NCBI GenBank assembly: GCA_017477435.1
Contig: JAFUVV010000055.1
Coordinates: 1 to 47,364, forward strand
DNA from: Prevotella sp.
GTDB taxonomy: Bacteria > Bacteroidota > Bacteroidia > Bacteroidales > Bacteroidaceae
DNA: 47,364 nucleotides
Direction of reading: 5' to 3'
Shown here: positions 1 to 47,364 of the stretch, piece by piece
Numbering within the stretch: the first letter of the stretch is position 1
How the letters are laid out: every line of letters starts with the position of its first letter
Notes under the pieces: generated by a model
The model's input: only the letters and a program-made list of their open reading frames with translations
What the model was told of the DNA's origin: nothing
The model's database searches: none
Position numbers and translations under genes: made by a program

Positions 1-1
1 A

Positions 2-1981
<1,980 letters not shown>

Positions 1982-1982
1982 A

Positions 1983-2013
1983 GTTAAGAGTTAAGAGTTC
2001 ATAGTTCATAGTT
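1983..2013. repeat. Short simple repeats after secA
   Basis: GAGTTAA is repeated twice, followed by two copies of GTTCATA, in the gap before the ABC ATPase gene. Similar GTTAAG or ATTCATA strings occur in other gaps of the window (about 10490-10520, 25640-25675, 28950-28985). They look like the simple A/T-rich intergenic repeats common in this group. I see no promoter in this gap. Confidence 0.4.
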
Positions 2014-2020
2014 ATAGGGT

Positions 2021-2719
2021 ATGATAACAATAAATGACCTGAAGAAACAATTCGGAGAAAAGGTCGCTGTCGACATTGCCGAATTCGAAATCCACGACGG
2101 AGAGATACTCGGACTCGTCGGTAACAACGGAGCCGGAAAGACAACCCTCTTCCGCCTCATGCTCGACCTGCTTGAAGCCGACAACGGCACCGTCAGCATC
2201 AACGGAATCAACCCCGCGCTGTCGGAAGAATGGAAAAACGACACCGGTGCTTATATCGACGAAGGCTTCCTCATCGACTTCCTCACTCCGGAAGAATACT
2301 TCGAGTTCATAGGCAGCGTGGCCGACCTGTCGAAAGAGGAAATCAGCCAGCGTCTGGAACTCTACTCGCCGTTCATGGCCGACGAGATAATGGGCCAGAA
2401 CAAGCTCATACGCGACTATTCGGCAGGCAACAAGCAGTAGATAGGCATCATTGCCACATTGCTCAACGAGCCACATCTCGTAGTCCTCGACGAGCCGTTC
2501 AACTTCCTCGATCCTTCGAGCCAGAACCTGCTCAAGAGCATCATGACCGAGTATCAGCAGCGCACTGGCGCAACCGTGATTATCTCGAGTCACAACCTGC
2601 AGCACACCGTAGACATTTCAACCCGCATTGCCCTGCTCGAACATGGGCACATCATCAGCGACCTCGACAACACCGAGGGGAAAGCTCGCGAACAGCTCGA
2701 GGAATATTTCAGGACGTGA
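2021..2719 (+). pseudogene. ABC transporter ATP-binding protein interrupted by an in-frame TAG
   Basis: The frame encodes a 232-codon ABC ATPase, the nucleotide-binding subunit of an exporter-type transporter. Walker A (GNNGAGKTT) lies at residues 34-42, a degenerate signature SAGNKQ directly before codon 140, Walker B (HLVVLDEP) shortly after, and an H-loop (SSHNLQHT) near the end. Codon 140 (2438-2440) is TAG. Both halves stay in one frame and read as a single family member across it, where a lysine is usual (NKQ-K-IGI), so one substitution would explain the stop. The truncated product would lack Walker B and could not hydrolyse ATP. TAG ends other genes here (secA, for example), so recoding is unlikely. 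No permease gene is adjacent. The 3' end overlaps the convergent comEC gene by 11 bp. A sequencing error cannot be excluded. Confidence 0.85.
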
Positions 2720-4277
2720 CATCGTCGGCAGCGTGGGATATCGACTGCCATACACGGCTTCTCTTTACAATGAGCAGCACTCTGCCGGCAAGGGCAAACA
2801 GGGCTGCAATGACCACATACATCAGAATCAACTGCACATGGTTGATTCTGATGTTTTCTATGCTGGCATGCGGAAGTGAGGAAATACCTCCAAGCAGGGA
2901 ATTCTGCACCTTTGCCAACAATGCCAAGGCAGAGCCTGCAACTCCAGGAAAGACACCCAAGAGAATCATCGGCAATGCGACGACAGAACAACTGAGAATC
3001 AAGAATGCCATCACAGAAACCACAATGCTCGAGAGCAGGAAATAGCAGGAGAAACGACAGAAATAGAAGGCGACCAGCGGTGCCACGCCCACCTGCGCCG
3101 ACAGCGAGATGCAGCAAATCTGCCACAACATGTCAACAAGCCAGTATCGACGCACTATCTTCAAAGGAATCAACGTATATAGCGGAGAATAGAGCACTAC
3201 AATTCCCAACATCGACATGAACGACATCTGGAATCCCACGTCCCACAGGCTCAACGGACTCACTGTCAGTATCGCCAGGGCAGCGATGCCAAGCGTGTTC
3301 AGCACATTGTGTCTGCGTACGAGGATATCGGCAAAGGAATAGACCGTGAGCATTATGGCCGCACGCAGAATGCTCGGCGACAGGCCCGTCAGCAACGCGT
3401 AGCCCCAAATAACACAAAGTACTGCCAACGAACCGAAAAACCTGAAACGGCGACGGAAAAACACATAGCTCAGCACGCAGAATATGATACCCAGATGCAT
3501 CCCCGACAGAGCAAGCACGTGGGAAGCGCCTACGACGGAATACATATCGCGGAGTTCCTTCGTCAGCCCGCTCTTGTCGCCCACCACCATAGCCGAGACG
3601 ATTCCCTCGGCATCGGCGTCGGAGAACTGTGCATGCAGCTTCTCCCCTATCTTTCTGCGCAGCAAGCGCGACTTCACCACAATGCGCTCTGCACGCGAGA
3701 GATCGGTCAGCCTGACGTTGGCAGTCGTCCATGCCGTGGAGTAGAGAAACGTCCGCCCAACAATGTCATGGCTCATAGCCCACCGGCGGAAACTGAAGTT
3801 GCGATCAGGGTCGAAATCTTCTATCGGCTCCACCGCTGAGCGGCATCTGATGCCAAACCCCTCGTCGAGCCGCCGGCTGCGATCATCGGCGTATATCGAC
3901 ACCCGCAGACTATGCCCCGCCAACCGACCACGCGCCACCATCACGTCGACCATGAACACCCGCCCGTGCTGCTGCGGCCGGCTCATCACCACGCCCTCCC
4001 ACTCTTCCTCCTCACCGAGCACAACAGAAGGAATGCGCTCTAAGCAAGAAAGACAGACGGCGACACCAAAGAAGAATGCTCCGAAAAGTACAGCGGCATC
4101 GCTGATGAGACTCTTCCGCGATGTCATGGCACCTACGGCAAACAGTCCCAGCGCAATAGCCACGACAGCGAGGAGAGGCAGACGAAGACGAAAGGCATCT
4201 GCTGCCCAGATGCCCAACGCCACGGCCACAGCCACAAAGGCCATGGGACAGAGATGGATGTCGGAAGAAGGCCTCAC
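2709..4277 (-). CDS. comEC: ComEC/Rec2-family competence membrane protein
   Basis: A polytopic inner-membrane protein of 522 residues. It has an N-terminal pair of membrane segments, a DUF4131-like soluble region (about residues 60-200) and the core competence domain with the hallmark HVLALSGMHLG near residues 253-262, followed by many hydrophobic helices. In competent bacteria ComEC forms the channel that passes single-stranded DNA into the cytoplasm. The C-terminal metallo-beta-lactamase-like domain of Bacillus ComEC is absent: the frame stops shortly after the last membrane helices. It is the last gene of an apparent minus-strand operon, starting 4 bp inside the end of the DUF2461 gene (ATGA overlap), and converges with the broken ABC gene. 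Family assignment is firm; DNA uptake in this organism is inference. Confidence 0.88.
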   Translation of the reverse strand: MRPSSDIHLCPMAFVAVAVALGIWAADAFRLRLPLLAVVAIALGLFAVGAMTSRKSLISDAAVLFGAFFFGVAVCLSCLERIPSVVLGEEEEWEGVVMSRPQQHGRVFMVDVMVARGRLAGHSLRVSIYADDRSRRLDEGFGIRCRSAVEPIEDFDPDRNFSFRRWAMSHDIVGRTFLYSTAWTTANVRLTDLSRAERIVVKSRLLRRKIGEKLHAQFSDADAEGIVSAMVVGDKSGLTKELRDMYSVVGASHVLALSGMHLGIIFCVLSYVFFRRRFRFFGSLAVLCVIWGYALLTGLSPSILRAAIMLTVYSFADILVRRHNVLNTLGIAALAILTVSPLSLWDVGFQMSFMSMLGIVVLYSPLYTLIPLKIVRRYWLVDMLWQICCISLSAQVGVAPLVAFYFCRFSCYFLLSSIVVSVMAFLILSCSVVALPMILLGVFPGVAGSALALLAKVQNSLLGGISSLPHASIENIRINHVQLILMYVVIAALFALAGRVLLIVKRSRVWQSISHAADDVTS

Positions 4278-4972
4278 TCGTAGTCGTCGATAACACTGTT
4301 GACGAAGTCCATCATCGGTTTAGCAGCCCTGAACACGCGGCATGCCTCGTCGAGCCAGCCATCGCCTTCGAAGAAATCGCCGCCTACGGTTGTCCAGCAA
4401 CAGTAGTCCTTCATGCGCAGGTAGTCGATGTGCTCATAGTCGCGCGGGAAACCCGCCGGACAAATCTTCAGCATTGCAATGCCAAAACCCTTCTCGCTCT
4501 CGATGCCGCTACCCGACGGACGACCGAAATACTTTCTGAACTCACGGCTCTCCACCGCGTGCCGCCACTCATCGATATTACCCATTATCTCGTTGCGGCA
4601 AGAGGTAAGTATGTTCGTCGGAAGCCAATAGCTTCCGCACGCCAGCATGCAAGCCCCCGGCTCCACGTGTATGTAGTAGCCGCCATGCAGGGCCTTCTTG
4701 CCCTTAGCACAGATATACGCACCGAAGTGTCGCTTATACGGCGACTTGTCGGGCGAGAACCGGGTGTCGCGATAGAAGCGATACGTTGTGTCGCTCACCT
4801 TCAGGTGCGCTATCGACTCGTCGAACTCGGCAATGCGCACGATGGCACGGCCGATGGCAGCCTCAAAGTCGGCACGCGCCGAGAGATATTCATCCTTGTG
4901 AGCATTGAACCAAGGACGATTGTTGTTAGCTGCAACATCGCGCAAAAACGTAAGTATGAGGTTAGTATTCAT
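4274..4972 (-). CDS. DUF2461 (TIGR02453) family protein
   Basis: A soluble protein of 232 residues matching the DUF2461 family. The N-terminal NNRPWFNAHKDEY motif, the central FYRDTRFSPDKSPYK motif and the GGYYIHVEPG segment are characteristic. The family is widespread in Bacteroidota and Actinobacteria, and its biochemical role is not known to me. It lies between nth (2-bp gap) and comEC (4-bp overlap), so the three genes are probably co-transcribed; a DNA-linked role could be guessed from that, but the sequence itself gives no catalytic signature. No signal peptide or membrane segment is visible. Confidence 0.85.
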   Translation of the reverse strand: MNTNLILTFLRDVAANNNRPWFNAHKDEYLSARADFEAAIGRAIVRIAEFDESIAHLKVSDTTYRFYRDTRFSPDKSPYKRHFGAYICAKGKKALHGGYYIHVEPGACMLACGSYWLPTNILTSCRNEIMGNIDEWRHAVESREFRKYFGRPSGSGIESEKGFGIAMLKICPAGFPRDYEHIDYLRMKDYCCWTTVGGDFFEGDGWLDEACRVFRAAKPMMDFVNSVIDDYE

Positions 4973-4974
4973 AA

Positions 4975-5622
4975 CTACAACTTTGAATCTTTAAAAATCT
5001 TCGGGCAGAAATCGCCAAACTGACACTCTCCGCACTTCGGCCTTTGGCTCAGGCAGACATATCTGCCGTGGAGAATCAGCCAGTGATGGGCATCGGCCAC
5101 ATCCTCCTGCGGTATGTACCTCAGCAGAGCCTGCTCTACCTTCAGCGGAGTGTTGGCCGCAGGCGGTACAAGGCCGAGTCTGTGGCTGACGCGATACACA
5201 TGAGTGTCGACGGCGAGTGTCGGCTTACCGAACCACACCGCCTGCACCACATTGGCCGTCTTGTGCCCCACACCGGGCAGACGCTCCAAGTCCTTACCCT
5301 CCGATGGCACCATGCCGCCATACTCACTCACTATCATGCGCGACATATCCACCAGGTGCTGCGCCTTCGAGTTGGGATACGACACGCTCTTCACCAGCTC
5401 CAGCACATCCTCTACTTCAGCAGCAGCCATCGACCGAGCATCAGGGAAACGGCGAAACAGCTCGGGGGTGACCATGTTTACACGTTTGTCCGTGCACTGA
5501 GCACTAAGCACAGTGGCAACAAGCAATTGGAAAGCACTGCCAAACTCAAGTTCCGTAGTCACATTAGGCCTGTGCTCCCTGAAAAAGCCCAACACACGGT
5601 CAATACGCTCTCTGCGATTCAT
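4975..5622 (-). CDS. nth: Endonuclease III (DNA glycosylase/AP lyase)
   Basis: Base-excision repair enzyme that removes oxidised pyrimidines and cleaves the abasic site by beta-elimination. At 215 residues it has normal family length. The helix-hairpin-helix LPGVGHKTA holds catalytic Lys121, and VDTHV holds Asp139; both match E. coli Lys120/Asp138. The [4Fe-4S] cluster ligands are Cys190, Cys197, Cys200 and Cys206 (C-x6-C-x2-C-x5-C). It is the first gene of the nth - DUF2461 - comEC run. A TAACTTCG box, close to the -7 consensus, lies 33-40 bp upstream on the same strand. Confidence 0.97.
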   Translation of the reverse strand: MNRRERIDRVLGFFREHRPNVTTELEFGSAFQLLVATVLSAQCTDKRVNMVTPELFRRFPDARSMAAAEVEDVLELVKSVSYPNSKAQHLVDMSRMIVSEYGGMVPSEGKDLERLPGVGHKTANVVQAVWFGKPTLAVDTHVYRVSHRLGLVPPAANTPLKVEQALLRYIPQEDVADAHHWLILHGRYVCLSQRPKCGECQFGDFCPKIFKDSKL

Positions 5623-5654
5623 AGCTATTTCCTAAATAAATAGATTCCCACCGG

Positions 5655-5662
5655 CGAAGTTA
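5655..5662 (-). promoter_or_regulatory. Candidate -7 box for nth operon
   Basis: On the minus strand this reads TAACTTCG, one base from the Bacteroidetes -7 consensus TAnnTTTG, at a fitting distance from the nth start (5622). A clear -33 TTTG is not seen, so this is a moderate-confidence call. Confidence 0.5.
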
Positions 5663-5721
5663 CGAAAAAAAGAATAAAAAGCATACTATATGCACATTTT
5701 TTATATCCTCGGCGGCAACCT

Positions 5722-5853
5722 AACGGACTCTAATGCACAGCTTAACGGGCTCTCATGCACAGCTTAATGGGCCTTTATGTAAAACAAAACGGGCCGTTTT
5801 GTTCAACAAAATGGGTTGTTTTGTTCAACAAAACAAGTCACTTTGTTCTGGCA
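5722..5853. repeat. Array of six 22-bp units (AAyGGGC family)
   Basis: Six contiguous 22-bp units start at 5722, 5744, 5766, 5788, 5810 and 5832. Each begins AAC or AAT, mostly followed by GGG. Units 1 and 2 share the tail ATGCACAGCTT. Around units 4-6 the sequence resolves into 7-nt arms AACAAAA and TTTTGTT (CTTTGTT in unit 6) around 7-nt loops CGGGCCG, TGGGTTG and CAAGTCA, with a single C between units (7+7+7+1 = 22). The left units keep the period and GGG core but have poor arm pairing. It lies between the nth promoter region and the 3' end of the GH127-type gene. There is no coding potential. The architecture parallels the AGTACA/TGTACT arrays elsewhere in the window. Confidence 0.85.
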
Positions 5854-5879
5854 AAGCATACAGTTGCCTGCGACTAAGA

Positions 5880-5977
5880 GGCTTCGAGACGCAGACTATG
5901 AGACTTCGAGACGCAGGCTATAAGGCTTCGAGACGCAGGCTATAAGGCTTCGAGACGCAGACTAAGAGGCTTCGAGA
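5880..5977. repeat. Array of four and a half 22-bp units (GGCTTCGAGACGCAG)
   Basis: Full units start at 5880, 5902, 5924 and 5946, with a partial one at 5968. Each begins with a near-copy of GGCTTCGAGACGCAG, followed by a variable tail (ACTATGA, GCTATAA or ACTAAGA). It follows the preceding array after a 26-bp spacer that already ends with the same tail (GCGACTAAGA). The period is identical, but I see no clear inverted arms in this family. Together with the previous array it fills most of the 480-bp gap between nth and the GH127-type gene. Confidence 0.85.
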
Positions 5978-6030
5978 AGGCGGCACTACGTCTCTCTCGC
6001 GCAAATTATATAATAATGTGTAGAAAAAAC

Positions 6031-6066
6031 GAAGGTGGCCATCCAGGATAGTGGATGGTCACCTTC
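6031..6066 (-). terminator. Rho-independent terminator of the GH127-type gene
   Basis: Arms at 6031-6045 and 6052-6066 (GAAGGTGgCCATCCA and its complement) form a 15-bp stem with one imperfect pair and a 6-nt loop. On the minus strand it is followed by GTTTTTTC. It lies 39 bp beyond the stop codon of the glycosidase gene. Confidence 0.85.
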
Positions 6067-6104
6067 TGATAATATCAATATGAAAAATGTGCGTGCGAGC
6101 GTGA

Positions 6105-9100
6105 TTACCGTCGACTGAACTTGCAACTGGTGAGCGGCTGGCCTGTGCAGGATGTGAGGCTGACGACATAAATGCCCTGGGGCAGCTGCGACATTGTGAA
6201 GGTGTCTTGCTCGGGATAGTACAGTCGGCTGCACTCGGTTCCTGTCTCGTCGTATAGTCGCAATATGCCTCGCTCGCAACCTGAGACGTTGCATTGCACG
6301 CCGCGACTATCTCCCAGGGAATGCACGGTAAGGTGTGCGGTGGGATGATTGGTGCGCGTGTTGACTCCATCGATGGCGGTATCATCGCCGGCGCGCTGCA
6401 GTTCGACATAGTCGATGTCGGTAGTGTTGACTGTGGCGATGGGCGACAGGCTAAGGGTGTTGAACCCTTCCTGTAGGTGGATGGTGACTTGGAGGGTTTC
6501 CCACTGCCCCGAGGTGGCTTGCAGTCTGACGACCTGCGTCTCGCCGTTGACGACAACACGGAATTGGCTGCTACTGGTGGCGCGGTAGCAGAGGGTGAGC
6601 TGATAGTTGCTCTCTGCAGGAATGTAGAGAGTGTTGTACTGCAGATATGTCTTTAGCTTTGCCACGTATGCGCCTCCTGAGCTGGTGCCGTCGAAGGTGC
6701 GGTTGTCGCCATGTGGCTGTGCATCTTCTGCCTCAAGACGAATGAGTGAGAGCCCCCTGTAGCCCCCCAAGGGGGGCAGAAGCTCCACCTGACCTCCCCA
6801 AGGGGAGGAATTTCGTCCTTCGTCATCGTTAGCGTTAGCGTTTTCGTTATCGTTTGCGTCCCCCCAACTGCGTTTCTGCCACAGGACTTCTGGACACATC
6901 TCGTCTATATAGCGCTGCGTGACGAGGGCTATATCGAAATAGCGCATCGGGCGGTCGTTGTGCTTCAGCGTCAGGCGTATGGTACTCTTGCCGTGGGTGA
7001 GCGTGGCAGGTATCTTGTAGAACAATCGTGGGAAGGTGAACTGCTGCATACGCTCGCAGGGCCCACTCTCGCCGATAAGCACGTCGTCGACATAGACGGA
7101 GTAGTTGCCCACCATGTCGGTATGCCATCCGTCGTGCTGCAGCATGACGTAGTGCGGGGCATCGGCGTCGGGCGACAGTTGCATGGTGTAGCTGATGGAC
7201 TGCCCTGCCTCCACTTGCAAGTAGTTGCGGTTGTATATGGTGCCGGTCTGTGAGGTGCCTGAGCCGTCGTGCCCGGCATCGCCCGAGGGTTTTATGCGGT
7301 CGGCGATGTAGTGGCGTAAGTTCTCCACCACGTCGTCGGAAGTGAAGCGCAGGAAGATGGATGTCTTATGATGGCTGGCTTTATAGAATGGCAGGAAATT
7401 GTATCCTCCGCCGCGGAAAACGATTTGCGACTGCTGTCGACGCGTGAGCCATTGGCTTGGATTGGCCATGCTGCCGTCAATATGGGGAAAATCGGATGGT
7501 GCTACCGCTGTTGACTGCTGCCATGGGTTGCTGGTGTACTCGCCTGATGATGCTCCCAGGTTGGGGCTCAGCAGGACGGGGCCATAGAATATGCTTGCCA
7601 CGTCGGGCTCTTCGGTGGGCTCGCTGCGCAGTGCGAGCGGAAGGGTGAGCACCAGCTGGTCGCCATCGCTCCATGGGCCATCGACGCTCAGCAGGCCCTG
7701 ACTGACATTGCCTGCCACTGGGCTGCCGTTACGGGCAACGACGATGTTGCCATCCATCCACTGCGGGACACGGAAGAGGAGCTTGCCGGCGAAACGGCCT
7801 ACGGCATCGAGTGTGAGCGTGACGGTCTGCTCGGTAGGATAGTTGCCCGCCATGGTAAGACGCAGACCATTGTCGGCACACGAGAGTGTGGAAGGGATGA
7901 AGAGATTGACGAGCAGGTCGCTGCCGTTGCTGAAGTAGATGGCTTCGCCGTATTTGGAGTGATTCTCTAATGCTGTCTCCCAGCAGCAATAGAAAGAACT
8001 ATCGTCCATGTACTGCCGATACATGCCTGGCAGCAGCGACTGGAAGTAGCAGAATCCTCCGCCCACGGTATTGTTGTTGGGGTCTTTCGATGCGAGGATG
8101 TGGTTGTACAGCGCGCGTTCGTAGAAGTCCATATAGCGCGTGTCGCCATATAGCGAGAACATTGCCTTAGAGAAGCGCAGCATGTTGTTGGTGCAGCATG
8201 TCTCGGTGGAGGTGTTTGCCAGTTGGTCGAGCATGCGGCCTGGTTGTCCGTATCGCTCCCAGCGTCCATGCCCGCCCATAGGCAGTATGTGCCAGTCGAC
8301 GATATAGTCCCACACGGTGCGTGCGGCAAGTGAGTTGCGCTCATCGCCCGAGAGCTCGTAGCCACGCACCAGGCCCATGAACTTGGGGTCGTAGACATTG
8401 GCGTGTCGCGACGTGAGGGGACTGTCGCCACGGCACAAGCGGTCGCGGAAGTTGAGTGTGTGCGTCCAGCGCTCTCCTGCCTTCAGGAACTTCTCATCGC
8501 CACTGAGGGCATAGGCGTCCATAAACAGCTCGGCCATCCCGCCATGCTCTGTCTCGAGAGCCATCTGCAGACTGGCATCACTGGCAATGCCTGCAGTCCA
8601 CGTGCATGCCCACTCCATGCACTTGAGAAAGACATCGAGGGCTTTGTCGATATGGGCGTACAGATATGCATCGCGGATGCCGTAGTAGATGCGGTGAAGC
8701 TGATAGAACACCATGCCGGCCATATCGGAATTGGTATAGAAATCCTCGCCGTTGTTCACTGGTGTGCATCCATCGCCACGCGCAGCCATCAGACTATTGT
8801 AGAAGCCTTTGGTGCGCGAGAAGTGGAACCATCCGCCGAGGTTCTCCTCGCGCTGACAGCGTTCTATGATATCTATCATCCATGCTACCCTGTCGCGCAA
8901 TGTCTCGTCGCCGGTAGCAGCATACATCATTGAACAGCCCGACATGTAATTGCCGAAGCCATTGCCGTTGTTATGCTGCCAGCCACCGTAATTCTCTGCA
9001 GTGGTTGATATTCCTCCGGCACGCATCACATTGTTGAGAAGCCTCTCAGGGTCGAGCGACAACAGATAGCTATGGTGCATGTCCTGCATCTGCTTGAAGT

Positions 9101-9254
9101 AAGAGCCGTCGCTGAGTCGGACATCCGACAAGCGGCAAGCTTTCCACTTCTTTTCCACCACACGGACAGGTTGCCATAAGTCGTCACACTCGTCGGCAGA
9201 CAACGAAAGAGAGAAAGGCAGCAGTAGTGCAAGTAATAAGAAGGATTTTTTCAT
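6105..9254 (-). CDS. Secreted GH127-type (DUF1680) glycosidase, candidate beta-L-arabinofuranosidase
   Basis: A secreted multidomain protein of 1049 residues. Signal peptide: residues 1-20. The (alpha/alpha)6 catalytic domain of the DUF1680/GH127 type covers about 35-600. Candidate zinc/nucleophile residues match the HypBA1 pattern: Glu351-x-Cys353 (TETCC) and the Cys423-Cys424 pair (SFYCCWE), with Glu333 as possible acid/base. A further beta-rich region follows. Next comes a low-complexity linker (about 800-835) built from intergenic-type repeat DNA, a CBM6/35-like module starting LEAEDAQ (about 840-958), and a short beta-sandwich tail (about 965-1049) resembling a type IX secretion sorting domain. 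The likely substrate is arabinose-containing glycan; this is inference, since the family also has other activities. It is monocistronic, with its own terminator. Confidence 0.82.
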   Translation of the reverse strand: MKKSFLLLALLLPFSLSLSADECDDLWQPVRVVEKKWKACRLSDVRLSDGSYFKQMQDMHHSYLLSLDPERLLNNVMRAGGISTTAENYGGWQHNNGNGFGNYMSGCSMMYAATGDETLRDRVAWMIDIIERCQREENLGGWFHFSRTKGFYNSLMAARGDGCTPVNNGEDFYTNSDMAGMVFYQLHRIYYGIRDAYLYAHIDKALDVFLKCMEWACTWTAGIASDASLQMALETEHGGMAELFMDAYALSGDEKFLKAGERWTHTLNFRDRLCRGDSPLTSRHANVYDPKFMGLVRGYELSGDERNSLAARTVWDYIVDWHILPMGGHGRWERYGQPGRMLDQLANTSTETCCTNNMLRFSKAMFSLYGDTRYMDFYERALYNHILASKDPNNNTVGGGFCYFQSLLPGMYRQYMDDSSFYCCWETALENHSKYGEAIYFSNGSDLLVNLFIPSTLSCADNGLRLTMAGNYPTEQTVTLTLDAVGRFAGKLLFRVPQWMDGNIVVARNGSPVAGNVSQGLLSVDGPWSDGDQLVLTLPLALRSEPTEEPDVASIFYGPVLLSPNLGASSGEYTSNPWQQSTAVAPSDFPHIDGSMANPSQWLTRRQQSQIVFRGGGYNFLPFYKASHHKTSIFLRFTSDDVVENLRHYIADRIKPSGDAGHDGSGTSQTGTIYNRNYLQVEAGQSISYTMQLSPDADAPHYVMLQHDGWHTDMVGNYSVYVDDVLIGESGPCERMQQFTFPRLFYKIPATLTHGKSTIRLTLKHNDRPMRYFDIALVTQRYIDEMCPEVLWQKRSWGDANDNENANANDDEGRNSSPWGGQVELLPPLGGYRGLSLIRLEAEDAQPHGDNRTFDGTSSGGAYVAKLKTYLQYNTLYIPAESNYQLTLCYRATSSSQFRVVVNGETQVVRLQATSGQWETLQVTIHLQEGFNTLSLSPIATVNTTDIDYVELQRAGDDTAIDGVNTRTNHPTAHLTVHSLGDSRGVQCNVSGCERGILRLYDETGTECSRLYYPEQDTFTMSQLPQGIYVVSLTSCTGQPLTSCKFSRR
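6747..6860 (-). repeat. Palindromic GC-rich element and GTTA/GTTTTC-type repeat inside the coding region
   Basis: Within the glycosidase frame, 6747-6812 contains two palindromes (GCCCCCC-AA-GGGGGGC and CTCCCC-AA-GGGGAG). From about 6813 to 6860 follows a CGTCATCGTTAGCGTTAGCG-type simple repeat. It encodes the linker stretches NDNENANANDDEG and SSPWGGQVELLPPLGG between the beta-rich region and the CBM-like module. Near-copies lie at 34768-34795 (intergenic) and 43417-43465 (inside another coding frame). Confidence 0.75.
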
Positions 9255-9352
9255 ATTATTTAGGCTTGGTTTTTAGAAGTAAGGTATTTGAAGCATATCG
9301 GATTGTCGACACCCGACAGCTGCTCTCGGAATAGATATTTCCAAACTTGGAT

Positions 9353-9412
9353 AAAAAAGACAAGAGAAGAATATTGATAGTCTATAGAGCTATTCAATAC
9401 TTATCTCTTGTC
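9353..9412 (-). terminator. Rho-independent terminator of the ompH-like gene
   Basis: Long imperfect inverted arms lie at 9359-9377 and 9393-9412 (GACAAGAGA... and its complement). On the minus strand they are followed by TTTTTT (9353-9358). It lies 27 bp beyond the ompH-like stop codon. The 9255-9352 part of the gap, ahead of the GH127-type gene, shows no convincing promoter. Confidence 0.85.
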
Positions 9413-9438
9413 TACGAAAATGTTGCGCTACTCTCGGC

Positions 9439-10083
9439 TTATTTCTTTTCAGGAGCCTTGGCAGCAGGTTTTGTCTCAGTTTTCTTCTCTGCAGGCTTTG
9501 CGGCAGTCTTCTTATATGCCTTGTTCAGCCCTGCCACAACCTCGGCAGTGATGTCGAGTGAAGGAGCTCCGTAGAGCAGGTTCTCGCCTTGCTTAGTGAT
9601 AATGAGGCTGTACTTCTTGTCCTTATTGTATGTAGCGATGAAGTGCTTGATAGAGTCGCTCAGTGCATTGTTATACTTCTCGAGCTCGCTCTGATACTCG
9701 TTGGTGAGACGCTGATTGAGCGACTGTAAGTCGGCACCTTGCTTCTGCAGACCAGCCTGCACCTGCTCGGCTTGCTCGCGAGTGTAGGCATTCTGCTGCA
9801 ACTTCTGCTGGAAGTTGTTGGCAGCGGCATTGAGGTCGCGTTCTTTCTGCGAAAGCGTGTTCTGTATGTTCTGAGCTTTCTTCTCGAGGACAAGCGAGTG
9901 CTCTTTGCAGAACTCATACTGTGTCATGACGCTGTCGATCTCTACGAAGGCGATTTTCAGTTCCTCCGGTGCGTTCTGCTCTGGAGCGCCAGCTGTTGCT
10001 ACTTCTTGTTTATTGCACGATGTCGTGGCCAATGCAACGACGGCCGAGAGGGCCATAGTGCGGAAAATGTTCTTTTTGTTCAT
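9439..10083 (-). CDS. OmpH/Skp-family periplasmic chaperone-like lipoprotein
   Basis: A protein of 214 residues of the OmpH/Skp family, whose members hold unfolded outer-membrane proteins in the periplasm. The N-terminus has a lipoprotein signal with lipobox cysteine at residue 23 (ATTSCNK). A beta-strand (LKIAFVEIDSVMTQY) starts the OmpH domain, then a long coiled coil with many Gln and Glu (about 65-150), then the closing beta segment. The Lys/Ala/Pro-rich tail (KKTAAKPAEKK...) is low complexity. Canonical Skp is soluble, so the lipobox is a departure. The gene for a 62-residue membrane protein lies 15 bp upstream on the same strand, so the two probably share the promoter at 10330-10360. 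Confidence 0.88.
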   Translation of the reverse strand: MNKKNIFRTMALSAVVALATTSCNKQEVATAGAPEQNAPEELKIAFVEIDSVMTQYEFCKEHSLVLEKKAQNIQNTLSQKERDLNAAANNFQQKLQQNAYTREQAEQVQAGLQKQGADLQSLNQRLTNEYQSELEKYNNALSDSIKHFIATYNKDKKYSLIITKQGENLLYGAPSLDITAEVVAGLNKAYKKTAAKPAEKKTETKPAAKAPEKK

Positions 10084-10098
10084 CGTTTTATGTTTTGT

Positions 10099-10287
10099 TT
10101 ATTTATGTTTGTTACGTTCTTCCCTGTCCTGCTCTACGACGCATCCAATGCCGCGTTCACGCATGGCCTTACTGTCGTGAATATGCTGCGAGGTGAACTC
10201 TCCGTTGCGTCGCAAAATGAGTTTCACCGACAATAATGCCATAGAAATAGCAATTATTAACACGCTGAGAAGCAGAATCTCTGTCAT
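10099..10287 (-). CDS. Small conserved membrane protein (62 aa)
   Basis: One N-terminal transmembrane helix (about residues 4-24) is followed by a cytosolic-looking tail containing SKAMRERGIGC and EQDREE. I start it at Met 10287 rather than the upstream codon of the longer frame, because that extension (YLFVPLSRYYSRF) crosses the promoter region and the -7 box at 10330-10337. The tail motif resembles small proteins I associate with other Bacteroidales; no function is known to me. Its position just upstream of the ompH-like lipoprotein suggests co-transcription and perhaps an envelope role. Confidence 0.7.
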   Translation of the reverse strand: MTEILLLSVLIIAISMALLSVKLILRRNGEFTSQHIHDSKAMRERGIGCVVEQDREERNKHK

Positions 10288-10329
10288 TTTTATTATTTTT
10301 GCAGTGTCGAAACGCGAATAATATCGCGA

Positions 10330-10360
10330 CAAAGGTACGAATAAGTAAGCGGAAAACAAA
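10330..10360 (-). promoter_or_regulatory. Promoter for the small membrane protein and ompH-like gene
   Basis: The minus strand carries TTTG (10357-10360) and TACCTTTG (10330-10337) separated by 19 bp, a textbook Bacteroidetes -33/-7 pair. The -7 box lies 43 bp before the start codon at 10287. Confidence 0.8.
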
Positions 10361-10481
10361 ATAAAAAGCATTTTTTATTTTTGCTTTTCCCGAAGAGAGT
10401 ACCTTCGACCGAAGGTCAGAGGTACGACGAGTTGTTGAGCGTAAGTGAAAAATAAGTGAGCGGAAAACAAAATATAAAGCA
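10330..10481 (-). repeat. Promoter-containing module with two internal copies, homologous to 17566-17714
   Basis: The segment holding GTTTTCCGCT and ATTTTGTT occurs twice on the minus strand (near 10345-10366 and 10455-10481). The upstream copy runs on through CGCTCAACAACTCGTCG to a second -7-like box TACCTCTG (10417-10424). A small palindrome with CTTCGGTCGAAG lies between the copies. The same order of parts occurs upstream of lon. The rest of this gap (10482-10621) holds ATTCATA simple repeats and no clear promoter for pepD apart from a weak TTTACTTTG near 10585. Confidence 0.75.
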
Positions 10482-10621
10482 TTTTTTCAATTCATAATTC
10501 ATAATTCATAATGCACAATTACCCTGAACTCCCTGAGACATCCCGAACTGTGGCGACCACAACTGGCTGCTGGGGATGTTGGGTTTTACTTTGTAAACTC
10601 AAATAAATAAACATAAAAAAA

Positions 10622-12079
10622 ATGGAAAATATGGAACTAAGACCAGCTCGTGTGTTTGAGCAATTTGCAGAGATTAACAAGATTCCCCGCCCATCGAAAC
10701 GCGAGGAGAAGATGATTGCCTTCTTGAAGGCATTTGGAGAGAGCCGCGGACTCGAGACTAAAGTCGACGAGACGGGCAACGTGATTATTCGCAAGGCTGC
10801 CACTCCTGGCTATGAGAACCGCCAAACGGTGATTCTCCAGAGCCACATGGACATGGTGTGCGACAAACTGGTCGACGTGGAGTTCGACTTCGACAACGAT
10901 CCCATTCAGACTTACATCGATGGCGAGTGGCTGCATGCAAAGGGCACTACGCTCGGTGCCGACGACGGTATCGGCTGCGCCATCGAACTGGCAATCCTCG
11001 ACAGCGAAGATATTGAGCACGGCGAGATAGAGTGTGTGTTCACCCGCGACGAAGAGACAGGACTAACGGGTGCCGAGGGTATGAAGGCAGGATTCATGAC
11101 AGGAAGTATGCTCATCAACCTCGACTCCGAGGACGAGGGGCAGATTTTCGTGTCGTGTGCCGGCGGACGGAACACGCTGGCGACGTGGAGCGTAGAGCGT
11201 GAGGATGCACCCGAGGGATATTTCTTCGCAACGTTGGCGCTGAAAGGTCTCAACGGTGGCCACTCCGGCGACGACATCAACAAGAAGCGAGCCAATGCGA
11301 TAAAGATCCTCGCGCGGTTCCTCTATCAGGAGATGCAGAAGACCGACCTCCGTCTGGCAAGCTTCAACTCGGGCAAGCTCCACAATGCCATCCCCCGCGA
11401 CGGACGCGTGGTCGTGGCTTTCCCCGAAGACATGAAGGACAATGTGAGGGCCGACTGGAACGTCTTCACAGCGAAGGTAGAGGACGAGTTCCACGTGACA
11501 GACATGGCAATGGTATTCGACATGGCCACAGCCGACACTGAGAAGGTTGTCGACAAAGCTACTGGCGACTCCATCATCCGCGCTCTTCAGGCTGTCGACA
11601 ACGGCGTGTTTGCGATGTGTCAGGACGAGGAGCTGGCGTGGCTCGTGGAGACGTCGAGCAACGTGGCTGCCGTGACGACATTCCCTGAGCGCGTGGAGGT
11701 GCTCTCGTCGCAGCGCTCAAACGTGATGAGCAACCTCGACAACCAGTGCGCAACGGTGAAGGCTGTCTACGAACTTGCCGGTGCCAAGGTGGTGCAGGGC
11801 GATGGTTATCCGGCATGGAAACCGAAGGCTGACAGCCAGCTGACGAAGATCACCGTAGAGACCTACCGCAAGCTGTTCGGCAAAGACCCGAAGGTGCTCG
11901 GCATACATGCAGGACTGGAGTGCGGATTGTTCTCCGAGCGCTACCCCGACCTCGACATGGTGTCGTTCGGTCCAACGCTACGCAATGTGCACACACCAGA
12001 CGAGTGCCTATATATCCCGACAGTGGAAATGGTGTGGAACCACCTGATGGAGATTCTCAAAAACATTCCGGAGAAATAA
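10622..12079 (+). CDS. pepD: Aminoacyl-histidine dipeptidase (M20 family)
   Basis: A cytosolic zinc dipeptidase that cleaves Xaa-His dipeptides such as carnosine; 485 residues is the normal length for PepD. Metal ligands and catalytic residues are visible: His75-x-Asp77 (QSHMDMVCD), Asp114 (GADDGIG), and Glu144/Glu145 in TRDEETGLTG. The C-terminal half holds the HAGLECG segment with another metal histidine. The first ATG (10622) is chosen; a second in-frame ATG lies three codons on, and no strong ribosome-binding site decides between them. It stands alone, ended by a strong terminator. Confidence 0.96.
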   Translation: MENMELRPARVFEQFAEINKIPRPSKREEKMIAFLKAFGESRGLETKVDETGNVIIRKAATPGYENRQTVILQSHMDMVCDKLVDVEFDFDNDPIQTYIDGEWLHAKGTTLGADDGIGCAIELAILDSEDIEHGEIECVFTRDEETGLTGAEGMKAGFMTGSMLINLDSEDEGQIFVSCAGGRNTLATWSVEREDAPEGYFFATLALKGLNGGHSGDDINKKRANAIKILARFLYQEMQKTDLRLASFNSGKLHNAIPRDGRVVVAFPEDMKDNVRADWNVFTAKVEDEFHVTDMAMVFDMATADTEKVVDKATGDSIIRALQAVDNGVFAMCQDEELAWLVETSSNVAAVTTFPERVEVLSSQRSNVMSNLDNQCATVKAVYELAGAKVVQGDGYPAWKPKADSQLTKITVETYRKLFGKDPKVLGIHAGLECGLFSERYPDLDMVSFGPTLRNVHTPDECLYIPTVEMVWNHLMEILKNIPEK

Positions 12080-12096
12080 CGATATCCACAAACACA

Positions 12097-12137
12097 ACGA
12101 CTTGGGACGGACTTCAATCCGTCCCAAGTCGTTTTTT
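12097..12137 (+). terminator. Rho-independent terminator of pepD
   Basis: A perfect 15-bp stem (12097-12111 with 12118-12132, ACGACTTGGGACGGA) with a 6-nt loop is followed by a T run to 12137. It begins 17 bp after the pepD stop codon. Confidence 0.95.
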
Positions 12138-12187
12138 GCCCCGGCAGAAAAGCTTGCCCGGCACGGCATGACATACAGCTCGGCAGT

Positions 12188-12275
12188 AGTACAAGAACCA
12201 TGTACTGCGAGTACAAAGGCCATGTACTTCGAGTACAAGAACGTTGTACTGGCAGTACACGGGCTTTGTACTCCT
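12188..12275. repeat. Four-unit 22-bp hairpin array (AGTACA/TGTACT family)
   Basis: Units start at 12188, 12210, 12232 and 12254. All have arms AGTACA and TGTACT. The loops are AGAACCA, AAGGCCA, AGAACGT and CGGGCTT, and the spacers are three bases. The last unit carries the loop in the opposite orientation to the others. It lies in the convergent gap between pepD and the DUF6528-type gene, ending 10 bp before the latter's stop. Confidence 0.9.
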
Positions 12276-12285
12276 ACCTACCGGT

Positions 12286-13182
12286 TCAGAAGCAGCGCAC
12301 TTTGTAAAGTTTCATGTCGCCCACACCGATGGTATGGTCGGGGCTGAGGGAGTAGATGTTGTGGGTCCACCAGCTCTCCTCGGCGATGGTGAAGACGGTT
12401 CGTCCCGAGCGGGGATCGTAGTTGAGCGACTTGACGTGCGGCCGGTTCGCAAGCGGAGCGAACGGATGGAACTCGCCGGTGTTCATGTCAAAGACGAACG
12501 GGCCTTCGTGCACGGTAACCGCAAGACTGTCTTTACCTATCGGGGTGAGGTCATGGCCTCCGATGGAAGGCAGTTTCCACACTTGCCTACAGGCAAGCTT
12601 CGGTTTGTCAGTCTTCCAGTCTTTAAGCTCGTAGGCTCTCAGTTCGTCGTATCCGAGGGCATATAAGATCCGCCGCTTGGCATTCCATACGACGCCGTGG
12701 GCCGAGTATAGACTGTCTGCGAACAACGGCTTTTCGGAACAGTCGGCATCGTAGACCTCCAAGCGATTTCCGTCTCTGTGAGTCGACAAGGCTACGACGA
12801 TCCTCCCACCGGGCAACATCTCAACCGAGTGAGCCATCGGCGGGTAGGCATAGAAGAGCACACGGCGGGTCTTAATGTCGATGAGGAGAGTGGCATCGCT
12901 CGACGATGTGGCGAGAATGCGGCGCCCATGGTCTACGGGTTTGCAATCGTCGAACGTCCTGAGCCGATGCCCATACTCTGCCGGCAAGTCGCTGCCGTTC
13001 TCACGGAACGACCACTGCCAGACGACGTTAGGCGTCGGCGTCCATCCCTCCGACTGGTCGAGAATCTGCACGATGTCGTCGCCACAGATCACGATGCGGT
13101 CGCCAAATCGTTTCTTTGCAGCCACGACTGCGGGGAGCAACACGATGAATGTCAAGATGAGTACTTTCCTTGAAAGACACAT
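12286..13182 (-). CDS. Secreted beta-propeller-like protein (DUF6528 type)
   Basis: A protein of 298 residues with a signal peptide (about residues 1-22, ending VVAA). The rest is a run of short strands typical of WD40/YVTN-like propellers: RIVICGDDIVQIL, RILATSSSDATLLID, MAHSVEMLPGGRIVVALS, GVVWNAKRRILYALG, HDLTPIGKDSLAVTV. I associate this with DUF6528, common in gut Bacteroidota, with no known activity. It is probably periplasmic or surface-exposed. The start is at 13182; a tRNA-Pro gene lies upstream on the same strand. Confidence 0.7.
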   Translation of the reverse strand: MCLSRKVLILTFIVLLPAVVAAKKRFGDRIVICGDDIVQILDQSEGWTPTPNVVWQWSFRENGSDLPAEYGHRLRTFDDCKPVDHGRRILATSSSDATLLIDIKTRRVLFYAYPPMAHSVEMLPGGRIVVALSTHRDGNRLEVYDADCSEKPLFADSLYSAHGVVWNAKRRILYALGYDELRAYELKDWKTDKPKLACRQVWKLPSIGGHDLTPIGKDSLAVTVHEGPFVFDMNTGEFHPFAPLANRPHVKSLNYDPRSGRTVFTIAEESWWTHNIYSLSPDHTIGVGDMKLYKVRCF

Positions 13183-13227
13183 AGTTATATTTATTTAGCG
13201 GTTTAATAATATACAGATCACAAAAAA

Positions 13228-13266
13228 GCCCGCTAAAATGCATATTTCTATGTATTATTAGCGGAC
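13228..13266 (-). terminator. Rho-independent terminator of the tRNA-Pro transcript
   Basis: Arms GCCCGCTAA (13228-13236) and TTAGCGGAC (13258-13266) pair (one G-U/mismatch). On the minus strand they are followed by TTTTTTG. It lies just downstream of the tRNA gene and upstream of the DUF6528-type gene. Confidence 0.8.
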
Positions 13267-13289
13267 TTCATACCCTCTTTTACCCCAAG

Positions 13290-13362
13290 TCGAGGTGACA
13301 GGACTCGAACCTGCGACAGCCTGGTCCCAAACCAGGAACGCTACCAACTGCGCTACACCTCG
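13290..13362 (-). tRNA. tRNA-Pro, anticodon UGG
   Basis: On the minus strand it folds as a complete 73-nt cloverleaf. The acceptor stem is CGAGGTG/CACCTCG plus discriminator A, the D stem GCGC/GCGT, and the anticodon stem CCTGG/CCAGG around loop TTTGGGA (anticodon TGG, reading CCA). The T arm is GCAGG-TTCGAGT-CCTGT. CCA is not encoded and must be added after transcription. A canonical promoter lies upstream and a terminator downstream, so it is a single-gene transcript. Confidence 0.97.
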
Positions 13363-13395
13363 TTGCCGAAACTGGCCTTGCCTGTTTTGCGGGTG

Positions 13396-13427
13396 CAAAG
13401 ATAATACCTTTTTCCCGACCCTGCAAA
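13396..13427 (-). promoter_or_regulatory. Promoter of tRNA-Pro
   Basis: Minus strand: TTTG (13424-13427), 20-bp spacer, TATCTTTG (13396-13403). The expected start of transcription falls a few bases before the mature tRNA 5' end at 13362. Confidence 0.8.
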
Positions 13428-13454
13428 TTTTAGGCAATTTATTTTCGGAGAACT

Positions 13455-14642
13455 TTATTTTATTATTCCCTGCTCGACAAAAATCTTCTTCAGCACTTGC
13501 ACGCCGCGCTCCACCTCGTCTTCAGTGTGAGTGGCCATGAGTGCAAAGCGCACCAATGTGTCTTGCGGAGCGCATGCGGGAGGTATTACGGAGTTGATGA
13601 ATACTCCGTTGTCGAATGCCAACTTGGTGACAAGGAATGTCTTGTCGACGTCGCGGACATAAAGAGGGATAATAGGACTTTCGGTATCGCCAATCTCGAA
13701 TCCTTCTTCACGGAAACGCTTGAGTGCGTAGTTCGTTACCGACCACAGCTTCTCTATGCGCTCCGGCTCCTGCTGTATGATGTGCAGGGCTTCCATTGCA
13801 GCGGCTGTTGCGGCCGGAGTATTGGAGGCGCTGAAGATATAGGTGCGGCAGGTATGGCGAAGATAGTTAATAGTATCGAAGTCTCCGGCAATGAATCCGC
13901 CGATCGATGCGAGGCTCTTGGAGAACGTGCCCATGATGAGATCCACCTCATCGGTGAGTCCGAAGTGGTCGCAGACGCCGCGGCCTTGCTTGCCGAACAC
14001 TCCCAGCCCGTGGGCCTCGTCGACCATCACCGAGCAGTTGTACTTGTGCTTGAGCTCGATGATCTCGGGCAGTTTTGCCAGATCGCCTTCCATCGAGAAC
14101 ACTCCGTCGACAACGATGAGCTTCACGGCCTCGTAGGGTAGCTTCTGAAGCACACGCTCGAGGTCTTCCATGTCGTTGTGCTTGTAGCGGAGCTGTGTGG
14201 CAAACGAAAGACGACGACCGTCGACTATGCTGGCATGGTCACGATCGTCGCAGATAATATAGTCGTTGCGTCCAACAACCATAGCAAGGACTCCCTGGTT
14301 GACAGAGAATCCTGTGGAAAGGCATAGCGCTGCATCTTTGTGCTCAAACTCTGCGAGCTCTTTCTCGAGTTGAACATGGATGTCGAGCGTTCCATTGAGG
14401 AATCGGCTTCCTGCACATCCCGACCCATACTTGTCGAGGGCAGCCTTGGCTGCATCTATCACGCGCTGGTCGCCAGTCAGTCCTGTGTAGGCATTCGAAC
14501 CGAACATAAGAACCTTATGTCCTTCCATTTCAACTTCTGTTCCTTGCTTACTCGTTATTTCCCTGAAATATGGATAGACACCGAGAGCCATAAACTTCTG
14601 AGGCTCACGATATGACTTATAACGTTCTTGTAATTGTCCCAT
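13455..14642 (-). CDS. spt: Serine palmitoyltransferase (alpha-oxoamine synthase family)
   Basis: A PLP enzyme condensing L-serine with a fatty acyl-CoA to 3-ketosphinganine, the first step of sphingolipid synthesis, which Bacteroidales and relatives carry out. It has 395 residues from Met at 14642; the longer frame upstream would read through the promoter. Visible features: Schiff-base Lys242 in GTFSKSLAS, the DEAHGLG motif (Asp208, His211), the stacking histidine in DRDHASI (His136), and the substrate-site SGCAGSRFLNG. Glycine acyltransferase (KBL) and BioF belong to the same fold, but the N-terminal YKSYREPQKFMALGVYPYFR resembles Bacteroidales Spt. The lipid-kinase gene that follows divergently fits membrane-lipid work. 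Confidence 0.88.
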   Translation of the reverse strand: MGQLQERYKSYREPQKFMALGVYPYFREITSKQGTEVEMEGHKVLMFGSNAYTGLTGDQRVIDAAKAALDKYGSGCAGSRFLNGTLDIHVQLEKELAEFEHKDAALCLSTGFSVNQGVLAMVVGRNDYIICDDRDHASIVDGRRLSFATQLRYKHNDMEDLERVLQKLPYEAVKLIVVDGVFSMEGDLAKLPEIIELKHKYNCSVMVDEAHGLGVFGKQGRGVCDHFGLTDEVDLIMGTFSKSLASIGGFIAGDFDTINYLRHTCRTYIFSASNTPAATAAAMEALHIIQQEPERIEKLWSVTNYALKRFREEGFEIGDTESPIIPLYVRDVDKTFLVTKLAFDNGVFINSVIPPACAPQDTLVRFALMATHTEDEVERGVQVLKKIFVEQGIIK

Positions 14643-14684
14643 TTTAAAAATAGATACTACTATACTTTTTATAGGTTCAGTTTG

Positions 14685-14692
14685 CAAAGTTA
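14685..14692 (-). promoter_or_regulatory. -7 box for spt
   Basis: The minus strand reads TAACTTTG followed by CAAACTG, 43 bp upstream of the chosen start. No well-spaced -33 TTTG is seen. Confidence 0.65.
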
Positions 14693-14784
14693 CAAAAAAA
14701 CACAAATAATCGAATCTTTTTTCAAGAAAATTATGCTTTTTCTTCAATTTATTCTTCAAAAGGCGGTCGTTAGGTCTTTTTTTG

Positions 14785-14792
14785 TACTTTTG
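14785..14792 (+). promoter_or_regulatory. -7 box for the lipid kinase gene, very close to the start codon
   Basis: TACTTTTG matches TAnnTTTG. The start codon at 14799 is only 7 bp downstream, so the transcript would have almost no leader if this box is used. Confidence 0.65.
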
Positions 14793-14798
14793 CGCCCG

Positions 14799-15824
14799 AT
14801 GATGAGAGCTGTATTCATAGTAAACCCGATATCAGGAACGACAAAGAAGAAGAATATTCCTGAAGTTATCGCTTCAACCGTCGACCGTAGCATCTTCGAC
14901 TATGAGATTGCCTACACTGCCTACGCCGGTCACGCCACCGTATTGTCTGCCAAGGCTTGCAGCGAGGGTGCCGACGTGGTTGTGGCAGTGGGTGGCGACG
15001 GTACTGTGAACGAGGTGGGGCGGGCTCTCATCAACTCGGGCACGGCGATGGGAATAATCCCCTGTGGCTCCGGCAACGGGCTTGCACGCCACCTGTTGCT
15101 CCCCATCGACGTGAAACGCTCCATTGAAATCATCAACAAGTTTGAGGTTCACGACCTCGACTACGGCATCATAAACGGGCATCCTTTCTTCTGCACCTGC
15201 GGCATGGGGTTTGATGCTTTCGTGAGCAAGAAGTTTGCAGAGGCTGGGAAACGCGGTCTTGCCACATATGTGGAGACGGTGCTCCGCGAGGGACTGAGCT
15301 ACAAGCCTGAGACCTACAAGATTATCGACGAGAACGGCGTGGCGCGTCACAAGGCGTTTCTCATCTCGTGTGCCAACGCGTCGCAATATGGCAACAATGC
15401 CTACATAGCCCCCCAGGCTTCGATGAGCGACGGAATGCTCGACGTGGTGATAATGGAACCGTTCGACATGATAGAGGCTTCGCAGATTAGCATCGAAATG
15501 ATGAGTAAGACGCTCGACAAGAATTCCAAGATAAAGTCGTTCCGCTGCCGCCGGCTCCACATTGAGCGCGAGCGGGAGGGGGTGATTCACTACGACGGCG
15601 ACCCTGTGGAGAGCGGAAAGGAGGTCGACATCGAACTGCAGCCGAAGGGAATAAAGATCGTCGTCAACCCCAACGCCGACAAGAGCCAGCGGCGACCGAA
15701 TGCGATGCAGAATGCTGCTGCCGACTTGTTCAACGAGGTGACTCTCGTTAGGGAGGACATAACGAAGCAGACGCGCCACATACAGGCCTTGGGAAGAATT
15801 TTACAGAGAAAGCTGAAATGGTAG
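14799..15824 (+). CDS. Diacylglycerol kinase-like (YegS/BmrU) lipid kinase
   Basis: A protein of 341 residues of the DAGK catalytic family, soluble or peripheral, which phosphorylates diacylglycerol, sphingoid bases or related lipids. The ATP-binding GGDGTVNE lies at 65-72, GSGNG at 90-94, and the IIPCGSGNGLARHL block is typical. The C-terminal domain ends with an unusual tail of about 35 residues past the last family strand (NPNADKSQRR...). The start is one of two adjacent ATGs at 14799/14802; the longer frame beginning 14634 crosses both promoters. Its divergent pairing with spt suggests the substrate could be a sphingoid lipid, which is inference only. Confidence 0.88.
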   Translation: MMRAVFIVNPISGTTKKKNIPEVIASTVDRSIFDYEIAYTAYAGHATVLSAKACSEGADVVVAVGGDGTVNEVGRALINSGTAMGIIPCGSGNGLARHLLLPIDVKRSIEIINKFEVHDLDYGIINGHPFFCTCGMGFDAFVSKKFAEAGKRGLATYVETVLREGLSYKPETYKIIDENGVARHKAFLISCANASQYGNNAYIAPQASMSDGMLDVVIMEPFDMIEASQISIEMMSKTLDKNSKIKSFRCRRLHIEREREGVIHYDGDPVESGKEVDIELQPKGIKIVVNPNADKSQRRPNAMQNAAADLFNEVTLVREDITKQTRHIQALGRILQRKLKW

Positions 15825-15860
15825 GAACCGCCGAATGTGTTCCTGCCATTTTTATTTTTT
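15820..15860 (+). terminator. Terminator of the lipid kinase gene
   Basis: GGTAGGAAC (15820-15828) pairs with GTTCCTGCC (15839-15847) and is followed by a T-rich run to 15860. The stem includes the stop codon. Confidence 0.8.
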
Positions 15861-15920
15861 GCCAGAAAGAAATCATATCCGTGCTTCAGCCTTTATCCTC
15901 CATCGGCGGCACCGCCTTTC

Positions 15921-16538
15921 TTATCTTATGAAATGCATGCCTTGCCACGGCTCCGTGGCTGGTGCATCGCCTTCGCCGGTCTGGATCTTGCGAAGCATCC
16001 ACGCCATATTCCTCGCCAGCTGGCGCATGGTCTGCATGCCTTCGGCGTCGAGTGCGGCCTCGCCTTTCTCGCGACCGTAGACAATGTTCCAATATTGCGA
16101 CGTCACGAGCGGCATGTTGACCATCTGGAAAGGCAGTTGCAGTGTCTGGAATGCGGCCGTTGCCCCACCCCGACGGCACACGGCGACGGCAGCAGCTGGC
16201 TTGTTGGCCACGACAGCGCCGGCATAGAGTGCGCGCTGGAGGAGGCTCAACGTCTGCCCAGGAGGCACTCCATAATAGACCGGTGCGCCCACCACGAGAG
16301 CGTCGCACGCGTTGATGCGGTCGATGACGGAGTTGCAAATATCGTCGTCGAAAACGCAATGACCGTCGCCACGGGCCTTGCATGTATTGCAGGCTATACA
16401 GCCTCTGACGGGCTTCGTACCTATCCATACGATCTCCGCCTCAATGCCGAGGCTCTCGAGTGTCTTACCTATCTCGCTGAGCGCAACGTGTGTGTTGCCC
16501 TGCTTGCGCGGCGAGCCGTTAATCAACAAAACTTTCAT
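15921..16538 (-). CDS. Flavodoxin-fold NAD(P)H-dependent FMN reductase-like protein
   Basis: A cytosolic protein of 205 residues of the multimeric flavodoxin/iron-sulfur flavoprotein family. The FMN phosphate loop is INGSPRKQGNT (6-16). Cysteines CIACNTC (47-53) plus a further Cys near 61 resemble the motif of iron-sulfur flavoproteins or cysteine-containing FMN reductases, and APVYYGVPPG is the isoalloxazine-binding loop. Such enzymes reduce quinones, iron or other acceptors; the actual substrate cannot be told. It follows trmN6 by 27 bp on the same strand. Confidence 0.85.
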   Translation of the reverse strand: MKVLLINGSPRKQGNTHVALSEIGKTLESLGIEAEIVWIGTKPVRGCIACNTCKARGDGHCVFDDDICNSVIDRINACDALVVGAPVYYGVPPGQTLSLLQRALYAGAVVANKPAAAVAVCRRGGATAAFQTLQLPFQMVNMPLVTSQYWNIVYGREKGEAALDAEGMQTMRQLARNMAWMLRKIQTGEGDAPATEPWQGMHFIR

Positions 16539-16565
16539 ATTACCTATTTATTTATATAATACTCA

Positions 16566-17276
16566 TCATTTCTCATCGAGATAGAAGTCGCGCGTCAGTT
16601 CCGAAAGCCACTGGCTGCGTTTCCTTTCGGATGTCATCATCGTGACATCTTGCTGCTCAACGCTCTCCACCGGAGCTTTACCGAAGGCCACGAGCACTCG
16701 TTTCGGTGCTTTTCCTTCGACGGTACTCACGCGGCAGAGCCTCACTTCATAGAGTCCTGCGAAGACAGCCTCTGCCCTGGCGTCGGCGAGTCGGTCGAAG
16801 GGGAGCACAATACTCATTTCGCCCTCCGCCGTCAGCAGCCGGGCGGCACAGCGGAACAGGTCGCTCAGCGGCAGCGACGAGTCGTGTCGGGCCAGCGAAC
16901 GCTGCCTGTCGGGAGAGCCAAGGGAACGGACGAAGAAGGGTGGATTGCAGACTATGGAGTCGAACTTGCAACAATACTCATTGCCAAACGATTGCAGAGA
17001 TTCGTTAAATATTTTTACTCGCTCTGCAAAAGGCGATTCGCAAGCGTTCTGCCGCGCCTGTTCGGAGGCATCGCGATCGATATCGATGCCTGTCACCTCG
17101 GCCATCGGAAATCGCTGCGCCATCATCAGGGCGACTACACCCGTGCCGCATCCGATGTCGAGCACACGCTGCCCTCCCCTCGCCCATGCTCCGAGAAGGA
17201 CGCCGTCGGTGCCGACCTTCATAGCCGTACGATCCTGACGGACGGTGAACTGCCTAAAACTGAAACTGTCGCCCAT
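16566..17276 (-). CDS. trmN6: tRNA1(Val) (adenine(37)-N6)-methyltransferase
   Basis: An SAM-dependent methyltransferase of the TrmN6 (YfiC) family that methylates A37 of tRNA-Val. The N-terminus (FSFRQFTVRQDRTAMKVGTD) is typical. SAM-binding motif I is VLDIGCGTG and the catalytic NPPF motif is CNPPFF. I start at Met 17276 (MGDSFSFRQF, 236 residues) rather than the longer frame beginning 17306, since homology begins there. It is the first gene of a pair with the flavodoxin-fold protein. Confidence 0.9.
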   Translation of the reverse strand: MGDSFSFRQFTVRQDRTAMKVGTDGVLLGAWARGGQRVLDIGCGTGVVALMMAQRFPMAEVTGIDIDRDASEQARQNACESPFAERVKIFNESLQSFGNEYCCKFDSIVCNPPFFVRSLGSPDRQRSLARHDSSLPLSDLFRCAARLLTAEGEMSIVLPFDRLADARAEAVFAGLYEVRLCRVSTVEGKAPKRVLVAFGKAPVESVEQQDVTMMTSERKRSQWLSELTRDFYLDEK

Positions 17277-17399
17277 GCTGCAAACAGACGCCAACGCGAA
17301 TGGCATCCCGCTATGTTATAACGCGTTGCACCAGCCGTTTATTTTGTCTGACAAAGCCAAAAAACGGAAAAAACACAGTTGAGGAAACCGTACGGACCC

Positions 17400-17487
17400 A
17401 GTACAAAGCCTATGTACGGATAGTACAAAAGCCATGTACTCCGAGTACAAAGCCCATGTACTGGGAGTACAAAGGCCATGTACTGCA
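17400..17487. repeat. Four-unit 22-bp hairpin array (AGTACA/TGTACT family)
   Basis: Units start at 17400, 17422, 17444 and 17466. The arms are AGTACA and TGTACT (TGTACG in the first). The loops are AAGCCTA, AAAGCCA, AAGCCCA and AAGGCCA, all in one orientation. It lies in the divergent gap between trmN6 and lon; the rest of the gap down to 17565 shows nothing recognisable. Confidence 0.9.
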
Positions 17488-17565
17488 GCCGAGAGAACGC
17501 ACTTACGACGAAATGTAGTGCTGCCGGATGCAGCAAAAGAGCACATTTCCTCTATAAATAATCTT

Positions 17566-17714
17566 AATTTATTTTGTTCTCCGCTCGGTTTTTTTCGCTT
17601 CGCTCAACAACTCGTCGCTAACTTTGATTCCTTCGGAATTCGAAGTTAAGATGCACCTCGGAATAAAAAATAAATAGATTTATTTTGTTCTCCGCTCGGT
17701 TTTCGCTAACTTTG
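17566..17714 (+). repeat. Duplicated promoter module upstream of lon
   Basis: A segment with TTTATTTTGTTCTCCGCTCG occurs at about 17568-17587 and again at 17679-17698. Each copy leads to CGCTAACTTTG (-7 boxes at 17619-17626 and 17707-17714). The upstream copy has an extra CGCTTCGCTCAACAACTCGT between the elements, and a TTCCTTCGGAATTCGAAG palindrome separates the copies. The module at 10330-10481 (other strand) has the same parts in the same order. Confidence 0.8.
17684..17714 (+). promoter_or_regulatory. Promoter of lon
   Basis: TTTG (17684-17687), 19-bp spacer, TAACTTTG (17707-17714), 64 bp before the lon start codon. It matches the consensus exactly. Confidence 0.85.
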
Positions 17715-17778
17715 CAACCTAATTCGTCCGCACGCACGTGGGTGCATGCGAACATAGATAATATTAAGGCAAAAAGAA

Positions 17779-20253
17779 ATGAGTAAAAATACAAAGACTT
17801 CGATACAGATGATAGCCGACTACGAGGGCGACGTGACCTCGCTGTTCAACACCATGCCCGACGACTTGGCACCCATACTGGCAACGAGAAACCTGGTGGT
17901 GTTCCCAGGTGTGATCACTCCCATCCTGATCGGCAGGCAGACAAGCCTCAACCTCATAAAGCACCTTCAGGACAACGAAAGCGCTACCTTCGCCATCTTC
18001 TGCCAGAAGAATTCCGACATCGACAACCCCACGCAGAAAGACCTCTACGAGTATGGCGTCTTCGCAAAACTCGTCAGAGTGCTCGAGATGCCAGGGCCGG
18101 GCAACAATGTGACGGCCATCGTGCAAGCCCTCGGACGATGCCAGCTCGTGAGCATCGTAAAGACACGTCCGTATATGGCAGGACGATGCGTGCTCGCAGC
18201 AGAAGAAATGCCCGACCCGCACGACAGAGAGTTCCGCACAGCTGTCGACGACCTGAGGAAAACGACGGTGAACTATATTCACATGAACGAGGAAATACCC
18301 GACGAGTCGCAGTTTGCCCTCAACAACATACAGAACGACATCGTCGTGGTAGACTATATATGTTCAAACCTGCCCTTCAGCATCACCGACAAAATGAAGA
18401 TGCTCGAAGCAGCATCGTTCGTGGAGAGAGTGTTCCTGGCACTGCGCACACTGAACAAAGAACTGCAACTCCTCGAGCTGAAGCAGAACATCCGCTCGAA
18501 GACACGCGAGGACATCGACGAGCAGCAACGCGAATACTTCCTGCAACAACAGATAAAGAACATAAAAGAAGAACTGGGCAACGGCGACGGATCGCCCGAG
18601 CGACACGAGCTCGAAGAGAAAGCCAAGAAGAAGAAATGGAGCGAGGAAATCGCCAAGACATTCTACAAGGAGCTCGACAAACTCGACATCCTCAACCCCC
18701 AAAGCCCCGACTACAGCACCCAGCTCAACTACCTGCAGACGATGGTGTCGCTGCCATGGGGCGAATATACCCACGACAACCTCGACCTGAAACGCGCACA
18801 GAACACCCTCGACCACGACCACTACGGCATGGAAAAAGTGAAGGAGCGCATCGTGGAATACATGGCCGTGCTCAAACTGAGAGGCGACCTGAAGTCGCCA
18901 ATCATCTGCCTCTACGGCCCCCCGGGAGTGGGCAAGACAAGCCTCGGCAAAAGCATAGCAGCAGCGATGAAACGGAAATACGTCAGAATGTCGCTCGGCG
19001 GACTACACGACGAGAGCGAGATACGCGGACACCGGCGCACATACGTTGGCGCAATGCCAGGACGCATAATAAAAAGCATACAAAAAGCAGGATCGGCAAA
19101 CCCCGTGTTCATCCTCGACGAAATAGACAAAGTCACGCAGAACACCATCAACGGCGACCCCTCGTCGGCACTCCTTGAAGTGCTCGACCCCGAGCAAAAC
19201 TACGCTTTCCACGACAACTACCTCGACGTAGACTTCGACCTGTCGAAGGTACTCTTCATTGCCACCGCCAACGACCTGAACACCATCCCGAGGCCACTGC
19301 TCGACAGAATGGAAGTGATAGAAGTGAGCGGATACATCACTGAAGAGAAAATCGAAATAGCAAAGCGACATCTCATACCGAAAGAACTCGAGAACACCGG
19401 ATTCGGAAAGAAAGAAGGACCAAAGTTCAACAAAGCAGCAATCGAGAAAATCATCGAGCAATACACCCGCGAGAGCGGTGTCAGACAGCTCGAGAAGCAA
19501 ATAGACAAATCGCTGCGCAAACTGGCACTCATCAAAGCCCGCGACGGACAGCTGCCCTACGACAAGATATCTACCGAGCAGATAGAAGACCTACTCGGCA
19601 AGCCTCCATTCTACCGCGACATCTACCAAGGCAACGACTACGCCGGTGTCGTCACAGGACTCGCATGGACAAGCGTAGGAGGAGAAATCCTCTTCATCGA
19701 GACATCGCTGAGCAAAGGCAAGGCAGGAAAACTCACACTGACAGGCAACCTCGGCGACGTGATGAAAGAGTCGGCAGTGATAGCACTCGAATACGTCAAA
19801 GCACACATCGACACCCTCGGAGTTGACTACCGCATATTCGAGCAGTGGAACATACACATCCACGTCCCCGAAGGCGCAACACCGAAAGACGGACCATCGG
19901 CAGGCATCACTATCGCAACGTCAATCGCATCTGCACTGACACAACGCAAAGTGAGAAAGAACACCGCAATGACGGGAGAAATAACACTCCGAGGAAAAGT
20001 ACTGCCCGTGGGAGGCATAAAGGAAAAAATACTGGCAGCAAAACGAGCCGGCATCACCGACATCGTCATGTGCAAGGAAAACAAGAAAGACATCGACGAG
20101 ATCCCGGAGAAATACCTCACCGGCGTAGAATTCCATTACGTGGAAAACGTGCAGGACGTATGGCAATTCGCACTCACCGACGAAATCGTCGACCATCCCG
20201 TTGACCTCTCCATAAAAGAAGAGGACCCAAAGACAAAGACAGAAGAGGCATAA
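17779..20253 (+). CDS. lon: ATP-dependent protease Lon
   Basis: A cytosolic AAA+ protease of 824 residues that degrades misfolded and regulatory proteins. Its order is LON substrate-binding domain (about 45-245), coiled coil (about 245-330), an AAA+ module with Walker A GPPGVGKT starting at residue 380 and a VFILDEIDK Walker B, and a protease domain with the Ser-Lys dyad Ser707 (KDGPSAG) and Lys750 (GGIKEK). The spacing of the dyad equals that of E. coli Lon. A Lys/Glu/Thr-rich tail closes the protein. It heads the lon - tgt - lptG run; its TAA shares one base with the tgt ATG. Transcription is probably from the duplicated promoter upstream. Confidence 0.98.
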
Positions 20254-21380
20254 TGACATTCGAACTGCAACATACCGACCCGTGCTCCGATGCCCGCACC
20301 GGAATAATCCACACTGCCCACGGCGACATAAAGACACCAATCTTCATGCCAGTAGGCACTGCAGGCACAGTGAAAGGCGTACACTTCGAAGAACTGGAGA
20401 AACAGGTGAAAGCACAGATAATCCTCGGCAACACCTATCACCTCTACCTCCGGCCAGGGCTCGACACCCTCCGGAAAGCAGGGGGACTGCATCGATTCAA
20501 CACATGGAACCACCCCATACTGACCGATTCGGGCGGGTTTCAGGTGTTCTCCCTCACAGGAATACGCAAACTGAAAGAAGAGGGATGCGAGTTCCGCTCA
20601 CATATCGACGGCTCGAAACATTTCTTCACCCCCGAGAACGTGATGGACACCGAGCGCATAATAGGGGCCGACATCATGATGGCATTCGACGAATGCCCGC
20701 CCGGACAAAGCGACTACGACTACGCCAAGCGCAGCCTGAGACTCACACAGCGATGGCTCGACAGATGCCTGAAACGCTTCAGCGAGACAGAACCGCTCTA
20801 TGGATACGAGCAGAGCCTGTTCCCCATCGTACAAGGATGCACCTACCGCGACCTGCGCATCGATGCAGCAAAGCACGTAGCCGACAAGGGTGCCGACGGC
20901 AACGCAATCGGAGGACTCGCCGTGGGAGAACCGACAGAGGTGATGTATGAAATGATCGAGGTCGTGAACGAAATCCTTCCCAAGGACCGGCCACGCTACC
21001 TCATGGGAGTGGGCACGCCGCAGAACATCCTCGAGGCAATAGAGCGCGGCGTCGACATGTTCGACTGTGTAATGCCGACACGCAACGGACGAAACGCCAT
21101 GCTATTCACCTACGAAGGCACCATGAACATGCGAAACAAGAAATGGGAGAACGACTTCTCGCCCATCGACGCCGACGGATGCGATGTCGACCGACGACAT
21201 TCGAAGGCATACCTGCACCATCTCTTCAAAGCACAGGAACTGCTCGCCATGCAGATAGCAAGCCTGCACAACCTGGCATTCTACCTCAGACTCGTCACCG
21301 ACGCCCGCAACCACATCGAACAGGGCAACTTCACGGCGTGGAAAAAATCAGTAATAGAAAAATTAGGACAACGCATATAA
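20253..21380 (+). CDS. tgt: Queuine tRNA-ribosyltransferase
   Basis: Exchanges guanine 34 for preQ1 in GUN-anticodon tRNAs (queuosine pathway). It has 375 residues. Catalytic Asp92 lies in DSGGFQVFSL and nucleophile Asp271 in DMFDCVMPTRNGR; GGLAVGE forms the base pocket. Near the C-terminus, where E. coli-type enzymes have the zinc ligands C-x-C-x2-C, this sequence reads DGCDVDRRH with only one cysteine (Cys310), though AYLHHL follows normally. The zinc site therefore looks degraded, perhaps a trait of the phylum. Translationally coupled to lon and to the lptG-like gene. Confidence 0.95.
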   Translation: MTFELQHTDPCSDARTGIIHTAHGDIKTPIFMPVGTAGTVKGVHFEELEKQVKAQIILGNTYHLYLRPGLDTLRKAGGLHRFNTWNHPILTDSGGFQVFSLTGIRKLKEEGCEFRSHIDGSKHFFTPENVMDTERIIGADIMMAFDECPPGQSDYDYAKRSLRLTQRWLDRCLKRFSETEPLYGYEQSLFPIVQGCTYRDLRIDAAKHVADKGADGNAIGGLAVGEPTEVMYEMIEVVNEILPKDRPRYLMGVGTPQNILEAIERGVDMFDCVMPTRNGRNAMLFTYEGTMNMRNKKWENDFSPIDADGCDVDRRHSKAYLHHLFKAQELLAMQIASLHNLAFYLRLVTDARNHIEQGNFTAWKKSVIEKLGQRI

Positions 21381-22610
21381 GTGGAAAACAATTGGTTGAC
21401 AGAAGAACCGAAATATCAGAAGCAGAAAGAATGGCTGCAAAAGATATTCAGCAGATGGATGGCAGTGTGGGCAGTCGTCAAGGACAAGCTTGCCTTCATG
21501 TCGGCAATCGACCCACGGCGATACATCAAGATACTCGACTGGTATATCATCAAGAAGTTCATAGGCCACTACTTCTTCTCCATCGTGCTCATCATTGCCA
21601 TCGCCATCGTCATCGACTTCAACACCAATCTGCCGAAGTATACGCAGTATCATGCACCGATGAGGGCCATCATCTTCGACTACTACGCCAACTTCATACC
21701 CTACTATGCCAACCTCTTCAGCCCCCTCTTCGTATTCATCGCCGTCATATTCTTCACATCGAAGCTCGCCGAGAACTCCGAGATAATCTCCATTCTCGCA
21801 GCTGGAGTATCCTTCAAGCGACTCATGCGACCATACATGATCTCATGCATCCTCATCTCCGCACTGTCGTTCTACCTCAGCGCATTCGTCATACCACACG
21901 GCAACGTGATACGACAAAACTTCGAGTCGCAGTATCGCAACTCAAAAAAGCGGACCACCGCCGACAACGTACAACTGCAAGTGGACAAAGGAGTCATCGC
22001 CTTCATGCAGCACTACGACAACAACTCAAAGCGAGGCTACGGATTCCTACTCGACAAATACGACGGGAAAAAACTCGTCAGCCACATGACAGCAATGGAC
22101 ATACAGTACGACACCATCTCCGACTCGAAGTACCACTGGACCGTCACCAGCTGGAAAATACGCGACATGCAAGGAATGCGCGAGCACATCACCAGCGGAC
22201 TGAAAATGGACACACTCATACAGATGGAACCCGCCGACCTCGTTTACTCCAAAGGACAACAAGAGACATTCACCTCACCCGAGCTGCGCGACTACATATC
22301 GAAGCAGATAAACCGAGGATCGGGCAACGTCGTGCAATACCAAGTGGAATACCACAAGCGCATCGCATCGTCGTTCGCATCATTCATACTCACCATCATC
22401 GGACTATCCCTCGCCTCGCGGAAAAGAAAAGGAGGGATGGGACTATACCTCGGCATCGGACTCGCACTGTCCTTCACCTACATCCTCCTGCAGACAGTAT
22501 CGGCCACATTCGCCATCAAAGCCGACGCACCACCCATGCTCGCAGCATGGATACCAAACATGCTCTTCGCCATCGTAGCATACCTATGCTACCGCAAAGC
22601 ACCAAACTAA
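21381..22610 (+). CDS. lptG: LptF/LptG-family lipopolysaccharide export permease
   Basis: An inner-membrane protein of 409 residues of the YjgP/YjgQ family. These permeases work with the LptB ATPase to extract LPS for transport to the outer membrane. Visible: an amphipathic start, a first helix near FIGHYFFSIVLIIAIAIVI, two more helices (residues about 100-175), a large periplasmic beta-jellyroll region, and three C-terminal helices. The start is GTG at 21381, immediately after the tgt stop codon; no nearby ATG precedes the first membrane helix. LptF and LptG cannot be separated by eye, so the symbol is tentative. Confidence 0.85.
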   Translation: MENNWLTEEPKYQKQKEWLQKIFSRWMAVWAVVKDKLAFMSAIDPRRYIKILDWYIIKKFIGHYFFSIVLIIAIAIVIDFNTNLPKYTQYHAPMRAIIFDYYANFIPYYANLFSPLFVFIAVIFFTSKLAENSEIISILAAGVSFKRLMRPYMISCILISALSFYLSAFVIPHGNVIRQNFESQYRNSKKRTTADNVQLQVDKGVIAFMQHYDNNSKRGYGFLLDKYDGKKLVSHMTAMDIQYDTISDSKYHWTVTSWKIRDMQGMREHITSGLKMDTLIQMEPADLVYSKGQQETFTSPELRDYISKQINRGSGNVVQYQVEYHKRIASSFASFILTIIGLSLASRKRKGGMGLYLGIGLALSFTYILLQTVSATFAIKADAPPMLAAWIPNMLFAIVAYLCYRKAPN

Positions 22611-22660
22611 AGCCCCACATAATCTCCCCAAGAAGAAAGCCCCTATTGCTTTCCCTTCCT

Positions 22661-22712
22661 CGTCATCGTCCCTTCGTCATCGTCCCTTCGTCATCGTCCT
22701 TTCGTCATCGTT
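22661..22712. repeat. 14-bp tandem repeat CGTCATCGTCCCTT
   Basis: Three full units (22661, 22675, 22689) and a partial fourth lie in the 116-bp gap ahead of the helicase gene. Related CGTCATCGTT strings occur inside the glycosidase gene near 6820. No promoter is visible here. Confidence 0.8.
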
Positions 22713-22726
22713 ATAAACTATGAGCT

Positions 22727-23986
22727 ATGAACTTTGAAGACACCCACCTCAACGACGATATCCTCGACGCACTCTACGACATGCACTTCACCACATGCAC
22801 GCCGATACAAGAAAAGTGCATCCCCGAGATACTCAACCATCGCGACGTCCTCGGCGTCGCACAGACAGGCACCGGAAAGACAGCAGCCTACCTGCTGCCA
22901 ATACTCAGCATGCTCTCCGACGGGAAAAAATACCCCCCCGACGCCGTCAACTGCATCATAATGAGCCCCACACGCGAACTGGCACAACAAATCGACCAAG
23001 CACTCCAAGGATTCAGCTACTACCTCGACACCGTCAGCAGCGTCGCCGTCTACGGAGGCAACGACGGCGGACGCTACGACCAGGAACTGCGCGGACTACG
23101 CTTGGGAACCGACATCATCATCGCCACACCAGGACGGCTAATATCCCACATCAACATGGGCAACGCCGACCTCAGCCGCGTATCCTTCCTCATCCTCGAC
23201 GAAGCCGACCGCATGCTCGACATGGGATTCTACGACGACATCATGCTCATCGCAAGCCACCTGCCAACAGAGCGACAGACCATCATGTTCTCAGCCACCA
23301 TGCCACCGAAGATAGAGCAAATGGCAGCAACACTGCTCCACGACCCCGTGAAAGTGAAAATATCACCATCGCAGCCAGCAGACAAAATCACGCAGCAAGC
23401 ATGCCTGTGCAACGAAGACCAGAAGCTCAGCATCGTAGAACACCTCTCCCAGGCCAACCAGCTCCAGCGAGCCATCATCTTCACCGCCTCGAAAGCAAAA
23501 GCCAGACAAATCAGCCACGCCCTCAGGCAGAGAGACATCAACTGCGCCGAGATGCATTCCGACCTCGACCAGCCCACACGCGACGAGACGATGCGCCGCT
23601 TCAAAGCCCGCCACATCGACGTACTCGTGGCAACCGACATCATCGCCCGCGGCATCGACATCGACGACATACAGACAATCATCAACTACGACGTCCCCCG
23701 CGACCCCGAAGACTACGTCCACCGCATCGGCCGCACAGCACGCGCCGAACGCGACGGACAAGCCCTCACACTCGTCTCACCAGCCGACCGGCAACACCTC
23801 CGACGCATCGAACAATTCCTCCACCACCCCATCCCGCGCACCGCCGACAGCCAGCCCGAGACCACACACCCACAGCAGCCACACCCGCGACACTCAGACA
23901 AACGGCCGCGCCGCGACACACCAAAGCACCGCCGCAACCACAACCCGCGACAAAGAAAGCCACGCAACACCAACAACAGCCACTGA
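22727..23986 (+). CDS. DEAD-box ATP-dependent RNA helicase
   Basis: A cytosolic protein of 419 residues of the RhlE/SrmB-like group, likely acting in ribosome assembly or RNA turnover. Motifs in order: Q motif (CTPIQ, 24-28), motif I AQTGTGKT (45-52), PTRELA, TPGR, motif II DEAD at 158-161, SAT at 189-191, and in the second domain ATDIIARGIDI and HRIGRTARAERDG. The last 45 or so residues are a His/Arg/Pro/Thr-rich tail with no fold visible, probably an RNA-binding extension. It may stand alone or be read through from lptG. Confidence 0.95.
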   Translation: MNFEDTHLNDDILDALYDMHFTTCTPIQEKCIPEILNHRDVLGVAQTGTGKTAAYLLPILSMLSDGKKYPPDAVNCIIMSPTRELAQQIDQALQGFSYYLDTVSSVAVYGGNDGGRYDQELRGLRLGTDIIIATPGRLISHINMGNADLSRVSFLILDEADRMLDMGFYDDIMLIASHLPTERQTIMFSATMPPKIEQMAATLLHDPVKVKISPSQPADKITQQACLCNEDQKLSIVEHLSQANQLQRAIIFTASKAKARQISHALRQRDINCAEMHSDLDQPTRDETMRRFKARHIDVLVATDIIARGIDIDDIQTIINYDVPRDPEDYVHRIGRTARAERDGQALTLVSPADRQHLRRIEQFLHHPIPRTADSQPETTHPQQPHPRHSDKRPRRDTPKHRRNHNPRQRKPRNTNNSH

Positions 23987-24002
23987 CACCGCCGCCGGCA
24001 GC

Positions 24003-24090
24003 AGTACATGGGCCAAGTACCAGCAGTACAAGACCTATGTACTCGCAGTACAAAGCCCGTGTACTCGCAGTACAAAAGCCATGTACTACA
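24003..24090. repeat. Four-unit 22-bp hairpin array (AGTACA/TGTACT family)
   Basis: Units start at 24003, 24025, 24047 and 24069. The loops of units 2-4 are AGACCTA, AAGCCCG and AAAGCCA; unit 1 has the inverted loop TGGGCCA and imperfect right arm AGTACC. It lies in the convergent gap between the helicase and the PurF-like gene, starting 17 bp after the helicase stop. Confidence 0.9.
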
Positions 24091-24135
24091 GTCGAAGACA
24101 AATATATACCAGACTAAGGAATAGAAGAAAAAAGG

Positions 24136-24177
24136 AATCCCCGCATCGGGTGGCACTCTGCCAGTGATGCGGGGATT
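24136..24177 (-). terminator. Rho-independent terminator of the PurF-like gene
   Basis: A perfect 12-bp stem AATCCCCGCATC (24136-24147) with 24166-24177. On the minus strand it is followed by CCTTTTTTC. It lies 22 bp past the stop codon. Confidence 0.92.
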
Positions 24178-24199
24178 TGTCGTTGCAGCGCTATGATCG

Positions 24200-25624
24200 T
24201 TATTCTTTCGCTCTGCGGCGGCAGTAGCCGGTGCCGTCGAAGCAGTGGGTACAGATGCGACACTTGGGCAGGCCGATGGAGCGGATGAGAGTGTCGAGGC
24301 GGTTGAACTTCAGAGAGGTGAGTCCAAACTGCCTCCGCATTTCTTCTACCATGCGCTCGTATTCGGGTGTGCCGGCGGTGGAGTATTGCTCGAGCTTGGC
24401 GCTGTCGTCGCCCTCGAAATCGCGGATGATGCGGCGCGTGAGTAGCTCCATATCGCTCTGCGAGCTTGTGAAGCCGAGGTAGCGGCACCCGTAGACGAGG
24501 GGTGGGCAGGAGATGCGGGCGTGCACTTCGCGGGCACCGCCTTCGTAGAACATGCGGATGTTGTCGCGGAGCTGCGTGCCGCGCACGATGCTGTCGTCGC
24601 AGATGACGAGGCGCTGGCCGCCGAGGAGGGCTTTGTTGGGGATGAGCTTCATCTTCGCCACGAGGTCGCGGCGCGACTGGTTGCGGGGGGTGAAGCTGCG
24701 GGGCCACGTGGGGGTATACTTCAGCACGGCTCGCTTGTAGGGTATGCCGCGCCCTTCGGCGAATCCGAGGGCGGTGCCGACGCCGGAGTCGGGGATTCCG
24801 CAGACGCAGTCGGCTTCCACGTCGTCGGCCTGGCCCATGGCCTTGCCGTTGTCTTCGCGCATGGCTTCGACGTTGATGCCGTCGTAGTCGCTCGTGGGGA
24901 ATCCGTAGTAGACCCACATGAAGGAGCATATCTGCTCGTCGGGGGCAGGCGCCTGAAGGACTTCGCAGCCGTCGGGACGGATGCGAACAATCTCGCCGGG
25001 ACCGATATCGCGCACAAGGTGAAAGTCAAGATTGGGGAAGGTGGACGACTCGGTGCTGACGGCATAGGCTCCGTCTTTCTTCCCGATGACGATGGGCGTG
25101 CGGCCGGTGTAGTCGCGGGCGGCGATGATACCGTCTTCGGTGAGGATCAGCAGGGAGCACGACCCTTCGACGCAGCTGAAGACGTTGTTGATGCCGTCGA
25201 CGTAGGTATCGCCCATGTTGATGAGCAGGGCCACGAGCTCGGTCTGGTTGATTTTGTTGGCCGACTGCTCGCTGAAGTGTATATGCTGGCGGAGCAGGTC
25301 GGAGGAGATTTCGCCGATGTTGTTGATCTTCGCCACGGAGACGACGGCGTAGCGCCCGAGGTGGGAATTGACGATGATGGGCTGCGGGTCGGTATCGCTG
25401 ATGACGCCGATGCCCTGATTGCCGCAGAAGCTGTCGAGCTCGTCTTCAAACTTGGCTCTGAAGTAGTTACGCTCGATGCTGTGAATGGATCGCGAGAAGC
25501 CGCGCTCCTTGTCGAATGTCACAAGTCCGGCACGTCGTGTGCCAAGATGTGAGTTGTAGTCGGTGCCATAGAACAGGTCGCTGACACAGCTCTTTACTGA
25601 TATTGTTCCGAAGAAGCCTCCCAT
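24200..25624 (-). CDS. purF: Amidophosphoribosyltransferase-like protein lacking the N-terminal catalytic cysteine
   Basis: A cytosolic protein of 474 residues with the two-domain PurF layout: an N-terminal Ntn glutaminase fold and a C-terminal phosphoribosyltransferase domain with the PRPP motif VICDDSIVRGT. PurF makes phosphoribosylamine from PRPP and glutamine, first step of purine synthesis. Here the N-terminus reads MGGFFGTI where active enzymes have MCGIxGI: the cysteine nucleophile that must be residue 1 after processing is replaced by Gly, and no propeptide-Cys alternative is evident. Cysteines that could bind an iron-sulfur cluster remain (ICSF, YGCR, CRICTHC). It may use free ammonia, partner another subunit, or have a new role; similar GGFFG proteins exist in other Bacteroidales as I recall. 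purD lies 16 kb away. Confidence 0.85.
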   Translation of the reverse strand: MGGFFGTISVKSCVSDLFYGTDYNSHLGTRRAGLVTFDKERGFSRSIHSIERNYFRAKFEDELDSFCGNQGIGVISDTDPQPIIVNSHLGRYAVVSVAKINNIGEISSDLLRQHIHFSEQSANKINQTELVALLINMGDTYVDGINNVFSCVEGSCSLLILTEDGIIAARDYTGRTPIVIGKKDGAYAVSTESSTFPNLDFHLVRDIGPGEIVRIRPDGCEVLQAPAPDEQICSFMWVYYGFPTSDYDGINVEAMREDNGKAMGQADDVEADCVCGIPDSGVGTALGFAEGRGIPYKRAVLKYTPTWPRSFTPRNQSRRDLVAKMKLIPNKALLGGQRLVICDDSIVRGTQLRDNIRMFYEGGAREVHARISCPPLVYGCRYLGFTSSQSDMELLTRRIIRDFEGDDSAKLEQYSTAGTPEYERMVEEMRRQFGLTSLKFNRLDTLIRSIGLPKCRICTHCFDGTGYCRRRAKE

Positions 25625-25729
25625 GGGTTTGAAAAAAATAATTGATAATGGAAAATTGACAATGGATAATTATGATTAGCTTGCATGCAAGCACACATAT
25701 CTCACTCCACACTTCTCACTCCACGTTAT

Positions 25730-27940
25730 TTATTTACTGCCGAGCTCTGTCTCGAAGAATCGCGATATCTGCCGGAGGAGATGGTTGCGGGTGTTGCCTC
25801 CGTAGATGCTGTGGTTGCGGTTGGTGTAGATGATCTCGCGGAAGTCTTTGTTTGCCTGCACCAGTGCTTCTGTGTATTCGAACGTGTTTTGCGGATGGAC
25901 ATTGTCGTCGGCCAGTCCGTGACAGATGAGCAGGCTGCCGTGGAGACGGCTTGCGCGCTCGATGGGATTGACGGCATAGCCTTCCGGATTCTCTTTCGGG
26001 GTGCGCATGAAGCGCTCGGTGTAGACGGTGTCGTAGTATTTCCAGTTGGTCGGTGGTGCGACGGCGACGCCGGCTTTGAACACTTCGCGGCCTTCGCTCA
26101 TGCTCATCAGTGTGTTGAACCCGCCGTAGCTCCAGCCCCAGATGCCGATCCTGTCTTTGTCGACATAGCTCTGTGTGCCGAGCCAGAGGGCTGTTTCCAC
26201 CTGATCTTTCGACTCGAGATCGCCGAGCCGCTGATAGGTCATCTTCTCAAACTCGGCCCCTCGCCCGCCGGAGCCTCGTCCGTCGACGCAGACGACGATG
26301 AATCCCTGCTGGGCGAGATAGTAGTCGAAGGCGCCGCCTTGACCCATAGAGCCGGCGTTCCAGGAGTTGATGACCTGCTGGCTACCGGGCCCTGCGTACT
26401 GATAGAGGATGACGGGATATCGCTTCGAGGCATTGAAGTCGGAGGGTTTGATCATCCATCCGTCGAGGCTGACGCCTTCCGACGTGGTGAACGAGAACGG
26501 CTCTTTGGCCCGCCAACCGTATTTGTTGATTTTATCAACGAGTTCGTGGTTGTCGACCAGCGTAGCGACTTGTTTCCCGCGGTTGTCTTTCACGCTGACG
26601 ACGAAGGGGGTGTTGTAGTCGCTCCAGGTATTGATGAAATATTTGTAGTCGGCCGAGAAGAGTGCTGTGTTCCATCCCTCGCGGTCGGTCAGGCGGTCGG
26701 TTTTTCCGTTGCGGTGTTGCACGTAGACTTGTCGGTCGTGGGGGTTCAGTGCTGCTGCCTGATAGTAGATGTCGCCGGTGGCGTCGTCGTAGCCGCAGAC
26801 AGCAGTGATGTCATACTTGTCGCCGACTACCTTCCGCTGCAGTTCGCCGTTCATGTTGTAGATGTATATCCCCATGTATCCGCTGCGGTCGCTGGGCATG
26901 ATGATGTGTGTGCCGGAAAGGAATGTGCCTGTCACGACTTCTTCCTTCACATAGCGTGGCACTTTTTCCTCGATGATGAGCTGGGCGAGAGTGCTGCGGG
27001 GGTTGACGGTGTAGATCGACAGGTTGTCCTGATGACGGTTCATGGTGTAGACGAGCATCTTCTCGGGGTCGGCGGTCGACTTGAGTCGCGGCACATAGCC
27101 TTCGTCGGGCACCGGCACTTGCAGCTGCTGCGGACGGTGGGCCTTGATGTCGTAGCTCCACACGCTGACGCGGGAATTGTCCTGCCCGGCCTTGGGGTAC
27201 TTGTAGGAATAGGCTCCGGGGTAGTATTCATACTCGCTCCTGACGGGGTTCATGCCTTGGAACATCTGCAGCGAGTAGGTCTTCACGTTGCTCTCGTCGA
27301 AGCGTATCCAGCATAGCATTGTGCCGTCGGCATTGAACGCCATGGCCGTGTTCATGCTGAATTCTTCTTCGTAGACCCAGTCGGGGATTCCGTTTATCAC
27401 CTCTCCCATCTTTCCGTCCTTCGTCACCTGGCTCTCGGCATTGTCGTAGAGCAGTTTGACGAGGAAGATGTTGTTGTCTCGCACGAATGCCACGAGTGTG
27501 CCGTTGTCCGACCACACGGGCGACTGCTGTGGACCGTTCTCCGACAGGGGCTCGAGCTTCTTGCTCTGGATGGTATATATATAATAGGTGGCCCGTTGCG
27601 AGCGTCGGTAGATGCGCTCGGTCTTTGTCTGGATGAGCATACGGCGGCCGTCGGGCGACATGATGTATCCCTCGGCGCGGGGTATCTTGGCCCCGATGGT
27701 GTTGTCGGCATCGAAGAGCACTGCCGAAGGCTTGCCCGTCTTGAACGAGTACTGAACAATCTGGCGGCCGTCGTCGCTCATCTTCACATACTCGTCGCTG
27801 CCTTTCAGCGGATTGACACCGCTCACTTGCTCTGCATAAAATTCTCCTGAGGTTATCGCCCTGAGCGTCATCGGCTCATAAGCATTCACGGATTGCGACA
27901 ATAGCAAACCGACAAAGAAAGAAATGACAGTCCGTTTCAT
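25730..27940 (-). CDS. Dipeptidyl peptidase IV (S9 family)
   Basis: A periplasmic serine peptidase of 736 residues that removes Xaa-Pro dipeptides from N-termini. A signal peptide ends SVNA (about residue 20). The N-terminal region is a DPP-IV beta-propeller containing WVYEEEF, the Glu-Glu motif that anchors the substrate amino group. The alpha/beta-hydrolase domain carries Ser604 in GWSYGG, Asp678/679 in ADDNVH and His710 in RNHSIYGG. The DDNVH variant and the EEEF motif point to true DPP-IV specificity. It is divergent from the radical SAM gene; the two promoters overlap. Gap 25625-25729 holds only A/T-rich simple repeats. Confidence 0.94.
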   Translation of the reverse strand: MKRTVISFFVGLLLSQSVNAYEPMTLRAITSGEFYAEQVSGVNPLKGSDEYVKMSDDGRQIVQYSFKTGKPSAVLFDADNTIGAKIPRAEGYIMSPDGRRMLIQTKTERIYRRSQRATYYIYTIQSKKLEPLSENGPQQSPVWSDNGTLVAFVRDNNIFLVKLLYDNAESQVTKDGKMGEVINGIPDWVYEEEFSMNTAMAFNADGTMLCWIRFDESNVKTYSLQMFQGMNPVRSEYEYYPGAYSYKYPKAGQDNSRVSVWSYDIKAHRPQQLQVPVPDEGYVPRLKSTADPEKMLVYTMNRHQDNLSIYTVNPRSTLAQLIIEEKVPRYVKEEVVTGTFLSGTHIIMPSDRSGYMGIYIYNMNGELQRKVVGDKYDITAVCGYDDATGDIYYQAAALNPHDRQVYVQHRNGKTDRLTDREGWNTALFSADYKYFINTWSDYNTPFVVSVKDNRGKQVATLVDNHELVDKINKYGWRAKEPFSFTTSEGVSLDGWMIKPSDFNASKRYPVILYQYAGPGSQQVINSWNAGSMGQGGAFDYYLAQQGFIVVCVDGRGSGGRGAEFEKMTYQRLGDLESKDQVETALWLGTQSYVDKDRIGIWGWSYGGFNTLMSMSEGREVFKAGVAVAPPTNWKYYDTVYTERFMRTPKENPEGYAVNPIERASRLHGSLLICHGLADDNVHPQNTFEYTEALVQANKDFREIIYTNRNHSIYGGNTRNHLLRQISRFFETELGSK

Positions 27941-27986
27941 TTCGATATTATCCTTTCTATGTATTATTCAACTAAATGAAAAATCT

Positions 27987-28018
27987 TTTGCAAAAGTAGT
28001 CATTTTTCATTACTTTTG
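27987..28018 (+). promoter_or_regulatory. Promoter of the radical SAM gene
   Basis: TTTG (27987-27990), 20-bp spacer, TACTTTTG (28011-28018). The start codon at 28026 is 7 bp downstream of the -7 box, so the mRNA is probably nearly leaderless. Confidence 0.8.
27991..27998 (-). promoter_or_regulatory. -7 box of the dipeptidyl peptidase IV gene
   Basis: The minus strand reads TACTTTTG, 50 bp before the start codon at 27940. It overlaps the spacer of the divergent promoter, and CTTTTGCAAAAG (27985-27996) forms a palindrome across the -33 of one promoter and the -7 of the other. Confidence 0.7.
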
Positions 28019-28025
28019 CAAGCAA

Positions 28026-28934
28026 ATGGAAGAAATATATAACGATTTTAGCCGTTGGATACGAAATAAATTTCCCTATCGTGTACAAAAGTTGTCGATA
28101 GACGGCGGGTTCAGTTGTCCCAACCGCGACGGAAAGCTGTCGCGAGGCGGCTGCTCGTATTGCGACAACCGCACTTTCAATCCGTCCTACTGCGACCGGC
28201 GGCGCAGCATCGCCGAGCAGATAGCGGAGGGGAAACAGTTTTTCAGCAGGAAATATCCCGACATGAAGTATCTGGCTTATTTCCAGGCTTTTTCTAATAC
28301 TTATGCTCCTGTCGACAAGCTACGCAAGCTCTACGAGGAGGCTCTCGCCCAGGACGATGTCGTCGGTCTGGTCGTCGGCACGCGTCCCGACTGCGTCGCT
28401 GCCGACGTGATGGACTTGCTTCAGGAGCTCAGCCGGCAGACGTTTCTCATTCTCGAATTCGGGATAGAGTCTACCAACGACACTACTCTTCGCCTCATCA
28501 ACCGCGGCCACGATTTCGACTGCAGCCGCCGTGCCGTGGAGGAGGCCCATCGACGGGGCATCATCACGGGCGGCCACGTCATCCTCGGCCTCCCCGGTGA
28601 GACGCCTGAAGAGTCGGTACGCCAGGCTGGCGACATCTCTGCCCTGCCCCTCGACATCCTGAAGATCCACCAGATGCAGGTCGTCAGGGGCACACGTCTT
28701 GCACAGCAGTACGAGGAGGAACCCTTCCACGTCTACGATGTCGACGAATACATCCGCCTCGTCGCCGACTACATCGAGCATCTCCGGCCCTCGCTGGTGC
28801 TGGAACGCTTTGTCAGTCAGTCGCCTGCCGAGATGCTCATAGCACCGCGATGGGGACTGAAGAACTACGAGTTCACGGCGCGATTGCGCCGATACATGCT
28901 CGACCATGGCATGAAGCAAGGAAGGAAGGCATGA
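28026..28934 (+). CDS. TIGR01212-family radical SAM protein (YhcC-like)
   Basis: A cytosolic radical SAM enzyme of 302 residues. It binds its [4Fe-4S] cluster through Cys31, Cys43 and Cys46, the wide C-x11-C-x2-C spacing characteristic of the YhcC/TIGR01212 group. YFQAFSNTYAP and GLVVGTRPDC are family motifs, and a second-half HVILGLPGETPEE follows. The reaction is unknown to me. I start at Met 28026; the longer frame from 27924 would run back through both divergent promoters. Confidence 0.92.
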   Translation: MEEIYNDFSRWIRNKFPYRVQKLSIDGGFSCPNRDGKLSRGGCSYCDNRTFNPSYCDRRRSIAEQIAEGKQFFSRKYPDMKYLAYFQAFSNTYAPVDKLRKLYEEALAQDDVVGLVVGTRPDCVAADVMDLLQELSRQTFLILEFGIESTNDTTLRLINRGHDFDCSRRAVEEAHRRGIITGGHVILGLPGETPEESVRQAGDISALPLDILKIHQMQVVRGTRLAQQYEEEPFHVYDVDEYIRLVADYIEHLRPSLVLERFVSQSPAEMLIAPRWGLKNYEFTARLRRYMLDHGMKQGRKA

Positions 28935-29152
28935 GAGGTATTCATAAATAAATTGGAGTTAAGGAGTTATGGAGTTAAGGTGTTAAGACAATACCTTTGC
29001 TTTAACAGTTTCAGATGACTGAAAGAGAAAACGACTAATGTCTTAATCCATGACTCTTTAACTCCACCACTCCACATGCGCCGGAGCCCTTGCGAGGCTT
29101 CGGGAAACAAGCGAAAAGAAAGTTTCTGCTTGATTGTGAAAGCACCGTGCGT

Positions 29153-29953
29153 CTACTCGAGGAATGCTTTCTCGTCGGTGTTGAGTAGCTGGGCGGTGGT
29201 AGTCTTCATGTGCCGCCGCATATACTCTTCGATTCTTGCCACAGCATCGGTCTTGAAGAATCGCTTGCCGAGCGCACGATTGGCCACCCACATTATTTTC
29301 CCCATGTGCAGGTCGCGCTCCCACTGCTCGCTGGACTCGAAGTCCTCGAGCGGATAGATGCTGAGCAGGTAGAAGCAGAGGCAGTCGGGAACGATGTATT
29401 CTCTCGACATTGTCTGCATCTGGTCGTCGGAGTAGAAATTGTGGTAGATGGCGTAGTCGGTACCGAGATATTTGTCGAGCGAGATTCCCACCATCTTCCC
29501 TCCGACGACGATGCTCTGGTCGAGGGCAGTGATCTGTGTGTAGAATGATGGAATCTCCATTGCCGGCAGGAGCTTCTTCAGGTTGGAGAACGCCGAGGAG
29601 AGCTGCTTCGTGATATCGTCGATGTTGGCGAACTGCACCTGAGCGTCGGAGATGATCTCCTGCATGAGCGTGTCTTGGAAGAGCGAGAGAAACCGCGAGT
29701 TGATCGAGGCGTCGTTCACTTCGCCGAGCTTTAGTATATCTTCCAGCAGCATGCGCGTCTGCTGGGGATAGTCGGTGTTCATCTGCTGCAGCGCAGCATA
29801 GTCGCCGGTGGTGAGATAGCGGCTCTCAAGACGGTCGTAGCGATCAACCGCAATAGCAGCGTCGCTGCTGTCCTTGCCCGACGTCTGAAACTTCAGGTTG
29901 CACGACGTGAGCACTGTGAGAATGAATAGATAATATAGTATTCGTCTTTTCAC
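29153..29953 (-). CDS. GldB-like lipoprotein
   Basis: A lipoprotein of 266 residues with a lipobox cysteine at position 18 (LTSCN). Segments such as GISLDKYLGTDYAIY and EYIVPDCLCFYLLS match GldB, an essential gliding-motility lipoprotein in Flavobacterium, with homologues in non-gliding Bacteroidales. Its function here is therefore uncertain; an envelope or type IX-related role is possible. A -7 box lies 29 bp upstream. The gap 28935-29152 on its 3' side holds GGAGTTAAG simple repeats only. Confidence 0.8.
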   Translation of the reverse strand: MKRRILYYLFILTVLTSCNLKFQTSGKDSSDAAIAVDRYDRLESRYLTTGDYAALQQMNTDYPQQTRMLLEDILKLGEVNDASINSRFLSLFQDTLMQEIISDAQVQFANIDDITKQLSSAFSNLKKLLPAMEIPSFYTQITALDQSIVVGGKMVGISLDKYLGTDYAIYHNFYSDDQMQTMSREYIVPDCLCFYLLSIYPLEDFESSEQWERDLHMGKIMWVANRALGKRFFKTDAVARIEEYMRRHMKTTTAQLLNTDEKAFLE

Positions 29954-29981
29954 GATGAGCCGTAATTAACAAATTCGGCTA

Positions 29982-29989
29982 CAAAAGTA
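29982..29989 (-). promoter_or_regulatory. -7 box of the GldB-like gene
   Basis: Minus strand TACTTTTG, 29 bp upstream of the start codon; no clear -33 found. Confidence 0.65.
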
Positions 29990-30121
29990 CTAAAAAATAT
30001 TTCACAATGCAAATTTTCGGTGAAAAAAGTTTAAAAAACAGGTAGAAAATTTGCTTTTAACTTTATTTTAATTAAAAATCGACAGGTCTACTTGCCGATG
30101 CCTCTCGCATGTGTCGGCTGC

Positions 30122-30209
30122 AGTACATGGGCTTTGTACTCACAGTACATGGGCTTTGTACTCGCAGTACACGGGCTTTGTACTCGCAGTACATGGGCTT
30201 TGTACTGTC
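30122..30209. repeat. Four-unit 22-bp hairpin array (AGTACA/TGTACT family), nearly perfect
   Basis: Units start at 30122, 30144, 30166 and 30188. Loops are TGGGCTT (three units) and CGGGCTT; spacers are CAC, CGC, CGC and GTC. It is the most homogeneous array. It ends 10 bp before the stop codon of the GT2 gene, so in that gene's transcript the hairpins would form the start of the 3' untranslated region. No other terminator is visible there. Confidence 0.92.
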
Positions 30210-30219
30210 GCCGCTACGC

Positions 30220-31245
30220 TTAGGTGGCATCCTCAATAGCTCCGAACGTCTTCCTTCCCCGTGCATAATACTGCCACAGAATGGAATAGCGTCGGTGCTC
30301 GGGAATGTCGGCTGGGATGCGCATGGCTTGTATGCGACGGCGGTCGGCATCGAAGTCGTGGCGCCACCGACGATATTCTCTGCGAGCCCGGAGAATGGCC
30401 TTGAAGTCGGCAAGGCTACGGTCGAGCACGAGAGTCTTCACTGCCGCGAGGTAGTCGAGCCATCGCCGGACGCGCATGACGCGACGGAGCTCGCCGTCGG
30501 GCAGGTTTTTATAGAGCATGGTGAGGTTGTTGCGGAAGTTGAGGAACGTCTTCAGGGGGTTGTTCTTCGGCAGCGTGCCTCCTCCCACATGGTAGACCAC
30601 GCTGTCGGGGATGCAACAGATGCGGCGGCCCATGATGCGGAGTCGCCAGCAGAGGTCGATTTCCTCGCTGTGGGCAAAGAAGCGCCCGTCGAGCCCTCCG
30701 GCAGCCCAATAGTCGGCCGACCGGATCATCAGGCACGCGCCAGTAGCCCAGAGCACGTCGGCAGCAACATCGTATTGCCCGCGATCCTGCTCCACCGTCT
30801 CAAACACCCTGCCGCGGCAGAAGGGATAGCCGTAGCGGTCGAGATAGCCTCCCGAAGCACCGGCATATTCGAAGCTGTCCTTGTCGGCCACGGCGAGGAG
30901 CTTCGGCTGGCAGGCTGCCACGTCGGGGTGGCTGTCCATGAATTCGGTCATCGGCGTGAGCCAGTGGTGGGTCACCTCGACATCGCTGTTGAGGAGCACG
31001 TAGTAGTCGGCGGTGACCTGTTTCAAGGCGCGGTTATATCCCTCGGCAAAGCCGTAGTTCTCTTCCAATTGAATGACACGCACGGCCTTGGAATAGTTGT
31101 CAAGATAGGCTACGGAATCGTCGCTCGAATCGTTGTCGGCAACAATCACGTCGGCCTCGTTGCGCGAATATTCCAGCACCCGGGGCAGGTATTTCACGAG
31201 CATCTCGCGCCCGTTCCAGTTGAGAATCACTACTGCTACTTTCAT
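30220..31245 (-). CDS. Glycosyltransferase family 2
   Basis: A GT-A fold glycosyltransferase of 341 residues, rhamnosyl- or sugar-transferase-like. The start VAVVILNWNG, the nucleotide-sugar motif VIVADNDSSDDS, the DXD-type LLNSDVEV, and GGLDGRFFAHSEEIDLCWRL (acceptor loop with ED-type acid) are all standard for the WcaA/GT2 group that builds polysaccharides or glycolipids. There is no membrane segment; the C-terminus is Arg-rich and may sit on the membrane. It follows mtaB with a 14-bp gap. Confidence 0.92.
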   Translation of the reverse strand: MKVAVVILNWNGREMLVKYLPRVLEYSRNEADVIVADNDSSDDSVAYLDNYSKAVRVIQLEENYGFAEGYNRALKQVTADYYVLLNSDVEVTHHWLTPMTEFMDSHPDVAACQPKLLAVADKDSFEYAGASGGYLDRYGYPFCRGRVFETVEQDRGQYDVAADVLWATGACLMIRSADYWAAGGLDGRFFAHSEEIDLCWRLRIMGRRICCIPDSVVYHVGGGTLPKNNPLKTFLNFRNNLTMLYKNLPDGELRRVMRVRRWLDYLAAVKTLVLDRSLADFKAILRARREYRRWRHDFDADRRRIQAMRIPADIPEHRRYSILWQYYARGRKTFGAIEDAT

Positions 31246-31259
31246 ATTTTCTGTTTAGC

Positions 31260-32606
31260 TTATTCTACGATTTCTGCTTTCAGCGCCGTCCCGTCGAAGT
31301 TAAAATCGTCGAGGCGTACGGTGACGATCGTGTTGTCGAGGTCGACGTCGGCCGGCGCGTTTTTCAGTTCGATGCGGATATAGTTGTCGGTGAATCCTCT
31401 CATTGCACGCCCTCTCACAGCCTTCTCGAGCAACGCCTGCCGTTGCTGTCCGATGTAGCGCGAATAGAAGTCGCGGGTCTTCTGCTCGGAGAGCGTCAGT
31501 AGCTCGTCGCAACGGCGGTTCTTCTCCTTCTCGTCGACCACGTAGGGTATCTTCAGAGCTGCCGTGCCGGGACGCTCGCTGTAGGGAAAGACGTGAAGCT
31601 GACTGACGTCCAGCTCGTTCAACAGATCGTAGGTCTCTTGGAAATTCTCCGGTTTCTCGCCGCGACAGCCCACCATCACGTCGACTCCGATGAAGGCGTC
31701 GGGAATGAGACTCTTCACGAGATTCACCTTGTGGGCAAACAGTGCGCGGTCGTAGTGGCGGTGCATGAGGCGGAGGACCTCGTCGCTGCCGCTCTGGAGA
31801 GGTATGTGGAAATGTGGCATGAACGCGCGCGAGTGGGCACAGAAGTCGATGAGCTCGTCGGTCAGCAAGTCGGGCTCGATGCTGCTGATGCGGTAGCGGC
31901 TGATGCCTTCCACATCGTCGAGCGCACACACGAGGTCGAGGAAGGTCTCACCGGTGGAGCGACCGAAATCGCCGATGTTCACACCCGTTATCACTATCTC
32001 CTTCCCTCCCTCGGCCGCAGCCTGCTCGGCTTGAGCGACAAGCGAGGAGATGGACGGGTTACGGGAGTTGCCACGGGCATAAGGGATGGTACAATAAGTG
32101 CAGAAATAATTGCACCCGTCCTGCACTTTCAAGAAATAGCGGGTGCGACTGCCACGCGAGCACGACGGTGCAAATGTTTTTATGTCCTTCGTGGCCACGG
32201 TGTGATAGTTCGGGCTTGGATTCTCGCCACGCTCGCGGGCAAGCCATGCCTCGTTGAGATAGTCAATCAACCGGGCCTTCTCGTTCGACCCAAGGACAAG
32301 ATCGACACCTGCGATACTGCTCACTTCCACAGGCGACAACTGGGCATAGCATCCCGTGACGACCACGAAAGCACCAGGATGATTGCGGGCCATGCGACGG
32401 ATGATCTGACGACATTTCCTGTCGGAGACATCGGTCACCGAACATGTATTTATCAGGCAGATATCGGCCTGCTCGCCCTTCGCCACTTCCCTGACACCGA
32501 GTTCGGCGAGCATTTGCGCAAACGTGGAGGTCTCCGAGAAGTTGAGTTTGCACCCTAAAGTGTAGTAGGCTGCCGTCTTTCCTTGAAACAACGATGAATC
32601 GATCAT
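31260..32606 (-). CDS. mtaB: tRNA threonylcarbamoyladenosine methylthiotransferase MtaB
   Basis: A radical SAM enzyme that adds a methylthio group to t6A37 of tRNAs reading ANN codons. The UPF0004 domain supplies Cys19, Cys55 and Cys86 for the auxiliary cluster. The radical SAM triad Cys165/Cys169/Cys172 is in CNYFCTYC, and a TRAM domain closes the C-terminus. The LGCKLNFSE start is characteristic of MtaB rather than MiaB or RimO. I start at Met 32606 (448 residues); the upstream extension MWNSTLLYIISR is not conserved-looking. Heads the mtaB - GT2 operon. Confidence 0.93.
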   Translation of the reverse strand: MIDSSLFQGKTAAYYTLGCKLNFSETSTFAQMLAELGVREVAKGEQADICLINTCSVTDVSDRKCRQIIRRMARNHPGAFVVVTGCYAQLSPVEVSSIAGVDLVLGSNEKARLIDYLNEAWLARERGENPSPNYHTVATKDIKTFAPSCSRGSRTRYFLKVQDGCNYFCTYCTIPYARGNSRNPSISSLVAQAEQAAAEGGKEIVITGVNIGDFGRSTGETFLDLVCALDDVEGISRYRISSIEPDLLTDELIDFCAHSRAFMPHFHIPLQSGSDEVLRLMHRHYDRALFAHKVNLVKSLIPDAFIGVDVMVGCRGEKPENFQETYDLLNELDVSQLHVFPYSERPGTAALKIPYVVDEKEKNRRCDELLTLSEQKTRDFYSRYIGQQRQALLEKAVRGRAMRGFTDNYIRIELKNAPADVDLDNTIVTVRLDDFNFDGTALKAEIVE

Positions 32607-32744
32607 TCTGCTTATAATATATAATAATGTGGAATTCCACAACGGGAATCCCTCGCCTCAGCCAGTGTGTAGTCGACAAGAAAAACGCCAAGCCCGCCAG
32701 AGCAGCCACCCTCTCCATGCCGACACAACGCTGATTGACAGGTG

Positions 32745-32752
32745 CAAAGTTA
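32745..32752 (-). promoter_or_regulatory. -7 box of mtaB
   Basis: Minus strand TAACTTTG, about 140 bp before the chosen start. The remaining divergent gap (32753-33043) is A/T-rich and contains one small hairpin GGCCG-GAAAA-CGGCC near 32835-32849 of unknown role. Confidence 0.65.
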
Positions 32753-32986
32753 CGGAAAACGGGCCAAGGAATGAAAATTTTACATCCGTTTTTTAGAAGA
32801 AAGCATCTTTTTTTGTCTATTTTATTTCGAAAAAATGGCCGGAAAACGGCCTTTGTGTTAACGCGCACAAGTTTTTAACAATATTTTAACATTCATAACC
32901 TATTGTTTCTCAATCTGTTATAAAAAAGTTACAGTTTGGGCTAAAAATTTCTTCAAAAAAATTATCGTCGTATTGAAAAAAGTACT

Positions 32987-32994
32987 TAACTTTG
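32987..32994 (+). promoter_or_regulatory. -7 box of the acidic lipoprotein gene
   Basis: TAACTTTG, 50 bp before the start codon at 33044, within an A/T-rich leader. The A/T-rich upstream region and highly biased codons suggest strong expression. Confidence 0.7.
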
Positions 32995-33043
32995 CAGCGT
33001 TTTTATAACAAATGATTGTTTTACAGATTTAAAAAGCAAAAAA

Positions 33044-33370
33044 ATGAAAAAGGTATTTTTTGGTATCGTAGCTCTTGCAGCTATTTCTTTCGCATCTTGC
33101 AACCAGCCTAAGGCTGAAGCTCCAGTTGAAGAGCCAGTTGCTACACTTGATTCAGCCGCTGCTGCTGATTCAGCTCTGAAGGTTCTCGGCATTGAGAACG
33201 TTGACACTCTCGCTGCTGATTCTGCTCTGAAGGCTCAGTTCGACAGCATTTGCGCTGCTCTCGTAGCTGTTCCTGAGGCTGCTGCTGAGGCTGTTGAGGA
33301 AGCTACAGAACCTGCTGCTGAGGAACCAGCAGCTGAGGAAGAGGCTCCCGCAGAGGCTCCTGCAAACTAA
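33044..33370 (+). CDS. Small acidic Ala/Glu/Pro-rich lipoprotein
   Basis: A protein of 108 residues. Signal peptide with lipobox FASC (Cys19). The mature part has two copies of a DSAxxxDSALK-like segment (TLDSAAAADSALK and TLAADSALKAQ) followed by an extended Ala/Glu/Pro tail (VEEATEPAAEEPAAEEEAPAEAP). It is anionic, probably unfolded and surface- or periplasm-facing. Codons are strongly biased to GCT, GTT and CTC, unlike the C-ending codons of its neighbours, as in highly expressed genes. I do not recognise a family. It is monocistronic, with its own promoter and a strong terminator. Confidence 0.8.
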   Translation: MKKVFFGIVALAAISFASCNQPKAEAPVEEPVATLDSAAAADSALKVLGIENVDTLAADSALKAQFDSICAALVAVPEAAAEAVEEATEPAAEEPAAEEEAPAEAPAN

Positions 33371-33394
33371 TCTTGCAAGAAACCAAAAGGAAAC

Positions 33395-33428
33395 AAAGTC
33401 ATTGGGCTCAGCTCAATGACTTTTTTTG
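33395..33428 (+). terminator. Rho-independent terminator of the acidic lipoprotein gene
   Basis: A 13-bp stem AAAGTCATTGGGC with GCTCAATGACTTT around a 3-nt loop, followed by a run of T residues. Confidence 0.95.
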
Positions 33429-33478
33429 TTACATGACAGACAACAACTTCAAAACCGCTAACCCAAACAAAGAAAATC

Positions 33479-34447
33479 ATGATGAAGAAAACACTCGCAA
33501 CGCTGTCCATGCTTGCTGTCGCAGCTGTCGCAGCCATGGCACAGTCGATAAAACTCAGCGACATAAACATACGCGACCCATATATCCTGGCCGACCAAAA
33601 GACCGGTACCTACTATCTCTACGCCTCGAGCAGCACGAAGACTGCAAGCGGAAAGATCGTGGGAGGAGTGAAAGCCTACACAAGCAAAGACCTCGAGAAC
33701 TGGAACGAGGCAACACAGGTGTTCACCTGCCCAGAAGACAATTGGATCACGGGAGGGGTGTGGGCACCGGAGGTGCATCAATATAAAGGAAAATACTATC
33801 TCTTCGCCACCCTGAACACCAGCCTCACCTGGAAAGGCGGTAAAAACAGATCTACCGCCTACACCTACCGCGGTACTCAGATTTTCTGGTCGAAATCGCC
33901 ATTGGGGCCATTCAAGCCATTTGCCACTACTCCCCACACGCCAATCGACCAGATGGCGCTCGACGGGACGCTGTGGGTGGAGGACGGCACGCCCTACATC
34001 GTCTACTGCCATGAGTGGGTGGAAGTAGACGACGGCACGATAGAATGTCGCCCACTGAAGAAAGACCTCTCCTCTCCCACTGCCCCACCGACACGACTCT
34101 TCTGCGCATCAGCAGCTGAATGGGTCACCAAAGGGCCGACGATGGTCACCGACGGATGCTTCCTATATCGCACAAAAACAGGGAAGCTACTCATGACATG
34201 GTCGAGCTTCCACAACGGATCCTATGCCATTGGAATAGCCGAATCAACCACTGGCAAGATCATCGGCCCATGGAAGCAACAAGACGACATGCTCTTCTCG
34301 TCAGATGGCGGCCACAGCATGATTTTCCGCGACCTCGAAGGAAAGCTGCGCATCGTGTTCCACAGTCCGAATGGCCCGAGAGGTAAGGAGCGCGCAAAGA
34401 TTTTCGAAATAGAAGATCTCGGCGAGACGATCAGAGTGAAACAATAA
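33479..34447 (+). CDS. Secreted GH43-like five-bladed propeller glycosidase
   Basis: A protein of 322 residues with a signal peptide ending AMAQ (about residue 22). It matches GH43-type arabinosidases/xylosidases. The base Asp33 is in NIRDPYIL and pKa-modulating Asp162 in LDGTLWVEDGTPYIVY; the other blade motifs GVWAPEV and LLMTWSS are present. The usual third acid (Glu in an EGP motif) is not obvious: the region reads WVTKGPTMVTDGCFLY, with Lys218 and Asp225 there, and Glu179 (CHEWVE) as another candidate. Substrate is unknown; possibly plant arabinan or xylan. Start is the first of two ATGs at 33479/33482. Confidence 0.85.
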   Translation: MMKKTLATLSMLAVAAVAAMAQSIKLSDINIRDPYILADQKTGTYYLYASSSTKTASGKIVGGVKAYTSKDLENWNEATQVFTCPEDNWITGGVWAPEVHQYKGKYYLFATLNTSLTWKGGKNRSTAYTYRGTQIFWSKSPLGPFKPFATTPHTPIDQMALDGTLWVEDGTPYIVYCHEWVEVDDGTIECRPLKKDLSSPTAPPTRLFCASAAEWVTKGPTMVTDGCFLYRTKTGKLLMTWSSFHNGSYAIGIAESTTGKIIGPWKQQDDMLFSSDGGHSMIFRDLEGKLRIVFHSPNGPRGKERAKIFEIEDLGETIRVKQ

Positions 34448-34476
34448 CACCACACATCCGACGAGAACAAATATCC

Positions 34477-34510
34477 ACAGGGAGAGAACGCTTACAACGT
34501 CTCTCCCTGT
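34477..34510. other. Perfect 11-bp inverted repeat after the GH43-like gene
   Basis: ACAGGGAGAGA (34477-34487) pairs with 34500-34510 across 12 nt. It could stabilise or end the GH43 mRNA, but no T run follows. Confidence 0.6.
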
Positions 34511-34620
34511 CCATCGGCCTTTCCTGAAAACTCAAAACTAAAAACTGAAAACCTTCCTTACAATTTCTCTCCCTGTCCATCGGCCTTTCCTGAAAACTTA
34601 AAACTAAAAACTGAAAACCT
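34491..34620. repeat. Direct repeat of 64 bp, two near-identical copies
   Basis: 34491-34554 and 34557-34620 are near-identical. Both contain CTCTCCCTGTCCATCGGCC and AAACTAAAAACTGAAAACC, and the last 54 bp differ at one base. The period is 66 bp. It forms part of the 680-bp gap 34448-35129, which contains no gene. Confidence 0.88.
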
Positions 34621-34767
34621 ATAACCAAAAACCCCTTATCTAAACATATTCCAGATAAAAAATGCTCATTTTTGCCCTCAAACCCATTTTTCGCCCATTT
34701 CATCGATTTCAGCCACTTTTTCATGAAAACGCTGCAATTATCTCTGTTTCAATTCTCTGTCGCGATT

Positions 34768-34795
34768 CCCCTCCCCAGGGAGGGGTTAGGGGTGG
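34768..34795. repeat. GC-rich palindromic element CTCCCCAGGGAGGGG type
   Basis: The sequence CCCTCCCCAGGGAGGGG followed by TTAGGGGTGGG resembles the elements found inside two coding frames (6747-6812 and 43417-43465). Here it is intergenic. Confidence 0.65.
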
Positions 34796-34810
34796 GCTTT
34801 CCTTTGTTGG

Positions 34811-34892
34811 TAGATGGGCCCTTTAATGTCATCAAAGGGCCCAAGTAACAGTCTTAAAGGGCCCATCTAATGCCATTAAAGAGCCCACTTAC
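34811..34892. repeat. 22-bp-period GGGCCC array
   Basis: GGGCCC (once GAGCCC) occurs at 34816, 34837, 34859 and 34881, spaced 21, 22 and 22 bp. The first two units are inverted relative to each other, so GGGCCCTTT and AAAGGGCCC make a 9-bp stem around AATGTCATC. The last two units share TTAAAGrGCCCA and TAATGCC or TTACCAG tails. It has the same period and GGGC core as the other arrays but weaker arm pairing. Nothing else was recognised in the gap up to the promoter at 35079. Confidence 0.7.
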
Positions 34893-35078
34893 CAGCACCA
34901 TTTTTGCTTTCAGACGCTGAAATATTATTCTATAATTCCAGAAAATTAGCCCAATTGTCGGATTCCCCTCGTCATACAAGCCATCATCCCTATTCTATCA
35001 CCCATCACCCAAAACATGCTTTCAATTTGACACTTTTTCGTTTTTTTCGACTATTTTCACAAAGAAGGCACTGATTTC

Positions 35079-35109
35079 TTTGCCGTTATAATTAAAATCC
35101 GTACCTTTG
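35079..35109 (+). promoter_or_regulatory. Promoter of the beta-helix protein gene
   Basis: TTTG (35079-35082), 19-bp spacer, TACCTTTG (35102-35109), 20 bp before the start codon. Confidence 0.85.
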
Positions 35110-35129
35110 AGGACAAAATTATATTATCC

Positions 35130-37136
35130 ATGAAACGATTATTCTCCACCCTGCTGGTTGCAGGTCTCATGCTCTCAGCCACTGCACAGACTCATGTTGA
35201 TGTCAGCTCTGCCGAACAACTTCTCGCGACAATTGATAGCCATCGCGGAGCATCGGGCAACGACACGCTCTACATCCATCTTGCCCCAGGCACATATATA
35301 CTTGACCGCTCCATTGTGCTCACCGAAAAGGATTCTCGCCCTATGGTTTTCGAGGGAGACGAGCACCAAAAGCCTGTCGTCAGTGCAGGCAAGCGTATCA
35401 GTGGATGGCAGTTGACACCCGAAGGATGGTGGAAATGCTACGTCCCAGAGACGGCACAGTATGGCTGGCGATTTGAGCAACTCTACATAAATGGTCGCCG
35501 TGCTACCAGAGCTCGTACACCAGACAAAGGTTTCTACAGTGTCAAGAATGTAAAAGAAAGTGTCCACGTACGCGGCAACGGCCGTACTCCACTATTTGCA
35601 TCGCAGACAGTACACGTTGATCCATCCGTCCTCTCACCACTGAAAGGACTAGGGAAATCGCAGTTGGAACAGGTGGTGGCACGATTCTATCACAAATGGG
35701 ATAATACGACTAAATACCTACAATATGCCGAGCCCGACTCAGGACGATTCTATATCACCGGACGGGGCATGAACAGCTGGAACGACATACGGGAGGGCAC
35801 GCAGTTCTATATGGAGAACTATCGCGGGGCACTGAATGCACCAGGCGAATGGTTTCTCGATGACGACGGCATGCTGCTCTACATCCCTCGCCCAGACGAA
35901 GATATAAATACCGCGGAGTGCTTTGCTCCACGACTGGAACAGGTGATGATACTGAAGGGAACAGCCGAAAAGCCCGTGACAGACAAGATTTTCCGCAATA
36001 TCAGTTTCGCTCACACTGCCAACTATACTCCCCGCAACGGGCACGAACCGAGCCAAGTGGCAGCATGGTTAGACGCCGCCATTATGATGGACCACGCGCA
36101 GAGGATATGCATCGACGGCTGCGAGGTGCAACACACGGGCAACTACGCAATATGGATGCGCGAACAGTGCTACGACAACAAGGTCGTAAACACTTTTATA
36201 CATGACATCGGAGGAGGTGGCATAAAAATCGGTTCTACAGCCCTTCCCCGAGAAGGCGAGGATGTCACTGGCCGCAATTTGGTGGAGAACTGCATCCTGC
36301 GCCATATGGGTCTGACCTTCCCTTGCTCTGGAGGAGTGATCATCTTCCAATCTGCTCACAACAAAGTGTTGCACAACGATATTTGCGATCTTCGCTACAC
36401 CGGCGTCAGTGTGGGATGGGTGTGGGGATATTCCTTCAGTCCGTCGACAGACAACGAGGTTGGCTTCAATCACATCCACCACATCGGATGGGGCGAGCTC
36501 TCCGACATGGGGGCTGTATACACCTTAGGAATATCGCCTGGCACACGGATTCACGACAATGTTGTGCACGATGTGTGGTCGTACGACTATGGCGGCTGGG
36601 GACTATACACCGATGAGGGAAGCACGGGGATAGTGATGGAAAACAACTTGGTCTACAACACAAAGTGCGGCGGGTTCCACCAGCACTATGGCCGCGACAA
36701 TATCATACGCAACAACATCTTTGCCTGGGCATGGCTGCAGCAACTCCAGGCAAGCCGCATCGAGGAGCACAGGTCGTTCGCATTCGAACACAACATCGTG
36801 ATAATGAACCGCGGAACACTGATGGCAGGAACGTGGGGGAAAGTAGATATGGATTACAACTGCTACTTCGACACGTCGGGGCGACAACCGACCTTCCTGC
36901 AAGAAGACCGCGCCTCGTGGCAACAGAAGCACGACCAGCATAGTGTCCTCACCAACCCAATGTTCCGTGATGCTGCTCACTACGACTTCCGCCTGAAGAG
37001 TAAGAAAACCGCAAAGCGAATAGGATTCAAGCCTTTCGATTATAGTCGTGCAGGAGTCTACGGCAGCAACGAATGGAAACAGAAAGCGCAGATGGAACCT
37101 GAGCTGATAGAGGAATTTGCAAGTCTGTTCCGCTAA
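35130..37136 (+). CDS. Secreted right-handed beta-helix protein, possibly GH141
   Basis: A protein of 668 residues with a signal peptide ending TAQ (about residue 20). The N-terminal part (IHLAPGTYILDRSIVLTEKDSRPMVFEGD split over two strands) is the start of a pectate-lyase-like beta-helix. An inserted beta domain covers about 90-260 (WRFEQLYINGRRATRARTP). The main helix then runs with repeated N-x-I/V-x-x-N ladders (VENCILRHMG, NEVGFNHIHHIG, MENNLVYNTKCGGFHQHYGRDNIIRNNIF). The layout resembles GH141 (alpha-L-fucosidase/xylanase) proteins of gut Bacteroidota, but I cannot confirm catalytic residues. With the GH43-like gene it suggests plant-polysaccharide use; no SusC/D pair is adjacent. Confidence 0.75.
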   Translation: MKRLFSTLLVAGLMLSATAQTHVDVSSAEQLLATIDSHRGASGNDTLYIHLAPGTYILDRSIVLTEKDSRPMVFEGDEHQKPVVSAGKRISGWQLTPEGWWKCYVPETAQYGWRFEQLYINGRRATRARTPDKGFYSVKNVKESVHVRGNGRTPLFASQTVHVDPSVLSPLKGLGKSQLEQVVARFYHKWDNTTKYLQYAEPDSGRFYITGRGMNSWNDIREGTQFYMENYRGALNAPGEWFLDDDGMLLYIPRPDEDINTAECFAPRLEQVMILKGTAEKPVTDKIFRNISFAHTANYTPRNGHEPSQVAAWLDAAIMMDHAQRICIDGCEVQHTGNYAIWMREQCYDNKVVNTFIHDIGGGGIKIGSTALPREGEDVTGRNLVENCILRHMGLTFPCSGGVIIFQSAHNKVLHNDICDLRYTGVSVGWVWGYSFSPSTDNEVGFNHIHHIGWGELSDMGAVYTLGISPGTRIHDNVVHDVWSYDYGGWGLYTDEGSTGIVMENNLVYNTKCGGFHQHYGRDNIIRNNIFAWAWLQQLQASRIEEHRSFAFEHNIVIMNRGTLMAGTWGKVDMDYNCYFDTSGRQPTFLQEDRASWQQKHDQHSVLTNPMFRDAAHYDFRLKSKKTAKRIGFKPFDYSRAGVYGSNEWKQKAQMEPELIEEFASLFR

Positions 37137-37227
37137 AAACAGGAAATAAAACAGATATCAAACAACAAATCACGTGCAGTGGTTAACTTTTAGCCACTGC
37201 TCTAATCGATATATTGTTTTTTTTATG

Positions 37228-37235
37228 TAACTTTG
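37228..37235 (+). promoter_or_regulatory. -7 box of cysE
   Basis: TAACTTTG, 47 bp before the chosen start codon, after a T-rich tract. No well-placed TTTG -33 was found. Confidence 0.65.
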
Positions 37236-37282
37236 CAAGCGCAAGACTATCATATAAAAAACATATTGACACACCCAGCGAG

Positions 37283-38224
37283 ATGAATACCCACGAAACG
37301 ATCGACATGATGAAGCAGACAATCGAGGAATTGTCTGACGCCAACTCGCTCAAAGGATTGTTTCATCAGCATCGCGACGGAAACCCGATGCCGTCGAACA
37401 AGGCTCTCGAAGAAATTATCGAACTTGCCAGAGCCATTCTCTTCCCAGGCTTCTTCGGGAGGTCGACAGTGAACGTCAATACCCTCAGCTATAGCATCGG
37501 TATTAACATCGAACGACTCCACAAACTACTTACAGAGCAGATTCACGCCGGATTGTGCTTCGCCGACAACAAGGAGCAGGAGACCTACGAGGAACAATGC
37601 GAACAGAGAGACTGTGCCGCAGAAAGAGCAACGCGTCTGATTTCGATGCTGCCACAGATAAGGGCAACGCTCGCCACCGACGTGGAAGCAGCCTACAACG
37701 GCGATCCCGCAGCTGTGAGTCAGGCGGAGATAGTGGCGTGCTACCCCATCATAAAAGCTCTCGTAAACTATCGAATCGCACACGAGCTATACAAGATGCA
37801 GGTGCCACTCATACCGAGAAAGATGACAGAAATGGCTCACTCGGAAACAGGCATTGATATTCATCCCGCTGCCACAATCGGAAAATATTTCACCATCGAC
37901 CACGGAACGGGAGTCGTCATTGGCGCAACGTGTATCATTGGCAACAACGTGAAGTTGTATCAAGGTGTAACCCTCGGTGCAAAAAGTTTCCCTCTCGACG
38001 ACGACGGCAACCCGATAAAAGGCATCCCACGCCATCCTATTATAGAAGACAACGTAGTAGTATATGCAAACGCAACCATACTGGGGCGCATAACGATAGG
38101 ACGTGGATGCGTGGTGGGAGCTAACGCATGGGTTACCCGCGACATGAAACCGAACACGAAGCGGTTTAAGAAAGAACAGACCACAAGTCTTGACTTAGAG
38201 TTTATAAACGGAACAGGAATCTGA
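37283..38224 (+). CDS. cysE: Serine O-acetyltransferase
   Basis: Acetylates L-serine with acetyl-CoA, the first step of cysteine synthesis. It has 313 residues from Met 37283; the upstream extension of the frame covers the promoter and is not part of the protein. The N-terminal helical domain (about 1-190) includes DVEAAYNGDPAA and YPIIKALVNYRIAHELY. The left-handed hexapeptide helix follows with GIDIHPAATIG, IDHGTGVVIG and a long loop YQGVTLGAKS. Catalytic histidines lie in HPAA/DHGTG as in the EpsC/SatA type. It heads the plus-strand run that continues to the DedA-like gene. Confidence 0.94.
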   Translation: MNTHETIDMMKQTIEELSDANSLKGLFHQHRDGNPMPSNKALEEIIELARAILFPGFFGRSTVNVNTLSYSIGINIERLHKLLTEQIHAGLCFADNKEQETYEEQCEQRDCAAERATRLISMLPQIRATLATDVEAAYNGDPAAVSQAEIVACYPIIKALVNYRIAHELYKMQVPLIPRKMTEMAHSETGIDIHPAATIGKYFTIDHGTGVVIGATCIIGNNVKLYQGVTLGAKSFPLDDDGNPIKGIPRHPIIEDNVVVYANATILGRITIGRGCVVGANAWVTRDMKPNTKRFKKEQTTSLDLEFINGTGI

Positions 38225-38252
38225 AATAATCTTTTTTTTCTTTATACAAACA

Positions 38253-39737
38253 ATGGAATTCGAGCTGATAGCCAAAACATTCATGGGACTGGAGCCTGTA
38301 CTGGCCGAAGAACTGACAAGCATGGGTGCAAACAATATCCAAATCGGGCGGCGGATGGTTTCATTCACCGGCGACAAGGAAATGATGTACCGAGCCAACT
38401 TCCAACTCCACACGGCAATAAGAATACTGAAACCGATAGCACACTTCACGGCGAAGTCGGCCGAGGACATGTACGACCATGTGAAGAAAATAGACTGGAG
38501 CAAATACATCGAGCCTGGTAAGACATTCTCCGTCGACTCAGTAGTCTATTCGGAGGAATTCAGGAACTCACGGTTTGTCACCTACAAAGTGAAAGATGCC
38601 ATCGTCGATCAGTTCCGCGAGGCAACAGGCGACAGGCCAAACATCTCGGTCAGCAGCCCCGATATAAGGCTGAATATCCATATTGCCGAAGACAAGGCGA
38701 CGCTCTCGCTCGACTCCAGCGGTGAGAGTCTGCATCGCCGCGGATACAGGCAGGAGAGTGTGGAAGCTCCGCTCAACGAGGTGCTTGCTGCTGGAATGAT
38801 ACTCATGACTGGATGGCGAGGTGAGACCGACTTCATCGACCCCATGTGCGGCTCAGGCACTCTCCCGATAGAGGCAGCGCTGATAGCAAGAAACATCTCA
38901 CCTGGTGTGTTCCGCAAGGAATATGCTTTCGAGAAATGGCCCGACTACGATGCCAACCTGTTCGACAGAATATATAACGACGACTCTGCGGAGCGCGAGT
39001 TTGGACATCACATCTATGGCTACGACATCGACATGAAAGCCGTTAATACAGCCCGACTCAACGTGAAGGCAGCAGGACTGAGCAAAGACATCACTATTGA
39101 GCAAGCCGACTTCAAAGACTTCACTCAGCCAAAGGAAAAGAGCATCATCGTCACCAACCCGCCATATGGCGAACGGATCTCAACGCCAAACCTTCTCGCC
39201 ACATACAAGATGATAGGCGAACGACTAAAGCACGAATTCTCGGGCAACAATGCATGGATTCTCAGCTACCGCGAGGAGTGCTTTGAGCAGATTGGCCTGA
39301 AGCCTTCGATAAAAATACCTGTTTACAATGGTTCGCTCGAATGCGAGTTCCGTCGATATCAACTTTTCGACGGTAAAATGAAAGTGTTCCGTCATGAAGG
39401 CGGCGAGGTGAAGACAGAGGAAGAGCGAAAGGCCATGGCCGAGAAGCACCGCTTCAAGAAAAACCGCGAATTCAAGCAACGCCTTGAAGAGGAGCAGGAA
39501 AATGAAGAAAGCGATATCAGATCGTTCAAGTTCCACTCACTGGAGAGAGCTGAGAATAAGAAAAAGTTTGAAGCAAGGCATGAGAGAAAGGAGCGTCACG
39601 ACGATGAAAACGACAGACGTCGTATGTTCGGCGGACGTGGAAAGAGCGAAGGAAGAGGCGGCAGACGCCAGTTTGGCGACGACAAGAGACAGCCACGCAA
39701 ATCAGGAAAACCATACAGGAGGAAAGATGATGAGTAA
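38253..39737 (+). CDS. THUMP-domain class I SAM RNA methyltransferase (RlmL-like N2-guanine)
   Basis: A protein of 494 residues. An N-terminal ferredoxin-like plus THUMP region (about 1-155) is followed by a Rossmann methyltransferase with DPMCGSGTLPIEAA (SAM/motif region), YGYDIDMKAV, and catalytic NPPYGERI, as in RlmL/YcbY and Trm14 guanosine-N2 methyltransferases. The C-terminal 120 or so residues are a highly charged Lys/Arg/Glu tail ending RRGGRRQFGDD and KPYRRKDDE, probably an RNA-binding extension. It lacks the RlmK half of the E. coli fusion. 28-bp gap from cysE; its last codons overlap the next gene by 11 bp. Confidence 0.9.
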   Translation: MEFELIAKTFMGLEPVLAEELTSMGANNIQIGRRMVSFTGDKEMMYRANFQLHTAIRILKPIAHFTAKSAEDMYDHVKKIDWSKYIEPGKTFSVDSVVYSEEFRNSRFVTYKVKDAIVDQFREATGDRPNISVSSPDIRLNIHIAEDKATLSLDSSGESLHRRGYRQESVEAPLNEVLAAGMILMTGWRGETDFIDPMCGSGTLPIEAALIARNISPGVFRKEYAFEKWPDYDANLFDRIYNDDSAEREFGHHIYGYDIDMKAVNTARLNVKAAGLSKDITIEQADFKDFTQPKEKSIIVTNPPYGERISTPNLLATYKMIGERLKHEFSGNNAWILSYREECFEQIGLKPSIKIPVYNGSLECEFRRYQLFDGKMKVFRHEGGEVKTEEERKAMAEKHRFKKNREFKQRLEEEQENEESDIRSFKFHSLERAENKKKFEARHERKERHDDENDRRRMFGGRGKSEGRGGRRQFGDDKRQPRKSGKPYRRKDDE

Positions 39738-41895
39738 GACTTTTATGAGAAACGGGATTGCGACAATCATACTAATCATGATGGCAACGATTAACGCGAC
39801 AGCACAGAATAAGAAGTTCACGCTTGAAGAACTCAACTTCGGCGGGAAGAACTATCGACAGACCGTACCCGAAACAAGATATCTCACGTGGTGGGGCGAC
39901 GAACTCGTCAGGACGGAAACCGAATATTGTTCTGTCATCGACAAAAAGACTGGAGCAGAGAAGACGCTGTTCTCTCTTTCCGACATACAATCTCTCACAG
40001 GCAGCGACAGCCACAATCAGATGCGCCACCTTTACAATGCCGTCTTCCCCTACCCCGACAAGACGGTCGTGATGCTCATGAATGGCAAGGAGCGTATGCT
40101 CGTCGACTGGGAGAAGAAGGAACTTCTGCTTAAACTCAACCGTGAGGGAGAGGCCGAAGACTTCAGTGTAGAATCACACGCAATGGCATACGTGAAAGAC
40201 GACAACCTCTTCATCCGCACAAAAGACAACAAGACACGGCAGCTTTCTACCGACGGCTCACGCGAAATAGTCTATGGTCAGAGTGTCCACCGCGATGAGT
40301 TCGGAATATCTAAAGGAACATTCTGGAGCCCAAAAGGAAACAAGCTTGCCTTCTACCGCATGGACCAGTCGATGGTGAGCGACTATCCGCAGGTGGATAT
40401 CTTCAAGAGAACAGCAGGCTACGAGCCTGACAAATACCCAATGGCTGGAGAGACATCCCACAAAGTCAGCGTCGGTATATATAATCTTTCAGACGGCACG
40501 ACACGCTATCTTGAGACTGGCGACCCCACCGACAGATATTTCACCAACATCGCATGGAGCCCCGACGAGATGACAGTCTACATGTTTGAGCTCAACAGAG
40601 ACCAGAACGACTGTCGACTGGTGAGCTACGATGCTGAAACAGGCAAGAAGATTGCCGAAATCTACAGAGAAACCGACAACAAATATGTAGAACCGCTTCA
40701 TCCGATCGTGTTCCTGCCATGGGACAGCAGCATGTTCGTGTTCCAAAGTCAGCGCGACGGATACAACCACCTCTACCTTTTCGATACTAAGAAATCCGAC
40801 GGCAACATCCGCCAGCTGACAAGTGGGGAATGGGTTGTGATGGAGTTGCTCGGTTTTGATGCCAAGACGAAAAAAATCGTCATTTCTTCCAACGAATGCA
40901 GCCCAATACAGAAGAACACATGGACCGTCGACGTGAAGAATGGCAAACGCGCCCTCATCGACAACGGCCACGGATGGCATTATTCTTATCTTTCATCATC
41001 AGGCCAATGGATCTACGACAATTTCTCTGAACCGGATGTGCCTCGCAAGATCGATGTAACCAGCACATCCAAGCCCAAATCCCTCAACATTCTCACCGCA
41101 GCAAATCCGTGGGAAGGATACGACACGCCTATCTTCTCATCGGGCACCATCAAAGCTGCCGACGGCACAACCGACCTATACTATCGCATGGTGAAGCCTC
41201 ACGACTTTGATGAGACAAAGAAGTATCCTACGGTGATCTACGTCTATGGCGGTCCTCATGCTCATAATGTCGACGCCCGCTGGCACTATTGCAGCCGCTC
41301 GTGGGAGACGTACATGGCAGAAAAGGGCTACGTAGTCTTCATCCTCGACAATCGTGGAAGCGAGAACAGAGGCCGTGATTTCGAACAAGTCACGTTCCGA
41401 CAACTCGGTCAGAAAGAAATGAAAGACCAGATGAAAGGAGTGGACTTCCTGAAGAGCCTTCCTTATGTAGATCAGGATCGGATCGGAGTGCACGGATGGA
41501 GCTACGGCGGATATATGACCATCTCGCTCATGACCAACTATCCCGACGTGTTCAAAGTGGGAGTGGCTGGCGGCCCTGTCATCGACTGGAAGTGGTATGA
41601 GGTGATGTATGGCGAGCGTTATATGGATACGCCGCAGGCTAATCCCGAAGGATATGCAAAGACATCGCTGCTACGCCAGGCTGCAAACCTGAAAGGAAAG
41701 CTGCAGATCATCACAGGCTACAACGACAAGACTGTCGTTCCACAGCATTGCCTGTCGTTCATTGCCGAATGTATAAAGGCTGGCACGCATCCCGACTTCT
41801 TCGTTTATCCAGGTGAACCTCACAACATGCGTGGTCACCAGAGCGTGCATCTGCATGAACGAATAACTCAGTATTTCGAGGACTACCTGAAGTAG
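39727..41895 (+). CDS. S9-family prolyl oligopeptidase / DPP-IV-like peptidase
   Basis: An exported serine peptidase of 722 residues. Signal peptide ends TAQ (about residue 27). It has a DPP-IV N-terminal propeller, then an alpha/beta-hydrolase domain with Ser592 (GWSYGGY), Asp667 (YNDKTV) and His699 (EPHNMRG). It differs from the gene at 25730 by having NDKTVPxQ-type acid and PHNM-type histidine motifs, so its specificity is probably other than classical DPP-IV. The start is one of two ATGs at 39727/39730; the long frame back to 39484 is only the methyltransferase tail read in another frame. Translationally coupled to the gene before it. Confidence 0.92.
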   Translation: MMSKTFMRNGIATIILIMMATINATAQNKKFTLEELNFGGKNYRQTVPETRYLTWWGDELVRTETEYCSVIDKKTGAEKTLFSLSDIQSLTGSDSHNQMRHLYNAVFPYPDKTVVMLMNGKERMLVDWEKKELLLKLNREGEAEDFSVESHAMAYVKDDNLFIRTKDNKTRQLSTDGSREIVYGQSVHRDEFGISKGTFWSPKGNKLAFYRMDQSMVSDYPQVDIFKRTAGYEPDKYPMAGETSHKVSVGIYNLSDGTTRYLETGDPTDRYFTNIAWSPDEMTVYMFELNRDQNDCRLVSYDAETGKKIAEIYRETDNKYVEPLHPIVFLPWDSSMFVFQSQRDGYNHLYLFDTKKSDGNIRQLTSGEWVVMELLGFDAKTKKIVISSNECSPIQKNTWTVDVKNGKRALIDNGHGWHYSYLSSSGQWIYDNFSEPDVPRKIDVTSTSKPKSLNILTAANPWEGYDTPIFSSGTIKAADGTTDLYYRMVKPHDFDETKKYPTVIYVYGGPHAHNVDARWHYCSRSWETYMAEKGYVVFILDNRGSENRGRDFEQVTFRQLGQKEMKDQMKGVDFLKSLPYVDQDRIGVHGWSYGGYMTISLMTNYPDVFKVGVAGGPVIDWKWYEVMYGERYMDTPQANPEGYAKTSLLRQAANLKGKLQIITGYNDKTVVPQHCLSFIAECIKAGTHPDFFVYPGEPHNMRGHQSVHLHERITQYFEDYLK

Positions 41896-41929
41896 GTTAA
41901 AAGGTATAAGGTTAAATGGTTAAAAGTTT

Positions 41930-43198
41930 ATGAAAATATTATTGTTAGGCAGTGGTGGTCGAGAGCACGCACTGGCATGGAAGATATCAAAGAGTGAGAA
42001 ATGCGAGAAGTTGTTCATTGCCCCTGGTAATGCCGGAACATCTGATGTTGGCGAGAACGTGGCAATCGGTGTGAACGACTTCGAGAGAATCAAGGTTTTT
42101 GCCATCGACAATGCCATCGACATGATTGTTGTGGGCCCTGAAGATCCGCTCGTGAACGGCATCTACGACTGCATTAAGTCGGATCCTGCCACAGCCCACA
42201 TCGCTGTCATCGGCCCCACAAAAGCCGGCGCACAGCTTGAAGGTTCGAAGGATTTTGCAAAGGCGTTCATGCAGAGGCACCGCATCCCCACGGCTCGCTA
42301 TCAGACATTCGACGGCGAACATCTGCAGGAGGGGCTGCAGTTCCTCGAGACGCTAAATCCTCCTTACGTTCTGAAGGCCGACGGATTGTGTGCAGGAAAG
42401 GGTGTGCTTATCCTTCCTACGCTCGACGAGGCAAAGAAGGAACTGGGCGAGATGCTTGGCGGAATGTTTGGAGGTGCCTCGGCAAAGGTGGTTATCGAGG
42501 AGTACCTGAGTGGCATAGAGTGCTCAGTGTTTGTCCTCACCGACGGGAAGAACTATAAAATCCTGCCCGAGGCAAAAGACTACAAGCGCATCGGTGAGCA
42601 TGACACCGGACTGAATACCGGCGGAATGGGAAGCGTATCGCCCGTACCCTTCGCCGACAGCGAATGGATGAAGAAGGTGGAGGACCGCATCATACGACCC
42701 ACAGTGGAAGGCCTGGCAGAAGAAGGCATACTCTACAAGGGCTTCATATTCTTCGGACTGATAAACGTCGGTGGCAACCCGATGGTGATTGAATACAACT
42801 GTCGCATGGGTGATCCTGAGACAGAGAGCGTGATGCTCCGACTGAAGAGCGACATCGTCGACCTGTTTGAAGGTGTTGCAGAGGAGGATATCGACAAGCG
42901 ACAGGCAGAGTTCGACGAGCGTGCTGCAGTATGCGTGATGCTCGTAAGCGGCGGATATCCACAGGCTTACAAGAAGGGATACCCCATATCGATTCCTGCT
43001 GTCGATGGCGACACCATCCTTTTCCACAGCGGTACAAAGGCCGTTGACGGACAGACGCTCACTAATGGCGGACGAGTCATCGCTGTCTCGTCATACGGAA
43101 AAGACAAGGAAGAAGCCCTACAAAAGAGTTTCAACATTGCCAAGCAGATTGAGTTCACCGATAAATACTTCCGCAGCGACATCGGCAGCGACTTATAA
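41930..43198 (+). CDS. purD: Phosphoribosylamine-glycine ligase
   Basis: The second step of purine synthesis, joining phosphoribosylamine and glycine with ATP; it uses the product of PurF. 422 residues is the normal length. The N-terminal [17 protein letters not shown] loop, [11 protein letters not shown], the ATP-grasp region with [22 protein letters not shown] and [15 protein letters not shown] are all diagnostic. It lies 34 bp after the S9 peptidase gene, across short GGTTAAA repeats. Confidence 0.98.
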
Positions 43199-43210
43199 AA
43201 TGTAAAGTGT

Positions 43211-43275
43211 GAGCACAAAGGGCTTTCGTTCTTCGTTCTTTCGTTGAGCACAAAGGGCTTTCGTTCTTTCGTTTT
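43211..43275. repeat. Imperfect tandem repeat (GAGCACAAAGGGCTTTCGTT)
   Basis: GAGCACAAAGGGCTTTCGTT occurs at 43211 and again at 43245 (period 34), followed by CTTTCGTT repeats. The AAAG-GG-CTTT core is palindromic. It lies between purD and the membrane-protein gene, where the latter's start codon would be expected. Confidence 0.7.
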
Positions 43276-43379
43276 ATCGTTCTTATCAATTTCCAACTAT
43301 CAAAAAGAGAATACAAAACATAATCGCTGAGAGTCGCTACTCACTTCCGCTTGCCATCATCGCGACGGCAAGCGTATGG

Positions 43380-44300
43380 GTGGTTGTCCACTCTCTTTTC
43401 AACGCCAACTCCCTTCCCTTGGAGAAGTCAGGTGGGGTATCCCCTTTCCCCGGGAAAGGTACAGAGGCAACCTTCCCATATGAGTGGCTGGGGATGGGAT
43501 TTGTCCTTGCCACTGCATTTGTGATGGTGAGGCTCAACACCATCCACGCAATCATGCGCACCTATAGCCGAATGATATCGTGCTCGTTTCTTGCAATCAG
43601 CCTCATCGCCCTGCCCTACTTTCTCAATCCGCTGAACGCAGCACTACCCCTCTGCCTCAGCATCATCTTCACGCTCCTTTTCTTTTCCTATCAAGACAAG
43701 ACAGCCGTGGGAATCGTCTTCCTCACCTTCGTCGTGCTCAGCATCGCGAGCCTTATATATATAAAGATTCTCCTACTTGTTCCCATTCTCTGGATCATCA
43801 TCGCCACCCGCATGATGGCCATGAGTCCGCGCGTGTTCTTCGCCTCGCTTCTTGGCATCGTCACGCCCTATTGGTTCTACGCAGCTTATTGTCTTTACGC
43901 AGATCGCATCGACACTCTGACCGACCACGTAACAGACATAGCCGACTTCACCAACATTTCAGACATCAGTACACTGAGTCTCAGTGATATAGCCATTTTT
44001 GTTATAGTAATACTTCTATTCTTTTTGGGGATGACACATTTCATCCTCACGAGCCACAACGACAAGATTCGTACCCGTATGATCTTCGAGTCGTTCATCA
44101 TTACCGACATTGCCCTTCTCGCCTTCATCATCCTCCAGCCAGCAGAGATGGAGTGCCTTGTGCCGATGATGGCCGTCGGCGTGAGCCCACTTGTAGCTCA
44201 CTACGTCACCTACACCTCGTCGCGGCTCTCCAACCTGTCGTTCCTCGGCATGATTATTATCCTTATCCTCACCACTGCCTATCACTTATGGACGCTCTGA
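43380..44300 (+). CDS. Integral membrane protein of unknown function (start uncertain)
   Basis: At least 306 residues with about eight or nine hydrophobic helices and no motif that I recognise. GTG at 43380 is the first usable start, but the frame is open back to 43248. The codons before it (IKKRIQNIIAESRYS, then LPLAIIATASVW) read like a natural N-terminus and first membrane helix without any ATG, GTG or TTG. The true start may have been lost or may be an unusual codon such as ATC. Residues 9-27 (FNANSLPLEKSGGVSPFPGKG) are encoded by a palindromic repeat element (43417-43465). It overlaps the YqaA gene by 13 bp. Confidence 0.7.
   Translation: MVVHSLFNANSLPLEKSGGVSPFPGKGTEATFPYEWLGMGFVLATAFVMVRLNTIHAIMRTYSRMISCSFLAISLIALPYFLNPLNAALPLCLSIIFTLLFFSYQDKTAVGIVFLTFVVLSIASLIYIKILLLVPILWIIIATRMMAMSPRVFFASLLGIVTPYWFYAAYCLYADRIDTLTDHVTDIADFTNISDISTLSLSDIAIFVIVILLFFLGMTHFILTSHNDKIRTRMIFESFIITDIALLAFIILQPAEMECLVPMMAVGVSPLVAHYVTYTSSRLSNLSFLGMIIILILTTAYHLWTL
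43417..43465 (+). repeat. Palindromic GC-rich element inside a coding frame
   Basis: TCCCTTGGAGAAGTCAGGTGG followed by GGTATCCCCTTTCCCCGGGAAAGG parallels, base by base in many places, the minus strand of 6747-6812, but lies in a different reading frame of its host gene. It encodes SLPLEKSGGVSPFPGKG. Confidence 0.65.
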
Positions 44301-44740
44301 TTCAGTTGCTCATCGACTACGGCTACTGGGGCATGCTCCTTGCAGCATTTCTCGCCGGCAGCTTTTTCCCTTTCAGCAGTGAAGCCGTCATGGTAGCTCT
44401 TCTCGCCGCAGGACTGCAGCCCTGGCCACTCGTGGCCTACGGCACCGTGGGCAACGTGCTCGGGTCGGTGTTCAACTATGGCGTCGGTCGCCTCGGCCGC
44501 ACCGAATGGATAGAGCGCTACCTCCACGTCACACCTACGCAGATGGACCGTGCCCGGCGATTCATGCGTGGCAGGGGAGCATGGATGGGGTTCTTCGCGT
44601 TCCTGCCGGTACTGGGCAGCGCCATCACCATCGTCCTCGGGCTCATGAGGGCAAACCTCTTTATTACGTTCATAAGCATCACCATCGGAAAGCTCCTGCG
44701 CTACGTCATCCTCGTCTACGGCACCGGACTGCTCTTCTAA
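44288..44740 (+). CDS. YqaA/DedA-family membrane protein
   Basis: An inner-membrane protein of 150 residues of the SNARE-associated/DedA superfamily (YqaA branch). The glycine-rich first helix pair (GYWGMLLAAFLAGSFFPFSSE), the GNVLGSVFNYGVGRLGR motif, and FLPVLGSAITIVLGLMR (re-entrant loop with Pro) are characteristic. DedA proteins act as lipid or undecaprenyl phosphate flippases; for the YqaA branch this is inferred. I start at Met 44288, since the longer frame begins deep inside the preceding gene. Confidence 0.9.
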   Translation: MDALIQLLIDYGYWGMLLAAFLAGSFFPFSSEAVMVALLAAGLQPWPLVAYGTVGNVLGSVFNYGVGRLGRTEWIERYLHVTPTQMDRARRFMRGRGAWMGFFAFLPVLGSAITIVLGLMRANLFITFISITIGKLLRYVILVYGTGLLF

Positions 44741-44824
44741 TTCCACATTTTCATCTATCGTCTCTCTACATTCCGAGCCTGCCATACGGGCTGGGCCCTC
44801 CAGTCTATATATCAGTCTGGCGCG

Positions 44825-44956
44825 AGTACATGGGCCTTGTACTGCGAGTACATGGGCTTTGTACTACAAGTACATGGGCCTTGTACTGCGAGTACATGGG
44901 CTTTGTACTACAAGTACATGGGCTTTGTACTGCGAGTACAAAAGCCATGTACTGCT
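44825..44956. repeat. Six-unit 22-bp hairpin array (AGTACA/TGTACT family)
   Basis: Units start at 44825, 44847, 44869, 44891, 44913 and 44935. The loops are TGGGCCT/TGGGCTT in units 1-5 and the inverted AAAGCCA in the last; spacers alternate GCG and ACA. It lies in the 340-bp gap after the YqaA gene. Beyond it, GCGTTTG (about 44973) and CAAACGC (about 44992) form a small inverted repeat; the rest is leader of the next gene. Confidence 0.92.
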
Positions 44957-45030
44957 GCAGAAAAACTGCGGCGTTTGCTAAATAATATTAACAAACGCAG
45001 GCCGTTGATGGCAGTTGAGGCTTTTTTTGC

Positions 45031-45038
45031 TACCTTTG
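45031..45038 (+). promoter_or_regulatory. -7 box of the DUF2723 gene
   Basis: TACCTTTG after a T-rich stretch, 43 bp before the start codon. Confidence 0.7.
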
Positions 45039-45080
45039 TAGATTGAAACATCAATGAACATAAAACAAGAAAACAAATAA

Positions 45081-47364
45081 ATGAGACAGTACAAGATTGT
45101 GAACAATGTGCTGGGATGGGCCACGTTTCTCATCGCTGCCGTTGTCTATTGCCTGACCATCGAGCCGACAGCCTCTTTCTGGGACTGCCCGGAGTTTATT
45201 TCCACTGGTTACAAACTTGAAGTCGGCCACCCGCCCGGCGCACCTTTCTTCATGCTCACGGCCAACCTTTTCACGCAGTTCGTGAGCGATCCGTCGCAGG
45301 TAGCCCGCATGGTGAACACGATGAGCGCTCTCCTGTCGGCAACGACGATTCTGTTCCTTTTCTGGACAATCACCCACCTCGTGCGCAAGCTCATCCTGAA
45401 GAGCTGGGACGACATGACGCCGGCGAAGCTCATCGCCATCGAAGCATCGGGACTCGTCGGGGCGCTCATCTATGCCTTCAGCGACACGTTCTGGTTCTCG
45501 GCAGTGGAAGGAGAGGTGTATGCCTATTCGTCGGCGTTCACGGCAATAGTGTTCTGGCTCATCCTTAAATGGGAAGACCATGCCGACGAACCCCACAGCG
45601 ACCGCTGGCTGGTGCTCATCATGTATATGACGGGCCTCTCCATCGGCGTCCACCTGCTCAACCTGCTGTGCATCCCCGCCATCGTGCTCGTCTACGTCTA
45701 CCGCCGCTATCCTCAGGTGGAGCTGCGCGGATCGATAGTAGCGCTGATCGTTTCGTTTGTGCTCATCGCCGCAGTGCTCTACGGTGTGGTGCCAGGCATC
45801 ATCACCGTGGGAGGATGGTTCGAACTGTTCTTCGTGAATACGCTCCACATGCCGTTCAACACGGGACTCGTAGTATATATCCTCCTGCTCGTGGCATCCG
45901 TCATCTGGGCTATCTACGAGACCTACAACCAGCGGTCGACACAGCGTGAGAACATCGCCTTCATACTGGCTTTCGCCATGCTCGGAGTGCCGTTCTACGG
46001 CTACGGATGGAGCGCGTTCGTCATCGGAGTGATCGTCCTGGCAATAATCTGGCTGCTGCTGAGCGGGAAACTGAGCCTCGGAAAGAAGCAGGCCGTGCTC
46101 GTCACTTCGCGACTGAAGAACACGGTGTTGCTCTGCATGCTCATGCTCATGATAGGCTATTCGTCATATGCCCTCATCGTCATACGCTCGGCCGCCAACC
46201 CGCCAATGGACCAGAACTCGCCGGAAGACATCTTCACACTGGGCAACTACCTCAGCCGCGACCAATACGGCGACCGACCACTCCTATACGGACAGCAGTT
46301 CGGATCGGAGGTGGCCCTCGACGTGAAAGGCAACACATGCATCCCGAAGACAAAGAAGGGCATGCCCATCTATCAGCGTAAGGAAAAGAAGACAGCCGAC
46401 GAGCGCGACTCATACTTCGTGGTGAGCACAAAAGACCGCTACCTCTATGCGCAGAACATGCTCTTCCCGCGCATGTACAGCCGTGCCAAAGAGCACGTGG
46501 CAGCCTACGAAGACTGGCTCGGAGGAATAGAGGGAAACCTCGTGCCATTCGACAGATGCGGCGAACAGGTGACCGTCAAAATGCCCACAATGATTGAAAA
46601 CCTGAGGTTCTTCTTCTCTTATCAGTGCAACTTCATGTACTGGCGCTACTTCATGTGGAACTTCGTGGGCCGACAGAACGATATCCAGGGCAACGGCGAA
46701 CTGGAGCACGGCAACTGGATAAGCGGCATCAAGCCTCTCGACAACATGCGGCTGGGCAACCAAGACCAGCTGCCCGACGAGCTGAAACAGAACAAGGGGC
46801 ACAACGTATACTATGCCCTTCCGCTCCTGCTCGGACTCATCGGACTCTTCTGGCAGGCAATGCGCGGACGACGAGGCATCCGACAGTTCTGGGTGGTGTT
46901 CTTCCTATTCTTCATGACAGGACTCGCCATCGTGATCTATCTCAACCAGACACCGTTGCAGCCACGCGAACGCGACTATGCCTACGCAGGATCATTCTAC
47001 GCCTTCGCCATCTGGTGCGGCATCGGCGTGGCGGCACTCATCGACATGGCAAAGAAGTATCTCCGCCTCAGCGGCACCGTCGCAGCAGCACTCATCGCTG
47101 CCGTCACACTGCTCGTGCCAGTGCAGATGGCCTCGCAGAACTGGGACGACCACGACCGCAGCGGACGATATGCCTGCCGCGACTTCGGACAGAACTACCT
47201 GATGACACTGCAAGACGAAGGAAACCCCATAATCTTCACCAACGGCGACAACGACACCTTCCCCCTCTGGTACAACCAAGACGTGGAAGGAGTGCGCACC
47301 GACGCACGCGTATGCAACCTATCCTATCTGCAGACCGACTGGTACATTGACCAGATGCTGCGGC
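45081..47364 (+). CDS. DUF2723-family membrane protein, glycosyltransferase-like (3' end outside window)
   Basis: The frame from ATG 45081 stays open to the window end (761 codons seen), so the gene is cut. It begins MRQYKIVNNVLGWATF and then carries the DUF2723 signature TIEPTASFWDCPEFI and GYKLEVGHPPGAP. Many helices follow (about 70-370), then a soluble segment with NYLSRDQYGDRPL, two further helices (about 575-640), LQPRERDYAYAGSFYAF, and the start of a periplasmic domain with ITNGDNDTFPLWY-like IFTNGDNDTFPLWY. The family resembles protein O-mannosyltransferases (GT-C fold); Bacteroidota use O-glycosylation of exported proteins, so a protein O-glycosylation role is a reasonable inference but unproven. 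Confidence 0.9.
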   Translation, partial: MRQYKIVNNVLGWATFLIAAVVYCLTIEPTASFWDCPEFISTGYKLEVGHPPGAPFFMLTANLFTQFVSDPSQVARMVNTMSALLSATTILFLFWTITHLVRKLILKSWDDMTPAKLIAIEASGLVGALIYAFSDTFWFSAVEGEVYAYSSAFTAIVFWLILKWEDHADEPHSDRWLVLIMYMTGLSIGVHLLNLLCIPAIVLVYVYRRYPQVELRGSIVALIVSFVLIAAVLYGVVPGIITVGGWFELFFVNTLHMPFNTGLVVYILLLVASVIWAIYETYNQRSTQRENIAFILAFAMLGVPFYGYGWSAFVIGVIVLAIIWLLLSGKLSLGKKQAVLVTSRLKNTVLLCMLMLMIGYSSYALIVIRSAANPPMDQNSPEDIFTLGNYLSRDQYGDRPLLYGQQFGSEVALDVKGNTCIPKTKKGMPIYQRKEKKTADERDSYFVVSTKDRYLYAQNMLFPRMYSRAKEHVAAYEDWLGGIEGNLVPFDRCGEQVTVKMPTMIENLRFFFSYQCNFMYWRYFMWNFVGRQNDIQGNGELEHGNWISGIKPLDNMRLGNQDQLPDELKQNKGHNVYYALPLLLGLIGLFWQAMRGRRGIRQFWVVFFLFFMTGLAIVIYLNQTPLQPRERDYAYAGSFYAFAIWCGIGVAALIDMAKKYLRLSGTVAAALIAAVTLLVPVQMASQNWDDHDRSGRYACRDFGQNYLMTLQDEGNPIIFTNGDNDTFPLWYNQDVEGVRTDARVCNLSYLQTDWYIDQMLR

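Follow-up and report, generated by a model that had tools for sequence, protein, structure and literature searches.

Intergenic DNA of a Prevotella sp. genome carries tandem arrays of palindromes at a 22-bp pitch, which raises the question of what these arrays are, how far they reach and what may read them. The window, the whole stretch of 47,364 nucleotides that was analysed, is part of contig C14 of an assembly of 2.32 Mb that is 78% complete; the Lon protein places the organism among rumen Prevotellaceae. A first-pass annotation had placed five arrays with AGTACA/TGTACT arms in the window, and the results revealed all five at those places, with four, four, four, four, and six units (Table 1). 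The AACAAAA/TTTTGTT array that it described was likewise present as two units (5783-5803 and 5805-5825) and an imperfect third, and its GGGCCC array was recovered as tabulated; the latter is akin to the family dominating the sister species described below. In the compound array, the cores follow 22-bp steps from 5725 to 5967, the slot at 5857 being degenerate. Of 14 slots, 9 have the core RRG[CT] on a single 22-bp phase and no more than 2 have it on any other; this phase spans the three arm types, of which GACTATGAGGCTTCGAGACGCA is not clearly palindromic. A stem of 17 pairs lies approximately 55 bp before the 12188 array.

Table 1. Positions of the 22-bp arrays in the window
Array	Position	Strand	Detail
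AGTACA-N7-TGTACT array, four units of 22 bp	12188..12272	.	
AGTACA array, four units	17400..17484	.	5' of the lon gene (17779-20253, +)
AGTACA array, four units	24003..24087	.	first unit imperfect
AGTACA array, four units	30122..30206	.	every arm exact
AGTACA array, six units	44825..44953	.	longest among the 69 AGTACA arrays sampled
Compound array, three arm types	5721..5977	.	TTAACGGGCTCTNATGCA-like, AACAAAA/TTTTGTT, and GACTATGAGGCTTCGAGACGCA
CATTA/GGGCCC-type array	34816..34886	.	cores GGGCCC or GAGCCC, following one another after 21, 22, and 22 bp

The arrays are real and reach far beyond the window; a search of the study genome and its relatives for 22-bp tandem units, which had been proposed earlier, revealed arrays at many further loci. 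The exact pattern AGTACANGGGNNNTGTACT occurred 251 times in the study genome and the same pattern read backwards not once, indicating more than chance. In a sample of 938,859 bp (22 contigs, window included), 73 AGTACA seeds corresponded to 69 arrays and 4 single units. This is a density of approximately 73 arrays per Mb, and, scaled by length, the whole study genome would contain approximately 170 AGTACA arrays. None of the 69 overlapped a gene called by our own simple ORF caller. Sixty-six had four units, one had five, one had six, and one was scored as two, the last appearing to go on past a 1-bp insertion. The loops are asymmetric and often all point one way (orientation FFFF in 24 and RRRR in 9 of 68 arrays). 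The outer flanks follow the consensus YYGGCNGC/GCNGCCRR, a symmetric 8-bp motif with no longer leader or tail seen, and an array with its YYGGCNGC ends measures approximately 101 bp.

When the AGTACA arrays were masked, a lag of 22 remained foremost in non-coding DNA (33 places), followed by a lag of 44 (32 places) and, next, a lag of 21 (11 places); the lead of lags 22 and 44 is explained by further arm families. The second family in the study genome has arms AGTATC/GATACT, loops such as AAGCCCA, and mostly five units: its 18 rows, which include one AGTACA array among the four-unit rows, had five units in 8, four in 6, six in 2, and two in 2. Smaller families have the arms AACAWAA (8 rows) and CATTAAA (4 rows). 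A loop core of GGGC or GCCC is found in the AGTATC, AACAWAA, and CATTAAA families and in P. koreensis, and is absent from P. falsenii. The pitch of 22 is constant across geometries of 6+7+6+3 and 7+7+7+1 in the study genome and 17+5 in P. koreensis and P. falsenii.

Among the 66 four-unit AGTACA arrays, the pairwise column difference was 0-0.12 at the 12 arm positions, 0.33-0.62 in the loops, and 0.55-0.71 in the spacers, and the closest pair of cassettes shared 79 of 85 bases (median 67). Because the arms are constant while the spacers drift and no two cassettes exceed 79 of 85, recent copying alone is insufficient; simple copying and drift would change the arms as much as the spacers, and the arms are thus probably kept by selection or ongoing homogenisation. 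Ordinary minisatellites, functionless and shaped by slippage and gene conversion, would account for loops and spacers of one array being more alike (z 1.4 to 4.9) than those of different arrays. We nevertheless consider minisatellites improbable, since slippage makes the copy number of minisatellites and VNTRs vary between loci, yet nearly all AGTACA arrays (66 of 69) have four units, and homogenisation within arrays explains neither constant arms over 69 loci nor dyad symmetry.

The arms had been interpreted as products of compensatory evolution. This interpretation did not hold for the AGTACA family, in which compensatory changes numbered 0, 0, 0, 1, 0, and 0 over the six arm pairs (277 units, 119 distinct). 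Pair 4/16 was paired slightly above shuffles (269 vs 267.2 ± 0.5), and loop pairs 7/13 and 8/12 were clearly less paired than shuffles. Modest compensatory change was detected elsewhere: the AGTATC family (61 distinct units) covaried at pair 2/18 (40 paired units where 29.3 were expected, z 2.9) and at pair 4/16 with z 5.3 from one unit alone, and a set from the sister species, loosely gathered and including chance matches, covaried at pairs 2/20 (z 3.0) and 5/17 (z 2.4). The related statement that arms differ between families yet stay complementary was upheld. Palindromicity of lag-22 arrays exceeded column permutation (p ≤ 0.05) in 87 of 104 arrays of the study genome, 22 of 24 of the sister species, and 30 of 45 arrays in 79 other Prevotellaceae loci, compared with 14 of 53 for nine control lags together and 3 of 30 for lag 21. 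The permutation null is lenient, yet the gap to the control lags is clear. Lag 21 was rejected as a second period on these figures, many of its instances being visibly 7-base repeats.

The same evidence bears on whether the arrays act as RNA hairpin chains, that is, as 3' UTR stabilisers, terminators, or small RNAs. Predicted folding on 10 strands of five AGTACA arrays was far better than that of shuffles (z -3.4 to -8.3), as is expected of any inverted repeat, and a terminator scan of 11500-31000 returned 36 sites against 17.7 in shuffled sequence, with one inside an array (17490-17474, minus strand). The predicted folds were mostly long inter-unit hairpins rather than chains of small ones, and such pairing showed no excess in loops and spacers. 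The RNA explanation is also at odds with the main family, which lacks compensation except in one unit at one pair, with the arrays in divergent gene spacers, which are not avoided, with the 17-pair stem ahead of the 12188 array, and with the Rfam search of the window, in which only a tRNA scored above the gathering threshold. We therefore regard it as highly improbable. Pairing between units was in fact below expectation, and control combinations fell short by about as much, since the units within an array are alike in direct orientation; a long inter-unit hairpin was accordingly rejected. An outer stem closing the array was rejected as well, the flanks being complementary but without covariation (z -2.3 to 1.6 over 25 positions). 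The earlier proposal had offered two readings, of which RNA hairpins mostly fail and DNA sites two helical turns apart fare better. The persistence of a 22-bp pitch despite arms of 6 or 7 and spacers of 1, 3, or 5 points to duplex DNA, since an RNA hairpin chain needs no such pitch.

We further investigated the arrays in other genomes. Among 80 Prevotellaceae Lon loci (1.44 Mb, coding DNA included), lag 22 ranked first (42) and lag 21 second (29). In the nearest relative found, RUG12886 (G040; 95% Lon identity), with 24 arrays in 359 kb, the predominant arms are TTAAAGAGCCTCTTTAA-like, a minor family in the study genome. P. falsenii has CAAAACC/GGTTTTG arms in four four-unit arrays within 22 kb, and P. 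koreensis has arrays of CAA...TTG units, for example CAAATTGGGCGAAATTG, with 9 lag-22 places in 200 kb. An automatic counter, which gave four for 63 of the 69 AGTACA arrays, also scored four as the commonest unit number elsewhere, with 14 of 23 for the sister species, 6 of 14 for P. koreensis, and 22 of 46 for 78 other Lon loci, the four P. falsenii arrays included. Array density within the genus varies strongly, and several members show few: the genomes G003, G016, and G010 (280 kb) had only 1, 1, and 2 lag-22 places, and in eight stretches from six more genus genomes (160 kb) lag 22 had 4 places, fewer than lag 21 with 6 and lag 14 with 7. Six other Bacteroidales families (twelve stretches, 238 kb) yielded one lag-22 place. 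Two exact tandem AGTACA units were present in 11 of 398 genus genomes, the study genome among them; exact adjacent pairs numbered 343 in the study genome, 1-8 in the ten others, and none in the rest, and the reversed pattern gave 0. A phage origin was rejected, as 0 IMG/VR contigs carried two exact tandem units.

The comparison with the sister species bears on turnover. Among 38 syntenic intervals, arrays were present in both species in 4, in the sister species only in 2, in the study genome only in 11, and in neither in 21, and by our own arithmetic positional conservation was not significant (4 of 6 vs 11 of 32, p 0.15). The families differ in three of the four intervals with arrays in both. 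In the fourth (C16:13403), an older array occurs in both species with its units changed alike, a point in favour of minisatellites, and an adjoining AGTACA array occurs only in the study genome. One AGTACA array common to the two species sits in a nearly identical block and so reflects recent transfer. Clean empty sites were not found in the sister species, in which the intergenic DNA was mostly not alignable.

These patterns bring in the main rival explanation, a REP- or MITE-like mobile cassette of approximately 101 bp that is copied intergenically by a putative enzyme and tolerated where harmless. Such a cassette would fit the species-specific burst of exact AGTACA pairs, the symmetric outer motif, the purely intergenic location, and the extra AGTACA array beside the older one at C16. 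In addition, two of the four Y1 transposase matches in the study genome lie approximately 43 bp from an AGTATC array and approximately 683 bp from an AGTACA array, and no array lies near the remaining two, one of which is truncated at a contig end. Against mobility, 9 of 14 array carriers, P. falsenii included, had no Y1_Tnp (PF01797) match in genomes whose completeness is not given. Elsewhere, a lag-22 array occurred at 1 of 36 Y1 loci (L170), two low-complexity matches aside, in a set that holds at least one genome twice and many loci from other families or with weak matches. RAYT-driven REPs were rejected on these grounds, despite the two Y1 genes near arrays. Short hairpins beside the Y1 genes are rare (six strings, 0-4 matches each in the 939-kb sample). 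No clear target-site duplication emerged, and the best words (13 vs 4.3 expected for a 2-base word and 6 vs 1.3 for a 3-base word) are weak for a test covering 16 x 16 boundary pairs at lengths 2-12. Finally, the best cassette pair reaches 79 of 85 and none is near-identical, yet the arms are constant, and plain insertion would not avoid close neighbours, as the arrays do. We consider a mobile cassette possible but somewhat unlikely.

We then analyzed the genomic placement of the AGTACA arrays. The gene context of 68 arrays was -- in 21, -+ in 20, ++ in 14, and +- in 13, compared with approximately 27, 15, 17, and 9 expected from intergenic bases by our own arithmetic; there is no strong preference for gene orientation, and divergent spacers are not avoided. 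Distances from array to start codon had a minimum of 30, a 10th percentile of 83, and a median of 202 bp (n = 76), and distances to stops a 10th percentile of 13 and a median of 108 bp (n = 61), so that starts are avoided more than stops. The nearest two arrays in the sample lie 2,921 bp apart. Gaps below 2.9 kb, a threshold chosen after seeing the data, numbered 0 of 47 against 8.5 expected under a null with one array to each intergenic spacer (0 of 5000 simulations), and gaps below 2 kb numbered 0 against 5.1 expected (0 of 500 simulations). Under the stricter null, the gaps did not have a significantly low coefficient of variation (p 0.08), and the pattern is thus one of close neighbours being avoided, not of even spacing. 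AGTATC arrays also stay away, with 0 of 17 within 1 kb of an AGTACA array where approximately 4 were expected (AGTACA row excluded). AACAWAA arrays cluster, with 3 pairs less than 1 kb apart. Array orientation did not correlate with gene strand (Spearman p 0.42), and a KOPS-like strand polarity was rejected, with no GC-skew correlation (p 0.73) and a Fisher p of 0.30.

On the basis of these findings, our best guess, with a probability of roughly 0.38, is that the arrays are phased dyad docking sites for a dimeric protein with an architectural role. Each array would offer dyad-symmetric sites in duplex DNA, usually four, spaced by 22 bp or two helical turns, at which dimers of a putative sequence-specific protein may sit next to one another along the same helical face, yielding a single nucleoprotein complex of approximately 85-130 bp. 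The putative reader is most likely a dimeric DNA-binding protein. The density of the arrays, their intergenic location, avoidance of starts, indifference to orientation, and gaps of at least 2.9 kb suggest a role in chromosome architecture rather than in the control of particular genes. Arm sequences would be replaced at the scale of species, with one family gaining ground as another declines and with pitch and typical number unchanged.

Several observations count against docking. Several arm families per genome would need several proteins, AGTATC arrays have mostly five units, and the outer motif looks like the ends of a mobile element; positions are not significantly conserved in the sister species, and several genus members have few arrays. 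By eye, neighbouring families seemed to keep one 22-bp register in the window, at C17 exactly, and at C16 within 1 bp, and not at C4. A common register was not borne out by automatic dyad axes: the two halves of the compound array fell off a common register, and the four neighbouring pairs at C14, C16, C17, and C20 were offset by 7, -10, 4, and 9 (mod 22), the axes being uncertain where second families look poorly palindromic. We therefore lowered the docking reading from about 0.42 and slightly raised that of a mobile cassette. For the same reason we lowered a bolder version of docking, in which geometry is conserved across the genus and sequence is rewritten in each species together with its putative reader, the arrays, mostly of four dyad sites, acting as kilobase-spaced nucleoprotein landmarks; this version appears doubtful. 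An Lrp/AsnC octamer was rejected as the reader because its helix VSRAA[IV]HQRV is near-identical in 7 of 8 genomes though the arrays differ (one protein per genome, the eighth being a different paralogue).

If the arrays are bound by protein, Prevotella, which is abundant in the rumen, gut, and mouth, would have chromosome-wide sites that keep their geometry and exchange their sequence from one close species to the next. The joint change in specificity of a DNA-binding protein and its well over one hundred sites could then be studied directly, and a new nucleoid protein may be uncovered. The landmark version would represent a bacterial analogue of fast-turnover sites such as the eukaryotic centromere and hotspot motifs. 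If the arrays are mobile, they would form a class of palindromic cassettes without the usual Y1 transposase. In either case they are easy to find, and cultured strains of P. koreensis and P. falsenii carry them.

The stems of REP sequences are more constant than their loops, as in the AGTACA arrays, and the arrays resemble REPs in being extragenic palindromic repeats in many copies. REP, BIME, and REPIN elements with their RAYTs are described, in the parts of the sources consulted, as short palindromes, extragenic, species-specific, and many per genome (PMC3733652, PMC3116915). The first-pass annotation had nonetheless seen no fit to a CRISPR or REP layout, and the features compared agree. REP/RAYT hairpins have a conserved unpaired tag at their foot, GTAG or CGTC, for which no conserved counterpart was seen in the AGTACA family, in which spacers vary, and the arrays differ from REPs in their fixed 22-bp pitch, typical count of four, and lack of preference for gene ends. 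Genomes with REP/RAYT systems encode Y1_Tnp, whereas most array carriers had no match and the study genome has 4; CGTC REPs apparently also occur without a dedicated transposase, according to the part of the source consulted (PMC3733652).

The BrickBuilt MITE of Porphyromonas gingivalis is likewise an intergenic tandem array in Bacteroidales with a similar unit length, and the consulted part of its description reports 19 loci in one strain (PMC4596501). It differs in its 23-nt unit and in its strain-dependent repeat number, and the unit is set in a larger element with a leader and tail (PMC4596501); here, a lag of 23 had 3 places against 108 at lag 22. The BrickBuilt leader and tail bear terminal inverted repeats, and the AGTACA arrays showed at that position the symmetric 8-bp outer motif. 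The same partly consulted source mentions 22-nt tandem repeats reported earlier in P. gingivalis W83 without locations (PMC4596501). The present arrays were not described among the literature matches listed, which were mostly open-access, or in the consulted parts of PMC5771137, PMC4596501, PMC3733652, and PMC4349605. CRISPR arrays have repeats of 24-48 bp and unique spacers of similar length, whereas the arrays have 6-bp arms, loops of 7, and 3-bp spacers that recur between loci. Lrp/AsnC octamers consist of four dimers and wrap DNA at several dyad sites that are phased to the same face of the helix. The arrays resemble the sites of such octamers in having four phased dyads, and differ in that the helix of the Prevotella paralogue is near-invariant as the arrays change. 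With a function that is putative, these comparisons suggest filing the arrays among the extragenic palindromic repeats.

Comparison of two species revealed a near-identical block (approximately 5950-6740 of locus L214 and approximately 41930-42700 of contig C12 in the Prevotella sp. genome itself, G000) that covers the start of a gene and one AGTACA array, an intergenic array of AGTACA-N7-TGTACT units at a 22-bp pitch. In the rest of this region, the two species were approximately 79-91% alike in the sequence comparison. The near-identity of the block reflects a recent interspecies transfer.

An AGTACA array on contig C2 of G000 had a decayed look, with differences between units exceeding those elsewhere, and is possibly in the course of losing constraint. 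An array on contig C20 comprised approximately eight units, twice the usual four.

Much of the signal from sequence repeating at distances of 21 and 14 bp in G009, another genome compared, resulted from seven-base repeats (GTCAACT), which were observed within several arrays (L229, 831-1039, and similar places).

Coordinates of the C2 and C20 arrays in G000 and of other repeats in the window
Feature	Location	Remark
AGTACA array	C2 18601-18766	decayed look
TTAAGGGCCACTTATG-type array	C20 14587-14764	
66-bp (3 x 22) direct repeat with AAAACTNAAAACT runs	window 34491-34620	intergenic, ahead of the CATTA/GGGCCC-type array at 34816
14-bp tandem repeat (TCGTCATCGTCCCT)	window 22660-22711	outside the 22-bp class
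35-bp tandem repeat, TTTCGTTCTATCGT-rich	window 43210-43281	outside the 22-bp class

At L145, 790-1310, and L146, 1200-1470, hairpin repeats of other kinds (CCTCGAAGAGGG and CCGCGGGT) flanked two G000 genes encoding Y1 transposases, and a direct repeat with a period of approximately 178 bp, containing CCCCGANGGGGTGACA, was also identified among these flanks. These repeats are possibly the cognate repeats of the two transposases.
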